NCBI RefSeq assembly: GCF_025244665.1
Contig: NZ_CP104205.1
Coordinates: forward strand, 1,671,001 to 1,735,000
Direction: 5' to 3'
Length of the DNA stretch: 64,000 nucleotides
Source: Maribacter litopenaei
Lineage (GTDB): Bacteria > Bacteroidota > Bacteroidia > Flavobacteriales > Flavobacteriaceae
Every line of letters begins with the position of its first letter. Position 1 is the first letter of the stretch. Below the pieces are notes generated by a model. The model was given only the letters and a program-made list of their open reading frames with translations, searched no databases and had not been told where the DNA came from. A program made the translations under genes and the position numbers. Shown here piece after piece: positions 1 to 64,000 of the stretch.

Positions 1-1
1 G

Positions 2-2324
2 GGAAACATTCTTACTGGTGACAGTGCAGCGGCATCCCGATACATTGAGGCAAGATTGTCCAAATTTGCTTTGGAAGTCGTTTACAGCCCAAAGATTACA
101 GAATGGCAATTGAGCTATGATGGCAGAAAAAAGGAGCCGGTCAACCTACCGGTAAAATTCCCGTTACTGTTGGCTCAAGGCGCAGAAGGTATTGCAGTAG
201 GGCTTTCTACCAAAATCCTACCACATAATTTCATTGAGCTTATAGACGCTTCCATAAAGCACTTGAAAGGAAAGCGGTTTACCTTGTTTCCGAGACTTCC
301 CAACCGCGGGCATCATCGACGTTAGCAATTACAATGATGGTTTAAGAGGTGGTAAGGTTCGAGTGAGGGCAAAAATCTCCCAATTAGACAAAAACACCTT
401 GGTTATCAATGAGATACCTTATGGAACCAACACTTCTTCTTTAATAGATTCTATTCTAAAGGCAAATGATAAGGGAAAAATTAAAATCAAGAAAATTGAG
501 GATAATACGGCTGCGGAAGTAGAAATATTGATTCATCTGCCATCCGGAATATCTCCCGATAAGACAATTGACGCACTCTATGCCTTTACCGCATGTGAAT
601 CCTCCATTTCCCCGTTAGGTTGTATCATTGAAGATAATAAGCCTTTATTCATAGGGGTGACCGAAATGTTGAAGCGTTCCACCGATGCCACGGTAGAATT
701 GTTAAAACAGGAGTTGGAGATACAACTTTCGGAGCTGGAGGAGCAATGGCATTTTGCCTCCCTTGAAAGGATATTTATAGAAAATAGAATCTATCGGGAT
801 ATTGAGGAGGAAGAAACATGGGAAGGTGTTATTGCTGCAATTGACAAAGGCTTAAAACCATATACTACCCATTTAAGACGTGCAGTTACGGAGGAGGATA
901 TTGTACGCCTTACAGAAATTAGGATTAAACGTATTTCCAAATTTGATTTGGACAAAGCCCAGCAGCACCTGGAGAGCTTGGAAGAGAAAATCGCTCAAGT
1001 AAAACACCATTTGGAGCATTTGATCGAATTTGCTATAAACTACTTTAAAAACTTAAAGGAAACGTATGGTAAGGATAAAGAGCGAAAATCCGAAATACGC
1101 ATATTTGATGATATAGAGGCTACTAAGGTAGTAATCAGGAACACCAAACTTTACGTGAATCGGGAAGAAGGATTCGTTGGAACTTCTTTAAAGAGAGACG
1201 AATACGTAACAGACTGCAGTGATATTGACGATATCATCGTTTTTACAAAAGATGGCTTAATGCAGGTCACCAAAGTGGATGCCAAGACTTTTGTAGGTAA
1301 AAACATCATACATGTTGCGGTTTTTAAGAAAAAGGATAAGCGTACTATCTATAATATGATTTATAAGGACGGTAAAGGAGGTGCCTCCTATATAAAGAGG
1401 TTCAATGTCACTTCAATTACTAGGGACAAAAGCTATGATTTGACCGCTGGCACACCTAATTCACAAGTGCTATATTTCTCTGCCAATCCAAACGGTGAAG
1501 CAGAAGTAGTTACCGTAAACTTGAGACAGGCAGGCAGTATCAAAAAATTGAAATGGGATATTGATTTTGCGGATGTCCTGATCAAAGGGCGAAGTTCCAA
1601 AGGAAATATAGTAACTAAATATTCCGTAAAGCGAATCGAGTTGAAGGAAAAAGGGGTATCAACCCTTAAACCTAGGAAAATTTGGTTTGACGATGTAGTA
1701 CGTAGGCTTAATGTTGATGGTAGGGGAGAACTGATTGGGGAATTTAAGGGGGATGATTTATTATTGATCATCACACAAAAGGGAGTGGTGAAAACAATCC
1801 TGCCTGTATTAACTTCACACTTTGATGAGGATATGATCGTTCCGGAAAAATACAATCCAAACAAGCCTATTTCGGCCATATATTGGGAAGGTGAAAAAGA
1901 GCGCTTTTACGTAAAAAGATTTATGATAGAAAATGGAAATAAGGAAGAAAATTTCATTACAGACCATCCAAAATCCTATTTGGAAATCGTATCTACGGAC
2001 TGGTTGCCAGTAGTAGAAGTAGAATTTCCCAAACCAAGGGGTAAAGACCCAAAGGAAAATCTTAGGTTGGAACTAGAGGATTTTATTGCAGTTAAGGGAA
2101 TTAAGGCGATGGGGAATCAATTAACTTCTGAAAAGGTCAAGAATATTAATTTATTGGAACCACTTCCCTATGAGGAGAAGGAGCCAGAAGATGCCGAAGA
2201 TATGGAAGTTGTAGATGAGGAAAATATTTCTTCAGAAATTGAGAGCAAAGGGCAGAGTGGAACCACCAGTAAAAATGATACCTACGAAAATGATGGTGAA
2301 GAAGGACAGACTACCTTGTTTTAA
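2..2324 (+). CDS. parC: DNA topoisomerase IV subunit A, 5' end missing, one frame break
   Basis: This is the ATP-independent cleavage subunit of topoisomerase IV, which decatenates daughter chromosomes. The window opens inside the winged-helix domain. The conserved AASRY motif puts the catalytic tyrosine at bases 41-43. The tower, coiled-coil and C-terminal beta-pinwheel regions follow, ending in an acidic tail. The long C-terminal domain and sequence style fit the flavobacterial ParC rather than GyrA, an inference from family knowledge. The frame shifts near base 290, where CCGAGAC replaces an expected CCAGAC (Pro-Asp). Downstream codons continue the same protein, so I read 2-2324 as one gene. 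mscL follows after 12 bases. Confidence 0.9.
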
Positions 2325-2336
2325 TTAAGGAATACC

Positions 2337-2771
2337 ATGAAAAGTCTCTTTAAAGAATTCAAGAATTTTGCTGTAAAGGGCAATATGATAGATATGGCCA
2401 TAGGGATTATCATAGGTACGGCCTTTAATGAAGTGGTCAATACCTTGGTAAAAAAGGTAATAATGCCACCTTTGTCTTTAATGACAGACGACGTTAATCT
2501 TAGAAATAAAAAATGGATACTAAGGCAGGGGACTGAATCAATGGAAGAAGTGGCCATAGGATATGGTGAGTTTTTAGAAGTAATTATAGACTTTGGGATT
2601 ATCGCCTTTACCATTTTTGTTATGCTCAAGTTTATAAATAGGTTTAAGGAAAAGTCGGAAGACCCGGCCAATGCAGAGGTTGTAACACCAAAAAATATAA
2701 AGCTTTTGTCCAATTTGGAAAATTTAATGAAAGAACAGAATACCATCCTTAAGAACCAAAATCGGCGTTAA
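2337..2771 (+). CDS. mscL: Large-conductance mechanosensitive channel MscL
   Basis: This 144-residue inner-membrane channel opens under extreme membrane tension during osmotic downshock. The N-terminal amphipathic segment with KEFKNFAVKGN precedes TM1 (about residues 17-45, rich in Gly/Ala/Ile). A polar periplasmic loop follows, then TM2 (about 83-103) and a charged cytoplasmic helix. Length and layout are normal for the family. It starts 12 bases after parC and may be cotranscribed with it. Confidence 0.93.
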   Translation: MKSLFKEFKNFAVKGNMIDMAIGIIIGTAFNEVVNTLVKKVIMPPLSLMTDDVNLRNKKWILRQGTESMEEVAIGYGEFLEVIIDFGIIAFTIFVMLKFINRFKEKSEDPANAEVVTPKNIKLLSNLENLMKEQNTILKNQNRR

Positions 2772-2841
2772 TTTTTGAAATATTTATAGTTTTATAGACA
2801 TGAACTATTTTATATACGCAGGATAAGAACCTTTTCTAACT

Positions 2842-2849
2842 TATATTTG
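2842..2849 (+). promoter_or_regulatory. Bacteroidota-type -7 box (TATATTTG)
   Basis: TATATTTG matches the TAnnTTTG -7 consensus of Bacteroidota sigma-ABfr promoters. It lies 18 bases upstream of the desaturase ATG at 2868. I did not see a convincing -33 element. Confidence 0.5.
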
Positions 2850-2867
2850 GCGAAATCACAGAATTAA

Positions 2868-3824
2868 ATGGATTTAACGAACCCCCTCATTTACGGAGTA
2901 CCTTGTTTTATTGCTTTTATCTTATTGGAATTAACCTATAGCCATACACATGGTGATAAGGAATTGTATGTTTGGAAGGATTTAATGGCCAGTGGTGCAA
3001 TGGGTATTGGATCGGCCATATTAGAATCGTTGATTAAGGTCACCGTTTTAATCGTTGTTTTTAATTTTACCTATGAACTTTTTAATCCCGTTGTTGATGG
3101 TGTAAGGACCAACATCATGGGCTACAAGTCTTTTGGATACGAATGGTATATCTTTTTATTATGCCAGCTTGCAGATGATTTCACCTACTATTGGTTTCAC
3201 AGGGCAAATCATGAAATAAGAATTCTTTGGGCCGCACATATCGTTCATCACTCATCTGACCATTTTAATTTAGGTACGGCGATTAGAAACGGTTGGTTCA
3301 CATTATTGTATAAGCCTTTTTTCTATATGTGGATGCCGGCCATAGGTTTCCCTGTGGAGGTAGTGATTTTCTGCTTAGCCATAGAGTCTTTTTGGCAATT
3401 CCAACTCCATAGTAAGTACGTGCCTAAAATGGGTTGGATAGAAAAGATATTTAATACCCACACGATGCATCAGGTGCATCATTCCCAAAATGTGGAATAC
3501 TTGGACAAGAACCATGGAGGCTTTTTGAATATTTTTGACAAGCTTTTTGGCACCTGGAAAGAATTGGACGATGATATCGATGTAAAATTTGGCGTTATTC
3601 ACGCTCCTAATTCCTATAATCCCCTAGTTATCTTAACCCATGAATTCAAGGATATTTGGAACGACGTGAAAAAAGCTGACAAGTGATCCCATAAATTCAT
3701 GTATATTTTTGGACCTCCAGGTTGGAGCCATGATGGCAGCACATTAACCGTAAAGCAACAGCAACGTCTTTTTGAATCGCATAAAAGCGCCAACCCGGAG
3801 GTGGTCTTTAATAGACCTAATTAA
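2868..3824 (+). CDS. Sterol desaturase / fatty acid hydroxylase family protein, internal TGA
   Basis: This is a membrane di-iron oxygenase of the sterol desaturase family. Three histidine boxes are visible: HRANH (residues 111-115), HIVHH (124-128) and HQVHH (201-205), among several hydrophobic helices. The exact substrate cannot be read from sequence; related proteins hydroxylate or desaturate lipids or cleave ether lipids. A TGA at 3684-3686 interrupts the frame. The same frame then continues with MYIFGPPGWSHDG, a typical C-terminus for the family, up to TAA at 3824. A Trp codon (TGG) is probably expected at the stop, so it may be a base error. Confidence 0.82.
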
Positions 3825-3836
3825 CCAAAAATTGGA

Positions 3837-5301
3837 TTAAACTTCCCAACCATCTCTATAGGTCCTGCCAACAAATTGATTCGCCTCCTCTAGATTGGTG
3901 ATTCTCATATTTTCACCATCCCGGAGCAATTTCTTGCGTGCAAAAAAGTCCATTTGACCTTGTTCATTTTCTTTTCGAAGCATATAACTTCTAATGGCCA
4001 AGTTCCCCATGAGTACCGTCTCTGTCATAGGGCCTGCATAATCAAAGGATGAAGTTAACCCAAGATGCTCTTCGCTACCAAATCCTGCTTTACAAGCATC
4101 CACCCATTTGCGCTGGTGCCCGTATTCCGGTTCTAGATTTTCTTCTACTTCGGGCCAAATTCTGTAGTACCATCATTGAGATAGAGTTTAGGCATTAAAG
4201 GGGAACTGTCATTGATATTAGTGGATATGATTCCTTTTTCGCCTATAATCAAAACTCCATTTGCACTATTTCTACCTCCAATATCATCGTTTGCTGGAAT
4301 GATATCCGGATGCGCCGGTCTAATACCACCATCGCTCCATGTCATTTCAATAGGAGATTTACTTTTTTCAGTGGCATCAAAATTTAAGGTGATGAATGAT
4401 GACGGAGGACATCCTTCCGGATAATAATCCGGTGTCCACATTTGTGTATATACTGAGCCAACGCTACATTCCGCAGCAGTGGGGTATTTTAAGTTTAGCG
4501 TTCTAAAGGGTATATCCACCAAATGACAACCCACATCTCCAAGGGCTCCTGTTCCAAAATCCCACCAACCTCTCCAATTAAATGGATGCAAATTTGGGAT
4601 GTAAGGTCTTTCTTCAGCAGGTCCCAACCATAAGTCCCAATTCAAATCCTTTGGCTTTGAGTTTGCATCTGCTTTTGGCATTTGAATTCCTTGTGGCCAA
4701 ACGGGCCTGTTGGTCCAAATTTGGACTTTGCTTACTGCTCCAATCTTGTCTTCGTCAATCCATTTTTGAACCATCCCCAATAATGGATTGGAACCCCCCT
4801 GATTTCCCATTTGGCTAACAATCTTATTGTCCCTGGCCATTTGGGTGAGTTTTCTCGCTTCTTTAATATTATGGGTCATAGGTTTTTGCACGTATACATG
4901 AATACCTCTCTCCATGGCATATTTGGCAGCTGGACCATGTACATGGTCCGGGGTGGAAATGGTTACGGCATCTATATTTTTTTTCTTGTCAAGCATGACC
5001 CTGAAATCATCATAAAGCTTTGCCTTTGGAAAGGACTCCACCGCCCTGGAGGCCGAACCGGAAAAATCGACATCGCAAAGGGCTACTACGCGCTCCCTTC
5101 CATTAACAGAGGCATTGGTTATATCACTGAATCCCTTGCCCCCTGAACCAATTGCTGCCGATTAAGTTGGTCACTTGGGGAAATAAAACCAGGACCTCCC
5201 AATACATTTCTTGGAACAATAAAAATGGAGGAAGCTATTGCGCTTTTCTTCACGAAGTTCCTTCGGCTAATCGATTGCTTTTTTTTACTTGATTTTTTCA
5301 T
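3837..5301 (-). CDS. Gfo/Idh/MocA family oxidoreductase with Tat signal, two frame breaks
   Basis: This is a secreted NAD(P)-dependent sugar or inositol-type oxidoreductase. The N-terminus has a twin-arginine signal (SRRNF) and a hydrophobic stretch. The Rossmann region follows, with TPDHVHGPAAKYAMERGIHVYVQKP, the hallmark motif of the family including the conserved Lys-Pro. The C-terminal half contains GGWWDFGTGALGDVGCHLVD, typical of Bacteroidota members that act on glycans. The frame breaks near 5158-5161 (minus strand reads TCGG where CTGG would restore AAIGSGGKGFSD) and near 4148 (a missing A). All three pieces join into one protein of usual length. Confidence 0.85.
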
Positions 5302-5513
5302 CTTGATTAAGTACGTTATTTTGTTAATTCCTTACCAATACTTCAAGGTACTAATTAAAAGTAATGCCAAAGACATAAAATAATATGCATTTGGCAATAA
5401 ACCTTAAAATTCACGAATTTTCATTGTCTCGATATGATTTAAAGAACTGTAGGGATATCTCGCATAAATCGGTGATGAATAGATAATATTAATGGAGATG
5501 AGGCAAATGGATA

Positions 5514-5891
5514 CTAATCGACTTTATAGGCAGTTCCTATTTTCACATTATTCTTTCTATTGGGATCTTTTACGGCATTTTTATATTCAAAGGTATACGA
5601 GCTATCTGTAGTCTGTATTATCTTATAATGTATACCCACTTTGCTTTTTAAATCCTGCAGCACAAATTCACAATCATTGAGCCATCGAATGGAAGCGCTA
5701 TCAATCTTACTGTCATAATAATCTATGCTGAATTTTTCTCCCCTCACAAATCGCCCTTGTTTTAGGGAATCCCCAATTTTGTAATTAAAAATGAACTCAC
5801 CGGTTTTATAATCTTGACAAATCCTGCTTGGTTCGTAACAAGAAAACAAGATTAGAAGGGATAGAACTCCAAATAGTATTCTTTTCAACAT
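5514..5891 (-). CDS. Small lipoprotein, flavobacterial conserved family
   Basis: This 125-residue protein has a signal peptide ending in a lipobox-like LFSCYE, so Cys18 is probably lipidated. The body carries the pattern CQDYKTGEF ... SIRWLNDCEFVL ... SYTFEYK, which recurs in short flavobacterial lipoproteins. Relatives are often labelled 'DNA topoisomerase IV' in databases, in my recollection; there is no topoisomerase domain here. The function is unknown. Confidence 0.75.
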   Translation of the reverse strand: MLKRILFGVLSLLILFSCYEPSRICQDYKTGEFIFNYKIGDSLKQGRFVRGEKFSIDYYDSKIDSASIRWLNDCEFVLQDLKSKVGIHYKIIQTTDSSYTFEYKNAVKDPNRKNNVKIGTAYKVD

Positions 5892-6078
5892 GATCGCAAA
5901 TTAAGCAAAATTGACTTCTAGCAGTACTTTATGTTCTAAGATTTATAAGGGGGGATTCTAATGGTGTTTTTTGACTTTCTTACAGATTAAGATGTTGGTT
6001 GTACCATCCAATTCTTCTCTCTCTATCGGAACAAGCCATTACGTTAATAAATACGTTAGATTGTATTAATTTCACCTA

Positions 6079-7200
6079 ATGATTACAGAACATATGTGGG
6101 ACAAGGACGAATATTTTAAATTTAAGGAGAGATCCGTATCGGGTAGGTATGTTACGAATGAGCATATTCATAATCTATTAAACTCATTAGGTAGAGAATT
6201 CGAATTGGATGTGCTAGGCCATTCCGTTGAGAATAGGCCAATATATGGGATTAGTATTGGTCATGGGCCAAGACGCATATTTATGTGGTCGCAAATGCAT
6301 GGTAACGAGTCTACCACTACAAAAGCGGTACTTGATTTACTTAATTTTCTAAAGAAAGGGTCACAGGGAGCCGAAGCGCTTTTAGATAAGGTTACTTTAA
6401 AGATTATTCCTATTCTCAATCCTGATGGGGCCTTTGCCTATACTAGGTTTAATGTAAATGAAGTTGACTTAAATCGGGATGCTCAGGAACGTACACAACC
6501 TGAAAGCAAGGTCCTTCGAAAAACCTTTGAAGAATTTAAACCCAACTTTTGCTTTAACTTACACGATCAGCGGACAATTTTTAATGTTGGTAGTGTGGAT
6601 TGTCCCGCAACCGTATCTTTTTTGGCGCCCTCATTTGATGAAGATCGGAATAACTCAGATTCAAGGGCCATTGCCATGAAGGTTGTAGCTGCAATGAATG
6701 AGGAGTTGCAAAAGCATATTCCTAATCAAATAGGAAGATTTGACGATTCTTTCAATCCAAATTGTGTTGGAGATGCCTTTCAAATGGAAGAGGTTCCCAC
6801 TATTCTTTTTGAGGCGGGACATTATCAAGAGGATTATGAAAGGGATAAAACAAGGGAATTTATTTTTTATGCGCTTCATAAGGCCATCTATACAATAGCC
6901 TTTGAACAAGTTAATAGGTATCCTTTGGAGGACTATTTTGGCATACCTGAGAACAATAAATTATTTTTTGATGTACTCATAGAAAATGCCCATGTCGTGG
7001 ATAAATCTTTAAACGAGAACGATTGTATTTCTATACTTTACAAGGAGATATTGGACAATGATACTATTAAATTTATGCCTACGGTAGCAGAAAAGGGATT
7101 CCGGCCCGGTTATTATTTTGGACATAAAATAGTGGATTGTCTAAATGTGGAGGACATGAAATGGTTGGACTCTCAAAAAATTACTGAATTGATCAATTAG
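6079..7200 (+). CDS. M14 family zinc carboxypeptidase
   Basis: This 373-residue metallopeptidase of the carboxypeptidase A clan probably cleaves C-terminal residues or peptidoglycan-like peptides. Zinc ligands are visible as HGNE (His74, Glu77) and His162 in NLHDQR. Substrate motifs NPDG and DLNRD lie between them, and a catalytic-type Glu sits in LFEAGHY. No signal peptide is seen, so it may be cytoplasmic. It precedes an Lrp-type regulator in the same direction. Confidence 0.88.
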   Translation: MITEHMWDKDEYFKFKERSVSGRYVTNEHIHNLLNSLGREFELDVLGHSVENRPIYGISIGHGPRRIFMWSQMHGNESTTTKAVLDLLNFLKKGSQGAEALLDKVTLKIIPILNPDGAFAYTRFNVNEVDLNRDAQERTQPESKVLRKTFEEFKPNFCFNLHDQRTIFNVGSVDCPATVSFLAPSFDEDRNNSDSRAIAMKVVAAMNEELQKHIPNQIGRFDDSFNPNCVGDAFQMEEVPTILFEAGHYQEDYERDKTREFIFYALHKAIYTIAFEQVNRYPLEDYFGIPENNKLFFDVLIENAHVVDKSLNENDCISILYKEILDNDTIKFMPTVAEKGFRPGYYFGHKIVDCLNVEDMKWLDSQKITELIN

Positions 7201-7283
7201 AAGAATTATTTTCTGTAATTTTTCGGTCATTACGATTTTCGTATAAAAACGTAATATTTTTTATAATTCTTTTTAATAATTTT

Positions 7284-7291
7284 TATTTTTG
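7284..7291 (+). promoter_or_regulatory. -7 box TATTTTTG for the Lrp gene
   Basis: TATTTTTG matches TAnnTTTG and ends 17 bases before the ATG at 7309, inside a very AT-rich stretch. Confidence 0.45.
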
Positions 7292-7308
7292 CATAAAATT
7301 AATCAACC

Positions 7309-7787
7309 ATGGGTAAAGTTAAATTAGACGAAATTGACCATCAAATTACGGATATGTTGATTGACAACACCGGAACACCTTTTACCGATATTGCCAAAAA
7401 GTTATTGATATCCGCGGGAACCGTTCATGTAAGGGTTAAGAAAATGGAGGAGGCCGGTATTATCAAAGGATCATCTCTTACATTGGATTACGTTAAACTT
7501 GGATATGCCTTTATTGCTTATGTAGGAATATTTCGGAAAAAACGCATCAGACCAAATTTGTTTTGGAACGTTTGAATCAAATACCTAACGTGACTATTGC
7601 GCACATTACAACAGGGAAATTCAATATTTTTTGTAAGATTAGGGCAAAGGATACTACGCATGCGAAAAACATTATTTTCAAAATTGACGATATTGATGGT
7701 ATCAGCAGAACAGAAACCATGATTTCTTTGGAAGAAAGTTTCAACGATAAGAAACGATTGATGCATACCATTTTTAACGAATTATAG
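7309..7787 (+). CDS. Lrp/AsnC family transcriptional regulator, one frame break
   Basis: This is a DNA-binding regulator with an N-terminal AsnC-type helix-turn-helix (DEIDHQITDMLIDN ... FTDIAKKLLISAGTVHVRVKKMEEAGII) and a C-terminal RAM ligand-binding domain (YVGIF ... VTIAHITTGKFNIFCKIRAKD). The frame breaks at 7533-7536, where TTTCGGAAA replaces an expected TTTCTGGAAA. Restoring the base gives GIFLEKTHQTKFVLERL. With the repair, length is about 159 residues, normal for the family. The regulated genes are unknown. Confidence 0.88.
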
Positions 7788-7807
7788 TAAATATTTTACG
7801 ATATTAG

Positions 7808-7840
7808 AAAGCCCAATCATTAACTGATTGGGCTTTTTTT
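7808..7840 (+). terminator. Rho-independent terminator after the Lrp gene
   Basis: AGCCCAATC and GATTGGGCT form a 9-bp stem with a 7-base loop, followed by a run of Ts. It lies 20 bases after the lrp stop and ends before the next gene. Confidence 0.85.
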
Positions 7841-7868
7841 GACCCAGTTATTAAGCGATATTCTACGT

Positions 7869-8384
7869 ATGAAAAAATCAGAATTACCAGATCTAGGAGG
7901 CTCTAACTTTTACAATGTTTATATAAATACCTTGGACGATGTAAATCTAATGGATGCTTTTTCCGAAGGAAAGGAGTGGTTTTTGGATTATGTAAAGGAA
8001 CTTCCTTTGGAGAAACTTGGTTTTTCCTATGGAGAAAATAAATGGACCGTTGCTGAAGTTTTAATTCATATTATAGATACTGAGCGTATATTTCAATATC
8101 GTGCTTTTCGATTTTCTAGAAACGACAAGGTTGAATTACCAGGTTTTGACCAAGATGAATATATTTCTGAAAGTAATAGTCTAAACAGGATCAAAGAGGA
8201 TATATTGGAAGAATATTTGGCCGTACGCATTGCTACCATCACCTTGTTTAAAAATCTTGGCAATGAGCAATTGAGCCGAGTTGGAATTGCCAGTGGAATA
8301 CCATGGAGTGTGGCCGCTTTGGGCTTTGCCATTAGCGGACACCAAAAGCATCACGAAAACATTCTAATGGATAAATACGCTTAG
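7869..8384 (+). CDS. DinB family protein (putative metal-dependent hydrolase fold)
   Basis: This is a four-helix-bundle DinB/YfiT-like protein. The three metal-binding histidines typical of the fold are seen as LIHIIDTERI (first), and GHQKHHENIL near the C-terminus (second and third). I chose ATG 7869 because the longer reading would start inside the T-run of the upstream terminator. The function is not established; relatives include thiol S-transferases. Confidence 0.78.
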   Translation: MKKSELPDLGGSNFYNVYINTLDDVNLMDAFSEGKEWFLDYVKELPLEKLGFSYGENKWTVAEVLIHIIDTERIFQYRAFRFSRNDKVELPGFDQDEYISESNSLNRIKEDILEEYLAVRIATITLFKNLGNEQLSRVGIASGIPWSVAALGFAISGHQKHHENILMDKYA

Positions 8385-8385
8385 C

Positions 8386-8724
8386 TTAGTCGTATTCTGA
8401 GTACTCCTCTTCATCAGATTCATAATTCATTTCCATTTCCGGAATGATTTCTTCATCCTCTTGCATATCGCCCTCAGGTTTCTTGCTTCCGAGTTCCCTT
8501 TCTATGGTATCTTCAAAGTTTGCAATAAAATTGGAGAGACTTTTGCTGATTTTAACAAGATATAAGGTATCCTCAGTCCTTAGCTCTACGGCTTCCACAT
8601 ATTCCCCACTTGCATTTTTGAATACGATAATGTCTTCGTCCCCATAGCCATAAGGGTATTTTTCAATCAGTAAAGAGGCTAGATGATGGTCTAATTTTTT
8701 GTAGTCAATGAGTCGTCTGGTCAT
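8386..8724 (-). CDS. Conserved hypothetical protein with acidic C-terminus
   Basis: This 112-residue protein has no signal peptide. The N-terminal half (MTRRLIDYKKLDHHLASLLIEKYPYGYGDEDII) looks globular. The last 35 residues are very rich in Asp and Glu. It is convergent with the DinB gene, one base apart. I recognise the style as a flavobacterial conserved protein but cannot name a function. Confidence 0.7.
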   Translation of the reverse strand: MTRRLIDYKKLDHHLASLLIEKYPYGYGDEDIIVFKNASGEYVEAVELRTEDTLYLVKISKSLSNFIANFEDTIERELGSKKPEGDMQEDEEIIPEMEMNYESDEEEYSEYD

Positions 8725-8834
8725 AATAGTAAAGGTTGGTTGATTTTTAATTTAAATCTTTAACCTAAACTAATTATTTAATCCATTATGCAATGTAAAG
8801 AGTTGTGAAACAGTAGTTTTAGTATATGAAGATT

Positions 8835-9897
8835 TTATTCCATGTAGTATGCAAAAGCTTCCTTGAACATATCTGTAGGTACGGTAACATCGATTTGGGT
8901 TTCACCAATATGCTTTAAAAGAACAAAATTGATATTTCCGTGGGAATTCTTTTTGTCGTATTTCAATAGTTCAAGGATGGCGGTAATATCACCGTCTGTA
9001 AAATCAACTTTTGAATAATATTTAAAAAAAGTAGATTTTATATCTTCTAGTTCACCTTGAGTCAACCCGGTAAGTTTACAAGAGAGATATCCCTCGGTAA
9101 TCATTCCAATAGCAATGGCCTCCCCGTGTAACAAGGTTTCCTTGTTCTCATTCTCCAAAAAATAGGATTCAATGGCATGGCCTAAAGTATGACCGTAGTT
9201 TAAAACTTTACGAATGTTTTGTTCGGTAGGATCTTGTAGTACGATATCGTTCTTAAGCGCTACCGATGGCAGAATATGATTTCTTAATTCGAAGAGTGAA
9301 GTTACGTCCTTTAAGGATTCCCAGTACTCTACATTTCGTATAAGACCGTGTTTGAGCATTTCTGCAAAACCGCTCGTAATTTGTCGTTCATTCAATGTCT
9401 CCAAGAAATCGGATATAATTAGGATCATTTCACGGTTGATTGATAACCCCTATTTGATTTTTCAAAGGTCCAAGATCTATTCCGGTTTTACCCCCAACCG
9501 AAGCATCCACCATGGACAATAGGGTAGTGGGTACATTTATAAAGTTTATACCTCTTTTGAAGGTAGAGGCCACAAACCCTCCAAGGTCGGTAAGTACCCC
9601 ACCTCCTAAATTGATCAATAGGCTTTTGCGGTCGGCACCAAGTTCGGATAGTGCCTCCCAAACCCCAATACAGGTTTCAATGGTCTTATTGACTTCACCC
9701 GATTCTATTTCAATGATTTCAAAATTATAGTCCACAGTAATTTCGGACATAAACTGGGGTAAACACAATTCATGGGTATTTTCATCTACCAAAATAAAAA
9801 TACTAGAGTAATCTTGGGAGGATAGGTGAGAATTTAGAGCCTCGAAGGCAGTTTTGTCAAAATGAACCGAATAAGAATCTGATACTATGGACTTCAT
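8835..9897 (-). CDS. aroB: 3-dehydroquinate synthase, one frame break
   Basis: This is the second enzyme of the shikimate pathway, converting DAHP to 3-dehydroquinate with NAD and a divalent metal. Motifs seen are NLGGGVLTDLGGFVASTFKRGI, TTLLSMVDASVGGKTGIDLGPLKNQIG, FAEMLKHGLI and the metal-binding NYGHTLGHAIE. The frame breaks at 9430-9435, where the plus strand reads TCACGG and one base is extra. Repair gives GVINQPEMILII. Joined length of about 353 residues is normal. Confidence 0.92.
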
Positions 9898-9986
9898 GGA
9901 ACCTGAATTATGAATAGACCAAAAAACTTTAATTTAAGAGCGCAAAATAAAGGTTATTTTAATCAATAGAATAGAAATCCTGTCTT

Positions 9987-9994
9987 TATCTTTG
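9987..9994 (+). promoter_or_regulatory. -7 box TATCTTTG for proline dehydrogenase
   Basis: TATCTTTG matches TAnnTTTG, 16 bases upstream of the ATG at 10011. Confidence 0.5.
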
Positions 9995-10010
9995 GAGCCT
10001 TAAAAATTGT

Positions 10011-11182
10011 ATGCATATGGATGCTATTTTTGAGAATACCGCAACTGCATTTTCTCTAAAAACAGATTCAGAGTTAGAACGGGCCTATTTTCTTTTTAAG
10101 ATGATTGCCAATGAACCTTTGGTTAGGATAGGAACGGCCATGACCAATTTTGCCATTAAGGCCCATCTTCCTGTAGAAGGGCTTATTCGGGCGACTGTAT
10201 TCGACCACTTTTGTGGTGGCGTCAATGAAGCCGATTGTATGCCAGTGGTGGACAAAATGTTCGAAAAAGGAGTATGTTCCGTATTGGATTATTCCGTAGA
10301 AGGAAAGGATGAAGAAGATCCTTTGGACAATGCAACGGAAATGATTTTAAAGATATTGGATTTTGTAAAAGAGAAGGATGCTATTCCATTTGCTGTTTTT
10401 AAGCCATCCGGATTTGGTAGGTTTGCCTTATATCAAAAGATAAGTGAAGGAGGAAAATTAACGAAAAAGGAGGAGGCGGAGTGGCAACGGGTCATCAATA
10501 GGTTTGATAGAGTGTGCAAAAAGGCTCATGACCTGGATGTATCCTTGTTAATAGATGGAGAGGAGAGTTGGATGCAGGACGCCGCCGACCAGCTCGCGGA
10601 GGATATGATGCGGAAGTACAATAAAAGGAAGGCTATTGTATTTAATACCCTTCAGACCTATAGATGGGATAGGCTACCATATTTAAAGGATTTACACGAA
10701 CGTGCGCTAAAGGAAGATTTCAAAATTGGAATAAAGGTTGTGCGCGGTGCTTATATGGAAAAAGAGAATGAGAGAGCCCGTGAAAAAGGATATCCAAGCC
10801 CTATTTGTGAATCCAAAGCCGCTACCGACGAAAATTTTGATGCTACAATAGCCTATATGGTAGAGAACCTTGATGATATGGCCATCTTTTCCGGTACACA
10901 TAACGAAAATAGTTGCTATAAACTCATGCAATTAATGAAGGAAAAGAGGGTAGAAAATGACAATGAAAATATTTGGTTTGGTCAACTCTATGGTATGAGT
11001 GATCATATTTCCTTTAACCTCGCCTCCCATGGTTATAATGTGGCAAAATACCTTCCTTTTGAACTGTAAGGGATGTAATGCCTTATTTGATTAGAAGGGC
11101 AGAAGAGAACACCTCTGTAGCCGGTCAAACCAGTAGGGAGCTGTCCTTACTTAAAAAGGAACGTAAACGAAGAAAAATTTAA
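10011..11182 (+). CDS. Proline dehydrogenase, 3' frame break
   Basis: This FAD-dependent enzyme oxidises proline to pyrroline-5-carboxylate. The beta-alpha barrel shows LLIDGEESWMQDAAD, FNTLQTYRWDRLPYL, IKVVRGAYMEKENERA (substrate and FAD contacts) and GTHNE ... FGQLYGMSDHISFNL. The frame breaks near 11062: TTTTGAACTGTAAGG replaces an expected GGACCTGTAAGG. After that, VMPYLIRRAEENTSVAGQTSRELSLLKKERKRR, the usual C-terminus with the FAD-contacting RRAEENTS, continues to TAA at 11182. Confidence 0.9.
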
Positions 11183-11566
11183 TTATCGAGCAAGTATTGA
11201 TTCAATACTGGCTTTATCTGGACAATTTTTTACCCAAGCTTCCAGTTTTCTTTCTTTTTGGTCCCCTTCGATAAAATAGGTTTTGCAGGGACTGCTCTTT
11301 GTGTCACTTTCGGAAAAGTCTACCTCTCCATTAGTAAGGAGAAAAGCTATATCTAGGGAATCTAATTCCTTTTCAGCTAATAGACTTTGTACTTTATTTG
11401 AATAATAAAGTGGTTTTGATCTTATGTCCTTTAAGGTTCTACAGTTTGGGAAATAGCAAAAGCTTACCCCGGTTTCATCGGACTTTTTTCTTAGAAACAT
11501 GGCCAAAAAGATAATTCCAATGGCAAAGCCTCCCAAATAAAATCCCAAACGCTTTAAAAAAGTCAT
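11183..11566 (-). CDS. Small single-pass membrane protein, DUF4258-like
   Basis: This 127-residue protein has one N-terminal membrane helix (FYLGGFAIGIIFLAMFL) followed by a small soluble domain with DFSESDTKSSPCKTYFIEGD and three or four cysteines. The pattern resembles flavobacterial proteins assigned to DUF4258; the assignment is from memory. It abuts the end of the proline dehydrogenase gene, convergent. Confidence 0.6.
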   Translation of the reverse strand: MTFLKRLGFYLGGFAIGIIFLAMFLRKKSDETGVSFCYFPNCRTLKDIRSKPLYYSNKVQSLLAEKELDSLDIAFLLTNGEVDFSESDTKSSPCKTYFIEGDQKERKLEAWVKNCPDKASIESILAR

Positions 11567-11636
11567 GGTTGTAGATAAAATGTAGAGCGTAAAATTATAG
11601 GATTATTACGGATGCTGAAAGTAAGTTCCTGAAATT

Positions 11637-12836
11637 CTAAAATATTAGAAAGTTGATGTCACTGTAAGATAGGTCAAACCAATCCCCGACCGACTTATTG
11701 GTAAGGATTCCATGGTACATATAGAGTCCGTTCCGTAACCCCTTATCAAATCGGAGAGAATTTTCCAACCCCCCATCTTCGCCTATTTTTAACAAATACG
11801 GGGTGAAAATATTGCTGATGGATACAGAAGCGGTTTTCGGATATCGTGAGGGAATATTGGGAACACCATAATGCAAAACCCCACATTTTTCTATAGTAGG
11901 CTTATGATGATTGGTAATCTCGCTAGTTTCAAAACACCCGCCCGTATCAATACTAACATCTATGATAACCGCACCTTTCTTCATATGTTCTACCATAGTC
12001 CTTGTTACTATGACAGGCGACCTTCCTTTGCCGCGAGTGGCTCCAATGGCCACATCACAGCGTTTTAACGACTTTAGTAAATTTTTGGGTTGTATTGTTG
12101 ACGTATACACTGTCTGTTTCAAGTTGGTCTGTATATTTCTTAGCCTAGTGATGGAATTGTCGAAAATTTTCACGTTGGCACCCAGCCCAATAGCAGACCT
12201 TGCCGCATATTCGCCAACGGTTCCCGCGCCAATAATCACCACTTCGGCAGGCGGTACACCACTAATATTACCAAACATAAGACCATTTCCCCTATTTGTC
12301 GCGGCCATGAGTTCAGCTGCAATTAGTACGGAAGCGGTTCCGGCAATTTCGCTCAGGGATCTTACGGCAGGGTACTTTCCATCCTCATCACGAATATATT
12401 CAAAGGCGATAGCGGTAATTCTTTTTTTGGCCAACTCCTCAAAGTATCCTTTGTTCTGTGTTTTTATTTGTAAGGCCGAAATTACCGTGGTCTGAGGGTG
12501 AATTAACCCAATTTCCGATAGGGTAGGAGGCTCTACTTTAAGTAGCAAGGGACAGGAAAATACTTTTTTTGTATCCTTTGTTATTTCACCTCCCGCATTT
12601 ATATAGTCGGTATCGGAGAAATTTGCCCCTTCACCGGCTCCCGATTCCAATAGTACCCTATGACCATTGGAGGTTATTGCATTTACCGCATCAGGAGTAA
12701 GGCAAATCCGTTTTTCCTGATACTGATTTTCTTTAGGAATACCGATAAAGAGTTCCCCTTTCTGCCTTAAGACTTCAAGGGTTTCCTCCTGTGGAATCAA
12801 TTGGTGTTTGCTAAATGGGGAGCTTGGTTGGTTCAT
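11637..12836 (-). CDS. ald: Alanine dehydrogenase
   Basis: This enzyme interconverts L-alanine and pyruvate with NAD. The N-terminal domain has the signature GIPKENQYQEKRICLTPDAV. The nucleotide-binding domain has PAEVVIIGAGTVGEYAARSAIGLGA and IGATRGKGRSPVIVTRTMVEHMKKGAVIIDVSID. Its 399 residues are slightly longer than the classical enzyme, with an N-terminal extension common in flavobacteria. Pyridine nucleotide transhydrogenase alpha is the close alternative, but the length and single domain favour Ald. Confidence 0.88.
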   Translation of the reverse strand: MNQPSSPFSKHQLIPQEETLEVLRQKGELFIGIPKENQYQEKRICLTPDAVNAITSNGHRVLLESGAGEGANFSDTDYINAGGEITKDTKKVFSCPLLLKVEPPTLSEIGLIHPQTTVISALQIKTQNKGYFEELAKKRITAIAFEYIRDEDGKYPAVRSLSEIAGTASVLIAAELMAATNRGNGLMFGNISGVPPAEVVIIGAGTVGEYAARSAIGLGANVKIFDNSITRLRNIQTNLKQTVYTSTIQPKNLLKSLKRCDVAIGATRGKGRSPVIVTRTMVEHMKKGAVIIDVSIDTGGCFETSEITNHHKPTIEKCGVLHYGVPNIPSRYPKTASVSISNIFTPYLLKIGEDGGLENSLRFDKGLRNGLYMYHGILTNKSVGDWFDLSYSDINFLIF

Positions 12837-12928
12837 ACGAGGTATTCTAAAATAGGAATTTAATCCTCAACCAAATATATGATTTTTAGATAAAAGTTAT
12901 TTTCAAGATTAATGAGATAACCTATTAG

Positions 12929-13594
12929 TTAAAATTTGAAATTAAACCAGTTTTGAAGTTTGTCCTGGAACACTTTAAGCCCCTGCTCAATATTATCCGT
13001 GGAGAGTTTTCTGTCTATTTCTTCGGAAAGGGATTTTTGTTTCAATTCATCTGATAGTTCCTCTTTCTCATTTTGTGAAATTGATGAATATCCATCAGAA
13101 ATATCTTTATCCTTTAATTCTTGAAGTTCGGCCTCCATGGCTTCCAGATCAATACCATGAACATATTTGTCATATAATTTTACCCGAATAAAGTAAACAA
13201 ATGGAATTATAATCATACAAATTGGGAGAAGCCATAATAAATTTGCAGTATCAACAGTATCATCATTTACAAAGACTACTTCAAAGATTTGAAAAGCATA
13301 CATTGCAATTGGAATCAAAATAATATGATACCACCAATTTTTTGACGTCAAAAACCGTAATATAAGTAAGTAAAGTGGAACAATCTTGCTAGTTAGAAAC
13401 CACAAGTAAGTTGAAGCATCCTCGAATCCTCGTGTAGAAATTTCGAAACCAAACACATGCCCAACACCATATTCATCAAGAGGCACATACTCATAAATTT
13501 TATATAAGAAGGGAGAAAGGGCTATAAAAAAAACTAATATTGTTTCTAAATAAATTTTCTTTTTAGCTTTCTTTTTTCTTGTCCTCGATACCAT
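12929..13594 (-). CDS. Membrane protein with charged coiled tail, unknown function
   Basis: This 221-residue protein has a very basic N-terminus (SRTRKKKAKKK), four hydrophobic segments (about residues 16-33, 70-85, 88-106, 118-137) and a C-terminal third that is highly charged and probably helical (LEAMEAELQELKDKD ...). No family was recognised. It stands alone between ald and a small secreted protein gene. Confidence 0.65.
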   Translation of the reverse strand: MVSRTRKKKAKKKIYLETILVFFIALSPFLYKIYEYVPLDEYGVGHVFGFEISTRGFEDASTYLWFLTSKIVPLYLLILRFLTSKNWWYHIILIPIAMYAFQIFEVVFVNDDTVDTANLLWLLPICMIIIPFVYFIRVKLYDKYVHGIDLEAMEAELQELKDKDISDGYSSISQNEKEELSDELKQKSLSEEIDRKLSTDNIEQGLKVFQDKLQNWFNFKF

Positions 13595-13660
13595 TTTTCC
13601 GCTATATTATAATTTGCTAACGAGAAATAGGGATATATAGTATAATTTTATGCAATAAAA

Positions 13661-13682
13661 AAGGGTGGAAATTCCACCCTTT
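13661..13682 (-). terminator. Terminator of the small secreted-protein gene
   Basis: On the minus strand AAGGGTGGAA and TTCCACCCTT form a 10-bp stem with a one-base loop as written (the innermost pairs would open), followed by TTTTATT. It lies 22 bases after the stop of the 44-residue gene. Confidence 0.7.
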
Positions 13683-13703
13683 AAAAGTTAAAGAAGAAAT
13701 TAG

Positions 13704-13838
13704 TTAAATCTTCTTTGTAAGTTTTCTTTTCTCAATTCCCAATTGTTGATCATTATCAACAGTTATAATTGGTGCGGCCATGGCGAATAAAAAAATACCT
13801 AAGGCCAAAGAAGCCAAAAAAGTTCTTTTGTTTTTCAT
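13704..13838 (-). CDS. Very small secreted or membrane-anchored protein (44 aa)
   Basis: This is a short reading frame: MKNKRTFLASLALGIFLFAM, then APIITVDND and a lysine-rich end. The first 22 residues are a clean signal peptide or membrane anchor. It has its own terminator on the same strand. Similar tiny genes occur in flavobacteria, in my recollection, but the role is unknown. Confidence 0.6.
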   Translation of the reverse strand: MKNKRTFLASLALGIFLFAMAAPIITVDNDQQLGIEKRKLTKKI

Positions 13839-14004
13839 TTTCACTAGGGGTTTTTTTAGTTAGTACTCTATGTTCTAGTACAAACGTAAGAAATAATGGA
13901 CAAAAAAAATGCATTTAAACGTTAAAATTGTGTATTTGAACGTAAAAAATGTGCATTTCATCGATTTGAAAGCATTTCATCGAAAAATTACAATAAAAAC
14001 CTTA

Positions 14005-14466
14005 CTAAAACGATGTGGTTAATTCTGAAAAATGAAGGTAATCCTGAAGCGAATTTTTTAAAATGTTGATATCCTTCGGTTGAAGCATCCGAATTTCAAT
14101 TTTTAACTCGATAATATCGGCTGGTAGTAATGATTGGATTTTTTCAGGCCATTCCATAAAAATATAGCCATCGGTGTTGAAATAGTCTTCCAATCCAAAA
14201 TCCAAGGCTTCCATTTCGTCCCTTAGCCTATAAAAATCAAAATGATAAGCTATTAGATTTCCATTGGTATCTTCATATTCATTGACCAGTCCAAAAGTGG
14301 GGCTATTTACTTCATCCACGCTTCCCAATTCCTGCACTAATGCTTTTATCAAAGTAGTTTTACCGGCGCCCATAGGTGCGTAAAAGGCATATTTAGTATT
14401 TGGGAATTCTGTTAAAATTGTTTTTGCAACTTTTTGAAGCTCATGTTCCTTATAAACCAATTCCAT
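14005..14466 (-). CDS. tsaE: tRNA threonylcarbamoyladenosine biosynthesis ATPase TsaE
   Basis: TsaE is the ATPase partner of TsaB/TsaD in making t6A37 on ANN-decoding tRNAs. The Walker A motif APMGAGKTT is at residues 30-38. SPTFGLVNEY and the HFDFYRL motif follow, then EWPEKI. The 153-residue length fits. It lies five bases downstream of the porX stop on the same strand. Confidence 0.93.
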   Translation of the reverse strand: MELVYKEHELQKVAKTILTEFPNTKYAFYAPMGAGKTTLIKALVQELGSVDEVNSPTFGLVNEYEDTNGNLIAYHFDFYRLRDEMEALDFGLEDYFNTDGYIFMEWPEKIQSLLPADIIELKIEIRMLQPKDINILKNSLQDYLHFSELTTSF

Positions 14467-14471
14467 AAGTA

Positions 14472-16016
14472 CTATTTAGCCTCCAAAACTATAAAAGGGA
14501 CAATCATTTCCTCTAAAGAAACCCCGCCGTGTTGATATGTATTTCTATAATAACTTACGTAATGGTTGTAATTATTGGGGTAGGCAAAGAATAGGTCGTT
14601 TTTAGCAAAAATAAAGGAACTACTTACGTTGATGTTGGGCAGAAAGATTTTACTCGGGTCTTTTGCCGCAAACACATCTTTATCTTCGTAGCTAAGACTT
14701 CGGCCCGTTTTATATCTAAGGTTTAAACTGGTGTCCCTGTCACCTATGACCTTGGAAGGTGATTTTACATTGATGGTCCCATGGTCTGTTGTAATGATTA
14801 GCTTGAAACCCATTGTTTGCGCTTGTTGTATGATTTCCAATAAAGGTGAGTTTTTGAACCAACTCTGTGTTAGGGATCTATAGGCCTTGTCATTGGAGGC
14901 CAATTCCTTTATTACTTCCATTTCCGTTTTTGAGTGGGAGAGCATATCTACAAAATTGTATACAATTACAGTAAGGTCATTTTCTTTTTGGGATCTAAAG
15001 TTCGGGATAGTTGTTTCCCCTGCTTAAGACTACTTATTTTATGGTATTCCCATTTTAAATCAAGCCCAAGGCGCTTTAATTGTGCTTCCGGAAATTTGTC
15101 TTCATAAAGATTTTTGCCTCCATCGTCTGTATCGTTTTTCCACCAATCGGGATATTTTTTTTCCATGTCCAATGGTGTCAATCCGAGAAAAGATCGCATT
15201 TCCGGCATATTGGGTAGCCGTTGGCAAAATGCTGAAATAGGATTTCTCCTTGGTCTTTTTATAGAATGATCCTACCGTATCCTCAAAGGAATACCATTGG
15301 TCATATCGTAGATTGTCGACCACAATCAACAATGTTTTTTCTTCCTTTATTTCAGGGGCAATCCAATTTTTAAACAGGGTATGTGATAGTATTGGGGCAT
15401 CACCTCCGTTGAACCAATCCTGATAATTTTTGTCGATGAACTTTCCAAATTGATTATTGGCCTCCACTTTTTGGGATTCCAATATCTCAAACATACCACT
15501 GTCTTCAATCTGTTCTAACTGTAGCTCCCAGTATATCAATTTTTTGTAAAGTTCTGCCCATTCCTCGTATGAATTGACCATGGACATGTTCATGGCAATT
15601 TTTCGAAATTCTTGCTGATAGCTACTGGTCGTCTTTTCCGAAACGAGTCCGGAATGATCTAAGCTCTTTTTAAGGGAAAGTAGTATTTGATTGGGGTTTA
15701 CAGGTTTTATAAGATAATCTGCAATTTTTGATCCTATGGCTTCTTCCATTATAAATTCTTCCTCACTTTTGGTAATCATAACCACGGGAAGGGAAGAATC
15801 GATAACTTTTATTTCGCTTAATGTTTCCAAACCAGATATACCGGGCATGTTCTCGTCCAGGAATACAATATCCACTCGTGTTTTCTCCAATTCTTCCAAA
15901 GCTTCCTGACCACTTTGGCACGTTATAACGTCATAATTTTTATTTTGAAGGAAAATAATGTGTGGCTTCAATAAATCCACTTCATCATCTACCCGGAGAA
16001 TTTTTATTTTGTTCAT
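14472..16016 (-). CDS. porX: PorX-type response regulator with PglZ domain, two frame breaks
   Basis: This is the response regulator of the type IX secretion system, normally paired with PorY. The receiver domain (residues 1-120) carries VDDE, the phospho-acceptor Asp in DIVFLDENMPG, and the Lys of LIKPVNP. A middle helical region leads to a PglZ/alkaline-phosphatase-like domain with TLLIVVDNLRYDQW, LPTATQYA, TVIVYNFVDML and ITTDHGTI. The frame breaks at 15183-15188 (minus TCTCGG; TCTGG restores AIFSGLTPLDM) and near 14984 (one A missing; repair gives KKKNDLTVIVYNF). Joined length of about 515 residues is normal. It is divergent from the HD gene. Confidence 0.9.
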
Positions 16017-16099
16017 TTAGTTTTTTTAGGACTTTTAATAAGGGTCTTCCAATCTCTAATTAGTTATAAAACATTCTAAATGGTGTAAGTGCATTTGTA

Positions 16100-16107
16100 T
16101 AACTTTG
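16100..16107 (+). promoter_or_regulatory. -7 box TAACTTTG for the HD gene
   Basis: TAACTTTG matches TAnnTTTG and ends 28 bases before the ATG at 16136, in the divergent porX/HD intergenic region. Confidence 0.5.
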
Positions 16108-16135
16108 ATAATCAGAATTAATTTCGTTGCATTAA

Positions 16136-17365
16136 ATGATACCCAACAAACTCACCATATTTAACGATCCAATTTACGGATTTATTAGGATTCCCAGTGA
16201 TTTGATTTTTGACCTAATCGCACATCCATATTTTCAGCGGTTAAGAAGAATATCTCAAATGGGACTTTCATATATGGTATATCCAGGGGCGCACCACACT
16301 AGGTTCCACCATGCACTTGGTAGTATGTACCTCATGCAAAAATCTGTACAGGTATTGCGTTTTAAAGGAGTCGACATTTCAGATGCCGATGAAAAAGGAC
16401 TTTTAGGTGCCATTCTTCTTCATGATATAGGTCATGAATCTTTTTCACATGCTATGGAACATAGTATCGTAAATGGGGTATCCCACGAGCATATATCGTT
16501 GCAATTCATGAAAGAGTTGAATGTTGAGTTCGATGGCCAATTGGAAGTGGCAATTTCTATCTTCACAGGGAAACACCCTAAAAAATTTTTAAATCAATTG
16601 GTTTCAAGTCAGTTGGACATGGATCGATTGGACTATTTAAAGAGAGACAGTTTTTACACGGGGGTATCGGAAGGGAATACTAATGCAGAACGACTCATTA
16701 CCATGTTAAATGTAGTAGATGGAAATCTGGTCGTAGAAGAAAAGGGAATTTATTCGGTGGAGAAATTTTTAATGGCAAGGCGTTTTATGTATTGGCAGGT
16801 ATACCTTCATAAAACTGGGGTGGTAGCAGAACAACTTCTGATCAGTATTTTAAAGCGGGCACGACACTTAATAGGAGAAGGCAAAAGTATAAAAGGTAGC
16901 AAATCGTTGCTTTTTTTTCTTCATAATAGCATTCAATTAGAGAGTTTTGATAATGAAGTTCTTGAGCAGTTCTCAAAGCTTGACGATATCGACATTCTTT
17001 CAGCAGTAAAAGAATGGCAAGAAGAGGACGACAAAGTATTACAGCTTCTATGTAAAATGTTGATCAATAGAAAGCTGTTGCACATAAAGGTAAAGAAGGA
17101 ACCTATTAAACAGGCCAAACTAACCAAAAAGAAGAAAAAGGTAGGGGAGTTGTTGGGTTTAACGACGGAAGATGAAATTTCCTATTTTATATTCACCGGT
17201 GAAATTGAGAACAGGGCATACAATGATACCAGTCAGAACATTAATATTTTGAGGAAAAATGGGAAGATTGTTGATGTAGCGAAACTTTCCGATCATTTGA
17301 ATATAAGTGCACTTTCCAAAACGGTGACCAAATATTATATATGTTACCCTAAAGATGCCGTTTAA
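16136..17365 (+). CDS. HD-domain phosphohydrolase (dNTPase-like)
   Basis: This 409-residue metal-dependent phosphohydrolase resembles deoxynucleotide triphosphohydrolases. It has HTRFHHALGSMYLM, HDIGHESFSHAME (the HD pair) and a later SSQLDMDRLDYLKRDSFYTG. The N-terminal NDPIYGFIRIPSDLIFDLIAHPYFQRLRRI is typical of the bacterial SAMHD1-like group. The substrate is not determinable. The next gene, lpxD, starts within 25 bases. Confidence 0.88.
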   Translation: MIPNKLTIFNDPIYGFIRIPSDLIFDLIAHPYFQRLRRISQMGLSYMVYPGAHHTRFHHALGSMYLMQKSVQVLRFKGVDISDADEKGLLGAILLHDIGHESFSHAMEHSIVNGVSHEHISLQFMKELNVEFDGQLEVAISIFTGKHPKKFLNQLVSSQLDMDRLDYLKRDSFYTGVSEGNTNAERLITMLNVVDGNLVVEEKGIYSVEKFLMARRFMYWQVYLHKTGVVAEQLLISILKRARHLIGEGKSIKGSKSLLFFLHNSIQLESFDNEVLEQFSKLDDIDILSAVKEWQEEDDKVLQLLCKMLINRKLLHIKVKKEPIKQAKLTKKKKKVGELLGLTTEDEISYFIFTGEIENRAYNDTSQNINILRKNGKIVDVAKLSDHLNISALSKTVTKYYICYPKDAV

Positions 17366-17388
17366 CAATTTTTCTTACATTTGTGCCC

Positions 17389-18406
17389 ATGGTGTTTACA
17401 GCAGGTCAAATTGCGGGTATTTTAGAAGGTGAAGTCCATGGAAATCCTGAGATAGCCGTACATAAATTGGCCAAAATTGAAGAGGGTGAAAAAGGTTCTT
17501 TAACCTTTTTGGCAAACCCCAAATACACTTCCCATATTTACAAAACAAAAGCCTCCATTACCATTGTAAACAAGGATTTTATTCCGGACCAAGACTTACA
17601 AACGACGTTGATTAAGGTAGATGATGCCTACAAATCCTTTTCCAAATTATTGGAATATTACAATCAGGTTAAGAACAATAAAATAGGAATAGAAGAACCG
17701 GTTTTTAAATCGGAAACGGCCTCCTTCGGTAATGAATTGTACCTAGGTGCTTTTTCCTATCACGGGAAATAATGTGACCATAGGAAACAATGTCAAAATC
17801 TATCCGAATGTGTACATTGGGGACAATGTGAAAATTGGTGATAATGTTGTTGTTTTTGCCGGTGCCAAAATTTATTCAGAAAGTATTATTGGGAATAATT
17901 GTGTAGTTCACAGTGGAGTTATTATCGGCGCCGATGGTTTTGGATTTACTCCCAATTCCGATGGAGAATTTAGTAAAGTTCCACAAACGGGAAACGTAAT
18001 CTTGGAAGACAATGTGGATGTTGGAGCGGGTACCACAATTGACAGGGCCACATTAGGTTCGACAATTTTAAGAAAAGGCGTAAAGCTTGACAATCAAATA
18101 CAAATAGCACATAACGTAGAAATTGGTGAACATACTGTGATTGCTGCCCAAACCGGAGTAGCAGGTTCTACCAAAATAGGAAAACATTGTATGATTGGCG
18201 GGCAAGTTGGTATCGTGGGTCATATAGTAATTGGCAACAATGTCCGTATACAGGCCCAATCCGGTATTGGAAGAAATGTAAAAGACAATGAAGTCTTACA
18301 GGGATCTCCTGCCCTGAACTATGGGGACTTTAATAAATCCTACGTACACTTTAAAAACTTACCGAAAATAATTAATAGAATCGACAACTTGGAAAATAAG
18401 GATTGA
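17389..18406 (+). CDS. lpxD: UDP-3-O-(3-hydroxyacyl)glucosamine N-acyltransferase, one frame break
   Basis: LpxD performs the third step of lipid A synthesis. An N-terminal uridine-binding domain ([24 protein letters not shown]) precedes a left-handed beta-helix of hexapeptide repeats ([17 protein letters not shown] ...). The catalytic His lies in [15 protein letters not shown]. The frame breaks at 17760-17765, which reads TCACGG with one base extra. I chose ATG 17389 over the in-frame GTG at 17383. It overlaps or abuts lpxC/fabZ. A second paralog lies at 21251. Confidence 0.9.
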
Positions 18407-18408
18407 CG

Positions 18409-19806
18409 ATGAACACAACTGAAAAACAACGTACCATATCCAAAGAGGTTTCCCTCACCGGTGTTGGTTTGCATACTGGCGAGAACGTAACCATTAAATT
18501 TGTTCCCGCTCCTGAGGACCATGGCTATAAATTTAAGCGTGTAGATTTGGAAGGTGAGCCAATAATCGAGGCAGATGCCAATTACGTAGTGAATACGCAA
18601 CGTGGTACAAACCTTGAAAAGAATGGTGTCAAAATACATACCTCAGAACACGTTTTGGCTGCTTTAGTGGGTTTGGAAATTGACAATGTAGTAATAGAAT
18701 TGGACTCACCTGAACCACCCATTATGGATGGTTCCGCCAAGTTTTTTGTTGAAGCTTTGGAAGGTGCAGGAATTGTGGAACAAGAAGCCCTAAGGGAAGA
18801 ATATGTTGTAAAGGATGTACTCAGCTATAAGGATGAAGCCACTGGAAGTGAAATCACAATTATACCAGCGGAGGAATATCAGGTGACTACCATGGTTGAC
18901 TTTGGTACCAAAGTACTAGGAACCCAGAACGCAACATTGGATAAACTTTCCGATTTCAAAGAGGAAATTTCAGCTGCCCGAACCTTTAGTTTTCTACATG
19001 AACTAGAAATGCTTTTGGAAAATGGCCTTATTAAAGGAGGTGATTTAAATAACGCCATAGTATATGTTGATAAGGAGATTTCTGAGGCTACCATGAAAAA
19101 ATTGGAAAAAGCCTTCAATAAGAAAAAACTTTCCGTAAAGCCAAATGGAATATTGGATAACCTAACCTTGCATCAACCTAACGAGGCTGCACGCCATAAG
19201 TTATTGGATGTTGTGGGTGATATTGCTTTGGCAGGCACGAGGATTCGTGGCAAGATTATCGCGAATAAACCAGGGCATTTTGTAAATACGCAATTTGCCA
19301 AAAAGCTTTCAAAGATTATTAAGCTTGAAAAAAGAAACAATGTGCCCAAGTATGATTTGAGTCAACCTCCTTTAATGGATGTTACCCAAATCATGAAGAT
19401 GCTGCCACATAGGCCTCCCTTTTTGTTGGTTGATAGAATATTGGAATTGTCTGATTCCCATGTGGTAGGAGTGAAGAATGTAACTATGAACGAGCCATTC
19501 TTCGTTGGGCATTTTCCAGGAGCACCAGTTATGCCAGGTGTTCTACAAGTGGAGGCCATGGCTCAAACAGGAGGGATATTGGTCCTAAGTACTGTGCCTG
19601 ATCCAGAAAACTACTTGACATTTTTCATGAAAATGGATAATGTAAAGTTTAAGAGACAAGTACTTCCTGGGGACACTCTAATTTTTAAATGTGATTTAAT
19701 TTCACCCATAAGAAGAGGTATCTGTCATATGCAGGCTTATGCATATGCCAATGATAAGCTAGTTTCTGAGGCGGAACTTATGGCGCAAATCGTAAAATCC
19801 AAATAA
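18409..19806 (+). CDS. lpxC/fabZ: Bifunctional UDP-3-O-acyl-GlcNAc deacetylase / 3-hydroxyacyl-ACP dehydratase
   Basis: This is a natural fusion known in Bacteroidota. Residues 1 to about 305 are LpxC, the zinc deacetylase committing to lipid A, with TGVGLHTGE, HTSEHVLAAL and the zinc ligands in DVVGDIAL. Residues from about 320 are FabZ, with MLPHRPPFLLVDRI, the catalytic His in NEPFFVGHFPGAPVMPGVLQVEAMAQ and its Glu. ATG 18409 avoids overlap with the lpxD stop. Confidence 0.95.
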   Translation: MNTTEKQRTISKEVSLTGVGLHTGENVTIKFVPAPEDHGYKFKRVDLEGEPIIEADANYVVNTQRGTNLEKNGVKIHTSEHVLAALVGLEIDNVVIELDSPEPPIMDGSAKFFVEALEGAGIVEQEALREEYVVKDVLSYKDEATGSEITIIPAEEYQVTTMVDFGTKVLGTQNATLDKLSDFKEEISAARTFSFLHELEMLLENGLIKGGDLNNAIVYVDKEISEATMKKLEKAFNKKKLSVKPNGILDNLTLHQPNEAARHKLLDVVGDIALAGTRIRGKIIANKPGHFVNTQFAKKLSKIIKLEKRNNVPKYDLSQPPLMDVTQIMKMLPHRPPFLLVDRILELSDSHVVGVKNVTMNEPFFVGHFPGAPVMPGVLQVEAMAQTGGILVLSTVPDPENYLTFFMKMDNVKFKRQVLPGDTLIFKCDLISPIRRGICHMQAYAYANDKLVSEAELMAQIVKSK

Positions 19807-19816
19807 TCAACGTCTT

Positions 19817-20601
19817 ATGAATCAACCGCTTGCTTATGTACATCCAGGTGCCAAAATTGCGAAGAATGTGGTTATTGAACCCTTCACCACTATACATAAT
19901 AATGTTACCATTGGTGAAGGTACATGGATAGGCTCAAATGTGACCATCATGGAAGGTGCACGTATTGGAAAAAATTGTAATATTTTTCCCGGTGCCGTTA
20001 TTTCAGCACCTCCACAGGATTTAAAGTACAAAGGCGAAGAAACCACCGTAGTCATTGGAAATGGAACCACCATACGTGAGTGTGCCACCATTCATAAGGG
20101 AACTTCAGACCGCATGAAAACGGTAGTTGGAAAGAATTGTTTGATAATGGCCTACTGTCATATCGCCCATGACTGTTTGGTAGGTAACAATTGTATTTTT
20201 TCAAATAATTCCACTTTAGCGGGCCATGTTACCATTGGTGACAATGTTATTCTTGCCGGATTAGTAGCGGTACATCAATTTGTGTCCGTAGGGCAGCATG
20301 CCTTTGTAACAGGAGGTTCATTGGTCAGAAAGGATGTGCCACCTTATGTGAAGGCAGCCAGGGAACCTCTTTCCTATGTGGGCATAAATTCAGTTGGGCT
20401 TAGAAGAAGAGGTTTTGAATCCGATAAGATCCGGGAAATACAGAACATTTATAGAATATTGTATCAGAAAAGTTATAATAATACCCAGGCCGTACAAATA
20501 TTGGAAGCCGAGATGGAAGCGACTCAGAACGTGATGAGATACTTCAATTTATAAGAGATTCACAACGGGGTATCATGAAAGGTTACTTCAGTAATAGTTA
20601 A
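19817..20601 (+). CDS. lpxA: UDP-GlcNAc acyltransferase, 3' frame break
   Basis: LpxA is the first enzyme of lipid A synthesis and adds 3-hydroxyacyl to UDP-GlcNAc. The beta-helix repeats are clear, with the catalytic His in MAYCHIAHDCLVG and the GGSLVRKDVPPYVKAAR segment. The frame breaks near 20526, where ACTCAGAACG replaces an expected ACTCCAGAACG. Repair gives ERDEILQFIRDSQRGIMKGYFSNS up to TAA at 20601, the usual C-terminus. Confidence 0.92.
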
Positions 20602-20607
20602 TTATAT

Positions 20608-20642
20608 TAATTTTGCAACTGCTAAATTTTGACTTAGCAGTT
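20608..20642 (+). promoter_or_regulatory. -7 box and 5'-leader hairpin of efp
   Basis: TAATTTTG (20608-20615) matches TAnnTTTG. Just downstream, AACTGCTAA (20617-20625) and TTAGCAGTT (20634-20642) can form a 9-bp hairpin with an 8-base loop. It would sit at or near the 5' end of the efp message. It has no U-run, so it is not a clear terminator. Confidence 0.45.
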
Positions 20643-20674
20643 CATCATAATCATCATTTTAAGTAAATAATAGA

Positions 20675-21240
20675 ATGGCATCTACATCAGATATTAGAAA
20701 AGGATTGTGCATTAGATACAACAATGACATCTATAAGATTATAGAATTTTTACATGTGAAACCCGGTAAAGGCCCAGCTTTTGTGAGGACCAAATTGAAA
20801 AGTGTTTCCACAGGAAAAGTTCGGACAATACGTTCTCTGCGGGACATAAGATTGAGGACGTTCGTGTGGAAACGCGATCGTATCAGTTTTTGTATGCAGA
20901 AGGGGAGACCTATCATTTTATGAATACGGAGGATTACAACCAAATCACTCCGGCAGAGGGGGCATTGGACGCTCCAGGTCTGCTAAAGGAGGGAGAAGTC
21001 GTAAAAATTATGTTCAATACGGAAGACAGCATGCCGTTATCTGTGGAGATGCCAGCAAGTGTAGTCCTTGAGATAACATATACAGAACCTGGAGTAAAAG
21101 GGAATACGGCAACCAATGCTACCAAACCCGCCAAAGTTGAAACAGGAGCGGAAGTCAATGTTCCTTTGTTCATTAATGAAGGTGATAAGATAAAAATCGA
21201 TACATCAAGCGGTTCTTATATGGAACGGGTAAAAGAATAA
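20675..21240 (+). CDS. efp: Translation elongation factor P, one frame break
   Basis: EF-P rescues ribosomes stalled at polyproline. The KOW-like domain I has [36 protein letters not shown], with the modification-site Lys in PGKGPA. The OB domains follow. The frame breaks at 20821-20824, where GTTCGGACA replaces GTTCTGGACA. Repair gives [30 protein letters not shown]. Joined length of 188 residues is normal. Confidence 0.95.
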
Positions 21241-21250
21241 AACTAGCTTC

Positions 21251-22186
21251 TTGAAATTTCCTACTACATTTTCCTTAAAACAAATTTCCGAGATCATAAA
21301 AACTGAGTATGTGGGTGATTCGGATTTCCCTGTATTGGGCATGAATGAAATTCATGTTGTGGAAAATGGGGATATAGTATTTGTAGACCACCCCAAATAT
21401 TATGATAAAGCCTTAAATTCAAAGGCTACGGTAATTCTTATAAATAAAAAGGTGGATTGTCCGAAGGGAAAGGCCCTATTGATTTCGGACGATCCTTTTA
21501 GGGACTTTAATATACTAACGCAGTATTTCAGTCCTTTTGTGACTTCGGTTAGGTCAATTTCCAATACCGCTAAAATCGGTAAAAATACCATCATACAGCC
21601 CAATGTTTTCATTGGTAATAATGTGACGATTGGGGATAATTGTGTAATTCATTCCAATGTGAGTATATATGACAACTGTGTCATAGGAAATGGTGTAACC
21701 ATACATGCAGGCTCAGTGCTAGGAGCCGATGCATTTTACTATAAAAACAGGCCGGAGGGCTTTGATAAACTATTATCCGGAGGAAGGGTAGTATTGGAGG
21801 ATAATGTGGACTTGGGGGCATTGTGTACTATTGATCGTGGCGTTACTGGAGATACAACAATAGGAGAGGGATCTAAACTAGATAATCAGATCCATGTAGG
21901 TCACGATACCCTAATTGGCAAAAAGTGTTTGATTGCCTCCCAAACCGGTATTGCCGGTTGTGTGGTCATTGAAGACGAAGTTACGCTTTGGGGACAGGTA
22001 GGGACCAATAGTGGCATTACCATAGGTAAGAAAGCCGTAATCATGGGCCGGACCGGAGTTACCAAATCGGTGCCAGGTGGAAAAAGCTATTTTGGAACCC
22101 CCATAGAAGAATCCAGGGAAAAACTGAAGCAATTGGCCTACACCAAAAAAATTCCGGATATCATAAAAAAAATGGAGAACAAATAA
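21251..22186 (+). CDS. Second LpxD-type acyltransferase (paralog)
   Basis: This 311-residue protein resembles LpxD. The N-terminal domain has GDIVFVDHPKYYDKALNSKATVILIN. Hexapeptide repeats follow, and a candidate catalytic His in NQIHVGHDTLIGKK. It is shorter than LpxD and has a different C-terminus (GKSYFGTPIEESREKLKQLAYTKKIPDIIKKMENK). The start appears to be TTG at 21251, 10 bases after efp. It may acylate a different UDP-sugar or be a lipid A branch enzyme; that is inference. Confidence 0.82.
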   Translation: MKFPTTFSLKQISEIIKTEYVGDSDFPVLGMNEIHVVENGDIVFVDHPKYYDKALNSKATVILINKKVDCPKGKALLISDDPFRDFNILTQYFSPFVTSVRSISNTAKIGKNTIIQPNVFIGNNVTIGDNCVIHSNVSIYDNCVIGNGVTIHAGSVLGADAFYYKNRPEGFDKLLSGGRVVLEDNVDLGALCTIDRGVTGDTTIGEGSKLDNQIHVGHDTLIGKKCLIASQTGIAGCVVIEDEVTLWGQVGTNSGITIGKKAVIMGRTGVTKSVPGGKSYFGTPIEESREKLKQLAYTKKIPDIIKKMENK

Positions 22187-22221
22187 GAAGCAGAATACTT
22201 TAGTATTCTTGGACAAACATA

Positions 22222-22229
22222 TATTTTTG
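22222..22229 (+). promoter_or_regulatory. -7 box TATTTTTG for sucD
   Basis: TATTTTTG matches TAnnTTTG, 24 bases upstream of the sucD ATG at 22254. Confidence 0.5.
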
Positions 22230-22253
22230 CAGAAATAAAAACCAAAGAGCAGT

Positions 22254-23126
22254 ATGAGCGTTTTAGTAAATAAGGATTCCAAAATAATTGTACAAGGATT
22301 TACGGGTAGTGAAGGAACTTTTCATGCCGAACAAATGATTGAGTATGGCACCAATATCGTTGGAGGTGTTACTCCCGGTAAAGGTGGTCAGGAGCATTTA
22401 GGGAAACCTGTTTTCAATACGGTTAGTGAGGCTGTTGAAAAAGTTGGTGCAGATACTACCATTATTTTTGTTCCACCAGCTTTTGCTGCTGACGCCATTA
22501 TGGAAGCTGCGGATGCGGGAATCAAGGTTATTATTACCATTACCGAAGGAATTCCTGTAGCTGACATGGTCATTGCGTCCAACTACATTAAGGATAGAAA
22601 CTGCAGGCTGATTGATCCTAACTGTCCGGGTGTTATTACTCCTGGAGAGGCAAAAGTAGGAATCATGCCCGGTTTTGTTTTTAAGAAAGGTAATATCGGA
22701 ATCGTTTCAAAATCAGGAACTTTAACCTATGAAGCAGCCGATCAAGTAGTAAGGCAAGGATTAGGAATTACAACTGCTATTGGTATCGGTGGAGATCCAA
22801 TTATTGGGACTACTACGAAAGAAGCCGTGGAACTGCTGATTAACGATCCAGAAACGGAATGTGTAGTGATGATCGGCGAGATTGGTGGTCAATTGGAAGC
22901 TGATGCTGCTAAATGGTACAAGGAGAGTGGAAGTAAAAAACCCGTCGTTGGGTTCATTGCCGGTGAGACAGCACCTGCGGGTAGGACAATGGGGCATGCT
23001 GGAGCAATTGTTGGTGGTAGTGATGACACTGCCCAGGCAAAAAAGAAAATTATGAGAGAGCATGGCATACATGTAGTTGATTCCCCTGCGGAAATTGGTG
23101 CCAAAGTAAAAGAAGTAATGTCATAG
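22254..23126 (+). CDS. sucD: Succinyl-CoA synthetase alpha subunit
   Basis: This TCA-cycle subunit carries the CoA-binding domain and the phosphohistidine. It has [66 protein letters not shown] and the active-site His in [13 protein letters not shown]. Length 290 is normal. sucC is not adjacent. It is followed by its own terminator. Confidence 0.96.
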
Positions 23127-23146
23127 GACAACTTTAAAATCTATAT

Positions 23147-23174
23147 AAAATCCCGTATTAACGGGATTTTTTTT
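23147..23174 (+). terminator. Rho-independent terminator after sucD
   Basis: AAAATCCCGT and ACGGGATTTT form a 10-bp stem around an ATTA loop, followed by further Ts, 20 bases after the sucD stop. Confidence 0.9.
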
Positions 23175-23186
23175 CGCCTATATACT

Positions 23187-23194
23187 TATATTTG
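23187..23194 (+). promoter_or_regulatory. -7 box TATATTTG for fabG
   Basis: TATATTTG lies between the sucD terminator and the fabG ATG at 23221, a good fit to TAnnTTTG. Confidence 0.55.
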
Positions 23195-23220
23195 ATAAAG
23201 GACCTTACAAATAAATACAG

Positions 23221-23970
23221 ATGAAACTTTTAGAAGGAAAAAATATCATAATAACGGGAGCAAGTCGTGGAATAGGAAAAGGGATAGCCAAAGTATTTGC
23301 TGAAAACGGAGCTAATATAGCTTTTACCTATAGTTCAAGCGAAGCTCCTGCCTTGGAATTGGAAAAGGAGCTAAAAGGCCTTGGAGTGAAGGCTAAAGCC
23401 TATAAAAGCAATGCAGCAAGTTATGAGGAAGCGGAAAATTTGGTGGCAGAAGTACTGAAAGACTTTGACGGTGTTATTGATGTGTTGATCAATAATGCAG
23501 GCATCACGAAAGACAATTTATTAATGCGTATGTCTGAAGAGGATTTTGATACAGTAATAGACATTAATCTAAAGTCGGTTTTTAATATGACTAAGGCCAC
23601 ACAACGTACTTTTTTAAAACAACGTAAAGGGTCGATTATCAATATGAGCAGTGTTGTTGGTGTAAAGGGTAATACCGGTCAGACGAATTATGCTGCTTCC
23701 AAGGCTGGTATGATTGGTTTTACCAAATCCGTTGCTTTGGAATTGGGTTCCGGAAACATTAGGTGTAATGCCATAGCCCCAGGATTCATCGAGACGGAAA
23801 TGACTGAAAAATTGGACGAAAAAACGGTGCAAGGTTGGAGAGAAGGAATCCCCTTAAAGCGGGGTGGAACTACTGAAGATGTCGCAAACGCTTGCCTTTT
23901 CTTTGCTTCCGATTTATCAGCTTACATAACGGGTCAAGTGCTAAACGTAGATGGAGGTATGCTTACCTAA
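23221..23970 (+). CDS. fabG: 3-oxoacyl-ACP reductase
   Basis: This NADPH-dependent short-chain dehydrogenase belongs to fatty acid elongation. It has TGASRGIGKGIA (cofactor), NNAGIT, NMSSVVG and the catalytic YAASKAG, ending VLNVDGGMLT. The 249-residue length is standard. It carries its own promoter and is the likely first gene of a transcript into the VWA gene. Confidence 0.94.
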   Translation: MKLLEGKNIIITGASRGIGKGIAKVFAENGANIAFTYSSSEAPALELEKELKGLGVKAKAYKSNAASYEEAENLVAEVLKDFDGVIDVLINNAGITKDNLLMRMSEEDFDTVIDINLKSVFNMTKATQRTFLKQRKGSIINMSSVVGVKGNTGQTNYAASKAGMIGFTKSVALELGSGNIRCNAIAPGFIETEMTEKLDEKTVQGWREGIPLKRGGTTEDVANACLFFASDLSAYITGQVLNVDGGMLT

Positions 23971-24018
23971 ATCAAAAGCTATTTGAGGCTTCCCTCTGCA
24001 TAATCACAAATTTTATTG

Positions 24019-26043
24019 ATGCAAACTGAAACAGTTCTACTTATTATTTTGGCCGCTATTGTGGCCCTTTCAGTAGCATTGTTTCAGTATTTTTTTAGAA
24101 ATAGTCGGCGGGGAAAACTTCAATTTTTGCTGGCATTTTTACGATTTTTTGGGGTTTTTGGAATCCTGTTGCTTTTGGTAAATCCTAAATTAGAGAAAAC
24201 GACCTATACCATAGAGAAATCTTTCTTGACCATTTTGGTGGATAATTCCTCTTCCGTAAAGGACAGTGAAAATGTTATTAAATCGGTTTTATCAGCATTG
24301 GATGAGGCAGAGGAACTCAAAGATAGATTTACGATTAGTAAATATGCCTTCGGAGAGGTCATGGAACCTATGGATAGTTTGTCTTTTCAAGACAGGTTGA
24401 CCAATATTAACAAGCCTCTTTACGATATCAATGAGGCGCACCGTAGAAAGCAGGGTGCGGTAGTACTCATTTCTGATGGTAACCGAGAACGTAGGTAGGG
24501 ACTATACCTATAATTCAGGAACGAATTTGTCCGTTTATACGGTAACGGTTGGGGATACCACAGCTTATGAAGATTTGAGTATATATCCGATAAATACAAA
24601 TACCTATGCCTTTCTTAATAATAAGTTTCCATTGGAAACCTACCTACGGTATCAGGGAACCGGTGAAATATCCACTCGTGTTACTATTCAGGTAGGGGAG
24701 CGGACCATTTTTTCTGAATCCATCCGTTTAACTGGAACCAATAATTTAAAAAATATCAATACGCTTATAGACGCCAATACAGTAGGATTAAAAAAAATCA
24801 TAGTAAAGGCTTCGGAATTACCATCCGAAAGAAATGTCATAAACAATTCGCGTGAAACTATTGTGGAAGTTATAGATGAAAAGACGAACGTTGGGATAGT
24901 TTCTGAAGTTTTGCATCCTGATCTAGGGGCCCTCAAGAAGTCTATCGAAAGTAATGAACAGCGAAAAGTCGTTATTCTAAAACCAAATACCCCGGTGGAA
25001 GAACTGGATGAAATGGATATATTTTTCCTTTACGAACCTACAAGAAATTTTAGTTCCATATTTGAGTTCATTAAAAATAAAAAATCAAATTACTTAATCT
25101 TCACTGGTGTCAATTCCGATTTTAATTTCTTGAATCAAGTTCAGGAGGATTTTGAAATTGAATTGGGTTATCCATCACAAGAAGTATTCGGTAGATTGAA
25201 TTCGGATTTTCCAAGTTTGATATTTCCGATTTTGATACAACGGATTTTCCTCCCTTAACCAGTGACGCAGATCCGATAGTAGTAAATTCTTTGCACGATA
25301 TTTTATTGGATTCTGAAATAAGGGGAGTAAATATAAATTCTCCCTTGCTCAGTGTTTTTGGAGATGAATCGTGGAAAAAGGGCATTTGGATGGGTACTGA
25401 TATATGGAGATGGAGAGCGCAATCGTATCGTAATAGCGGTGATTTTTCCAATTTCGATGAATTTATGGGTAAGTTGGTTCGCTATTTTACAGCAAACGGT
25501 CAAAGAGATAGGCTTAACCTAGAATACAATACTATTTTTGAAGGTAGCAATGCCGCGATAGTTACGGCCACCTATTTTGATGAAGCCTATTTGTTCGATC
25601 CCAATGCGACCTTGAACATTACCGTAGTTAATTCCGAAAATCAAAATTCATCAACAAGATTCATGGCGATTAGGAGTGGGTATTATGAAGCTGATTTGAG
25701 TAACCTTACGCCTGGTGCTTACGACTTTTCGGTAAAGGTAGAAGGCGAGAACATCTCTAAAAACGGTAGCTTTGTTATTTCTGATTTTGATTTAGAGAAA
25801 CAGTTTGTGTCTAGTGATTACAATAAAATGGCCATGTTGGCAAACAACACCGGGGGTTCATCCATTTATCCAAACCAAATAGATGCTCTGATTGAGGACC
25901 TTAACTCCAACAACAACTACTTGCCTACCCGGAAAAGCATTGAAAATATCGTATCTTTGATAGACTACAGGATACTCTTGGCCATTATAGTTTTGGCCTT
26001 TACATTAGAGTGGTTCCTACGAAAATATAACGGACTAATTTAA
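24019..26043 (+). CDS. VWA-domain membrane protein, two frame breaks
   Basis: This is a large membrane-anchored protein with two N-terminal helices (LLIILAAIVALSVALFQYFF, FFGVFGILLLLV), a von Willebrand A-like domain with a MIDAS-type LVDNSSS and ISDGN, a long periplasmic beta-rich region, and a C-terminal helix (ILLAIIVLAFTLEWFLRKYNG). The pattern matches flavobacterial VWA/BatA-like proteins. Frame breaks lie at 24483-24488 (CCGAGA for CCAGA; repair gives ISDGNQNVGRDYTYN) and 25202-25205 (TCGG for TCTGG; repair gives NSGFSKFDISDFD). The role is unknown. Confidence 0.82.
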
Positions 26044-26053
26044 ACGAATACTG

Positions 26054-26868
26054 ATGGACAAATTGCCCAAAATAGCTTTACCGGTAATATTTATTTTTAT
26101 AGTGCTGGTCATATTAATTTCAAAATCCGCTGTTACCATAGGTTCCGGTGAGGCAGGAGTACTTTACAAGACTTTTGGAAATGGTGTAGTAACGGACGAA
26201 CCTCCCATGGGTGAGGGTTTTCATATTGTAGCCCCATGGAACAAGGTTTTTGTATACGAGGTGCGTCAACAAGAGGTTTTTGAAAAAATGAACGTTCTTT
26301 CAAGTAATGGTCTAGATATTAAGTTAGATGCTTCAGCCTGGTTTCAACCTAAGTATAATGAATTGGGAAAATTGCACCAGGAAAAGGGGGAGGATTATAT
26401 ACAGCGTGTTTTATTGCCAACGATACGCTCAGCGGCACGATCTGTGGTGGGAAGATATACCCCGAACAATTGTACTCCAGCAAGAGAGACGCTATACAAT
26501 CTGAAATCTTTGAGGAGACCAAAAAAATTGTGGATGACGAATATATTCAGCTCAATGAAATTTTGGTACGTGATGTTACTTTACCACCAACAATTAAAGA
26601 TGCCATTGAACGCAAGTTGAGGCAGGAACAAGAGTCCTTGGAATATGAATTTCGTTTGATAACCGCAGAAAAGGAGGCAGAGCGTCAAAGAATAGAAGCT
26701 CAGGGTAAAGCGGATGCGAATAAAATTTTAAGTGCCTCCCTTACCGATAAGATCTTGCAGGATAAAGGTATCGATGCAACCTTAAAAATGTCCGAGTCAC
26801 CAAATTCAAAGGTTGTGGTTATTGGAAGTGGAGGAGACGGGCTGCCTTTGATTTTGGGTAATAATTAA
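26054..26868 (+). CDS. Prohibitin/SPFH-domain membrane protein, one frame break
   Basis: An N-terminal membrane helix (ALPVIFIFIVLVILISKS) is followed by an SPFH (Band 7) domain: GEAGVLYKTFGNGV ... GFHIVAPWNKVFVYEVRQQE ... LDASAWFQP. A helical segment (EKEAERQRIEAQGKADANKIL) follows. It probably scaffolds membrane microdomains or proteases. The frame breaks at 26462-26465, where CCCCGAACAA replaces CCCCAGAACAA or CCCCGGAACAA; repair gives YTPEQLYSSKRDAI. Confidence 0.88.
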
Positions 26869-26966
26869 TCATATAATAAGTGTACTTTGAATATTGAAAT
26901 AAAAATAATCGACTTAAAAATTGTTATTTTTAAAACATATTCTTTTACACAAAAAAATTAAATTTT

Positions 26967-27044
26967 ACTTTTACCACAGAATGAAGAAAAACAATACACA
27001 TCATCATTTTTATACTTGCTCTCAAGCGAGGTAAAAGTGTATTG
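26967..27044 (+). promoter_or_regulatory. his leader RNA: alternative upstream pairings
   Basis: Around the leader peptide, ACTTTTACC (26967-26975) is complementary to GGTAAAAGT (27030-27038). CAATACAC (26992-26999) is complementary to GTGTATTG (27037-27044). The two stems share bases 27037-27038, so they compete. Both involve sequence that a translating ribosome would cover. Together with the terminator at 27067 they make a classical translation-coupled attenuator. Confidence 0.75.
26981..27034 (+). CDS. hisL: his operon leader peptide (17 aa, three consecutive His codons)
   Basis: ATG at 26981 opens a 17-codon frame, MKKNNTHHHFYTCSQAR, ending TAA at 27032-27034. Three CAT codons in a row (26999-27007) sit upstream of hisG and the attenuator terminator. 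Low His-tRNA would stall the ribosome there, leaving 27021-27028 free to pair with 27071-27078 and prevent the terminator. The last four codons and the stop overlap that antiterminator arm, so a ribosome finishing the peptide would mask it. The role is inferred from structure. Confidence 0.85.
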   Translation: MKKNNTHHHFYTCSQAR

Positions 27045-27066
27045 TAGTATTACAAACATATTTTAA

Positions 27067-27100
27067 AACCCGTTTGAGAAATCAAGCGGGTTTTGTTTTT
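27067..27100 (+). terminator. his attenuator terminator
   Basis: AACCCGTTTGA (27067-27077) pairs with TCAAGCGGGTT (27082-27092) with one G-T pair and a GAAA loop, followed by TTGTTTTT. Its 5' arm (CGTTTGAG, 27071-27078) can instead pair with CTCAAGCG (27021-27028) at the end of the leader peptide. hisG begins at 27131, after the terminator. Confidence 0.88.
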
Positions 27101-27130
27101 GGCTTTAAGCCATTAAAAATAGTGCATGAA

Positions 27131-27989
27131 ATGACAAAAATTAGAATAGCTATTCAAAAATCGGGAAGATTAAATGAGGATTCCCTTCAAATTTTAAAGG
27201 ACTGTGGTATTTCCATTGATAATGGTAAAGACCAGTTAAAGGCATCCAGTAGAAACTTTCCTATGGAGGTTTTTTATTTGCGGAACGGTGATATCCCCCA
27301 ATATCTGAGGGATGGTGTAGTGGATATTGCCATTATTGGTGAGAACGTTCTAATTGAAAAGGGAGAGGATATTTCTATTGCGGAAAAATTGGGCTTTTCT
27401 AAATGTAAAGTTTCTTTAGCGGTTCCAAAATCAGTTAAATACAAATCGATTCAAGATTTTGAAGGTAAGCGCATTGCGACATCCTATCCTAACACAGTGA
27501 TCAATTATTTAAAGAAAAAAGGGGTAAAGGCCGAATTACACATCATTAATGGTTCTGTAGAAATTGCCCCTAATATTGGATTGGCAGACGCTATTTGTGA
27601 TATTGTATCCAGTGGCAGTACCTTGTTTAAAAACAATTTGAAAGAGGTTGAAGTGATGCTGACCAGTGAAGCTGTTTTAGCTGTATCCCCTAAAATTTCC
27701 GAAGAGCGTACGGCATTGTTGAAAAGATTGCAATTCAGAATTCAATCCGTTCTTAGGGCCGTGAAAATCAAAATATGTGCTTTTGAACGCCCCAAATCAG
27801 AAATTATCGGAAATTTTGAGCCTCCTCCCTGGAATGCGTAGTCCAACGGTGCTGCCCTTGGCGGAAGAAGGTTGGAGTTCCGTGCATACGGTAATTGACA
27901 AGGATACTTTTTGGGAAGTAATCGATGAATTGAAAAAAGCGGGCGCCGAAGGAATTTTGGTATGTCCTATTGAAAAAATGGTACTCTGA
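27131..27989 (+). CDS. hisG: ATP phosphoribosyltransferase, long form, one frame break
   Basis: This is the first committed step of histidine synthesis. MTKIRIAIQKSGRLNEDSLQILKDCGI opens the protein, with DVAIIGE-like VDIAIIGENVLIE and the PRPP-binding ADAICDIVSSGSTLFKNNL. The C-terminal ACT-like domain (VLPLAEEGWSSVHTVIDKDTFWEVIDELKKAGAEGILVCPIEKM) marks the long, His-feedback-regulated form. The frame breaks at about 27759-27764 (minus TCACGG). Joined length is about 285. Its TGA overlaps the hisD ATG (ATGA-type junction). Confidence 0.95.
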
Positions 27990-29272
27990 TGAACAAAATA
28001 GTGAATCCCGATAGGGTCGAATGGAAAGATATCCTAAAACGACCCACTCAAACCGTTGCGGATATCGAGGAAACCGTAAATACCGTTTTTTTACAAGTGA
28101 AAAAGGACGGTGATGCCTCCCTAAAAAGGTATACGGAGAAATTTGACGGGGTTTCCTTGGATTCCTTATTGGTATCAACAAGGGAAGTGGATGAAGCCAA
28201 TGAAAGTGTTTCCAACGACTTAAAAAATGCCATACAATTGGCAAAAAAGAATATTGAGCAATTTCATAAGTCCCAAAGGACAGAAAGAGTCGTTGTTACT
28301 ACAGCCCCAGGAGTAGAATGTTGGCAAGAAAAAAGGCCCATTCAAAAAGTTGCGTTATACATCCCTGGGGGCACCGCGCCCTTATTTTCTACCATATTAA
28401 TGTTGGGCATACCGGCAAAACTGGCGGGTTGTACTGAAATTGTTCTATGTACACCCCCTAATAAAGAAGGAAAAGTAAATCCAGCAATTTTATATACGGC
28501 TACACTATGTGGAATTACCAAAATAGTTAAAGTAGGTGGTATTCAAGCCATTGCGGGTATGACTTTTGGAACGGAATCCATTCCACAGGTATATAAAATA
28601 TTTGGACCGGGAAACCAATATGTGACGGTTGCCAAGCAGATTGCCACAAAACACGGTGTGGCAATTGATATGCCAGCTGGACCCAGTGAGTTATTGGTTT
28701 TTGCCGATGATTCTGCGAATCCATCTTTTGTGGCTTCCGACTTGCTGAGTCAGGCAGAGCATGGTGTGGACAGCCAGGTGATTTTGGTTTCGACTTCTGA
28801 AACAATGATAGGGAAAGTAGAGTTAGAAGTGGAAAAACAACTTGCCGACTTACCAAGAAAGGATATTGCCAAAAAAGCCATTGAAAATAGCAAACTGATA
28901 TATATGCCCGATAAGGATTCGGCAGCGGATCTGATAAATGAATATGAATGAGAACATTATATTATTTGTGCAAAGGATGAAGATTTCTTTATTAATGCTA
29001 TTGCCAATGCGGGTTCCGTATTCGTGGGCAATTATACTCCGGAAAGTGCGGGGGACTATGCTTCAGGTACTAACCATACGCTTCCTACCAACGGATATGC
29101 AAAACAATATAGTGGGGTGAATCTGGACAGTTTTATGAAAAGCATGACATTCCAAAAAATAAGTCAGAAGGGTATCAAAACAATTGATCCTGCCATTGAA
29201 TTGATGGCAGAGGCAGAAGGTCTAGAGGCACATAAAAATGCGGTTACTCTTAGATTAAAAAGCTTAGAATAA
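27989..29272 (+). CDS. hisD: Histidinol dehydrogenase, internal TGA
   Basis: This zinc enzyme performs the last two oxidations to histidine. It shows [85 protein letters not shown] and, late, [21 protein letters not shown]. The frame is continuous, but a TGA at 28949-28951 interrupts it. NEYE-stop-EHYIIC is seen where NEYAPEHYIIC would be expected, so two codons differ rather than one indel. It is either a local consensus error or a real nonsense change. Confidence 0.93.
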
Positions 29273-29311
29273 GATTTTTGAGCATAGTTGAAATGACGAA
29301 TGATAAAATAA

Positions 29312-29335
29312 TAGGTGGCTGAGTGGAGTCGAAGC
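29312..29335 (+). repeat. Short dispersed palindrome (GTGGCTGAG...GAAGCCAC)
   Basis: GTGGCT and AGCCAC flank GAGTGGAGTCGA. The core resembles the GAGCGTAGYCGAAG palindrome seen again at about 46426-46446 and 52475-52496. It lies in the hisD-hisC gap. Such repeats are dispersed in flavobacterial genomes. Confidence 0.55.
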
Positions 29336-29347
29336 CACAATAGAGAA

Positions 29348-30401
29348 ATGAAAAACAATTTTAAATTAGATAATATCACTCGTGAAAACGTAAAAAGGTT
29401 GAAACCTTATTCCTCTGCGCGGGATGAATATGTATCGGATGGTTCTAATATGATTTTTTTGGATGCCAATGAGAATCCCTTTGAAAATGGGGTAAATCGG
29501 TATCCCGACCCACAGCAGCGGAGTTTAAAAGCGGTATTGTCGACACAGAAAGGTATCTTGGAAGAGAATATACTTTTGGGGAATGGCAGTGATGAAGTGC
29601 TGGATCTGCTTTTTCGTGCTTTCTGTGAGCCAAAATCGGACAATATTATTACATTGCCGCCCACATATGGTATGTATAGCGTATTGGCCAATATCAATGT
29701 GGTAGAGAATCGAGAAGTGTTGTTATTAAAGCATTTTCAACCAGATGTTGACACGATTCTAAGGACTATTGATAATCAAAGCAAAATGGTTTTTATCTGT
29801 TCGCCCAACAATCCAACGGGCAACAGTTTTGATTCCGAACGTATCGAAAAACTTTTAAAATCATTCCATGGTCTCGGTAGTTATTGATGAAGCATATATT
29901 GATTTTTCCAACGAGGAAAGTTGGGTTTCAAAACTATCGGATTATCCAAATTTGATTGTAACACAGACTTTGTCCAAAGCGTATGGAATGGCTGGTATCC
30001 GTTTGGGTATCTGTGTTGCATCCAAAGAAATAATATCGGTTTTAAATAAAATAAAACCTCCGTATAATGTCAATGAATTGACACAGCAACGGGCTTTGGA
30101 GCGGGTTTTGAATGAGCAAAGAGTCAAGGATGAAGTTAAATCGATTCTAGAGGAGCGAAACAACTTGGTAGAGGAACTGGCAACCTTGCCCTATGTTGAA
30201 AAAGTGTATAAGACGGATGCCAATTTTATATTGACTTTGGTGGATGATGCCACTCAGAGGTATAATGAATTATTAAAAATGGGGATTGTCGTAAGAAATA
30301 GAACCACCCAGCCTTTGTGTGAGAATACCCTCAGATTTACAGTGGGTACCCCAGCGGAAAACAAAAAGTTACTTGACGCTTTAAAAATATTACCAAAATA
30401 A
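29348..30401 (+). CDS. hisC: Histidinol-phosphate aminotransferase, one frame break
   Basis: This PLP enzyme makes histidinol phosphate. It shows FLDANENPFENGVNRYPDPQQ, GNGSDEVLDLLFRAFC, FICSPNNPTGN, VVIDEAYIDFS and the PLP-Lys in TQTLSKAYGMAGIRLG. The frame breaks at 29872-29877, where GGTCTCGGTAG replaces GGTCTGGTAG; repair gives FHGLVVIDEAYIDFS. I chose ATG 29348 after a short palindromic repeat. Joined length of about 351 is normal. Confidence 0.94.
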
Positions 30402-30402
30402 T

Positions 30403-31546
30403 ATGGAAAATAAAAAAAGAGTCCTTTTTATAGATAGGGACGGTACCATTATTAAGGAGACAGCTGACGAGCAAATCGATGCTTTCGAGAAAATGATTTT
30501 CTATCCGAAGGCGTTTACTTTTTTAGGGAAAATTGCCAAGGAACTGGATTATGAATTGGTGATGATTACCAATCAGGATGGCTTGGGAACGGATTCCTTC
30601 CCTGAAGAAACATTTTGGCCCGTTCATAATTTCATTATAAAATCCTTTGAAAATGAGGGGGTGGTATTTGATAAGGTTTTTCTAGATCGCACCTTCCCTC
30701 ATGAAAATGCCAATACCAGTAAAACCAGGTACGGGACTACTTACCGGTTATTTCTCGGATAGCTATGATCTTGAAAACTCTTTTGTGATTGGTGACCGAC
30801 TCACGGATATTGAACTAGCCAAGAATTTAGGCGCTAAAGGTATATACATTAACGACGAAACCAACTTGGGCACAGGTGAAATTACCGTAAAGCGGGAAGA
30901 ATTGGATAACATAATTGCCCTTGAAAGCAATGATTGGGAAAAGATATATGAATTTTTAAAATTAAAGGATAGGACTGCTTCTACCCACCGTAAGACCAAC
31001 GAAACCGATATTGACATCCAGTTGAATTTGGATGGAACCGGAAAAAGCGATATCACAACCGGATTAGCCTTTTTTGATCACATGTTGGACCAATTGGCCC
31101 GCCACGGACAGATGGACTTGAAGATTATGGTAAATGGTGATTTGGAAGTAGATGAACACCATACCATTGAAGATACTGGAATTGCCTTAGGAGAAGTATT
31201 TTACGCCGCATTAGGGAACAAACTGGGTATTGAGCGCTACGGATTCTGTTTACCCATGGATGATTGCCTAGCTCAGGTAGCGATTGATTTTGGTGGCAGA
31301 AATTGGCTGGTGTGGGATGCGGAATTCAAACGTGAAAAAATAGGGGACATGCCTACAGAGATGTTTCATCATTTCTTTAAATCATTTTCTGATGGGGCCA
31401 AAGCCAACCTGAACATTAAAGCGGAAGGCACAAATGAGCACCATAAAATTGAAGCTATTTTTAAAGCCTTTGCAAAGAGCATAAAAATGGCCGTAAAGAG
31501 AGATGTAGAAAAAATGGTATTACCATCTACCAAGGGGGTTTTATGA
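30403..31546 (+). CDS. hisB: Bifunctional histidinol-phosphatase / imidazoleglycerol-phosphate dehydratase, one frame break
   Basis: The N-terminal HAD phosphatase has FIDRDGTII and [10 protein letters not shown]. The C-terminal dehydratase has [31 protein letters not shown] and the late [18 protein letters not shown]. The two activities catalyse steps 6 and 8. The frame breaks near 30719: ACCAGTAAAACC replaces ACCAGAAAACC, restoring the conserved TRKPGTGLL. The end overlaps hisH by four bases. Confidence 0.95.
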
Positions 31547-32124
31547 AAATTGTTATTATTAATTACGGGGCAGGTAATATCCAAAGTATCAAGTTTGCCA
31601 TAAAAAGATTGGGGTACGAAGCTGTCTTAAGCAATAAGGCCGATGAAATTCGGAAGGCTGACAAAGTCATATTTCCTGGGGTAGGGGAAGCAAGTAGTGC
31701 CATTAAAAAACTTAGGGAAAGTGGGCTGGATGACTTAATTCCTAACTTAAAACAACCGGTTTTGGGAATCTGCTTGGGAATGCAGCTCATGTGCAATAGA
31801 TCTGAAGAAGGCAATACAGTGGGATTGGGAATTTTTGATGTTGACGTCCTTCGATTTTCAAAAAGTGTAAAGGTGCCACAAATAGGTTGGAATCAAATTT
31901 CTGACCTAAAATCGGACTTATTTAAGGGTATCCAAGAAGAGAGCCATATCTATTTAGTCCATAGTTTTTATGCTCCCCTATGTAGTCAAACTATTGCTAT
32001 TTCAAATTATGGATTGAAATATAGTGCTGGGCTAAAACATGATAATTTTTATGGAACCCAATTCCATCCTGAAAAAAGCAGTGACATAGGTGAGCGGATT
32101 TTGTCTAACTTCTTAGAATTGTAA
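31543..32124 (+). CDS. hisH: Imidazole glycerol phosphate synthase, glutaminase subunit
   Basis: This class I glutamine amidotransferase feeds ammonia to HisF. The catalytic Cys is in [10 protein letters not shown], and the His/Glu pair in [22 protein letters not shown] opens the protein. Its 193 residues are intact. It overlaps hisB. Confidence 0.96.
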
Positions 32125-32127
32125 CAT

Positions 32128-32547
32128 ATGGACAGTTATTACATTTCAGAGGATAAGTCCATCCTACAAATCGACAAAATCCACAGCTTCATTTCCAAGG
32201 CTTATTGGGGTGAAGGAAGAACCTTGGAAGAAGTAAAACAGACCATTCATGGCTCTATGTGTTTTGGAATATATTCCCAAGAACATGATCAGATGGGTTT
32301 TGCTCGGGTAGTAACCGATTATATTTTTTTCGGATATTTTATGGATGTGATCATTTTTGAGAAATATCAAGGTAGTGGATATGGGAAAATTTTGATTGAG
32401 CACATGCTCGACCATCCTGTTATAAAAAAGTTGAAAACGGTTGCTTTAAAGACAAAGGATGCCCACTCTTTATATGAAAAGTACGGTTTTAATAAAATAG
32501 GGGATTCACCACTTTGGATGTCCATAGATAAACAAAAATTGCTATAA
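32128..32547 (+). CDS. GNAT family N-acetyltransferase inside the his operon
   Basis: This 139-residue GCN5-related acetyltransferase has the acetyl-CoA motif [16 protein letters not shown] (Q-x-x-G-x-G/A) and the later YEKYGF. It sits between hisH and hisA with gaps of 3 and 1 bases, so it is translated with the pathway. Its substrate is unknown; acetylation of an amine in the pathway is only a guess. Confidence 0.85.
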
Positions 32548-32548
32548 G

Positions 32549-33286
32549 ATGAGGATAGTACCTGCAATCGACATTATAGAAGGTAAGTGTGTTCGCCTCT
32601 CAAAAGGTGATTATGAAACGAAAAAAATATACAATGAAAACCCTTTGGAAGTTGCAAAGGAGTTCCAAGACCACGGAATAAGATTTCTTCATTTAGTAGA
32701 TTTGGACGGAGCGAAATCCAAGCATATTGTAAACCATAAAGTACTGGAGCAAATTGCATCTAAAACGGATTTAAAGATAGATTTTGGCGGAGGCTTAAAA
32801 ACGGACGAGGATCTAAGAATAGCTTTTGAAAGTGGGGCAAACCAAATAACAGGAGGAAGTATAGCGGTAAAGAATAAGGAGTTTTTTTTAGGCTGGATCC
32901 AAAAACATGGAGCCGATAAAATTATATTGGGTGCCGATGCTTTGGATGAAAAGGTGGCCGTTTCTGGATGGCAGGAAGAATCGAATGAGGCATTGATACC
33001 TTTTATTCAAGGCTATCAAAAGGAAGGTATCTCCTACGTAATCTGTACCGATATTTCAAAGGATGGAATGCTACAAGGGCCCTCATTTCAATTGTACGAG
33101 AAAATACTTTTGGAAACTTCTCAGGAAAAACCTTTAAAATTGATTGCATCGGGAGGTATTTCATCCTTTGATGAACTCCCCAAACTTGCCCAATTGGGTT
33201 GTGAAGGAACAATTATTGGCAAGGCCATTTATGAAAATAGAATTACATTGAAACAATTGGAGAATTTTATTCAAAACCATGGATAA
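32549..33286 (+). CDS. hisA: ProFAR isomerase
   Basis: This TIM barrel enzyme catalyses step 4. [22 protein letters not shown] carries the N-terminal catalytic Asp, [14 protein letters not shown] and DFGGGLK follow, and [14 protein letters not shown] carries the second Asp. Length 245 is normal. The 3' end overlaps the DinB gene by eight bases. Confidence 0.96.
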
Positions 33287-33793
33287 GGAAGCACAATTAA
33301 TAGAGGAGCTTGTCAAAAATGCCTTGTACCGTATGGATGAAAGTACAAGGATGATTAAAAAAAGTTTAGAGGCCATTACAGAGGATGAAACCTGGCAAAA
33401 ACCAAATGAAGCTCTAAATAGTATTGGAAATCTTGTGCTCCACCTTTGTGGTAATATGACCCAATATATTATTTCTTCCCTTGGTGATACAGAGGATATT
33501 AGAAATAGGGATGAAGAATTTAATACGCAAGGGGGGCTTACCAAAAATGAGTTGGTCAAAAAATTAGAGGATACCGTGGATGATGCGAAGAGGGTTATTT
33601 TCGATGCCGGACTGAGCAATTGGTAAAAATTCGTTCTGTTCAAGGGTTTTCCTTCTCTGGTGTAGGGGTTATAATGCATGCCGTGGAACATTATTCCTAT
33701 CATACAGGGCAAATAGCCTTTTGGGTGAAACTATTGAAAAATAAGGATTTGGGATTTTATGACGGAATGGATTTGAATACGAAAAATGAATAA
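33279..33793 (+). CDS. DinB-family (DUF1572-like) protein in the his operon, one frame break
   Basis: This helical-bundle protein has metal-ligand candidates in [13 protein letters not shown] and [23 protein letters not shown]. The frame breaks near 33610; after it [30 protein letters not shown] continues to TAA at 33793. It lies between hisA and hisF. The role is unknown, but close spacing argues for coexpression. Confidence 0.8.
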
Positions 33794-33844
33794 GATCCTA
33801 TATTAGATACGTGCGATAGACAGAATAGCAGTTACTATAGAATT

Positions 33845-34601
33845 ATGCTTGCAAAAAGAATTATACCTTGTTTGGATATAAAGGATGGAAGAACCGTAAA
33901 GGGAGTCAACTTTGTGGATCTTAGGGACGCTGGTGACCCTGTGGAATTGGCCGAAATATATAGTCGCGAGGGGGCCGATGAATTGGTCTTCCTGGATATT
34001 TCCGCTACCGAGCAAAAAAGAAAAACCTTGGCAGAACTGGTGTATCATGTGGCCGAAAAAGTGAGTATTCCGTTTACCGTTGGTGGTGGTATTTCCTCAG
34101 TAGAAGATGTGGATATTTTGCTACAGAATGGGGCAGACAAAGTCTCCATTAATTCTTCGGCTGTAAAAAATCCTCAATTGATTAATGATCTGGTCGCCAA
34201 ATTTGGTTCCCAATGTATTGTCGTTGCCATTGATGCCAAGCAAATAGAAGGGGAATGGATGGTCCATTTAGTAGGGGGTAAAGTACCCACAGAGCGTAAA
34301 TTATTTGAATGGGCCAAGGAAGTCGAGCAGCGTGGTGCAGGTGAAATCCTGTTTACCTCTATGAATTCACGATGGTACCAAGGATGGTTTTGCAAATACC
34401 GCATTGGCACAATTATCAACCGATTTGAATATACCCATCATTGCCTCCGGAGGTGCAGGAAACATGCAACATTTTATCGATACCTTTAAGAAAGGAAAGG
34501 CCGATGCAGCTTTAGCCGCCAGTGTATTTCATTTTAAGGAAATAAAAATAAAGGATTTAAAAGAGGAACTTCAAAACGAAGGTATTCCAATAAGGTTGTA
34601 G
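33845..34601 (+). CDS. hisF: Imidazole glycerol phosphate synthase, cyclase subunit, one frame break
   Basis: [36 protein letters not shown] contains the catalytic Asp11. Further motifs are [30 protein letters not shown] and [12 protein letters not shown]. The frame breaks near 34366: ATGAATTCACGATGG has one T too many; repair gives [22 protein letters not shown] with the second catalytic Asp. Joined length of about 251 is normal. Confidence 0.95.
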
Positions 34602-34606
34602 AGCAT

Positions 34607-35301
34607 ATGAAGAAAATAGGTCTTATAGGTGGAATTACCTGGCAATCGACCCAATTGTATTATCAATATTTGAATGAAGCCGTGAATAGAGAAATGGGCG
34701 GTTCCCATTCCTGCAAGTTGATATTGGAGTCAGTAGATTTCGAGGAGATATCCCAAAAGCAAAGTAAAGGTGATTGGGATTCCCTGAACAGGGAATTTGC
34801 TGAAATTGGGAAAAGATTGGAAGTAGCAGGGGTTGAAATTATCCTAATTGGGGCTAATACCATGCACCTTTGTTCGGAAAGTATCAAGGAAGCAACGAAC
34901 ATCCCTTTACTACATATTGCTGAGGCCACGGGTGAAGCTATTGTTTCCAAGGGTATGGATAAAGTGCTATTGTTGGGGATCAAATATACCATGGGACTGG
35001 ATTTTTATAAGGATATCTTAAAAACTAAATTTGATATATCCACCCTAGTTCCATCGGAAGCCGATCAGGAATTGGTGCACGGTATTATTTATAAAGAGCT
35101 ATCCAAGGGCATTATATCGCCAGAATCAAGAAGGGTATACCGAATATTATTAAAAAAGCGGAAGATTTGGGTGCTCAAGGGGTCATTTTAGGTTGTACTG
35201 AAATCCCTTTGTTGATACAACAAGAGCATTGTGATATTGCTACCTTTGATACCACCAAGATACATTCAGAAGCTGCCGTGAGATTCGCATTGGCCAAATA
35301 A
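34607..35301 (+). CDS. Aspartate/glutamate racemase family protein, one frame break
   Basis: It opens KKIGLIGGITWQSTQLYYQYLNEAV, with the first Cys/Thr region as ILIGANTMHLCS and the second catalytic Cys in LGCTEIPLL. The frame breaks at 35140-35143, where TACCGAATATT replaces TACCAGAATATT; repair gives VYQNIIKKAEDLGAQGVILGCTEIP. Note that the first site reads NTMH rather than the usual NTxH/C, so the racemase type is uncertain. It lies between hisF and hisIE. Confidence 0.83.
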
Positions 35302-35310
35302 AGATTTAAA

Positions 35311-35910
35311 ATGGAAATAGATTTTAATAAAAACACAGATGGTTTGGTTCCTGCCATTATTCAGGATGCTAGGACTAAAAACGTACTAATGTTGGGTTAT
35401 ATGAATGATGAGGCTTTGCATAAAACCCAAGAGAGCGGAAAAGTTACTTTTTATAGCCGAACCAAAAATCGTTTATGGACAAAGGGAGAGGAAAGTGGCA
35501 ACTTCCTTCATGTGATTGACATAAAGAACGATTGTGATAATGACACTTTATTAATATCGGTACAGCCTGCGGGTCCAACGTGCCATACAGGAAGTGATAC
35601 CTGTTGGAATGAGAAAAACAACACCAATTTTGGATTCTTTACAGAATTGGAAAATACCATTGCACAAAGAAGGGAGTCGGGCCTTGAAGATACCTCCTAC
35701 GTCGCTTCCCTTTTTCAAAAGGGGATCAACAAAATAGCCCAAAAAGTAGGGGAGGAAGCTGTGGAGACCGTCATAGAAGCCATGGATAACAACGATGATT
35801 TGTTTTTATACGAAAGTGCTGACCTACTTTTTCACTATTTGATTCTTTTGCAGGCGAAAGGGTTTGGTCTAAAGGATATTGAGACCGAATTAATGAAAAG
35901 GAAAAAGTAG
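35311..35910 (+). CDS. hisIE: Bifunctional phosphoribosyl-AMP cyclohydrolase / phosphoribosyl-ATP pyrophosphatase
   Basis: The HisI part (about residues 1-110) has VLMLGYMNDEAL, TFYSRTKNRLWTKGEESGN and the metal ligands in DNDTLLISVQPAGPTCHTGSDTCW. The HisE part has SYVASLFQKGINKIAQKVGEEAVETVIEA. It catalyses steps 2 and 3 and closes the operon. Confidence 0.96.
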   Translation: MEIDFNKNTDGLVPAIIQDARTKNVLMLGYMNDEALHKTQESGKVTFYSRTKNRLWTKGEESGNFLHVIDIKNDCDNDTLLISVQPAGPTCHTGSDTCWNEKNNTNFGFFTELENTIAQRRESGLEDTSYVASLFQKGINKIAQKVGEEAVETVIEAMDNNDDLFLYESADLLFHYLILLQAKGFGLKDIETELMKRKK

Positions 35911-35921
35911 CCGGGAAGGAT

Positions 35922-36716
35922 TCACTTGCCCAATTTTAAAATGCGGAAAGCACCTTGAACCACTAACACAAAAACAATTGTACCAATTACTAAATCAGGT
36001 TTATTGGAGTGTAACCAATGGACTAGGACTCCGGCCACAATAACCCCTAAGTTAATTATGACATCATTTGAGGTAAATATCATACTGGCTCTCATGTGCG
36101 CCTCATCCTTGCTCTTTGATTTTTGTAAGATATACAGACAAATTCCATTGGCAATCAATGCAAAGATGGACACTATGATCATGGTGGTAAAATCGGGAAG
36201 TTTTTCGGTTCCAATAAACCTCCTGATTACTTCAACAAAACCGATTAGAGCAAGAATTATTTGAAAATAACCGGCAAGTTTTGCGATATTTTTCTTTCGG
36301 ATTATAGAGCCGCCTACTGCAAAAAGACTGATACCATATACAAAACTATCGGCAAGCATATCCAGGCTATCGGCCACGAGTCCCATGGATTTGGAGAATA
36401 TGCCAGTAGTCATTTCAATTAGGAAAAATGAAAAATTAATCCACAACACGATCCATAACAGCTTTTTCTCGTGTGTGTCCTCTGTAAATTCAATTGACTC
36501 TGTGTTCTTTGACGAAATTATATTTCCACCTAGCCTAAGTTCTAAAATGGCTTTTTCTATTTGTTCAATTTCTCCAATGTGAAATATGTTAAGTGTCCTA
36601 TTTTTAAGATCGAAATCTAAATGTCTGATATTGGAAAAACCATCCAATTTCATTCGAATAAGATTTTCTTCCGATGGGCAATCCATCTTAGGAATTTTAA
36701 AAACCGATTTTTTCAT
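35922..36716 (-). CDS. Cation diffusion facilitator with N-terminal metal-binding-like domain
   Basis: This is a six-helix divalent cation/proton antiporter of the CDF family. The N-terminal region (KIPKMDCPSEENLIRMKLDG) resembles a heavy-metal-associated domain, with a single Cys. TM helices include LLWIVLWINFSFFLIEMTTGIF and the metal-site Asp residues in LVADSLDMLADSFVYG and TSNDVIINLGV. It is convergent with hisIE. An alternative start is the ATG at 36731. Confidence 0.84.
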   Translation of the reverse strand: MKKSVFKIPKMDCPSEENLIRMKLDGFSNIRHLDFDLKNRTLNIFHIGEIEQIEKAILELRLGGNIISSKNTESIEFTEDTHEKKLLWIVLWINFSFFLIEMTTGIFSKSMGLVADSLDMLADSFVYGISLFAVGGSIIRKKNIAKLAGYFQIILALIGFVEVIRRFIGTEKLPDFTTMIIVSIFALIANGICLYILQKSKSKDEAHMRASMIFTSNDVIINLGVIVAGVLVHWLHSNKPDLVIGTIVFVLVVQGAFRILKLGK

Positions 36717-36817
36717 TGAAACAGTTGACACAGAAAAACGTTTAGTTTATAAAATCTAGGTGAGGTAAGTCCAACATTCAATTTTAGATAGAAGCATCAA
36801 TGTAATTTATATAGGAA

Positions 36818-37538
36818 TTAATTTATCTCCCTTGCCCTAATATTTTTAAAATACACACGTTGGCCATGATGCTGGAACATGATGTGCCCTTCCTCATAGG
36901 AATGGAAATTAGGGTTTTCCTTGAATTTACTATTGTTCAGTAATTCTTTCATTTCTGGGCTATTCATTTCAAATTCGATGACCTTCTTTCCATTAAGCCA
37001 ATGCTCCACATGCCCATTATTGTGTAGTAACCTTGCTTTATTATATTCACCAATAGGCTTAAGTACTTTATTAGCGGGTTTTATCAAATCATAAAGGGAA
37101 CCAGCCGACCGAACGGCAAGGGTATCGTAAAAATTTTCATCGTCCAAGATCTGTATCTCATAATTGTCCAACCAGTTTGGACTATTTCCATTTCCGGCTT
37201 CCATGGAAAGGTCCTCCTGCATGTGAAAGAAAACTCCTGAATTTGCTGCGGTATCCACCGCCCATTCATATTCCAGTTCAAAGTCCCTAAAACGTTGCTT
37301 GGTGACCAAATCCCTATTTGTCGTATCCGGGTTGGCAATCAAGGCACCGTCTTCTACATACCAGATTCCCTCCGGAAACGTATCTATACCATAGCCCCTA
37401 AGAGCCTCGGTAGAGCTTCCATCAAAAATCATAACCCAATCATCTTTTGTAGTTGTTTGTGGTTCCTTCTTTTGCTTTCTCGGTATCACAGGAATAAATG
37501 CACAAGAATATAAGGGATGCTGCTACTAATTTTTTCAT
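36818..37538 (-). CDS. DUF1080 lipoprotein (3-keto-disaccharide hydrolase-like), one frame break
   Basis: This is a concanavalin-like beta-jelly-roll protein. The body has DWVMIFDGSSTEALRGYG, FRDFELEYEWAVDTAANSGVFF and YNKARLLHNNGHVEHWLNGKKVIEFE, typical of DUF1080. Restoring a base at 37478-37483 (plus TCTCGG for TCTGG) joins it to a lipoprotein signal MKKLVAASLIFLCIYSC starting at 37538. Similar proteins often act with Gfo/Idh/MocA oxidoreductases on sugars. Confidence 0.86.
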
Positions 37539-37569
37539 TATACTACGGGTTTTTGTTTTATCGTAATCG

Positions 37570-38119
37570 TTATAGGTTATCCATAATTTGGGTTTCGAAG
37601 CCATCTATGCTATGGGTATTCTTATTCTTCCAATATTCCTTTATTTTGTCCTCACCCTGATTCTCAGCCCGAGATATTGAGCGTATTTCGTTCTTCTTTA
37701 TAATCCATAAAAGGTACCGCAAAACCACAAGAAGTTTGGACTAGGTCAACCTCCATTTCAATAATTTGTCCGGCACCAGGATTCTTCGGAAATAGATGGG
37801 AATATTTGTCGTACTGATTATCTCGCCTATGGTAAATGTGGGCATTGCCATATAGCCTTAAAATCATAGGTTTTCCTTCAAAAGCACAAAACATAATGGT
37901 CATTCGGTTGTTCTGTATCAAATGAGCCGCCGTTTCATTGCCGCTTCCCGTAAGATTTAGCCATACCACCTTGTTTTTGTCAATAACCCTAAAACTATCC
38001 GTTCCTTTTGGTGAAAGGTTCACTCTACCTTCAGAAGCTGCGGTAGCCACAAAGAATATTTTTTGATTTTCTATGAAAGATTTTTGTTCCGACTGTATTG
38101 CCTCAAATTTTTTCCCCAT
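37570..38119 (-). CDS. Pyridoxamine 5'-phosphate oxidase family protein, one frame break
   Basis: This is a flavin-binding split-barrel protein with FFVATAASEGRVNLSPKGTDSFRVIDKNKVVWLNLTGSGNETAAHL and a late VDLVQTSCGFAVPFMDY. The frame breaks at 37669-37674 (CCGAGA for CCAGA). Repair gives LNIWAENQGEDKIKEYW and extends the gene to TAA at 37570-37572. The start abuts the stop of the RidA gene. Confidence 0.84.
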
Positions 38120-38578
38120 TTACTTTTTTTTAGAAATTTCAGCGATTAAATCAACCTCTACCTGTGCAGTGGGTTCGTACAGTCTATCTATTTGAACCCA
38201 GGTGGCCGCAGGGTAATCACCTCCATAAAACTTCTTTCGAACCTCATTGTTTTCTTTCATGGCTTCTATATCCGTTGTGTAAAGCGTTTCCTTGACCACA
38301 TCCTCAAAAGTGGCACCGTAGGCACTTAAACACCTAGATAGCGTTTCGTAGAGTTGGGTAATTCCCTTGGTACTAATCTCATTACTTGGGATACCGGAAA
38401 TATATAAGGTGTTTCCTATTTTAACTACTTGGGCATACCCTGCATTCTCATTTTGCTTGCTTGGGCTGTCCCAATGCCATTTCTCCTTTACGATGCTTTG
38501 TTCGGTTTTTGGCATTTGATTTCCACAGGAAATCAATAGGGCGCAAAAAACAACGGAAATTGCGATTACATTTCTCAT
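38120..38578 (-). CDS. RidA-like lipoprotein
   Basis: This 152-residue protein has a lipoprotein signal (VVFCALLISC) followed by a RidA/YjgF domain: GNTLYISGIPSNE, VVKETLYTTDIEAMKENNEVRKKFYGG and YPAATWVQIDRLYEPTAQVEVDLIA. It keeps the conserved Arg in QIDRLY. Cytoplasmic RidA deaminates enamines; an exported, lipid-anchored version is less common and its substrate is unknown. Confidence 0.86.
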   Translation of the reverse strand: MRNVIAISVVFCALLISCGNQMPKTEQSIVKEKWHWDSPSKQNENAGYAQVVKIGNTLYISGIPSNEISTKGITQLYETLSRCLSAYGATFEDVVKETLYTTDIEAMKENNEVRKKFYGGDYPAATWVQIDRLYEPTAQVEVDLIAEISKKK

Positions 38579-38584
38579 CTCATC

Positions 38585-39016
38585 TTAAGGTTTAGGAACA
38601 TTGTGGAAACGCATTAAAGCCACATCATTGGATTTGAGTACCAGTTTTCCATCTGAATCTATTTCGTATGTATCTATCTTTTGCATCATATTCAAAAACA
38701 CCTTTTCCCCCTCGCCACAATACATCAAAGTGGATGATCCTGGTTGGCCAAAGGAAATATTGTTGCCATCCAAAGAAAAATCTGCTGAATAGCCATTGCA
38801 ACTATTTGTACCTTGGGCTTTACTGTTTTCCTTGTCAAAGGAGATCCTAGGTTTTTTATTGGGATATAATCCGTTGAAGGCAATCCTAGGCCCCGATATA
38901 TACTCCAGTTCCCAGGCACCATTGAACATCGCATCGTTGTTCATATTTTTGGTACTTGAACAGGCAATAAGGTTGGTGACCAATATGATCGATAAAATAA
39001 AGAGGCAATTTCTCAT
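38585..39016 (-). CDS. META-domain lipoprotein (HslJ-like)
   Basis: A lipobox (LIACSS) precedes a META domain: GAWELEYISG, PRISFDKENSKAQGTNSCNGYSADFSLDGNNISFG and later TLMYCGEGE...FLNMMQKIDTYEIDSDGKLVLKSND. Related to heat-shock protein HslJ. It lies with RidA and PNPOx genes on the same strand. Confidence 0.87.
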   Translation of the reverse strand: MRNCLFILSIILVTNLIACSSTKNMNNDAMFNGAWELEYISGPRIAFNGLYPNKKPRISFDKENSKAQGTNSCNGYSADFSLDGNNISFGQPGSSTLMYCGEGEKVFLNMMQKIDTYEIDSDGKLVLKSNDVALMRFHNVPKP

Positions 39017-39206
39017 TTGCGATAGTTATAGGGTTATTTCCTAATCTTAGGATCAAATTATCAAATAATTCATAAATAGAAGTTGATAAGTCCTAATTAT
39101 TAAAACTTTTATTTATTCATTGTATGTCCCTATCAGTTAATCATGCCAGTTATGGAATTATTTTCGATTTCGTATTTTTAAGTGGACATCACTAAATGAA
39201 TCACCT

Positions 39207-39806
39207 ATGACGATATTAAATAAGATTAAATGGGTATTGGGTATCTTAATGATTTTTGTCCTAATAATCGCAACGAACCTAATAGATAGGAACAATTTTT
39301 TAAGGGTAAAGGATTCAGTAATTACTATATATGAGGACAGATTGGTAGTGAACGACATCATCTTTGAGTTCGCTCAATATGTTCAGGAGAAAGAAATAGC
39401 CATGATTTCTTTAGATTCTGCCTTCTATGGGAAAAGAAATAACGAAATCAATGATAAGATCCAAAATTTGATCATTCGATATGAAGAGACGAAACTGACT
39501 AAAGAAGAGGATAAAGTTTTCAGTAATTTCAAAGAAAATTTGGAAGATTTGGAGACCCAAGAAGTAACTTTCGTTCAATCCGATTTTTCTGAAAAGGAAT
39601 CTCTACAGTCTATAATCGATGAAGTACAGGAGAATCTACATGACCTTTCCAAAATTCAATTAAGCGAGGGAGGTAGACAAATGAACATTAGCAAAAAAGC
39701 CGTGGATGCCGTAGAGTTGTTTACCCGTTTAGAAATTTATGTATTGATTTTTCTAGCTGTATTGGTACAAATCATTATTCTGTACAACCCTAAAAAAAGT
39801 TCTTAG
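39207..39806 (+). CDS. Membrane protein with chemoreceptor-type four-helix sensor domain
   Basis: Two membrane helices (ILMIFVLIIATNLI near residue 20 and IYVLIFLAVLVQIIILY near 180) flank a long helical periplasmic segment resembling the 4HB_MCP ligand-binding domain. No HAMP or signalling domain follows, so it is a stand-alone sensor-like protein. Function unknown. Confidence 0.65.
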   Translation: MTILNKIKWVLGILMIFVLIIATNLIDRNNFLRVKDSVITIYEDRLVVNDIIFEFAQYVQEKEIAMISLDSAFYGKRNNEINDKIQNLIIRYEETKLTKEEDKVFSNFKENLEDLETQEVTFVQSDFSEKESLQSIIDEVQENLHDLSKIQLSEGGRQMNISKKAVDAVELFTRLEIYVLIFLAVLVQIIILYNPKKSS

Positions 39807-39813
39807 TTTTTTA

Positions 39814-41338
39814 TTAATACTGAATCGAGAAGCTATCAAATATAGCTTGATTGTCATTTGAACTGGTATCCTTTCTAACCTGCAGACCTGCTTTCATACC
39901 GGAAGACCACCAAGCAAGGTTTTCCCCGTTGGGAGCCTTGAGAGTTTTCCATTGTTTGTTATCAGTACTATACTGCATATCAATAGTATTGTTTGGGTTC
40001 ATAGCTACTTTTAGCCATACCCCATTTTTAAAAGTGGGCAACTGTTTTGTGACAATTTCATTATATGAACCATCCTGTACTTTCCAAATCACAATAGTGC
40101 CATCCTTTAAACCCAATCCCAAACTGTTGTTTTTGGTCGTATAAAGTACAAGACCTTTGAGGGCTTTGTTTACGTTTAAAACCTTGGTAGAAATTTTAAA
40201 GTAGGCATCATCCGGTATTACACACAAAACGGTTCCAGTGGGATTTTCTGAATCGGGCTGTGATTCAGAAAGGGTCAAGCGATTATTCTTTATTTCTGCG
40301 GTGAAGGGATTGTTCTTAACATTGTACTTCCACTTATATCCCGCATTATCTTCCTTAAAATTATCTATAAAATCATGCGTTACCCTGTTCCCATTGACCA
40401 CATCAGGTTCAACCCTAAACGAAGGCCAACCTGTTTCTTCATTCCAATAGAGTCTGCTCAATAGGGCGGCCCTTCCCAAACGCGGAAAACCCTTGGTATT
40501 ATAACCATGATAGAGATAATACCAATCATCGTTAAAGGTAGTAGCCGTACCGTGTCCCGGACATTTCCACTGGGAATTTCCGGATAGGATAGGGTTCAAA
40601 TCATGTTTTTCCCAAGGTCCTTTGATACTTTTTGCCCGTGCAACCCCTACCATATAGTCACAATCCTTTCCACAGCAGGCGTTACCGGAATACAACATGT
40701 ACAGAAAATCATCCCTTTTTATAATGGCCTGTCCTTCAATTCCGCCCTTTTCCCAGTTACCTTCCTCAGCGGTCACCAAATTAAAATGGTCTCCAATCAG
40801 GGAAAGGCCGTCCTTGGATAACTCCGACCCCAGGATTTGTATGGGTTTGTCCGGTGTAAGCCCATAAGCCTTCCACGTAATGTATATTTTGTCATTTTCC
40901 TGAAATACATAGGCATCTATGGCTTCGTCTCCCCAATCTATGAGTACACCCATATCCTTGAAACCTTTTGCGATATCCTTGGTTGTTGCAACGCCAATTT
41001 TGGAGATTCCATCAGTTCCTCGGGCCGTATAATAACAATAAAATGTACCGTTCATATAGTACAGTTCAGGGGCCCAAAAACTTCCCATTGTCCATTTAGG
41101 ATTCGTTTCAAAAACGGCACTTATTTGTTCCCAATGTACCAGAGTCCTTTGATGTATAGATAGGGTAGATAGGGGCCCAATCTCCGGTGGTTCCTGTAGC
41201 ATAGTAAGTACCTTCTATTTCTATAATGGATGGGTCGGGCAGTTCGCCCGGTATCACCTGAAACTGTTCCTTGGTCATTTGTGCACCAAGGTGTACAGAA
41301 AAAGTAAGGAGCAGAAGTACTAGTTTATTTTTATCCAT
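39814..41338 (-). CDS. Glycoside hydrolase family 43, secreted, one frame break
   Basis: This is a five-bladed propeller glycosidase, probably acting on arabinan or xylan side chains. The signal peptide (MDKNKLVLLLLTFSVHLGA) is followed by the catalytic base region GELPDPSIIEIEGTYYATGT, the pKa-modulating Asp in DEAIDAYVFQ, and the acid Glu in GGIEGQAIIKRDD. A C-terminal beta-sandwich of about 180 residues follows. The frame breaks near 41143 (GACTCTGG has one base too many); repair gives YTSKDLVHWEQISAVF. An alternative start is 41347. Confidence 0.87.
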
Positions 41339-41494
41339 TGAAAACATAACCGTGCGTTTTCTTTAAAAATAACACATGTAACAACTTGGCTCCTCCATTT
41401 TGTACAAAATGGGGTTTATATTCATGAATTTGAGTTATTAGAGCGTATTCAGTTTTTTGCACACTAAGCTACAACCAGTATGGTTACGTCCAAT

Positions 41495-42478
41495 TCATTT
41501 TATTTGAAGGACCTCAACGGAGTTTAATTCCGGACTACCACCGCTATTCCCAGATCCTGCCGCGGTATATATTTTTCCGTCGATCAAAGTGGCTCCGGTA
41601 CCATGTCTGCCAATATTTAAAGTAGGTAACTTCTCCCATGTCATTTTTTCTACATCAAAAGCTTCAACCTCATCATGTGCTTTCTTTTGGGTGCCACTTT
41701 CACCGCCAATTACCACTATTTTTTTTCCTAAAGTAATCACCGAAGCACCTGCCCTTTGAGTAGGAATATCAAGATTGTTCGGTAGGGTAGTCCATTGTTG
41801 CTGGGCGAAATCATATACATCTACACTGGACTCCGTAAGGTCCGGATATTTACCAATGTTTCCGTAAGTTCTTCTGCCGCCGGCCACGTACAATTTATCA
41901 TCAATGATAGCTATGCCGAAATGATCCCGGGCGTGAGGTGCATCGGGAAGCTGTTTCCAGGTATTTGAAATAGGATCAAATTCATCGAACCAAGCTACAT
42001 GCCCGCCCCAATGTCCTTCAAATGCTCCGCCTACCAAATAAATTTTGTCTTGATACACCAAGCATCCTGCCGCCCCTCTCAACCTGTTTTCGGGAATTTC
42101 AGGTCCTTTTCGCCACGTATCAGTTTCAATGTTATAGATATACATAGAAGGAACGGGTTTCTCTTTCGGGAATAATTCAGAACCTGTAAAGGCACCAACC
42201 ACATAAATTTCGTTGTTATATGTAATGGCCTGAAAATGGTGCATTTCAATGGGTGTTACCGCTGCAGTTGACCAAGTTTGTGTATTGATGTCGAAAATCT
42301 CCACGGGTTTGATGCCCCTACCACCTACAAGAAAAATCCGTTCCCCTAGAGATACCAAAGAGTTTTCATGTCTGTTGGTACAGGAATTGGTAGGGGATAG
42401 GACCTCCCAATCCTGGGAAACCATAAGGTTTGGAGCCATTAGAATGACCATTAGTCCTATAAAATATGTTGTTTTCAT
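41495..42478 (-). CDS. Secreted kelch-repeat protein
   Basis: A signal peptide (MKTTYFIGLMVILMAPNLMV) precedes about six kelch motifs, each with a doublet Gly and spaced Tyr/Trp (IYVVGAF, IYLVGGAF, LYVAGGRR, IVVIGGES, IYTAAGSG). This predicts a beta-propeller of about 300 residues. The start at 42478 matches the signal peptide better than the longer upstream reading. Confidence 0.82.
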   Translation of the reverse strand: MKTTYFIGLMVILMAPNLMVSQDWEVLSPTNSCTNRHENSLVSLGERIFLVGGRGIKPVEIFDINTQTWSTAAVTPIEMHHFQAITYNNEIYVVGAFTGSELFPKEKPVPSMYIYNIETDTWRKGPEIPENRLRGAAGCLVYQDKIYLVGGAFEGHWGGHVAWFDEFDPISNTWKQLPDAPHARDHFGIAIIDDKLYVAGGRRTYGNIGKYPDLTESSVDVYDFAQQQWTTLPNNLDIPTQRAGASVITLGKKIVVIGGESGTQKKAHDEVEAFDVEKMTWEKLPTLNIGRHGTGATLIDGKIYTAAGSGNSGGSPELNSVEVLQIK

Positions 42479-42589
42479 TTTAAGGGTTTTACGAGTTAGA
42501 ATACTAAAAATAGGTGTTATTCTTCCGGTTTTGAAATAACGCAGCAAAATAATTAGGAATGTCCGTTTTGATTCTTCTCTCAATATTTC

Positions 42590-43177
42590 TTAGTGCTCAA
42601 AAGTAATCCGTCCACTAGGAATGGAAGCGGAATCAGGATGTATCCTTAATAGATACGAGACTTTTCCATCTTTGGGAATAAGAGCAGCCCGGGCGGTTCC
42701 ACGTGCCTTATATAGTAATGTGGCCACGTAAAAAAGGTACTCTTCTTTCGGATTGATTGTTTTTTCCAATTTGCTTGGTTTATGGAATTGATCGTCCAAA
42801 AGCCCTTCTAAGTCTGAAAGGCCATAATCGGTAAGACCAATTTTTTCAGACGTCATTGTTTCATTAGGAAAAAATAGTCTTATGAAGGATTCTTGAGAAG
42901 CAAAAATTTTTAAGCTCTCAGAAGGAAATTCCATTGTCAATTCCATAGGAACTTCAGATGTATTGGTCACCTTGTGCCGGAAAATGACATAGCTATAGGT
43001 GTTTTCGTTTGTATCAAGGTAGGTGCCTCCGCCCTTGGGAAGGCTGTTGGTGATTTCCAAGGTATTTCCGTAACTGTCTGAATATTGTGTTACCGTATCG
43101 ACCCAATTTCTTGGTGTATTTTGACCATGTACAAATAGGCCTATCAAAATGGATATATATGCAAGCCATGGTTTCAT
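42590..43177 (-). CDS. Secreted hypothetical protein
   Basis: This 195-residue protein has an N-terminal signal (KPWLAYISILIGLFVHGQ) and a beta-rich body (RHKVTNTSEVPMELTMEFPSE). No family was recognised. It is preceded by a DUF2975-like gene on the same strand. Confidence 0.65.
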   Translation of the reverse strand: MKPWLAYISILIGLFVHGQNTPRNWVDTVTQYSDSYGNTLEITNSLPKGGGTYLDTNENTYSYVIFRHKVTNTSEVPMELTMEFPSESLKIFASQESFIRLFFPNETMTSEKIGLTDYGLSDLEGLLDDQFHKPSKLEKTINPKEEYLFYVATLLYKARGTARAALIPKDGKVSYLLRIHPDSASIPSGRITFEH

Positions 43178-43231
43178 AAGTATCTGCCTCTGTTTTAGTA
43201 GTTGCCCAAAACGTTATTATAAAGAAATCAT

Positions 43232-43702
43232 TCAATTCCTTTCGGAATGTATATTCATTCTATTTTGAAGGTTTTTTTCAAAAAACCGTGCTGTAGTGGC
43301 AACCACAATTGATAGGAAAATTGCTATAATACATAAGGCCGTAAAACCAGCTGGATCATCGTCCTTATGATGAAATATCTTTATATAGATTCCCGCCATC
43401 AGGATTAAAACAGCCAATAGTAGGGCAGACCGTTTAATACTTCTCAAGATTTTTTCGGAATTTAAGGTATACCAATCACTTCTTATTATGTTTTCAAGGA
43501 GTTGTATGGTTTTGAACAAAGCAAAAAAGAAAACCACTGAAGCTGCATATCCATAAAGAATAAAGGGGTCTAAATAGATATCGACCATGTCCAGATTTTG
43601 AGCTCTACCCTCCGTCAAAGGAAACCGAATCAAAATGAAAATCACTGCGAATCCTATACATATTAGTATGAACTGAACCAGTTGTATTAAAGTTTTTTTC
43701 AA
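43232..43702 (-). CDS. DUF2975-like four-helix membrane protein
   Basis: This 156-residue protein has four TM segments (about 10-28, 48-67, 93-110, 121-139). MKKTLIQLVQFILICIGFAVIFIL and IILYG/YAAS pattern plus LLENIIRS fit DUF2975. Such proteins usually pair with a small XRE regulator, which I do not see here. Confidence 0.65.
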   Translation of the reverse strand: MKKTLIQLVQFILICIGFAVIFILIRFPLTEGRAQNLDMVDIYLDPFILYGYAASVVFFFALFKTIQLLENIIRSDWYTLNSEKILRSIKRSALLLAVLILMAGIYIKIFHHKDDDPAGFTALCIIAIFLSIVVATTARFFEKNLQNRMNIHSERN

Positions 43703-43796
43703 GCTTGTATAGGATAAATGGATTACCCCTAAGTTAGGTTAAATAATCATTCGATTCATTCTAATAATGATAACTCATATTTTGATATGGGCTTTC

Positions 43797-44210
43797 TCAT
43801 TTTCTGTCCTTTACTGGAATAACAAATTTTAACCCGCACTGCATTTCATTAATGGCACACACCTTAATGTCAACAAGTCCACTATTTAATCCAATAGTGC
43901 GGACAATATTTCCATCTAGATCGGTTTCAACTTTGGAGGCCTTTTTGGGCCATGAAATCCAAATTATTCCATCTTGCTCTATTTCTTGTTTTAGCTGTTG
44001 GATGTTCTTTTCAAGTTCTAAGGCACTCTTTGTAAAATAGTGAATGAAATCGTTCATTTTGCTATCATCGGTACGGTTACTGAACGCTTCGGGCAACTCT
44101 AAAAACAACTCAAAGTAGTCTTTTGGCTCATTGATGAGTTTCACTTTTAATCCTTTTTTGATTCCAAGTTTCTTTTCAAGTGGCGTCCCGTATCACCCTG
44201 AAGTTCCCAT
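43797..44210 (-). CDS. DUF3052 family protein, internal TGA
   Basis: The C-terminal motif IIWISWPKKASKVETDLDGNIVR...GLVDIKVCAINEMQCGLKFV is diagnostic of DUF3052. Upstream in the same frame, PLEKKLGIKKGLKVKLINEP leads back to ATG at 44210, giving the usual N-terminus. A TGA at 44193-44195 (codon 6) interrupts it. GTG at 44147-44145 would give a truncated product lacking about 22 residues. The family function is unknown. Confidence 0.78.
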
Positions 44211-44315
44211 TTTTTACTCCTTTGATGTACTTATACTTTTCAAGATAATCTTAACCATTTTCAGAATATATGTAAAGTAGGTTCTTATATGAGTTAATTG
44301 GGCAATTGTAAATTC

Positions 44316-44743
44316 TTATTCCCTTTTTTCAAAAGGAATGATTATTCCTTTTTCCACATAATTTTTTAGGCCGTTAAGCAGTATCGCCCAACAAAAGGAA
44401 GACCTCCTAAAATGGGCGTTGCATTCACGCCATCCAACATGCCAAAATTGAACCTTAATGTTTTCTCCATTTTCAACCAAATCGAATCCAAAGGAAGTGG
44501 CATCCCAATCAGGGTCAGACTTTGTCATTTTAATATGGAAGGATTTGTTCTTTTCAGACATGGCTACCTTACCATACCAATCATACTCGGTGTAAAGAAA
44601 AAATTATAAATCTCACCTTTTGTGGGCTTGCCTTCACATCTAAGAGGTCACCAATTAACCAAATGTTTGGGATCAGCAACAGCTTCGAACACTTTATCGA
44701 TAGGTGCTTTTATAACCAAATCATGGTGTATTGAATGTGCCAT
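44316..44743 (-). CDS. SRPBCC (AHSA1-like) protein, internal TGA plus frame break
   Basis: This is a helix-grip domain protein. From ATG 44743: HSIHHDLVIKAPIDKVFEAVADPKHLVNW, then TGA at 44648-44650 where a second Trp is expected (WWPLRCEGKP pattern). The frame then breaks at 44587-44590 (TCGG for TCTGG) and continues YDWYGKVAMSEKNKSFHIKM ... TSFGFDLVENGENIKVQFWHVGWRE to 44316. Function unknown; relatives bind hydrophobic ligands. Confidence 0.75.
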
Positions 44744-45040
44744 ATTTTAATTGATACTTAAGTACAAGGATATTAAATACAATATCTATATTGGATGAAT
44801 TCCGCGATTAGCTCTGTACAACTATTCATCCCCGATTTACTTTTACAAATTACTCTTTTTTACCATATAATGTCTCAACGGCATTGGGAGCGGTTATTTG
44901 CTAATAGATTTTAATGTGCAACTAAGGCGAGATGCTTAGTTGCTAGCGTTTCTTTCTACAAAATTTTTAGGGTCAATCAGTTGGAACGTTTTGGCATACA
45001 CACACTACTATTTCAAAAAAATCCATATCTTGAGCACTAT
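44744..45040. other. Intergenic stretch with one hairpin
   Basis: No gene is visible. GCAACTAAG (44918-44926) and CTTAGTTGC (44935-44943) form a 9-bp hairpin upstream of the NIPSNAP gene. A CTCAACGG near 44875 recalls the cassette boundary boxes further right but has no partner. Confidence 0.4.
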
Positions 45041-45782
45041 ATGAAAAAGTTATTTCCCATCATTTTTTTAGTTCTGCTTATGGCGACATCAGCCCGTTCG
45101 CAGACCCAGGTTTACGAACTAAGAGTATACGAAATAGGGTTTTTTCGATCCGCAGATGTACTACATACCTATTTTGAAAACGCCCTCATTCCAGCACTAA
45201 ATAGGCAAGGGGCAAAAAATGTAGGCGTATTTGAGGAAATGGGCGAGTCATTGCCCAAAAAAGTCTATCTGCTCATTCCTCATAAGGATATTGTCACTTT
45301 TCAGGATAGTGAGAGAAAATTGTTTGATGACGAAACATATTTGAAGGATGCCGATCCTTACTTAACTGCTGATCAAGCTACCATTCCATTTAATAGAATC
45401 AGTACCAGCCTTGTTCATAGTACTAAAGAGTTTCCTGAATTGACTGTTCCAAACAGTGCAGGAATTTATGAACTCAGAATATACGAAAGTCATAATGAGG
45501 GTGCCCTAAAAAACAAACTACGAATGTTTGAAGACGAGTTTAGCATTTTTGCCGATGCAGGCTTGAATATGGTATTTTATGGTAAGAACATTTACGGGGA
45601 TCACATGCCATGTTTAACCTATATGCTGGCAAATACGGACTTGAACGACAACAAGGAAGGATGGTCAAAATTTGTCAACCACCCGAGACTGGAAGAAATT
45701 GACGTCCATGGAGGAATACAAAGGTAACATGAGTGATATTACAAGGGTTTTCCTTAAACCAATGGATTATTCACAGATTTAA
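45041..45782 (+). CDS. NIPSNAP family secreted protein, one frame break
   Basis: The signal peptide (KKLFPIIFLVLLMATSARSQ) is followed by two ferredoxin-like NIPSNAP repeats: VYELRVYEIGFFRSADVLHTYFENALIPALNRQG and IYELRIYESHNEGALKNKLRMFEDE. The frame breaks at 45683-45688 (CCGAGA for CCAGA). Repair gives NHPDWKKLTSMEEYKGNMSDITRVFLKPMDYSQI ending at 45782. Length is then normal for the secreted bacterial form. Confidence 0.84.
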
Positions 45783-45818
45783 TCATGAGACCCTATTTTG
45801 TTATTTTTTTCTAGTCTT

Positions 45819-46364
45819 TTAAATCCATAGAAAATCAGGCCGCAACAAATAAATAAACCAAGAATGGCCGGTATCAATATTGATTTTCCGAGACGCTCCC
45901 GCATTCTGAATACTCCGGACCATTTTACCAGTTGCCATAAGAACAACAACACCAATTCCCATAATCAAGCTTCTTTTCCAAAAAGCCAATCCTAAAGCAA
46001 TAAATGAAATAGGAATTGATAAGGTCAGTAGTTGTTTACTCAAGTTCCATTCACCGTAGAGATACGCTTTCTCAAATTCTAAAAAATTAACCACATCGTC
46101 ACTTACCATTTCGGGTTTAGGAAACCAAAACATACTTGTGAACAAGGCAAATAAGGAAATCATCATTCCAGTAAAACTTTTTCGGTAGGCGAAATAGCAA
46201 AATGGAAGTAGAAATAATGGTCTTAGATACCAACTCCATTGATTATGGTGTCGTTCAAAGACCCAATCAAAGAATGGCTTGTTAATCATTGAAATTACAA
46301 CAAAAGTAATCGTTAGGATTAGAAAAACACCCCCTACAAATAAGTCACTATTTCTATTTTTCAT
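45819..46364 (-). CDS. Multi-pass membrane protein, unknown function
   Basis: This 181-residue protein has about five hydrophobic helices (LFVGGVFLILTITFVVISMI, YLRPLFLLPFCYFAYR, MMISLFALFTSMFWF, LLTLSIPISFIALGLAFW, LIMGIGVVVLMATG). No family was recognised. It lies just left of the last, decayed cassette-type repeat. Confidence 0.65.
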   Translation of the reverse strand: MKNRNSDLFVGGVFLILTITFVVISMINKPFFDWVFERHHNQWSWYLRPLFLLPFCYFAYRKSFTGMMISLFALFTSMFWFPKPEMVSDDVVNFLEFEKAYLYGEWNLSKQLLTLSIPISFIALGLAFWKRSLIMGIGVVVLMATGKMVRSIQNAGASRKINIDTGHSWFIYLLRPDFLWI

Positions 46365-46384
46365 CTGTTTTTACTTGATGAAGA

Positions 46385-46530
46385 CAATGTTTCTTGTATG
46401 ACTACTTGCGGGTTTTTCATGTTGGCTGAGCGTAGCCGAAGCCAGGAAAATGTCCGCCTGAGACTAAAGATAATTGATTTGCAGGAATTTCCAAATGGAA
46501 ATTCCGACCGTAATTAATTATACACTGCTT
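46385..46530 (-). repeat. Decayed attC-like repeat (left end of cassette array)
   Basis: The inner arms TGTATGACTACTTGCGG and CCGTAATTAATTATACA match the other array repeats, as does the central AATGTCCGCCTGA...AAAGATAATTGAT. The outer boxes no longer read AAC/GTT with a partner. A GGCTGAGCGTAGCCGAAGCC palindrome is inserted in the left arm. The next 160 bases to 46691 hold no gene and separate it from the LOG cassette boundary. Confidence 0.7.
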
Positions 46531-46691
46531 AAGTTTGATTCTAGTTATTTTAATGTAATAAACCAGAAAGAAAAAAGCGTAGAATAAGGTTAATATACAC
46601 CGAGAAACCTAGATTTCGTCAACATTGATAATCCCTACGCTTTACTACTTAGAATTCGTTCAGTTTTATGAGACCTGGATCTCGCTTTCAA
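46531..46691. other. Non-coding remnant between decayed repeat and LOG cassette
   Basis: No gene is visible. AAAGCGTAG (46574-46582) and CTACGCTTT (46635-46643) are inverted repeats 52 bases apart. It could be a degraded insertion. I cannot identify its family. Confidence 0.35.
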
Positions 46692-46714
46692 TGTTGTGCG
46701 TTCGTATTTTATTT

Positions 46715-47296
46715 TCAAGAGGTTTCTTTCGTAATCCACTTTCCAATTGTCGGTGCTTTGTATGCTTTCATTTTTATAATCAACTCATCAATATTGTCGC
46801 TAATTAAAACCATATTTCTGTTTATTTCCTTCAAAAGTCCTTTTGTAACCATATCGTCTAAAAATGCAATCAGATTGTCATAAAATCCATTAATATTTAG
46901 AATTCCAATAGGTTTTTTATGAAGTCCTAATTGGCCCCAAGTCAGCATTTCAAAAAGTTCTTCTATAGTTCCAAAACCTCCGGGAAGAGCAATAACTCCA
47001 TCGCAGAGTTCATTCATTTTAGTTTTTCTCTCATGCATTGAGTCAACTAAAATCAATTCAGTTAATTCATTATGAGCAATTTCTTTTGATTTTAGAAAAT
47101 GGGGCAAAACTCCTATTACTCTTCCTGAATTTTTTAATGTCCCATTTGCAACTGCTCCCATTAGTCCAACATTCGCTCCACCGTAAACTAGCTCAATATT
47201 TTGAAGAGCTAATTTTTTTCCAAGCTCTTTAGCTTGAAGTTCAAATTCGTTATCAGTTCCAAAACTTGAACCGCAAAAAACTGTAATTCTATTCAT
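46715..47296 (-). CDS. LOG family protein (nucleotide 5'-monophosphate phosphoribohydrolase-like)
   Basis: This 193-residue Rossmann-fold enzyme has the family motif ALPGGFGTIEELFE (PGGxGTxxE) and GGANVGLMGAVANG. Relatives release the base from cytokinin ribotides or AMP-like nucleotides. Cassette boxes flank it: GTTGTGCGT (46692-46700) and ACGCACAAC (47320-47328), a perfect 9-bp inverted pair. Confidence 0.88.
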   Translation of the reverse strand: MNRITVFCGSSFGTDNEFELQAKELGKKLALQNIELVYGGANVGLMGAVANGTLKNSGRVIGVLPHFLKSKEIAHNELTELILVDSMHERKTKMNELCDGVIALPGGFGTIEELFEMLTWGQLGLHKKPIGILNINGFYDNLIAFLDDMVTKGLLKEINRNMVLISDNIDELIIKMKAYKAPTIGKWITKETS

Positions 47297-47319
47297 TAAA
47301 TTTTCGTTCTGATTATATG

Positions 47320-47459
47320 ACGCACAACGATCTCGGCTATGATTTCGTTGTGGAATTTCACGCAGTGAACATTCCGCCCGAAATCAAACCTTGGCTTGAA
47401 GTTAAGGATTTCCGATTAGGAAATCCTGCCACAATGAATTATAGCCGGTGTTGTAAGCA
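47320..47459 (-). repeat. attC-like site 2
   Basis: This 140-bp site has outer boxes ACGCACAAC and GTTGTAAGCA, which do not match each other. Inner arms TCGGCTATGATTTCGTTGTGG and CCACAATGAATTATAGCCGG are complementary. The right box pairs with TGCTTACAAC at 47964 across the next gene. Confidence 0.85.
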
Positions 47460-47463
47460 GTTT

Positions 47464-47928
47464 TTATTTAATTCGTTTTTTAATGAGTATTATTTGTCCG
47501 AGATGATAATATGAGTGTTCAATCATAGCGTCAATATTTCGGCAATAAGTCCCATATTGTTTATCTACAAAGTCCGACAATATTTTTTCTTCTGACATAT
47601 TTTCAACAAGTTCGATAAATTCATCTGCGTCAAGACAAAACTTACTCACTAAATTTTGCCAATCCTGTTCAGATTCTATTGGTGGGGAATCAAAACTATA
47701 TTTATCCCGAATATCAAGTGTTCCGCCTTTAAGAACGTTTGCAACTCCAGCTATATAGTAATCTATGTGAAAAGTCAAATCAGCAATTGTGTTGAAGTCA
47801 TCTATTTTTTGAGTAGCTTGTTTCCAATCAAGGTCAACTATTTGTTCCTTGAAATTTGTACCCAAAACCCATTTACCTTCTGTAAAAACTTCTTTCAGTC
47901 GGTCAGCTAAGTATTCCTTGAGTCTCAT
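47464..47928 (-). CDS. DinB superfamily (DUF1572-like) cassette protein
   Basis: This 154-residue protein has LTFHIDYYIAGV and EHSYYHLGQIILIKKRI, the first and last His regions of the DinB fold. Both cassette boxes (GTTGTAAGCA 47450-47459, TGCTTACAAC 47964-47973) match perfectly over 10 bp. A third DinB-type gene in the window, not close to the others. Confidence 0.78.
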   Translation of the reverse strand: MRLKEYLADRLKEVFTEGKWVLGTNFKEQIVDLDWKQATQKIDDFNTIADLTFHIDYYIAGVANVLKGGTLDIRDKYSFDSPPIESEQDWQNLVSKFCLDADEFIELVENMSEEKILSDFVDKQYGTYCRNIDAMIEHSYYHLGQIILIKKRIK

Positions 47929-47963
47929 TTTAGATAAGTAGCTTTTTTACGGTTTTATCAAAT

Positions 47964-48540
47964 TGCTTACAACGCCGCGCTATGTACGTCATCTGCGAAA
48001 GCAGTGGGCGGGTTGTAGCGTTGGTGGCTAATTTTATGGAAATATAGTGAAAACCTGTAACGATGATACGGTTATCTGTCCTGTTTGGGGGTATTGTGAA
48101 CCGCATCATCGTTTGTTGATAAGGCCACATGGTAGCCGTATATCGTGGTTTTCGCGGAATTGGGAATAATCCCGATAGCTATCGGGAGTTCGACCTACCG
48201 AGCGAAGCGAACACATGAATGCTTTAAAGAAAAATAAAATGAATAAACCACCTATTGCGTCCTGATATGTCGAGTAGGTAAGCCGAAGCGACTGTCTTTG
48301 CAAAATGTCCCTTATCCTACGGCCAAAGTACGCCGCAGGCGACCGAGTGCAGCGACCGATGAATTCATAAGAAAAAAAATAGAAATGACATAAATAATTC
48401 GGCACCGCGGTCATGTGTATGGTTCGTTGCGAACTTATCCAACGGAAAATGTCCGCCTGACCTTAAACATAATTGATTGCAACTAATCCCGTTTTAGGAA
48501 TCAGACAGTAACTAATTATACACCGCTTTGTTGTGTTTTC
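47964..48540 (-). repeat. attC-like site 3 with diverged structured insert
   Basis: The left box TGCTTACAAC is followed by GCCGCGCTATG and a diverged, rearranged copy of the 361-bp structured repeat, including AACGATGATACGGTT/AACCGCATCATCGTT and a CCCGATAGCTATCGGG palindrome (48171-48186). The plain site resumes near 48418 (GTGTATGGTTCGTTGCG ... ACTAATTATACACCG) and ends GTTGTGTTTTC. No convincing gene lies in the 618 bases. Confidence 0.75.
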
Positions 48541-48546
48541 GTTTAT

Positions 48547-49140
48547 TTATTTTGGTTTAGAATATTCGATTAATTCCTCAACGTAGTGAAAATCTCCTTG
48601 ATTTTGAGTGAGTTTTATGAAGTTTTTTACGGCAGGTGCATATAACCAAACTTCTGTTTCATTTGCGCTATATCCTCTAGAATTGGTTGTTCTACCTGTG
48701 TATTGTATAGTGTAAGCCATAAATGTTCCCGCTTCTACGGTTTCTTCTTTGTACGACAAAACTTCGGCATTCTGACTTTGGTTTCCAGTTGTACCATCTT
48801 GACTCGTCCAACTGTTTTCATATTTCCATGTTTTACCAACTTCGAGGGGCCAGTCGTACTTCGGTGTTTCGCTTACTTACGGTTTAACGATTTCTGTAAC
48901 AGGAATAGTATCTTTGCCAATTGTCATACCTAGTGCTCGGTCAAAACTTACGATTTCTCTTGTATCTGTACCATCCGAGCGAACCTCTCCTTCAGTAGTT
49001 ACACCCTTATATTTCCGGACCCATTTTTCACCAAGCTGATAGTCAGTTAACGTCGGTTGGTTGGTAGTGCTGGATTTAGTTGAGTTATTACAGGCACTAA
49101 GTACTACCATGGCAAGTAATACTAGAATTTGATATTTCAT
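48547..49140 (-). CDS. Cassette lipoprotein, internal TAA
   Basis: The lipobox (LLAMVVLSACNN) starts a 197-residue reading: TLTDYQLGEKWVRKYKG ... TIPVTEIVKP, TAA at 48877-48879, then in the same frame VSETPKYDWPLEVGKTWKYENSW ... VLSYKEETVEAGTFMAYTIQYTGRTTN. The stop is in frame, so this is a nonsense change or base error. Function unknown. Confidence 0.68.
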
Positions 49141-49244
49141 TTTATTCTTTAGAACATATGACGTTATAGATTCAAATTTGTTACAACTGCCAAAAGTGGC
49201 TGTAAAGCAGAAAATCCTATAAGTTTGAATTAATTTTGGCTGTT

Positions 49245-49969
49245 CTATTCCAAAGATTGGTATTCAATATCTATTAGCTCGATTAACTCCGTAATACTAT
49301 TTTTTAATAAAACTGATTGCCTTGTATAATAATTAAGCTGTCTAGAAGAAATGTAAATATCAGCTAATATTCGTTTATCAGTAATTTTAATTGGGGAACC
49401 AAAATCACCATATTTTATTTCATACGCATATTTATTTCGCAATTCATTAGAACGATCCAACACATCCTCTCCAATACTAATGATATTTTGGGCTTCCAAT
49501 TCATAGATGTTTTGAATATTATTAAATAGCTCACGATTGCTTATAATGTTTGATTTTCCCTCAGATATCATTGAATTATAAGTTCCAATTTTTGGTCGAA
49601 ATTTTCTATCCGTAAAGAAAATATATTCTAATTCTGACACTCCTTCCACCTTAGGTAGCTTACCAATAATTTCCTCGAATATCAAGTCAATAGTTGTGTC
49701 TTGAGACATTAATTGAGCTATGCGCCACTTGTGATCTTTGATTACTTGAGACAACAATAATGTATCTTGAACTAAATCACTCTTTATTTCTTTGAGATAG
49801 ACTTTTTCTGCATCTCTGGTTTTTTTAACTCATTCGAGTTATTTATACTAAGTGCAATTAAAATTCCAATAACTACAAGTATAATTTCTCCGATGGCATA
49901 AAGAACATAATTAATGACCTTTTTATCTCTAATCATTTTATGTCTTATTTTTCTAAAGATTTTTGCCAT
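49245..49969 (-). CDS. DUF6090-like membrane protein, frame break in an A7 run
   Basis: The N-terminus MAKIFRKIRHKMIRDKKVINYVLYAIGEIILVVIGILIALSINNSNE is typical of DUF6090: one membrane helix after a basic segment. The frame breaks at the T7 run (A7 on the coding strand) near 49820-49826. One more A gives KKTRDAEKVYLKEIKSDLVQDTLLLSQVIKDHKWRI and joins the 170-residue C-terminal part. The long soluble helical domain is normal for the family. Function unknown. Confidence 0.78.
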
Positions 49970-49991
49970 TGGTTGATGTTGGATTTTAATG

Positions 49992-50296
49992 AAGTACAAC
50001 GCCGCGATCTGTCCAGTAGGTAAGCCATAGCGGCGGTCTTTGCAAAGAGGTCTCTTATCCTACGGCCATTGTAATCTGGCATAGCGCGGCGATGATGTCG
50101 ACTGGCTTTTGGTGCGGAAATTGCGCGAGCAATACAACAAAAGTACACCGCAGGCGTATTCGAAATCATCGGTTTTGTGTATGATTAGTGGCGTGTTTAA
50201 GCACCTAATTTAGCAAATAAAAGCCTAATAGAAAATCTGATAGGATTTTCGTAAGCAAGCCTGAACTAGCCATTAATTATTCACGGTGTTGTGGTG
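49992..50296 (-). repeat. attC-like site with partial structured insert
   Basis: Left box AAGTACAAC, then a truncated copy of the structured repeat (GCGGTCTTTGCAAAGAGG..., CATAGCGCGGCGATGATGTCGACTGG... to about 50175). The plain site follows from TTTTGTGTATGATTAG to the right box GTTGTGGTG (50288-50296), which pairs across the CPBP gene. The CPBP stop codon lies inside the site. Confidence 0.75.
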
Positions 50297-51109
50297 TCGT
50301 TTGTCTTTTTTCCACCACAAGTAAACAAAAATACTAAACAATAAAGCCATAAATACCCAAGGCAATTGTAGAGATGCAAGAGATAAATTCTCCAATTCAA
50401 CATTTGATTGAAAAATCCCTGATGGGATTGCCTGATTCTCTTGTTCAGGTCTCAAGTCAAAAATACTAATCGTGATGAAATTAGCTCCTGTATGAATTCC
50501 TAATGCAGCACCCAATCTGTTTGTTTTAAAATATATTATACTAAAAAATATAGTGTGTAAAACTGGAATTAGAATAGTATATAAAAGTAATTCACCTGCA
50601 ACTTGATTGGAATAACTTTTAAGACCAACGAAAAACATCATTATAATAATTGCTGCATTGGCCCCAAAACTTTTTTCAAATGATTTTAAAGGGTAACCTC
50701 TTGTAAATAATTCTGTTCCTAAATCTGCAATAAAAATGAATAAGAGTCCATAAAGAATATTATATAGTGAAACATTTTGCCTTAACTCCCAAGAAAAATC
50801 TGCTATGTAAGATTGTAGTATAGAAACGATTGCCCATAAGACGATTCCAATTAGTAATCCGTAATAGAATTCCAAACGATTCTTGGATTTTAATGAAATG
50901 CCTAAATCGTGAAGCGTAATCTTGTCTGTTTTACAGAACCATTTTGTAACTAGCCAACTAGACAATGCAAATAGTGTAAACAGGATTAACATGGTTAAAT
51001 TATGGGGTAGCTGAAACGGTATGTAAAAAGCTATCAATCCCTTACGAAGAAAAAAATCTAGTATAGTCAAGATTATCAAGAATAAAATAGCTTTTAAAAA
51101 TGGTTTCAT
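50273..51109 (-). CDS. CPBP family intramembrane protease-like protein (variant motif)
   Basis: This 278-residue protein has eight or so membrane helices. The Abi/CPBP motif 1 reads GTELFTRGYPL, where the first Glu of EExxxR is Thr; motif 3 is present as HTGANF. It may be catalytically weakened. The last residues (HHNTVNN) and the stop are encoded within the attC-like site. Boxes GTTGTGGTG/CACCACAAC match over 9 bp. Confidence 0.8.
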   Translation of the reverse strand: MKPFLKAILFLIILTILDFFLRKGLIAFYIPFQLPHNLTMLILFTLFALSSWLVTKWFCKTDKITLHDLGISLKSKNRLEFYYGLLIGIVLWAIVSILQSYIADFSWELRQNVSLYNILYGLLFIFIADLGTELFTRGYPLKSFEKSFGANAAIIIMMFFVGLKSYSNQVAGELLLYTILIPVLHTIFFSIIYFKTNRLGAALGIHTGANFITISIFDLRPEQENQAIPSGIFQSNVELENLSLASLQLPWVFMALLFSIFVYLWWKKDKRHHNTVNN

Positions 51110-51145
51110 AAGTATTATTGACTTTGTAAATAACTTTTTTTAATG

Positions 51146-51268
51146 CACCACAACAGTCCGGGCGATGAGTAGTTGAGTGATTCAGCACCAACTTTTGCAA
51201 GTACACCACAAGCTGAAAATTCCGCAGGAATTTTCAGGATAAGCTTGTAATAGCAATTGTTAGTCACC
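51146..51268 (-). repeat. attC-like site 6
   Basis: Boxes CACCACAAC (left) and GTTAGTCACC (right). The central hairpin ACAAGCTGAAAATTCC/GGAATTTTCAGGATAAGCTTGT is strong, while the outer arms are more diverged than in other sites. Confidence 0.72.
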
Positions 51269-51310
51269 GTATTTTTTACATTTTTTTAAATGGCTTTTTA
51301 TCTGAAGTAG

Positions 51311-52366
51311 TCATTTTATATTGTTCCATAGCCTCTTCCGAGTAAGATCTGTTGGCATATTTTCAATGAATGTCATAACTGATGTAAATATGAACGGTAT
51401 GTTGCTTCTTGAAATAAAATCAGATTTTGTTGCAATATCATCTAATTGATCAGCATTCCATTTTTTTCTTATTTCGTTAGCACGCTCATATTTTTCCTTA
51501 TTCAAATTTACAAGCCATATTTTGTTATTAAGAGAATCCGGCAATAAGTGATGTCTATATTGCCAAGTTGAGTAAACTTCAAAATCTTTTTTATCCTTAT
51601 CATTTTGGTAATGGAGGTAAGAGATTGCCTGTTCAGGATCAAATCGTCCCTCATTTACTGCCTTGCAAAGAATTGGTTCAAGATCAATTATGTTTTTATC
51701 GCTGCTTCTTCTCTGAGATGTATGAACTAAAACCACATCATGATTTTGCCCTCTTAAGGATTTTCTAAAACCGAGCTCTATCTGAGAAGGGAAGCCAAGA
51801 GAATCAGTTATTGAAAGTATCCTGTTCATATTTATTATTCGATTAGCTTGAATAGTGTCATCATGAGTATCGTACATTGGTCTGAACAATTGATCTCTTT
51901 CCCAAATTGATTTGAATTCATTTCTTAATCTTGAGTCATATTCAGTCGTTCTTTTCTCTATAAAAGAATTCCAAAGGTTCTCATCTATATATGTGTTGAC
52001 AAAAATTGACTTTAGCAAACTTAAATCATCAGAATTATTTATAAGTTGTTGAAGATTTAAATTTCTTTCATCTAAATTATTAGAGAGGTGATTTGAAAGT
52101 GCGGCATTATAAACATCCGGACCAAAAGGTTTTTTGATTTCTTCAAATGCCAATGAGTAATATTTGGATGCTCTATCGAAATCACCATCACAAATTGCAA
52201 TTTCAGCTTTATTAGTTAGAATGTGATATTTAGTAATTGCTTCATTATTGTAGTTGCATTTCGTTAATTCAGTGATGGCAGAATTTTCAGACTTAATATT
52301 CGTCTCATTACGGTTTTTGCAACTTACTTGAATCGTCAGAATAATTATAATGATTGCAATTCTCAT
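51311..52366 (-). CDS. DUF6624-like lipoprotein
   Basis: A lipobox (TIQVSC) leads to a TPR-like helical region and a C-terminal part with WERDQLFRPMYD, HDVVLVHTSQ and LCKAVNEGRFDPEQAISYLHYQND, which recalls DUF6624. The family assignment is from pattern memory. Boxes GTTAGTCACC (51259-51268) and GGTGACTAAC (52379-52388) match over 10 bp. Confidence 0.65.
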   Translation of the reverse strand: MRIAIIIIILTIQVSCKNRNETNIKSENSAITELTKCNYNNEAITKYHILTNKAEIAICDGDFDRASKYYSLAFEEIKKPFGPDVYNAALSNHLSNNLDERNLNLQQLINNSDDLSLLKSIFVNTYIDENLWNSFIEKRTTEYDSRLRNEFKSIWERDQLFRPMYDTHDDTIQANRIINMNRILSITDSLGFPSQIELGFRKSLRGQNHDVVLVHTSQRRSSDKNIIDLEPILCKAVNEGRFDPEQAISYLHYQNDKDKKDFEVYSTWQYRHHLLPDSLNNKIWLVNLNKEKYERANEIRKKWNADQLDDIATKSDFISRSNIPFIFTSVMTFIENMPTDLTRKRLWNNIK

Positions 52367-52378
52367 TTTAAAATTTAT

Positions 52379-52536
52379 GGTGACTAACGGTTGGCATAAC
52401 CGAAGTTACGGGTTTATATGCATTAATTTTCGGTTTAGCACGGACGTTAGCAATTCCGAGTGGATTCAGTTTACCCTGAGCGAAGTCGAAGGGTAGTCGA
52501 ATCCGCCGTAATTGCGGTTATACATTGTTGTGGCTA
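52379..52536 (-). repeat. attC-like site 7 with palindrome insert
   Basis: Boxes GGTGACTAAC and GTTGTGGCTA. Inner arms and centre match the 59869 and 61455 sites (GACGTTAGCAATTCCGAGTGGATTC ... GAATCCGCCGTAATTGCGGTTATAC). It is longer, at 158 bp, because TACCCTGAGCGAAGTCGAAGGGTA (about 52473-52496) is inserted in the tip. Confidence 0.85.
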
Positions 52537-52537
52537 G

Positions 52538-53479
52538 TTATTTTTTAGTGATTTCTCTACCGATTCTTTCGTATTCCATTTTTACGTTTTGAGGCATTCC
52601 TCTAGCTCCAATAGATTCTGAAATATCAAATCCATTTGGCCAAAAGTACCCTAGCATTCCTATCACTTTTTCATCACTTTTGGCTAATTCGTAATAGTTA
52701 ATAGCGACTTGCTCCATTTGGCTCAATTCTATGCCTCCAAAGTCTCCGTGTGCCCAATTTATATAATGACTATCTAGAATAACCATAACCCTTTGACTTG
52801 GGTCAGATAGTTTTGATTTTAGCATATTCCAATCTTGTTGAAATTCAGTGTTTGTATTTGGGTTTTTTACAAAATAACGGTCAAAACCTACCCAATCAAT
52901 TGTTTCAGGAACCTGTAAGTTATTCAATGATGGATAAGCTTCAATTATCATCGTGGGAATGTTCGGAAATTCAGCTTGCAGTAGTTGAGCCACAGTATCC
53001 AATTCCAAGAAGGTTATTCCATTCCAAGTTGGTTCTTCGCCAATGTAAAATGTACCAACGTAATTGGTGTTTAAAATAGATTGATTTATAGTTTTAAATT
53101 CATTCCATCTTTCCTGATAATCCGTCCTTAAATCATAATTTGATTGTGAAGCACTGTTATTGTCTATTAACTCAAAGAACAATTCATTGAGGTGTAAAAT
53201 TGTTTTTAAATCCAAATCGGCAAAGGTTTGTGTCCTTTGAACAATATTGTCATTTGGATTCACAACTAAAATATCTGCTATGTTACTAAATTGATGGATT
53301 TCATCGGCATAATTGGTTTTGACTTCGGAATCGGTTGGGTCATCCCAATACGTGTCGACTATTGTAAATCCAAAATATTCGATGTGGGCGTTTGTGTTTT
53401 CAAATGTACTCGATTCGTCATCTTTTTTACAAGCGAATAGAGTACAGGAAATCAATATGTAAGATACAATGCTTTTCAT
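52538..53479 (-). CDS. Lipoprotein, probably a TIM-barrel glycosidase-like domain
   Basis: The lipobox (SCTLFACKKDD) leads a 313-residue protein with YVGTFYIGEEPTWNGITFLELD, TIDWVGFDRYF and VMVILDSHYINWAHGD, suggestive of a glycosidase-like barrel. No family could be named. Cassette boxes match over 10 bp (GTTGTGGCTA/TAGCCACAAC). Confidence 0.62.
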   Translation of the reverse strand: MKSIVSYILISCTLFACKKDDESSTFENTNAHIEYFGFTIVDTYWDDPTDSEVKTNYADEIHQFSNIADILVVNPNDNIVQRTQTFADLDLKTILHLNELFFELIDNNSASQSNYDLRTDYQERWNEFKTINQSILNTNYVGTFYIGEEPTWNGITFLELDTVAQLLQAEFPNIPTMIIEAYPSLNNLQVPETIDWVGFDRYFVKNPNTNTEFQQDWNMLKSKLSDPSQRVMVILDSHYINWAHGDFGGIELSQMEQVAINYYELAKSDEKVIGMLGYFWPNGFDISESIGARGMPQNVKMEYERIGREITKK

Positions 53480-53489
53480 TTCGTTTAAT

Positions 53490-53607
53490 TAGCCACAACG
53501 TCCCTGGCTATGCCTTCGTGGCCAAGCGTAGTCGTTTTTTGGTTTATTAGAAAAGTACGAAAATAAGCCAAGAGAAAAGCCATGAGGCATAGCCGTTGTT
53601 GTGCAAC
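53490..53607 (-). repeat. attC-like site 8
   Basis: 118 bp. Boxes TAGCCACAAC and GTTGTGCAAC. Inner arms GGCTATGCCT and AGGCATAGCC are perfect complements. Confidence 0.82.
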
Positions 53608-53612
53608 GTTTT

Positions 53613-54455
53613 TTAATACCATCTAATTTGATAAGGATATCGTTCATAAATCACATTATCCTCATTAATTGTATTTCCCTTTCTGCCATTTATTTCTCCT
53701 AATTTTTGTAATTCTTTTGCTTCTTCTGTTTTTCCAATCTTTCTTAAACAATCCGCCTTGAAAATTTGAACTTCGGAAAAGTCCGGATAGCTTTCTAAAG
53801 CTTTATCGAAAATTTCGATTGCACCTAGATAGTCTTTTTGTTCATATTTACTAATCCCGAAATAAAATAAGTCCAAATGATGTAGCCAATCTTCTCCTTT
53901 GTCCTTTAACTGAAATTCAAGGTCTTTTTTGAATATTTGTTCAGCTTTTTCAAATTCGTTTAATTGTAAGTAAGAAAGTCCAATGTAAAAATCATAGGTG
54001 TAGTCCATTACATATCCATTTCCAAACCTTTTTTTGTAGTCTTCGAAATCCGCAATTGATTCTCTATAGGTATTGGCGAATATACATTTGATAAAGGCTC
54101 GATAATCTTGCCATCGTTGACGGTCATATTTTACAGCATTATCAATAAATTCCATTCCAACTTCGTACTTCCCTTGCTTAAACATTGGCATTGCTTTTTG
54201 CTGCCATAAATAGGCGATAGTACTATCTTTTGCAAGTCCTTTATCGATTTCCTCTTGCCACTCTCTTGAGTAAAGTTCGTGTTTCCAAGCTCCGTTTTTT
54301 AGATGTTCATCTATAATCATGTCCTGCTTTTCTTTGTCAACTTTTAATTCGGTCAGTTTGTTTTCAGCTAAATCTTTATCAGATTTGCTTTTTTGTCCAC
54401 AAGAAAAAATTGTGGCAATTAATAAAAGCATCGATATTTTGAAGCTAATTCTCAA
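53613..54455 (-). CDS. TPR-repeat lipoprotein
   Basis: The lipobox (LLIATIFSCGQ) leads a 280-residue protein with tetratricopeptide helices (AYLWQQKAMPMFKQGKYEVGMEFIDNAVKYD; FYIGLSYLQLNEFEKAEQIFKKDLEF; YFGISKYEQKDYLGAIEIFDKALESYPD). It is probably periplasmic and protein-binding. Boxes GTTGTGCAAC (53598-53607) and GTTGCACAAC (54469-54478) match over 10 bp. Confidence 0.8.
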   Translation of the reverse strand: MRISFKISMLLLIATIFSCGQKSKSDKDLAENKLTELKVDKEKQDMIIDEHLKNGAWKHELYSREWQEEIDKGLAKDSTIAYLWQQKAMPMFKQGKYEVGMEFIDNAVKYDRQRWQDYRAFIKCIFANTYRESIADFEDYKKRFGNGYVMDYTYDFYIGLSYLQLNEFEKAEQIFKKDLEFQLKDKGEDWLHHLDLFYFGISKYEQKDYLGAIEIFDKALESYPDFSEVQIFKADCLRKIGKTEEAKELQKLGEINGRKGNTINEDNVIYERYPYQIRWY

Positions 54456-54468
54456 TTTTTAGTCAAAT

Positions 54469-54963
54469 GTTGCACAACGCCGCGCTATGTGAAGTCCGGC
54501 GAATTTTATGGAAATATAGTGAAAACCATCAACGATGATACGGTTAACTGACGGGTTTGGGGTATTGTGAACCGTGTCATCGTTCATCGATAAGGCCACA
54601 TTGTGGCCGTCTATCGTGGTTTTCACGGTATTGGGAATTAAATTTGTCGACCAGATTACATATAGCGTCCTGATATGTCGAGTAGATAAGCCGTAGCGGC
54701 GGTATTTGCAAAGAGGTCCCTTATCCTACGGCCAATGTAATCCGGCATAGCGCGGCGATGATGTCGACTGGCTTTTGGTGCGGTAATTGCGCCAGCAATG
54801 CGACAAAAGTACGCCGCAGGCGTATTCGACATCATCGGTCGTGTATAAGCGCAGTAGCGGATTTTTATGCACTTACTTTTCGGCTTATAACTGACTATAA
54901 ATTTATACATTTTGTTTCGTTTCATCAATTTTCCCGCTATTGCGCTTATACGTTGTTAGCCAC
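54469..54963 (-). repeat. attC-like site 9 with complete 361-bp structured insert
   Basis: The left box GTTGCACAAC is followed directly by the structured repeat (54479 to about 54839), then by the ordinary site from TCGTGTATAAGCGCAGTAGCGG to CCGCTATTGCGCTTATACG and the right box GTTAGCCAC. Without the insert it would be about 134 bp. The MarR gene's last codons and stop lie in its right arm. Confidence 0.85.
54476..54839. mobile_element. Structured non-coding repeat, copy A1
   Basis: It is identical to the copy at 57351-57714 apart from one base by eye. Nested inverted repeats are visible: CCGCGCTATG/CATAGCGCGG; GTGAAAACC/GGTTTTCAC; AACGATGATACGGTT/AACCGTGTCATCGTT; GGCCACA/TGTGGCC; ATGATGTCGA/TCGACATCAT. 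It has no credible coding capacity. It may be a non-autonomous mobile element or a folded RNA/DNA. Confidence 0.75.
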
Positions 54964-55566
54964 TGGCTTTTTCTTCAAATTCGGGCAATCCAATCGAATT
55001 TCGGTCGTATTTAATTCCTTTTTAAGTAGCTTGCAGTAATCTATTCCATTATTTTTTTTATAAAACGTACACCCAAAGCAAGTCCGTTGTACGGTCAAAA
55101 TTCCGCTTCGGTTTAATTTATAAATCAGTTCGCTAATACTGCCGAACAGATTTCCTAATTCACTTTCATCGAATTTGTCTATCTGCTTTTTAAGGGGTTT
55201 CGCAAAATCATTTGTTTCTGTTACTATTTTTTTTCCCAATTCAGTCAACTGTAGTGAGTAGCTACGGCTATCCGAAGATGAAAAGTCTTTTAAAACCATT
55301 CCTTTTTTGTCCAAAATCCTAACCGCATCGCTAATAGTTGGCTTGGTTACATTAAACTCTTTGGCTAAATGGCTCACATTGCACAATTCCTGTTTGTGAA
55401 ATGCTATGAAAATCAATATCTGAATTTGAATTGGGCTTAAGCCTACCAATTTGGCTTTTTCCCATAACAACACCTTAAACACTTCTGAAATTCGTTCCAA
55501 TCCTGCAACGATTTTGCTCGAAGTATCTATTTCCTGTTGTTTTGGGTTAAATAAGCTATTATCCAT
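54946..55566 (-). CDS. MarR family regulator with C-terminal cysteine cluster
   Basis: The winged helix is clear: LSPIQIQILIFIAFHKQELCNVSHLAKEFNVTKPTISDAVRILDKKGMVLKDFSSSDSRSYSLQLTELG. The C-terminal part has CFGCTFY, DYCKLL and DCPN, a possible metal or redox site. The last residues VANNV and the stop come from the attC-like site. Its promoter carries the TTAGGATT-type operator, as do other genes in the cassette, so it probably represses itself and them. ATG 55566 is chosen because the upstream start would overlap the -7 box region. Confidence 0.82.
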   Translation of the reverse strand: MDNSLFNPKQQEIDTSSKIVAGLERISEVFKVLLWEKAKLVGLSPIQIQILIFIAFHKQELCNVSHLAKEFNVTKPTISDAVRILDKKGMVLKDFSSSDSRSYSLQLTELGKKIVTETNDFAKPLKKQIDKFDESELGNLFGSISELIYKLNRSGILTVQRTCFGCTFYKKNNGIDYCKLLKKELNTTEIRLDCPNLKKKPVANNV

Positions 55567-55572
55567 GAAAAA

Positions 55573-55618
55573 GTCCCGTTTTGATGAACGGGACAAAGTT
55601 AGTAATCCTAATTAATTT
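55573..55618 (-). promoter_or_regulatory. marR promoter, operator and leader hairpin
   Basis: On the minus strand TTAGGATTACTAA (55599-55611) overlaps a TAACTTTG -7 box. Downstream, GTCCCGTT/AACGGGAC (55587-55594 with 55573-55580) forms a hairpin just before the ATG. The operator half-sites recur at 56627-56660 and 56959-56971. Confidence 0.7.
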
Positions 55619-55880
55619 AATCGCAATTTTCCATTTCAATGATGTGAAAGCCCACATTTTCAATAGATGAAATTATCTGTTCGGTAGCTTGTTCTATGTG
55701 GCAGAACCTGCATTCTTTTGCTGTTAGTTGCTCTGTGCCAAACGGCTTTGTTTTTAGATATTGCTTTCCAAAACCATAAATGATTTCTTCGTCAGTAACT
55801 TCATTTGTCACGAGGATGTCAAAATGCATCACTTTTCCGTCTACTCTCTGAACGTAGGTATCCCAAACTGAAACTTTCAT
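55617..55880 (-). CDS. DUF2024 family protein
   Basis: This 87-residue protein has MKVSVWDTYVQRVDGKVMHFDILV and ECRFCHIEQA, matching DUF2024. The function is unknown. It is one base from the upstream secreted-protein gene, so the two form an operon. Confidence 0.8.
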   Translation of the reverse strand: MKVSVWDTYVQRVDGKVMHFDILVTNEVTDEEIIYGFGKQYLKTKPFGTEQLTAKECRFCHIEQATEQIISSIENVGFHIIEMENCD

Positions 55881-55881
55881 T

Positions 55882-56607
55882 CTATTGTTTTTTTACCGTG
55901 TAGGGCAATGATAAATCGCCACTTGCTACGCTATACACTTCGTAAACGCCTAACATTGGCAAATTCTCATTGCTCGTGTTCACTTTCATAAATGCTGTAA
56001 CACCATCATAATTGAAATCTGATTGATTGTTCATTCTGTAATTTGGAATGATAACCTTTATGGTATTTCGAATCGTGGTTACAGGAAATCCTGGTGAGTC
56101 CATATACATTGGCATTCCTGGATTTGTTGGTGGTAACACGACCATTTTGTCAGCTTTTTTGAATTGCTTCACGGAAAGACCAACTGCAACTCTTTCATCT
56201 TTGGTCAACACTACCCAATGTGGATGCCAAACAAGCCCATCGTTGTCAAAAATCCTATCGTTGTTCTCATCCCAAAGCGGTGTGTCGTCAAAGTCAGGAT
56301 GTGAGGTGAGCGCAAGTGCAACAATTCCATCTGTTTCCCCAAATCCTACATCGGTTGGTTTTAAGCTGGTAGGAAATACATATCCCAAAACAGGCGCTCC
56401 ATCCAATTGTCCTGCTTTTGTAGGCGTGGTTTTTCCTGCCATTCCTTTTACATCAATTTCCCAAACGGTTATTCCCAAGTCAGATTTATTGCTTACGCGA
56501 ACTTCCTTTATGGCGAAGTCATCATTTTTGTACGAGCTTTCCTGTGCACACGATTTTGTTGTGCTTAAAAGCATAGTTGCTGAAAGTAATAATACTATTG
56601 ATTTCAT
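55882..56607 (-). CDS. Secreted protein of unknown function, MarR-cassette operon
   Basis: A signal peptide (KSIVLLLSATMLLSTTKSCAQ) leads a 241-residue beta-rich body with GITVWEIDVKGMAGKTTP, VGFGETDGIVALALTSHPDFDDTPLWDENNDRIFDNDGLVWHPHWVVL. No family was recognised. A double operator (56627-56660) lies directly upstream. Confidence 0.7.
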   Translation of the reverse strand: MKSIVLLLSATMLLSTTKSCAQESSYKNDDFAIKEVRVSNKSDLGITVWEIDVKGMAGKTTPTKAGQLDGAPVLGYVFPTSLKPTDVGFGETDGIVALALTSHPDFDDTPLWDENNDRIFDNDGLVWHPHWVVLTKDERVAVGLSVKQFKKADKMVVLPPTNPGMPMYMDSPGFPVTTIRNTIKVIIPNYRMNNQSDFNYDGVTAFMKVNTSNENLPMLGVYEVYSVASGDLSLPYTVKKQ

Positions 56608-56626
56608 ATTTTTAAGATTTTTAGAA

Positions 56627-56660
56627 GTTAGGATTCCATTTTTATATTAGGAATCCTAAC
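56627..56660. promoter_or_regulatory. Double MarR-type operator
   Basis: GTTAGGATTCC (56627-56637) and GGAATCCTAAC (56650-56660) are perfect inverted repeats 12 bases apart. The right one is itself part of the palindrome TTAGGAATCCTAA (56647-56659). It lies between the secreted-protein and thioredoxin-like genes. Confidence 0.7.
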
Positions 56661-56676
56661 TACAATGAATAAAAAA

Positions 56677-56910
56677 TTAACCTTTCACGTCCTCCATTGA
56701 TGCACCAAAGTTGATGTGCAATGTATGTCCATTAGCTGTTACCAATGCTGGAACAGACTTTACGCCTGCTTTTTCAGCCTCTGCGATTCTAGAACGGTCT
56801 TCCCCAATGTGTACGACTTCCACATTTTTCGCTCCGATTAAATTTACGATGTCCTGTTCTGCACTTACACATACTGGACAACCTGCGTGATAAAAAATTG
56901 ATTTACTCAT
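56677..56910 (-). CDS. Thioredoxin-like small protein (CPVC)
   Basis: This 77-residue protein has KSIFYHAGCPVCVSAEQDIVNLIG, with the CPVC redox pair, and KSVPALVTANG with a cis-Pro. It is probably a thiol-disulfide exchanger in the cytoplasm. Its promoter carries the operator. Confidence 0.82.
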   Translation of the reverse strand: MSKSIFYHAGCPVCVSAEQDIVNLIGAKNVEVVHIGEDRSRIAEAEKAGVKSVPALVTANGHTLHINFGASMEDVKG

Positions 56911-56949
56911 TTTCTGAATGATTTAAAATGTTATTGCATTATTGCTCCG

Positions 56950-56976
56950 CAAATATAGTAAGGATTCCTAACAATT
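56950..56976 (-). promoter_or_regulatory. Promoter and operator of the thioredoxin-like gene
   Basis: On the minus strand TTAGGAATCCTTA (56959-56971) directly precedes TATATTTG (56950-56957), a textbook -7 box. TTTG sequences lie upstream in the -33 region. A repressor bound here would block the promoter. Confidence 0.72.
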
Positions 56977-56986
56977 CAAATCAAAT

Positions 56987-57322
56987 TTAAGATTTTATGT
57001 AAACCCAACCTTGCTTTCCAGAATCGAAAGTGGTTTTAATTCTTTTATAATCAGACACTTCGTATGTATCTGCTTGATTTAATTCTTCGGTAGAAATTTC
57101 GTAAAGAGTGCCTTTTACTCTGTCGTTTGGGTCATTACTTGGCAAAGCGATTGGATGAAGCTCTTGTTCACTTTTCTCAAGAACACTACTGTCTGTAATT
57201 TGAAGCTGTTCTAATTTATATCCAAAAAGTATTTCGTCTGTTCCGTTTAGCTTTCGTCCAAATGATTCAACTTGTACTTTTTCGAGTTGTAAAGTTCCAT
57301 AGGAAAACAAGAGTTCTTTCAT
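56987..57322 (-). CDS. Gamma-glutamylcyclotransferase (AIG2-like) family protein
   Basis: MKELLFSYGTLQLEKVQVESFGR carries the YGTL substrate loop, with GYKLEQL and a late KGTLYEISTEELNQADTYEVSDYKR holding the catalytic Glu region. It probably cleaves gamma-glutamyl bonds, which would suit a thiol-related operon. Start 57322 is preferred to 57340. Confidence 0.82.
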   Translation of the reverse strand: MKELLFSYGTLQLEKVQVESFGRKLNGTDEILFGYKLEQLQITDSSVLEKSEQELHPIALPSNDPNDRVKGTLYEISTEELNQADTYEVSDYKRIKTTFDSGKQGWVYIKS

Positions 57323-57344
57323 TTGCGGGATGTGTTTCAAGCTT

Positions 57345-57838
57345 GTGGCTAACGCCGCGCTATGTGAAGTCCGGCGAATTTTATGGAAATATAGTGAAAA
57401 CCATCAACGATGATACGGTTAACTGACGGGTTTGGGGTATTGTGAACCGTGTCATCGTTCATCGATAAGGCCACATTGTGGCCGTCTATCGTGGTTTTCA
57501 CGGTATTGGGAATTAAATTTGTCGACCAGATTACATATAGCGTCCTGATATGTCGAGTAGATAAGCCGTAGCGGCGGTATTTGCAAAGAGGTCCCTTATC
57601 CTACGGCCAATGTAATCTGGCATAGCGCGGCGATGATGTCGACTGGCTTTTGGTGCGGTAATTGCGCCAGCAATGCGACAAAAGTACGCCGCAGGCGTAT
57701 TCGACATCATCGGTCTCGGCTATGAACAGTTGGGGATTTTTTGTCCTAACTTTTCGGTTTAGCACCGACCTTTGTTTTGTGTTTATTGTTTCGTTTTATC
57801 ACTTTCGCCCCAATTGTTTATAGCCAATGTTGTGTGCA
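57345..57838 (-). repeat. attC-like site 10 with complete 361-bp structured insert
   Basis: Left box GTGGCTAAC pairs with GTTAGCCAC at 54955 across the five-gene cassette. The structured repeat follows at once, then the ordinary site (TCGGCTATGAACAGTTGGGG ... CCCCAATTGTTTATAGCC) and right box GTTGTGTGCA. Confidence 0.85.
57351..57714. mobile_element. Structured non-coding repeat, copy A2
   Basis: 364 bases counted from the AAC of the box. It differs from copy A1 only at AATCTGGC versus AATCCGGC, judging by eye. The insertion point is the same relative to the box as in A1. Confidence 0.75.
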
Positions 57839-57850
57839 GTTTTTTTATCA

Positions 57851-58531
57851 TTAAAATCTTTCGTTTGAATCGTCCAATTTCCATATTCTGTCATTCAATT
57901 CAAATTCTCTGAACATTTCTTTGGCTTCTTCGATTGTCCATTTTGTCCATTTTGGATTTAAGTGATTTCCGTACCATTTTTTTGAGAAGTTCCAAATTTT
58001 CTCAATCGGCTGAATATCTCCTTTCGGAATGTTATGTTTTTTTGTCCACTGGTCAATTTGTTTTTCGTTTTCAAATATCAGCATATTGCTACAAGTGTAA
58101 ATCACATTGTCCCAAGCATTTTTCATTGGAATTGGGAAATGGATAAAATAGTTTTTTTCTTGAATTTCTCCGTTTACAATATTGATTTCTATTTGTTCGG
58201 TTTCCGCTCCGATAGTTGTCGTTATTTTTACGTCATCTTTTAGAAGTGCAGCAACTCCGAGTGAACACCAAGCACAATTTCCCCACCATTCTCCGTTTTT
58301 TGTTTTTAAGTAAAAATTTGTCGGTGCCAAAGAAAATGGATGGATTACCCAAATTTTTGGCTCGTTTGGATGAAGGACAACTCCGTGATAGTCTTGTAAG
58401 TCTTTTAATCCTTTAATGACTTCATTTTTGTCGGAATTTAAAGAATTTGCAAGTTCCTCGACACTCGGTGCAAATCCGTTGTCAATTATTCCTTTTATTA
58501 TTGAGTAATGAAGATTTGAATTTGTAATCAT
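57851..58531 (-). CDS. Alkylmercury lyase (MerB)-like protein
   Basis: This 226-residue protein has an N-terminal winged-helix-like part (SVEELANSLNSDKNEVIKGLKDLQDYHGVVL) and GEWWGNCAWCSLGVAALL, with a later VIYTCSNMLIFENEKQI that could supply the second Cys. The layout fits MerB-like proteins. True organomercurial lysis is unproven. Boxes match over 10 bp (GTTGTGTGCA/TGCACACAAC). Confidence 0.72.
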   Translation of the reverse strand: MITNSNLHYSIIKGIIDNGFAPSVEELANSLNSDKNEVIKGLKDLQDYHGVVLHPNEPKIWVIHPFSLAPTNFYLKTKNGEWWGNCAWCSLGVAALLKDDVKITTTIGAETEQIEINIVNGEIQEKNYFIHFPIPMKNAWDNVIYTCSNMLIFENEKQIDQWTKKHNIPKGDIQPIEKIWNFSKKWYGNHLNPKWTKWTIEEAKEMFREFELNDRIWKLDDSNERF

Positions 58532-58558
58532 TTAGTTTTCTTAACGTTCTGTTTAAAT

Positions 58559-58696
58559 TGCACACAACGGTTCGTGTATGATTAGTTGCGGACTTTTCAA
58601 ACGGAAAATGTCCGCCTGGTAATAAAGATAATTGATTGCAGGAAATTCACTTGTTGAATTTCCGACCGCAATTAATTATACACTGTGCTGGCAACT
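58559..58696 (-). repeat. attC-like site 11
   Basis: 138 bp. Boxes TGCACACAAC and GCTGGCAACT. Inner arms GTGTATGATTAGTTGCGG and CCGCAATTAATTATACAC. Same subfamily as the sites at 62270 and 63880. Confidence 0.88.
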
Positions 58697-58700
58697 GTTT

Positions 58701-59213
58701 TCATTTTTTTAGTTCGACTTTCAGAATTACGTTTTGTCCATAATTTTCAGTAATGTAGCCAATTCGGACTTCTTGTCCATTTTTGGTTATCGCACCACCG
58801 TGAGAAGCTGTATTATGAAATCCGTAATAGTTACCGTAATAATCTGAGTAGTCGAATGCTATTCCAGATACTGTAAAACTTTCCTGTTTATGCCCTGAAT
58901 ATGGCATAGGGTCAAAATTCTCTATTTTTCCTTCCACAACTTCATATTCATTATTCCGATATGACCGTTTTATTTTGTCAAATTTTTCTATCGAATTGGA
59001 AATTCTAACAAAAGAACTTACTGTGAAGACTATTCCCATTGTCAATCCTAGAATTAAAGAGAAATAGTCCTTCGTATTCTTGTCTTCTTTTTTATTCTTC
59101 TTGAAGGCATTTAAAAAAGTATAAATTCCACCAACTGCTAAAATGATAGGTACAATATGAGTCATATCCAACAGATTTTCACTTGTAACCTCGTAAACAG
59201 TTTCGTATTTCAT
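58701..59213 (-). CDS. Two-helix membrane protein, DUF3592-like
   Basis: Two hydrophobic helices (IVPIILAVGGIYTFLNAF, YFSLILGLTMGIVFTVSSFV) precede a small domain, EVVEGKIENFDPMPYSGHKQESFTVSGIAFDYSDYY, that recalls DUF3592. Boxes GCTGGCAACT and AGTTGCCAAC match at 9 of 10 positions. Confidence 0.62.
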   Translation of the reverse strand: MKYETVYEVTSENLLDMTHIVPIILAVGGIYTFLNAFKKNKKEDKNTKDYFSLILGLTMGIVFTVSSFVRISNSIEKFDKIKRSYRNNEYEVVEGKIENFDPMPYSGHKQESFTVSGIAFDYSDYYGNYYGFHNTASHGGAITKNGQEVRIGYITENYGQNVILKVELKK

Positions 59214-59219
59214 TCAAAT

Positions 59220-59360
59220 AGTTGCCAACGGTTTTGTGTATGATTTCGTTACGGAATGGCACGCGAGTGTCATTCCGACGTAGACCGAAAGATAGCGAAC
59301 ACAAATGGAATTTCCGATAGGAAATTCCGCCGTAATGAATTATACACGTTGTTGGCAATA
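59220..59360 (-). repeat. attC-like site 12
   Basis: 141 bp. Boxes AGTTGCCAAC and GTTGGCAATA. Inner arms GTGTATGATTTCGTTACGG and CCGTAATGAATTATACAC. A GGCACGCGAGTGTC hairpin is in the tip region. Confidence 0.88.
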
Positions 59361-59376
59361 GTGTTTTTATTTTCGG

Positions 59377-59868
59377 TCAAAATGGCCATCCATTTATCAT
59401 TTTATAATTCGTTTTTGGGTCAAACTCGATTCCGATTTCTTTTTTCGGATTCCACTGTTGGTTTATAAATTCTGCTGGGTTTTTAGTGATGTCAGTCCAA
59501 TTAGTATTCGGAAAAACATAAAGTTTCCAATGGTCAGAATCCCAAGTTCCGTACAGTTTTTCATTCGGCAAGTAGAGTAGGATATATTCGGGTCATAATG
59601 TTCGCATTGGTCAGTCAAATTGATTGCAGGAATTTCGTAATAAGATTTTCCGCTAACATTTCCCTCAATCCATACTTTTCCGAGTTCCAATTTGTCAAAG
59701 TCAATAATTCCGACAAAGTCTCGGTTCCACAGTTTTATGGTCGTAAATCAATTCCGATTTTGCTTTTAGAAATTCAGTTAAATCTTTGGGTAAATCCATA
59801 TTCTGTCCAAATATTGGGAAGGCAATTAAATAAACTATAATTATGATTCCTTTGTGCATTTCCGACAT
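59377..59868 (-). CDS. Secreted hypothetical protein, two frame breaks
   Basis: Reading pieces together: MHKGIIIIVYLIAFPIFGQN (signal peptide), LPKDLTEFLKAKSELIYDHK, then WNRDFVGIIDFDKLELGKVWIEGNVSGKSYYEIPAINLTDQCEHYDPNI, then PNEKLYGTWDSDHWKLYVFPNTNWTDITKNPAEFINQQWNP. Breaks lie near 59740 (extra A) and near 59570. No family was recognised. The ATG at 59868 touches the cassette box. Confidence 0.68.
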
Positions 59869-60007
59869 TATTGCCAACGGTCTCGTATAACCGTCAGTTA
59901 CGGATTTAAAGTTAATGATTTTCGGTTAAGCACCGACGTTAGCAATTCCGAGTGGATTCGGACGTAGTCGAATCCGCCGTAATTGCGGTTATACATTGTT
60001 GTGTGTA
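59869..60007 (-). repeat. attC-like site 13
   Basis: 139 bp. Boxes TATTGCCAAC (perfect partner of GTTGGCAATA at 59351) and GTTGTGTGTA. Inner arms CGTATAACCGTCAGTTACGG and CCGTAATTGCGGTTATAC. Same subfamily as the 52379 and 61455 sites. Confidence 0.9.
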
Positions 60008-60010
60008 GTC

Positions 60011-60793
60011 TTATTTTTTCCATTCTAACTCTTCTTCAATACTTATAATCTTAAACACTTGAAAAGCAAATTCCGAAAATCTTTTGATTAGTTTCTCAAA
60101 CTTCTTAAAGTCTAAATCAATTAATAATTCATTATCAGATAGTTTTTTAGAGTTAAACAGATAATTGAATATAGCGAAATGATGGTCGGATTTATTTATT
60201 TTGTTTAATTCAATGGTAGATTCATTATGAGTTATTGCGTGTCTTACTTCTGATAAGATTGTCCATAATTCCTTAAATTTTACATCAAGATTGTTGCTGA
60301 TACTAAATTTTTTAAATGTTTTTCCGCCAACTTTTTTTAATACATTGAATAATTTATCACCACCAGGCATTGTTTTTCTTGATATAATTGAATTTTGATT
60401 TTTGGGAAGTAAAGAAATTACATATTCTTTGATTTCATTATCTCGTTCGAGTTTGTCAAAAAGACAATCTTTCAAAAATCTTTCAAATGATTCATAAGAT
60501 TGAGCGTAAAGAAGACATCTTTGTCTTGATGATATATTTTTAATTTCTGTCTCGTAATTCTCTTTCGTAGTTTCGGCAAAAATCCCTGTATGAAAATTCA
60601 ATTCCCAACCATTATCGGTTGGGCCACTCCAATCGCTGATGACTAGGGCAGAGGCAAAATGCATTATTGCTTTATCCGAACTATATACCTCAATTTCTTT
60701 CCTAAATACTTTATCGATGCGTCCACTTATATGTCGATAATAAAGTAGTTTTTCAAAAAAGAGGTCAAGGTATTTTTTATATGGATTAGTCAT
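60011..60793 (-). CDS. HEPN-like helical protein
   Basis: This 260-residue, mostly helical protein has LLYAQSYESFERFLKDCLFDKL and, near residue 185, ILSEVRHAITHNES. RHAITH fits the Rx4-6H motif of HEPN ribonuclease domains, common in abortive-infection and toxin systems. The function is inferred from the motif only. Boxes GTTGTGTGTA and TACACACAAC match over 10 bp. Confidence 0.65.
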   Translation of the reverse strand: MTNPYKKYLDLFFEKLLYYRHISGRIDKVFRKEIEVYSSDKAIMHFASALVISDWSGPTDNGWELNFHTGIFAETTKENYETEIKNISSRQRCLLYAQSYESFERFLKDCLFDKLERDNEIKEYVISLLPKNQNSIISRKTMPGGDKLFNVLKKVGGKTFKKFSISNNLDVKFKELWTILSEVRHAITHNESTIELNKINKSDHHFAIFNYLFNSKKLSDNELLIDLDFKKFEKLIKRFSEFAFQVFKIISIEEELEWKK

Positions 60794-60802
60794 TTTTCAG
60801 AT

Positions 60803-60942
60803 TACACACAACGGTCTCGGCTATGATTTGTAGCGGCGTTGGAAATCGTAAGATTTCCAGCCGTGGCAAATCCAGCCGTTGATTGTTTGTAGGTTTCAAG
60901 TTAACGAATTGCAGCTATAAATTATAGCCAATGTTCTAAGCA
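60803..60942 (-). repeat. attC-like site 14
   Basis: 140 bp. Boxes TACACACAAC and GTTCTAAGCA. Inner arms TCGGCTATGATTTGTAGC and GCAGCTATAAATTATAGCC. The stop of the next gene (60936-60938) lies in the right box. Confidence 0.87.
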
Positions 60943-61452
60943 GTTTTTTCATTACTCATTGGAAATTCCTTTATTTTTCCGTCAATGAAAAGTCGTAATT
61001 CATGGTCAGAATGGAATAATTCAATATCAATTCCTTTTTCCGAAAGGAACCTAAGGACATGACCAAATTGGAAAGGGCCTTTATCGATTAAAACTTTAAT
61101 TTTTCTTTTTCTTTTCATGTCCGAGATAGATAGCCCTGCTGTCCCACTTAACTCTACCGTCACTCCAACCTATTTTTTTTATCTCTTCGAATTGGATATT
61201 TTCTTTCCAAACCTTTCCGATGAGATTTCTTTTAATCAATTCAATGTGGCTGTTTCTAATTATGATTCCATTGGCAAAATATACTCTCAGTATTATTAGA
61301 ACGAAAACCAGCAAAAAAATACCTCCCATGAATAATTTCACAGTCAAAGAGTCCGATGTAAATACAGTTACTAATGCGATAAGAATTGAAATGAGAATTC
61401 CAAGGGTACTAAGTTTAGGTTTTGTTTGGTATATGATATCTGTATTATTCAA
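60936..61452 (-). CDS. Two-helix membrane protein, one frame break
   Basis: The start is apparently TTG at 61452, two bases from the cassette box. Two helices (LGILISILIALVTVFTS, LFMGGIFLLVFVLIILRVYF) are followed by a PH-like segment, GKVWKENIQFEEIKKIGWSDGRVKWDSRAIYLGHEK. An A is missing from the K-codon run near 61105; repair continues KKKIKVLIDKGPFQFGHVLRFLSEKGIDIELF. Function unknown. Confidence 0.68.
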
Positions 61453-61454
61453 AT

Positions 61455-61594
61455 TGCTTAGAACGGTCTCGTATAACCGTCAGTTACGGGTTAAAGTACG
61501 CAAATTTTTCGGTTAAGCACAGACGTTAGCAATTCCGAGTGGATTCGGACGTAGTCGAATCCGCCGTAATTGCGGTTATACATTGTTGGCAGTA
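61455..61594 (-). repeat. attC-like site 15
   Basis: 140 bp. Boxes TGCTTAGAAC (perfect partner of GTTCTAAGCA at 60933) and GTTGGCAGTA. The body is close to the 59869 site: GTATAACCGTCAGTTACGG ... GACGTTAGCAATTCCGAGTGG. Confidence 0.9.
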
Positions 61595-62259
61595 GTATTT
61601 TTTATTATTTTCAGATTGTTAAAATCAGAGTTGTCAATTATAATATCAGCAATTTTTTCAGGCTCGTTTTCGTTTAAATACATTCTCGAAGATTTATGAT
61701 AACGTTTTTCGTATTTTTCTTTTGTTAAGTCAATTCCTCCGAGAGAGTTTTTATCTCTTTCAATACCTCTTTTCATTGCAATTTCAAAACTTGTTTTTAG
61801 ATAAATTTTCAAATCCCAATGAGTTCTATAATTTGGTTTAAACAGATATGCACCATCTGTTATTAAAACCGTATTATTCTCTAGTTCTATTGGTTCTAAA
61901 TTTAAATATTCGTCCGTTTCTAAATCATGCGTGGCACTTGTGTAATTTGGAAATTCTGATTGAGAAGATTTTAGTACTTTTTCCACAAATGCTATTTCGT
62001 CATAGGAATCTTCATAATATCCTTTCGCAGAATCACGACCTTGCTTATATCTTACTTCTTTGTTAAAATGAAATCCATCTATAGAAACTTGGATTGCTCT
62101 TATATTTTTTGAATTTAGATATTCAGTTAGTTTTTCAGCCATTACAGTTTTCCCAGTTCCTTCAATTCCGTTTATTGCAATTCGGACTGGTTTTCTTTTG
62201 TCTTTTTGAATGGATAAAATTCTGTTTGTTATAAGTTCAAATGTTTCTTTTTCGCTCAT
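61576..62259 (-). CDS. P-loop kinase, uridine/panthothenate-kinase-like
   Basis: The Walker A motif GIEGTGKT (residues 26-33) is followed by VSIDGFHFNKEVRYKQG, typical of the PRK/uridine kinase superfamily, and a Walker B-like VLITDGAYLF. Length 227. The last residues TANNV and the stop are encoded inside the attC-like site. Boxes GTTGGCAGTA and TACTGCCAAC match over 10 bp. The substrate is unknown. Confidence 0.82.
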   Translation of the reverse strand: MSEKETFELITNRILSIQKDKRKPVRIAINGIEGTGKTVMAEKLTEYLNSKNIRAIQVSIDGFHFNKEVRYKQGRDSAKGYYEDSYDEIAFVEKVLKSSQSEFPNYTSATHDLETDEYLNLEPIELENNTVLITDGAYLFKPNYRTHWDLKIYLKTSFEIAMKRGIERDKNSLGGIDLTKEKYEKRYHKSSRMYLNENEPEKIADIIIDNSDFNNLKIIKNTTANNV

Positions 62260-62269
62260 TGTTCTATAT

Positions 62270-62408
62270 TACTGCCAACGGATTGTGTATGATTAGTTGC
62301 GGACTTTTCCAACGGAAAATGTCCGCCCGACTTTAAAGATAATTGATTGCAAAGGATTTCCATTTTGGGAAATCCCCCCGCAATTAATTATACACCGTGT
62401 TAGGCAAC
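62270..62408 (-). repeat. attC-like site 16
   Basis: 139 bp. Boxes TACTGCCAAC and GTTAGGCAAC. On the gene strand the 3' box begins GTTGGCA and the 5' one ends GCCTAAC, the latter an exact RYYYAAC. Inner arms GTGTATGATTAGTTGCGG and CCGCAATTAATTATACAC. Confidence 0.9.
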
Positions 62409-62412
62409 GTAT

Positions 62413-63149
62413 TTACTTCAATAAATTCAGTTCCGTACCGGTAAGAAATTCAATTGCTTTAACTGCTGCTTCTCTTGTTAAAATACCCCCTAAGGCTAAG
62501 TCCACAAACTTGCCTTTAATGATTTCACTCCAATTCTTTTTATTCAGTTTTTTAGTCAAATCCTTTAGTTCCTCAATTTCATTGAAAATTATCTCCTGTC
62601 CAAATCCTTGTTTAATTAGCATTTTCTCAAGGTTATTTAATTTTTCAAACACGGCGTCTTGACTTTTGTAAGAAAAATAATCTGATTCACTTTTAGTTTG
62701 GCTTTCAGATAGATACCAATCAAATAGTTCTTTAAATGGTTTCAAGAAGTAGAAATTGAAACCGTCCTGCTGTTCATGATAATTATGTCCTCTGCTGTAC
62801 CATTTCCATGACAAATCAATGTAATGTGCAGAAACTTTTCGCTGTTCTTTAAATTTTTTATTTATCAGAAAGTACCCAAAAGCACCTTGTAAATCTGGTG
62901 TAATTAAACTGTCAATAATATCACGTTTGGTTCTTTCAGGAGATTGGTCATTTAATGGTTCCAATTGATGATATAAATCAGAATATTCCTCGGTTATTCT
63001 TTCCGAACTCGTCTAGAAATGTCCTGACTAATTAAAAAATTCATCAGCTGTGTCAACCTAGTTTTAACATCATTGTGCTGAGCGTATTCGACATCCAAAA
63101 AATAATCATGTGTTTTGGATTCTAATTCAGCAATATTAAGTTGTCTCAT
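62413..63149 (-). CDS. Hypothetical helical protein, one frame break
   Basis: From ATG 63149: RQLNIAELESKTHDYFLDVEYAQHNDVKTRLTQLMNFLISQDISRR. The frame breaks at 63003-63006 (CCGA for CCAGA); repair gives VLERITEEYSDLYHQLEPLNDQSPERTKRDIID and the remaining 180 residues. No family was recognised. It shares a cassette with the HEPN-like gene upstream, about 70 bases apart. Confidence 0.68.
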
Positions 63150-63216
63150 AACTTCGCAGCAAATTGTCTATAATTTTATTTAAAATGGTTTAGATTGACT
63201 ATGCAGGCTAAATTCT

Positions 63217-63867
63217 TTATTTGTTACTCTCGGCACCTGGTATTTTTAAGTTATTCATAATCATTACTGCCATTTCTTTCTCTGAAAAAGTGTTAAAAAA
63301 CCCATTATATGCTCTTTGACCACATTTTTGTATTTTGCTTTCAACTTCCTTAATTAAAAATTTAACAAGAGATTCCGTTTTTTCGAGTTTTTTGTCATTA
63401 AATGAAATTATTTTGGACTGTCTATACCTAATTTGAGACTGACCATTGTCACCTTTTGGAATGGCTAAAAAAGCTATTCCAATTTCCCCTAATGTGTTTC
63501 CCCGATGAGCTATAAAATCATGCCTCAACGAAATCAAGTATTCATGAATTTTTCTATTCTTCTTTTTTTTACTAAACACTTGATTTGGTTCTAACTTTGG
63601 TCTTTTGGTTTTTGTCGAATCAGTAAAACACTTACCATATAAAGCTATCAAGGCGTAGGTCAAGGAAGACTTAATGTAATGGTTGGCAGGATTTGTTTTA
63701 AGAATCTTAATATATTCCAGCATTAGTCTTAAATCCTCTCGAATTGAGCAATAGGTGCTAAACTGTTTTGACATAAACCCAGGTACCGCAACAACATGAT
63801 TTTCTTCCCCATATTCTTGGATTGCTTTGGCTATTAGTTTAAAATATCTCTTTTGCTTTTTATTCAT
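63217..63867 (-). CDS. HEPN-like protein (second)
   Basis: This 216-residue helical protein has YLISLRHDFIAHRGNTLGEIGIAFLAI near residue 115. RHDFIAH fits Rx4-6H as in HEPN-type RNases or HEPN-like AbiV-type proteins. A basic stretch KTKRPKLEPNQVFSKKKKNRK precedes it. The cassette boxes GTTAGGCAAC (62399-62408) and GTTGCCTAAC (63880-63889) enclose this gene and the next. Confidence 0.65.
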   Translation of the reverse strand: MNKKQKRYFKLIAKAIQEYGEENHVVAVPGFMSKQFSTYCSIREDLRLMLEYIKILKTNPANHYIKSSLTYALIALYGKCFTDSTKTKRPKLEPNQVFSKKKKNRKIHEYLISLRHDFIAHRGNTLGEIGIAFLAIPKGDNGQSQIRYRQSKIISFNDKKLEKTESLVKFLIKEVESKIQKCGQRAYNGFFNTFSEKEMAVMIMNNLKIPGAESNK

Positions 63868-63879
63868 GTAATCACATAT

Positions 63880-64000
63880 GTTGCCTAACGATCCGTGTAT
63901 GATTAGTTGCGGACTTTTCCAACGGAAAATGTCCGCCTGACCTTAAAGATAGTTAATTGCAAGGATTTCCAATTTGGGAAATCCGACCGCAATTAATTAT
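63880..64000 (-). repeat. attC-like site 17, cut by the window end
   Basis: Left box GTTGCCTAAC, then CGTGTATGATTAGTTGCGG and the central AATGTCCGCCTGACCTTAAAGATA. The right arm starts CCGCAATTAATTAT at the window end. The array therefore continues to the right. Confidence 0.88.

Follow-up and report, generated by a model that had tools for sequence, protein, structure and literature searches.

We read the right-hand part of the 64,000-nt window (the whole stretch of DNA that was analyzed), at a probability of roughly 0.87, as an array of cassettes in an integron-like system that has an integrase without the IntI insertion and likely works as integrons do. Together with a recombinase without the extra piece of the compared classical enzymes, this array probably represents a second and simpler type of integron. 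A sequence-only reading of the region had already seen an integron-type array here, and that view is supported in kind by an integrase in the intI position, by a consistent rule for the boxes that flank each gene, and by homologous cassettes in other genomes that are bounded by those boxes.

The cassette array occupies 46692..64000 of the window, and the alternation of palindromes with minus-strand genes described earlier is confirmed, all 18 scanned genes lying on the minus strand and reading leftwards. In what follows, all attC-like sites are on the plus strand, with scores from a covariance model, and all cassettes are on the minus strand, delimited by box pairs unless stated otherwise, with contents from a Pfam scan. 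A partial site, terminal and degenerate (46443..46507, 65 bp; R1, 26.6 bits), lies left of the leftmost cassette (46693..47328, 9-bp box match), which encodes a Lysine_decarbox (PF03641) protein; on that side the covariance model gave no full palindrome match, the partial one alone. The site at 47317..47461 (118 bits) leads to a cassette with no Pfam match (47450..47973). Between 47974 and 50287 the box-pair scan of the region found no matching GTT/AAC pair, and this segment seems to be one or two decayed cassettes; the sites here are one adjoining a degenerate insert (48397..48536, 56.6 bits) and one with an insert at its left (50158..50300, 49.4 bits). An Rce1-like (PF02517) gene lies in the cassette at 50288..51154, and beyond the site at 51143..51270 (55.0 bits) come two cassettes without Pfam matches, 51259..52388 and 52527..53499, each with a site at its right (52377..52538, 98.9 bits; 53488..53609, 73.1 bits). 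The TPR-protein cassette at 53598..54478 is followed by a site (54825..54966, 75.1 bits) whose stem and AAC box (54478) are separated by some 358 bp of inserted sequence (54479-54836). The same insert is found at the left of the site at 57699..57840 (80.2 bits), beyond a multi-gene cassette (54955..57353; MarR family, GGACT and others). A cassette with a MerB-like (PF03243) gene (57829..58568) then abuts a site whose GTT has become GCT (58557..58698, 110.9 bits).

The cassette at 58687..59229 (box match 9/10) has no Pfam match, and that at 59351..59878, beyond the site at 59218..59362 (117.4 bits), has copies in two further arrays of this genome, B and C. Sites at 59867..60009 (116.7 bits) and 60801..60944 (90.7 bits) enclose a cassette without Pfam matches (59998..60812); the next (60933..61464), with a scanned 75-aa ORF that likewise has none, ends at the site at 61453..61596 (115.1 bits). 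A uridine kinase family (PF00485) gene (cassette 61585..62279), a site at 62268..62410 (118.9 bits) and a two-ORF cassette with no Pfam match (62399..63889) complete the series up to a site that the window end cuts through (63878..64000; complete, with 119.3 bits, at 1878-2019 of L001, the locus that continues the array). The array extends 7.9 kb beyond the window, to window-equivalent position 71889, where an attI-like junction and the integrase follow. Long inserts are present in five of its palindromes.

The flanking boxes obey a simple rule. AT-N7-AAC stands at the left of each site and GTT-N7-GT at its right, and only the N7 is specific to the gene. The sequence-only reading had counted twelve cassettes with perfect cross-gene matches of 9-10 bp and one with 9 of 10; the latter (58687/59229) stands, but the recount of perfect cases in the window is 13. 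With covariance-model sites, the N7 of neighboring sites are complementary across the gene at 7/7 in 13 of the 14 testable pairs of this array and at 6/7 in the remaining one. In contrast, the two boxes of the same site match at 7/7 in 0 of 16, in agreement with the earlier observation that boxes of one palindrome do not match each other. Cross-gene complementarity was also expected wherever these repeats form arrays, and indeed in all arrays tested it is 7/7 in 90 of 118 neighboring site pairs, 6/7 in 16 and 5/7 or less in 12. This test excludes pairs more than 4 kb apart, overlapping matches, and pairs without AAC/GTT where expected; 4 of 142 site matches in one set were removed as partial, over-long or reverse-strand overlaps. 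As for chance, counting any box pair 150-3500 bp apart over 44-74.5 kb (window-extended coordinates) gave 21 10-bp pairs; 60 first-order Markov sequences averaged 4.8 such pairs and never had more than 10. The signal from 9-bp pairs is weak (31 observed; mean 17.3, maximum 27, in Markov sequences), and because plain 9-bp counting barely exceeds the shuffles, it was replaced by the neighboring-site test.

Since the boxes are inverted repeats on either side of each gene, they might instead be sites of inversion (phase variation) rather than of cassette exchange, and beyond the window two cassettes do contain a plus-strand ORF. We consider this extremely improbable, as 18/18 scanned array genes in the window share the minus strand and cassettes switch both neighbors and genomes.

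The sites have the R''/L''/L'/R' box layout with AAC/GTT ends. Six single in-array sites folded without their boxes gave mixed minimum-energy folds, and for one site (L001 9409-9515) the fold was not better than those of shuffled sequences. Because single sites folded in mixed ways, the structure was tested by covariation: 95% of stem cells are paired, and double-change cells number 59 versus 18 in shuffles. Across 97 distinct sites, G.T wobbles within the first 14 pairs number 189 on the bottom strand versus 17 on the top strand and have preferred positions (both strands scored symmetrically, repeated stem arms removed); this bias is only an indirect indication of single-strand recombination on the bottom strand. 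The spacers on the folded strand are mostly 5-6 nt and 2-3 nt, in new-type and classical sites alike. What the sequence-only reading did not foresee is that the sites are without the classical extrahelical base. With the same finder, a bulge within the first 9 pairs was present in 2/74 new-type sites versus 64/94 sites of classical arrays (20 selected new-type loci, 28 classical loci); past 11 pairs, an extra base occurs in 16 of 85 stems, on the opposite arm. A search of Rfam returned no match at gathering thresholds in the window and two below threshold in 46-64 kb (E 0.32 and 0.71), with no usable family for the sites.

A search for a recombinase to the right of 64 kb had been suggested, and one was found there: a tyrosine recombinase of 355 aa that occupies the intI position and is encoded on the plus strand at window-equivalent 72040-73107 (L001 10040-11107), with the minus-strand cassettes reading away from it. 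It is not an IntI, which had not been anticipated. The interval between the KKDR and HxLRH motifs is 58 residues in this protein and 57-59 residues in 39/39 rows of its family, versus 100 in 12/12 IntI; the whole IntI insertion (I2) is absent from the family. Moreover, the TIGR02249 (IntI) score is 193.6 bits versus a cut-off of 265, and the whole genome has no TIGR02249 match above that cut-off. The best NCBIfam score is to a XerA-type model, and an N-terminal stretch of about 80 residues precedes the part that can be aligned to Xer and IntI. As integrons have an attI site, so here a candidate attI-like junction lies beside the integrase gene. In an alignment of 14 of 33 related loci with IntA-like integrases, 10 have the motif AACAC.TAWATA roughly 150 bp ahead of the integrase start, and the close variants AACTCGTATATA and ATCAC.TAAATA each occur in two; the junction is conserved, but its sequence varies on the cassette side. 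A conserved inverted repeat is also present ahead of the integrase start.

The association of integrase and sites is not confined to this locus. In the same genome, 53 of 64 site matches fall in three arrays, each abutting one member of the recombinase family, always at the same end, and these three recombinases have the genome's best TIGR02249 scores. At the 33 loci with IntA-like integrases, 68/68 counted site matches are upstream, on the plus strand; at the 47 with IntB/C-like integrases, 26/26 are downstream, on the minus strand. This split was made by the analyst from identity and listing order, and 4 of 98 site matches at related loci were removed (three cut at contig ends, one reverse-strand overlap). 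Where 2 kb or more of sequence was available on the array side of an IntB/C-like integrase (16 loci), six loci had no site match. Across 149 sampled genomes of class Bacteroidia, the integrase family is present in 83 and site matches in 80; both occur in 62 and neither in 48 (p 1e-8), with integrase but no site matches in 21/83 and site matches but no integrase in 18/80. These counts suggest that integrons of the I2-less design are common in the class.

Differences between arrays had been predicted to break at the boxes, and this is seen, between species, for homologous cassettes of other genomes. Four window cassettes were aligned with their homologues at five loci. In two, the homology started and stopped no more than 2 bp from the boxes; in the others the right end was at the box (within 3 bp) and the homology ran 18-130 bp into the palindrome on the left. 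The cassette at 50288..51154 has a 95% homologue in genome G030 (homology 50287-51154), which carries a different palindrome at that place, and the cassette at 51259..52388 has a 95% homologue in G010 (51257-52388), with no site match there. For the cassette at 47450..47973, the homology with a 90% homologue in G023 (47432-47974) ends on the right at the box and on the left 18 bp inside the palindrome. In this between-species comparison, cassettes appear to have been gained or lost with breakpoints at G^TT. The same data bear on an alternative in which a transposase mobilizes the palindromes as MITE-like or REP-like repeats and the intervening genes are bystanders. Similar palindromes are indeed numerous, and some are interrupted by an additional repeat of about 360-380 bp. 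However, each gene has boxes of its own, which complement each other across the gene rather than across the palindrome, inter-genome homology in two cassettes spans the gene and ends at the boxes while the palindromes differ, and a tyrosine recombinase stands at a fixed end in a fixed orientation. Constant termini and gene-independent mobility, by which that class is defined, were not found, and the transposase reading, already contradicted, is very improbable.

Duplicates show what moves in the cassette array. The cassette at 59351..59878 has copies in array C (L096, 94.7% over the unit) and array B (L098, 93.5% over the aligned stretch). In six duplicate pairs the 3' palindrome is 98-100% identical and the 5' palindrome is at background (palindrome identity median 50-55%, 95th percentile 75%); in one pair both palindromes are the same. 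From these alignments, the 3' palindrome of recent duplicates appears to travel with the gene. Movement of box-to-box units without the palindrome, an idea prompted by the between-genome comparison, was rejected as the general mode, since in six pairs the 3' palindrome is kept and the 5' one is not. In seven older pairs, not all independent, the link between gene and palindrome has been lost, with 3' palindrome identity of 55-64% in six and 78% in one. In most gene pairs of 68-95% identity the palindrome has changed, which counts against the simplest reading, as do the 95% homologues in G030 and G010.

In the mechanism we propose, the integrase would cut one strand of the folded palindromic sites at G^TT, and each gene would move together with its own 3' palindrome. 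In a circular cassette, GTT-N7 and its complement, the two parts of the private box, would pair beside the palindrome and give one hairpin site; it would be the cassette's bottom strand, equivalent to the plus strand of the window, that folds. Cassettes would be inserted at attI and lost through site x site recombination, and recombination would be single-stranded, as we infer from sequence features. I2 reads the extrahelical base of classical attC sites. Since neither that base nor I2 is present here, the strand would be selected through the unequal spacer lengths (mostly 5-6 nt versus 2-3 nt) and the conserved G.T pairs formed on the bottom strand only. A point against is that the N7 boxes are mostly unpaired within single in-array sites, so that excision between such sites would need partly unpaired arms. 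Xer and phage integrases recombine duplex sites, and a duplex-only system, in which the integrase recombines double-stranded attC-like sites and the palindrome is just a pair of inverted arms, would fit the absence of I2, the best NCBIfam score to a XerA-type model, and stems that look like duplex DNA in having no extrahelical base over the first 9-11 pairs. We judge it unlikely, as neither the strand-biased G.T pairs (189 versus 17) at preferred positions nor the kept complementarity of boxes at opposite gene ends has an evident role in a duplex.

Trees were drawn from 56 rows, 52 in a quick tree and 43 in a careful one, and the integrase family is separate from the Xer rows in both. IntI falls in a polytomy in the quick tree and is nested among I2-less rows in the careful tree, where 0/200 bootstrap trees held the I2-less rows together. 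Paraphyly of the I2-less rows is nevertheless not claimed, because constraining them to one clade is not rejected (p-AU 0.098) and long branches lead to both IntI (2.35) and the Xer outgroup (2.09). For the I2-less rows of Delongbacteria, Cloacimonadota and Armatimonadota, the three contigs analyzed (L075, L080, L081) stop less than 0.5 kb from the integrase on the side where an array would be expected. In our reading the family is a lineage of integrons without I2 that is either the sister or the ancestor of IntI. Tentatively, and at somewhat under even odds, it may represent the older design, in which an integrase without I2 works on attC sites that have no extrahelical base, IntI having arisen within the family by gaining both I2 and the base.

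The system resembles classical integrons (IntI, attI, attC) in having an attI-like site and integrase at one array end and cassettes that mostly point the same way. Both kinds also have AAC/GTT boxes, complementary boxes that are split, and folded-strand spacers usually 5-6 and 2-3 nt long, and recent copies here appear to move with the 3' palindrome. Unlike classical integrons, the system has 58 residues instead of 100 where the IntI insertion would be, a score below the IntI cut-off, few L-box bulges (2/74 versus 64/94) and, in one of its two types, an integrase co-directional with the cassettes. In contrast to Xer recombinases (XerA/C/D/H), the three copies in this genome are tied to cassette arrays, possess the extra N-terminal stretch of about 80 residues, and are separate on trees.

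Excerpts of Smyshlyaev et al. 2021 (PMC8138268) state that conservation of the CAT insertion is incomplete among integron-like simple tyrosine recombinases and call the insertion essential to integron function; they describe no cassette arrays or sites for insertion-less members, and the I2-less integrases may belong to that integron-like subgroup. An excerpt of IntegronFinder 2.0 (PMC9024848) lists a single complete integron for Bacteroidetes proper, from Salinibacter ruber, and others from Chlorobi and Ignavibacteriae. According to its excerpted text, an earlier survey (PMC2426708) chose intI genes by the IntI domain itself, so that an I2-less family would be passed over. In the passages returned by a search limited to the open-access literature, no description of I2-less integrons appeared; the integrase family without the IntI insertion, with sites without the extrahelical base, appears to be new. 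Escudero et al. 2016 (PMC4792948), in the part available, set out a chicken-and-egg paradox, I2 before attC sites or attC before I2, and an excerpt of the Escudero 2020 paper (PMC7790495) notes that intermediates are lacking.

With attC-like arrays found beside an I2-less integrase, and sites without the feature that I2 reads, the order of events becomes testable at the bench, and a second kind of integron could show how gene-collecting systems evolved. If the older-design reading is true, the family would supply the intermediate that integron evolution has been missing, and a Bacteroidia integron lineage, invisible to IntI-based surveys, would be among the commonest integron types.

The source genome is a single 3.86-Mb contig in which the window spans G000:C1:1671001-1735000. 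From 46.7 kb to the end of the window, palindromes alternate with minus-strand genes, just as the sequence-only reading had described. That reading had also reported cross-gene box complementarity, perfect in twelve cassettes and 9/10 in one; on recount, 14 window cassettes have two boxes complementary over 9-10 bp, 13 of them perfectly and one at 9/10. The box rule can be stated more sharply: each site follows the plan AT-N7-AAC, 5-6 nt, long stem, 2-3 nt, GTT-N7-GT, where GTT, AAC and the outer AT and GT are nearly constant and only N7, which is complementary across its gene, is private to that gene. This array (array A) continues past the window to window-equivalent 71889 (window numbering carried beyond 64,000). 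At its far end, a cassette whose ORF lies on the plus strand gives way to conserved sequence and then to a recombinase gene, which supplies the enzyme that the earlier reading had proposed seeking to the right of 64 kb: IntA, a 355-aa tyrosine recombinase encoded at window-equivalent 72040-73107 on the plus strand. Classical integrons have the same layout, with the integrase divergent from the cassettes and attI between them.

Box complementarity is neither due to chance nor confined to array A. Among 118 testable neighbor pairs, N7 agrees at 7/7 positions in 90, at 6/7 in 16 and at fewer in 12. The rule holds in array A (13 at 7/7 and one at 6/7, n=14), in the other arrays of the source genome together with those of genus and family relatives (49 and 9, n=64), and at integrase loci from a public-genome scan (28 and 6, n=40; best 80 of 455). 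Random N7 pairs reach 7/7 in 1.0-1.3% of cases, and in 5.8% within the small array A. Inside one site, where the sequence-only reading had seen no match, the two boxes seldom agree (7/7 in 0/16, 4/83 and 3/63 in three sets). The stems covary, with 95% of cells paired versus 76% in shuffles and 59 double-change cells versus 18.

A covariance model, R1, was built from 16 sites. Searched against the source genome at E up to 1, it found 64 places, reverse-strand echoes included, of which 53 fall in arrays A, B (1592.8-1600.5 kb) and C (907.7-940.3 kb). Each array adjoins, at the same end, one recombinase of the same family: IntA, IntB (38% identical to IntA) and IntC (40%). These are the top scores in the genome for TIGR02249, the IntI family model, all three under its cut-off. 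Another genome has eight equal-scoring copies of a 298-aa tyrosine recombinase with 34% identity to IntA (e.g., G007:C1:3447931-3448773), several lying within its array regions.

Scanning public genomes with the three recombinases gave 455 confirmed places; we kept the best 80 and split them into 33 IntA-like and 47 IntB/C-like loci. In this set, all 68 counted site matches at IntA-like loci lie upstream on the plus strand and all 26 at IntB/C-like loci lie downstream on the minus strand, so cassettes point away from the integrase in both types, while the integrase's own direction differs. Matches were counted at 19/33 IntA-like and 11/47 IntB/C-like loci, and at 16/16 and 10/16, respectively, of those with at least 2 kb on the array side. 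Assembly breaks fall on that side: a contig end lies within 10 kb upstream in 25/33 IntA-like loci (downstream in 5) and downstream in 38/47 IntB/C-like loci (upstream in 17). Cross-gene 7/7 pairs from a finder independent of R1 were confined to the side and strand expected; they occurred in 11 of the 80 loci, one of them in Alkaliphilus. Across 149 genomes of the Bacteroidia, R1 matches occur in 80 and the integrase profile in 83, both in 62, either alone in 18 and 21, and neither in 48 (Fisher p 1e-8); at the profile threshold used, E up to 1e-60, some counted recombinases may not be array-linked.

Fourteen of the 33 IntA-like loci (from the best 80 of 455) were aligned across the attI-like junction. 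About 150 bp ahead of the integrase start, variable cassette sequence gives way abruptly to a conserved motif, AACAC.TAWATA in 10 loci, AACTCGTATATA in two (L018, L021) and ATCAC.TAAATA in two (L046, L053). The last box of arrays B and C is directly downstream of the integrase stop, with other sequences beyond it. Immediately ahead of the integrase start, the consensus of the 14 loci has an inverted repeat, TTTTGTATATCA..TGATATACAAAA (before 10040 in L001, locus DNA overlapping the window's right end), possibly an operator.

The sequence-only reading had proposed looking between strains for breakpoints exactly at G^TT; between genomes, homologous cassettes break at the boxes. G010 has a 95% homologue of cassette 51259-52388, spanning 51257-52388, and G030 a 95% homologue of cassette 50288-51154, spanning 50287-51154, each with both ends at boxes. 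For cassette 47450-47973 (90%, G023) and the array B copy of 59351-59878, the right end is at a box and homology on the left extends into the palindrome by 18-25 bp; for the array C copy of the latter it includes the palindrome, 78% identical. In all, 14 distinct homologous unit pairs were compared. Six (88-100% identity) fit what integrons predict, a cassette made up of a gene and its 3' site: the 3'-end palindrome is 98-100% identical and the other at background (30-66%). One has both palindromes at 100% and adjoins another duplicated cassette. Seven older pairs (68-95%; two with a common member) speak against the gene-plus-3'-site rule: the 3' palindrome is 78% identical in one of them and 55-64% in the other six, against a background with a median of 50-55 and a 95th percentile of 75, which suggests that palindromes are exchanged or diverge with time. 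N7 is identical in 13/14 pairs, the exception being a 73% pair.

The cargo is diverse: 12/20 scanned proteins have no Pfam match, and among the rest are Rce1-like, MerB-like, uridine kinase, MarR, TPR and SnoaL-like proteins. The alkylmercury lyase (MerB) domain is encoded in cassette 57829-58568. A nested palindromic repeat of ~360-380 bp (54479-54836) sits directly behind the AAC box of attC-like sites. Related repeats follow the AAC at 47974 and 57354 and lie near 49999 and, in L001, near 2505, with more matches in array B and G030. The repeat may be a non-autonomous element targeting such sites.

From the observed layout, boxes, junctions, duplications and integrase-family association, we infer the following route. 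A circular cassette would fold into one hairpin, its outer arm formed by GTT-N7-GT paired with AT-N7-AAC; the integrase would cut the hairpin strand at AA^C; and the cut strand would be joined to attI, the junction then being resolved by replication. In-array sites have mismatched arms, as integration would split the private box. Speculatively, such arms may favor capture over excision.

How does this system relate to classical integrons? IntI scores above the cut-off in 84 of 296 sampled Bacteroidota genomes, one of the 84 being from the Bacteroidia, whose share of the 296 is not given. R1 does not detect the sites beside 12 classical IntI (flanks of at most 1.5 kb; one match, at 15.4 bits). 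In a careful tree, IntI forms one clade on a long branch inside rows lacking I2, the IntI-specific insertion, where its neighbors come from Delongbacteria, Cloacimonas and Armatimonadetes (95/92 and 96/92); a constraint placing I2-less rows in a single clade is not rejected. The cited sections of PMC2727003 describe classical attC sites as 57-142 nt long, with conserved sequence confined to AAC and GTT, strand choice set by extrahelical bases and self-pairing that reaches 9-11 nt in most cassettes; long private boxes are therefore not new. In the cited parts of PMC4792948 and PMC7790495, I2 is held to have enabled single-strand recombination and intermediates are called missing. Measured against these sections, what is new is the absence of the L-box extrahelical base and of I2.

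A 66-kb Chryseobacterium plasmid (L156, NZ_CP041688.1) carries an integrase 40.7% identical, with five attC-like matches downstream amid which lie an IS110-family transposase and a group II intron; it is a plasmid-borne version of the integron-like system. I2-less relatives are present in Alkaliphilus (L082) and a Xenococcus MAG (L078). L082 has one cross-gene box pair (with no R1 matches), so the system may reach other phyla.
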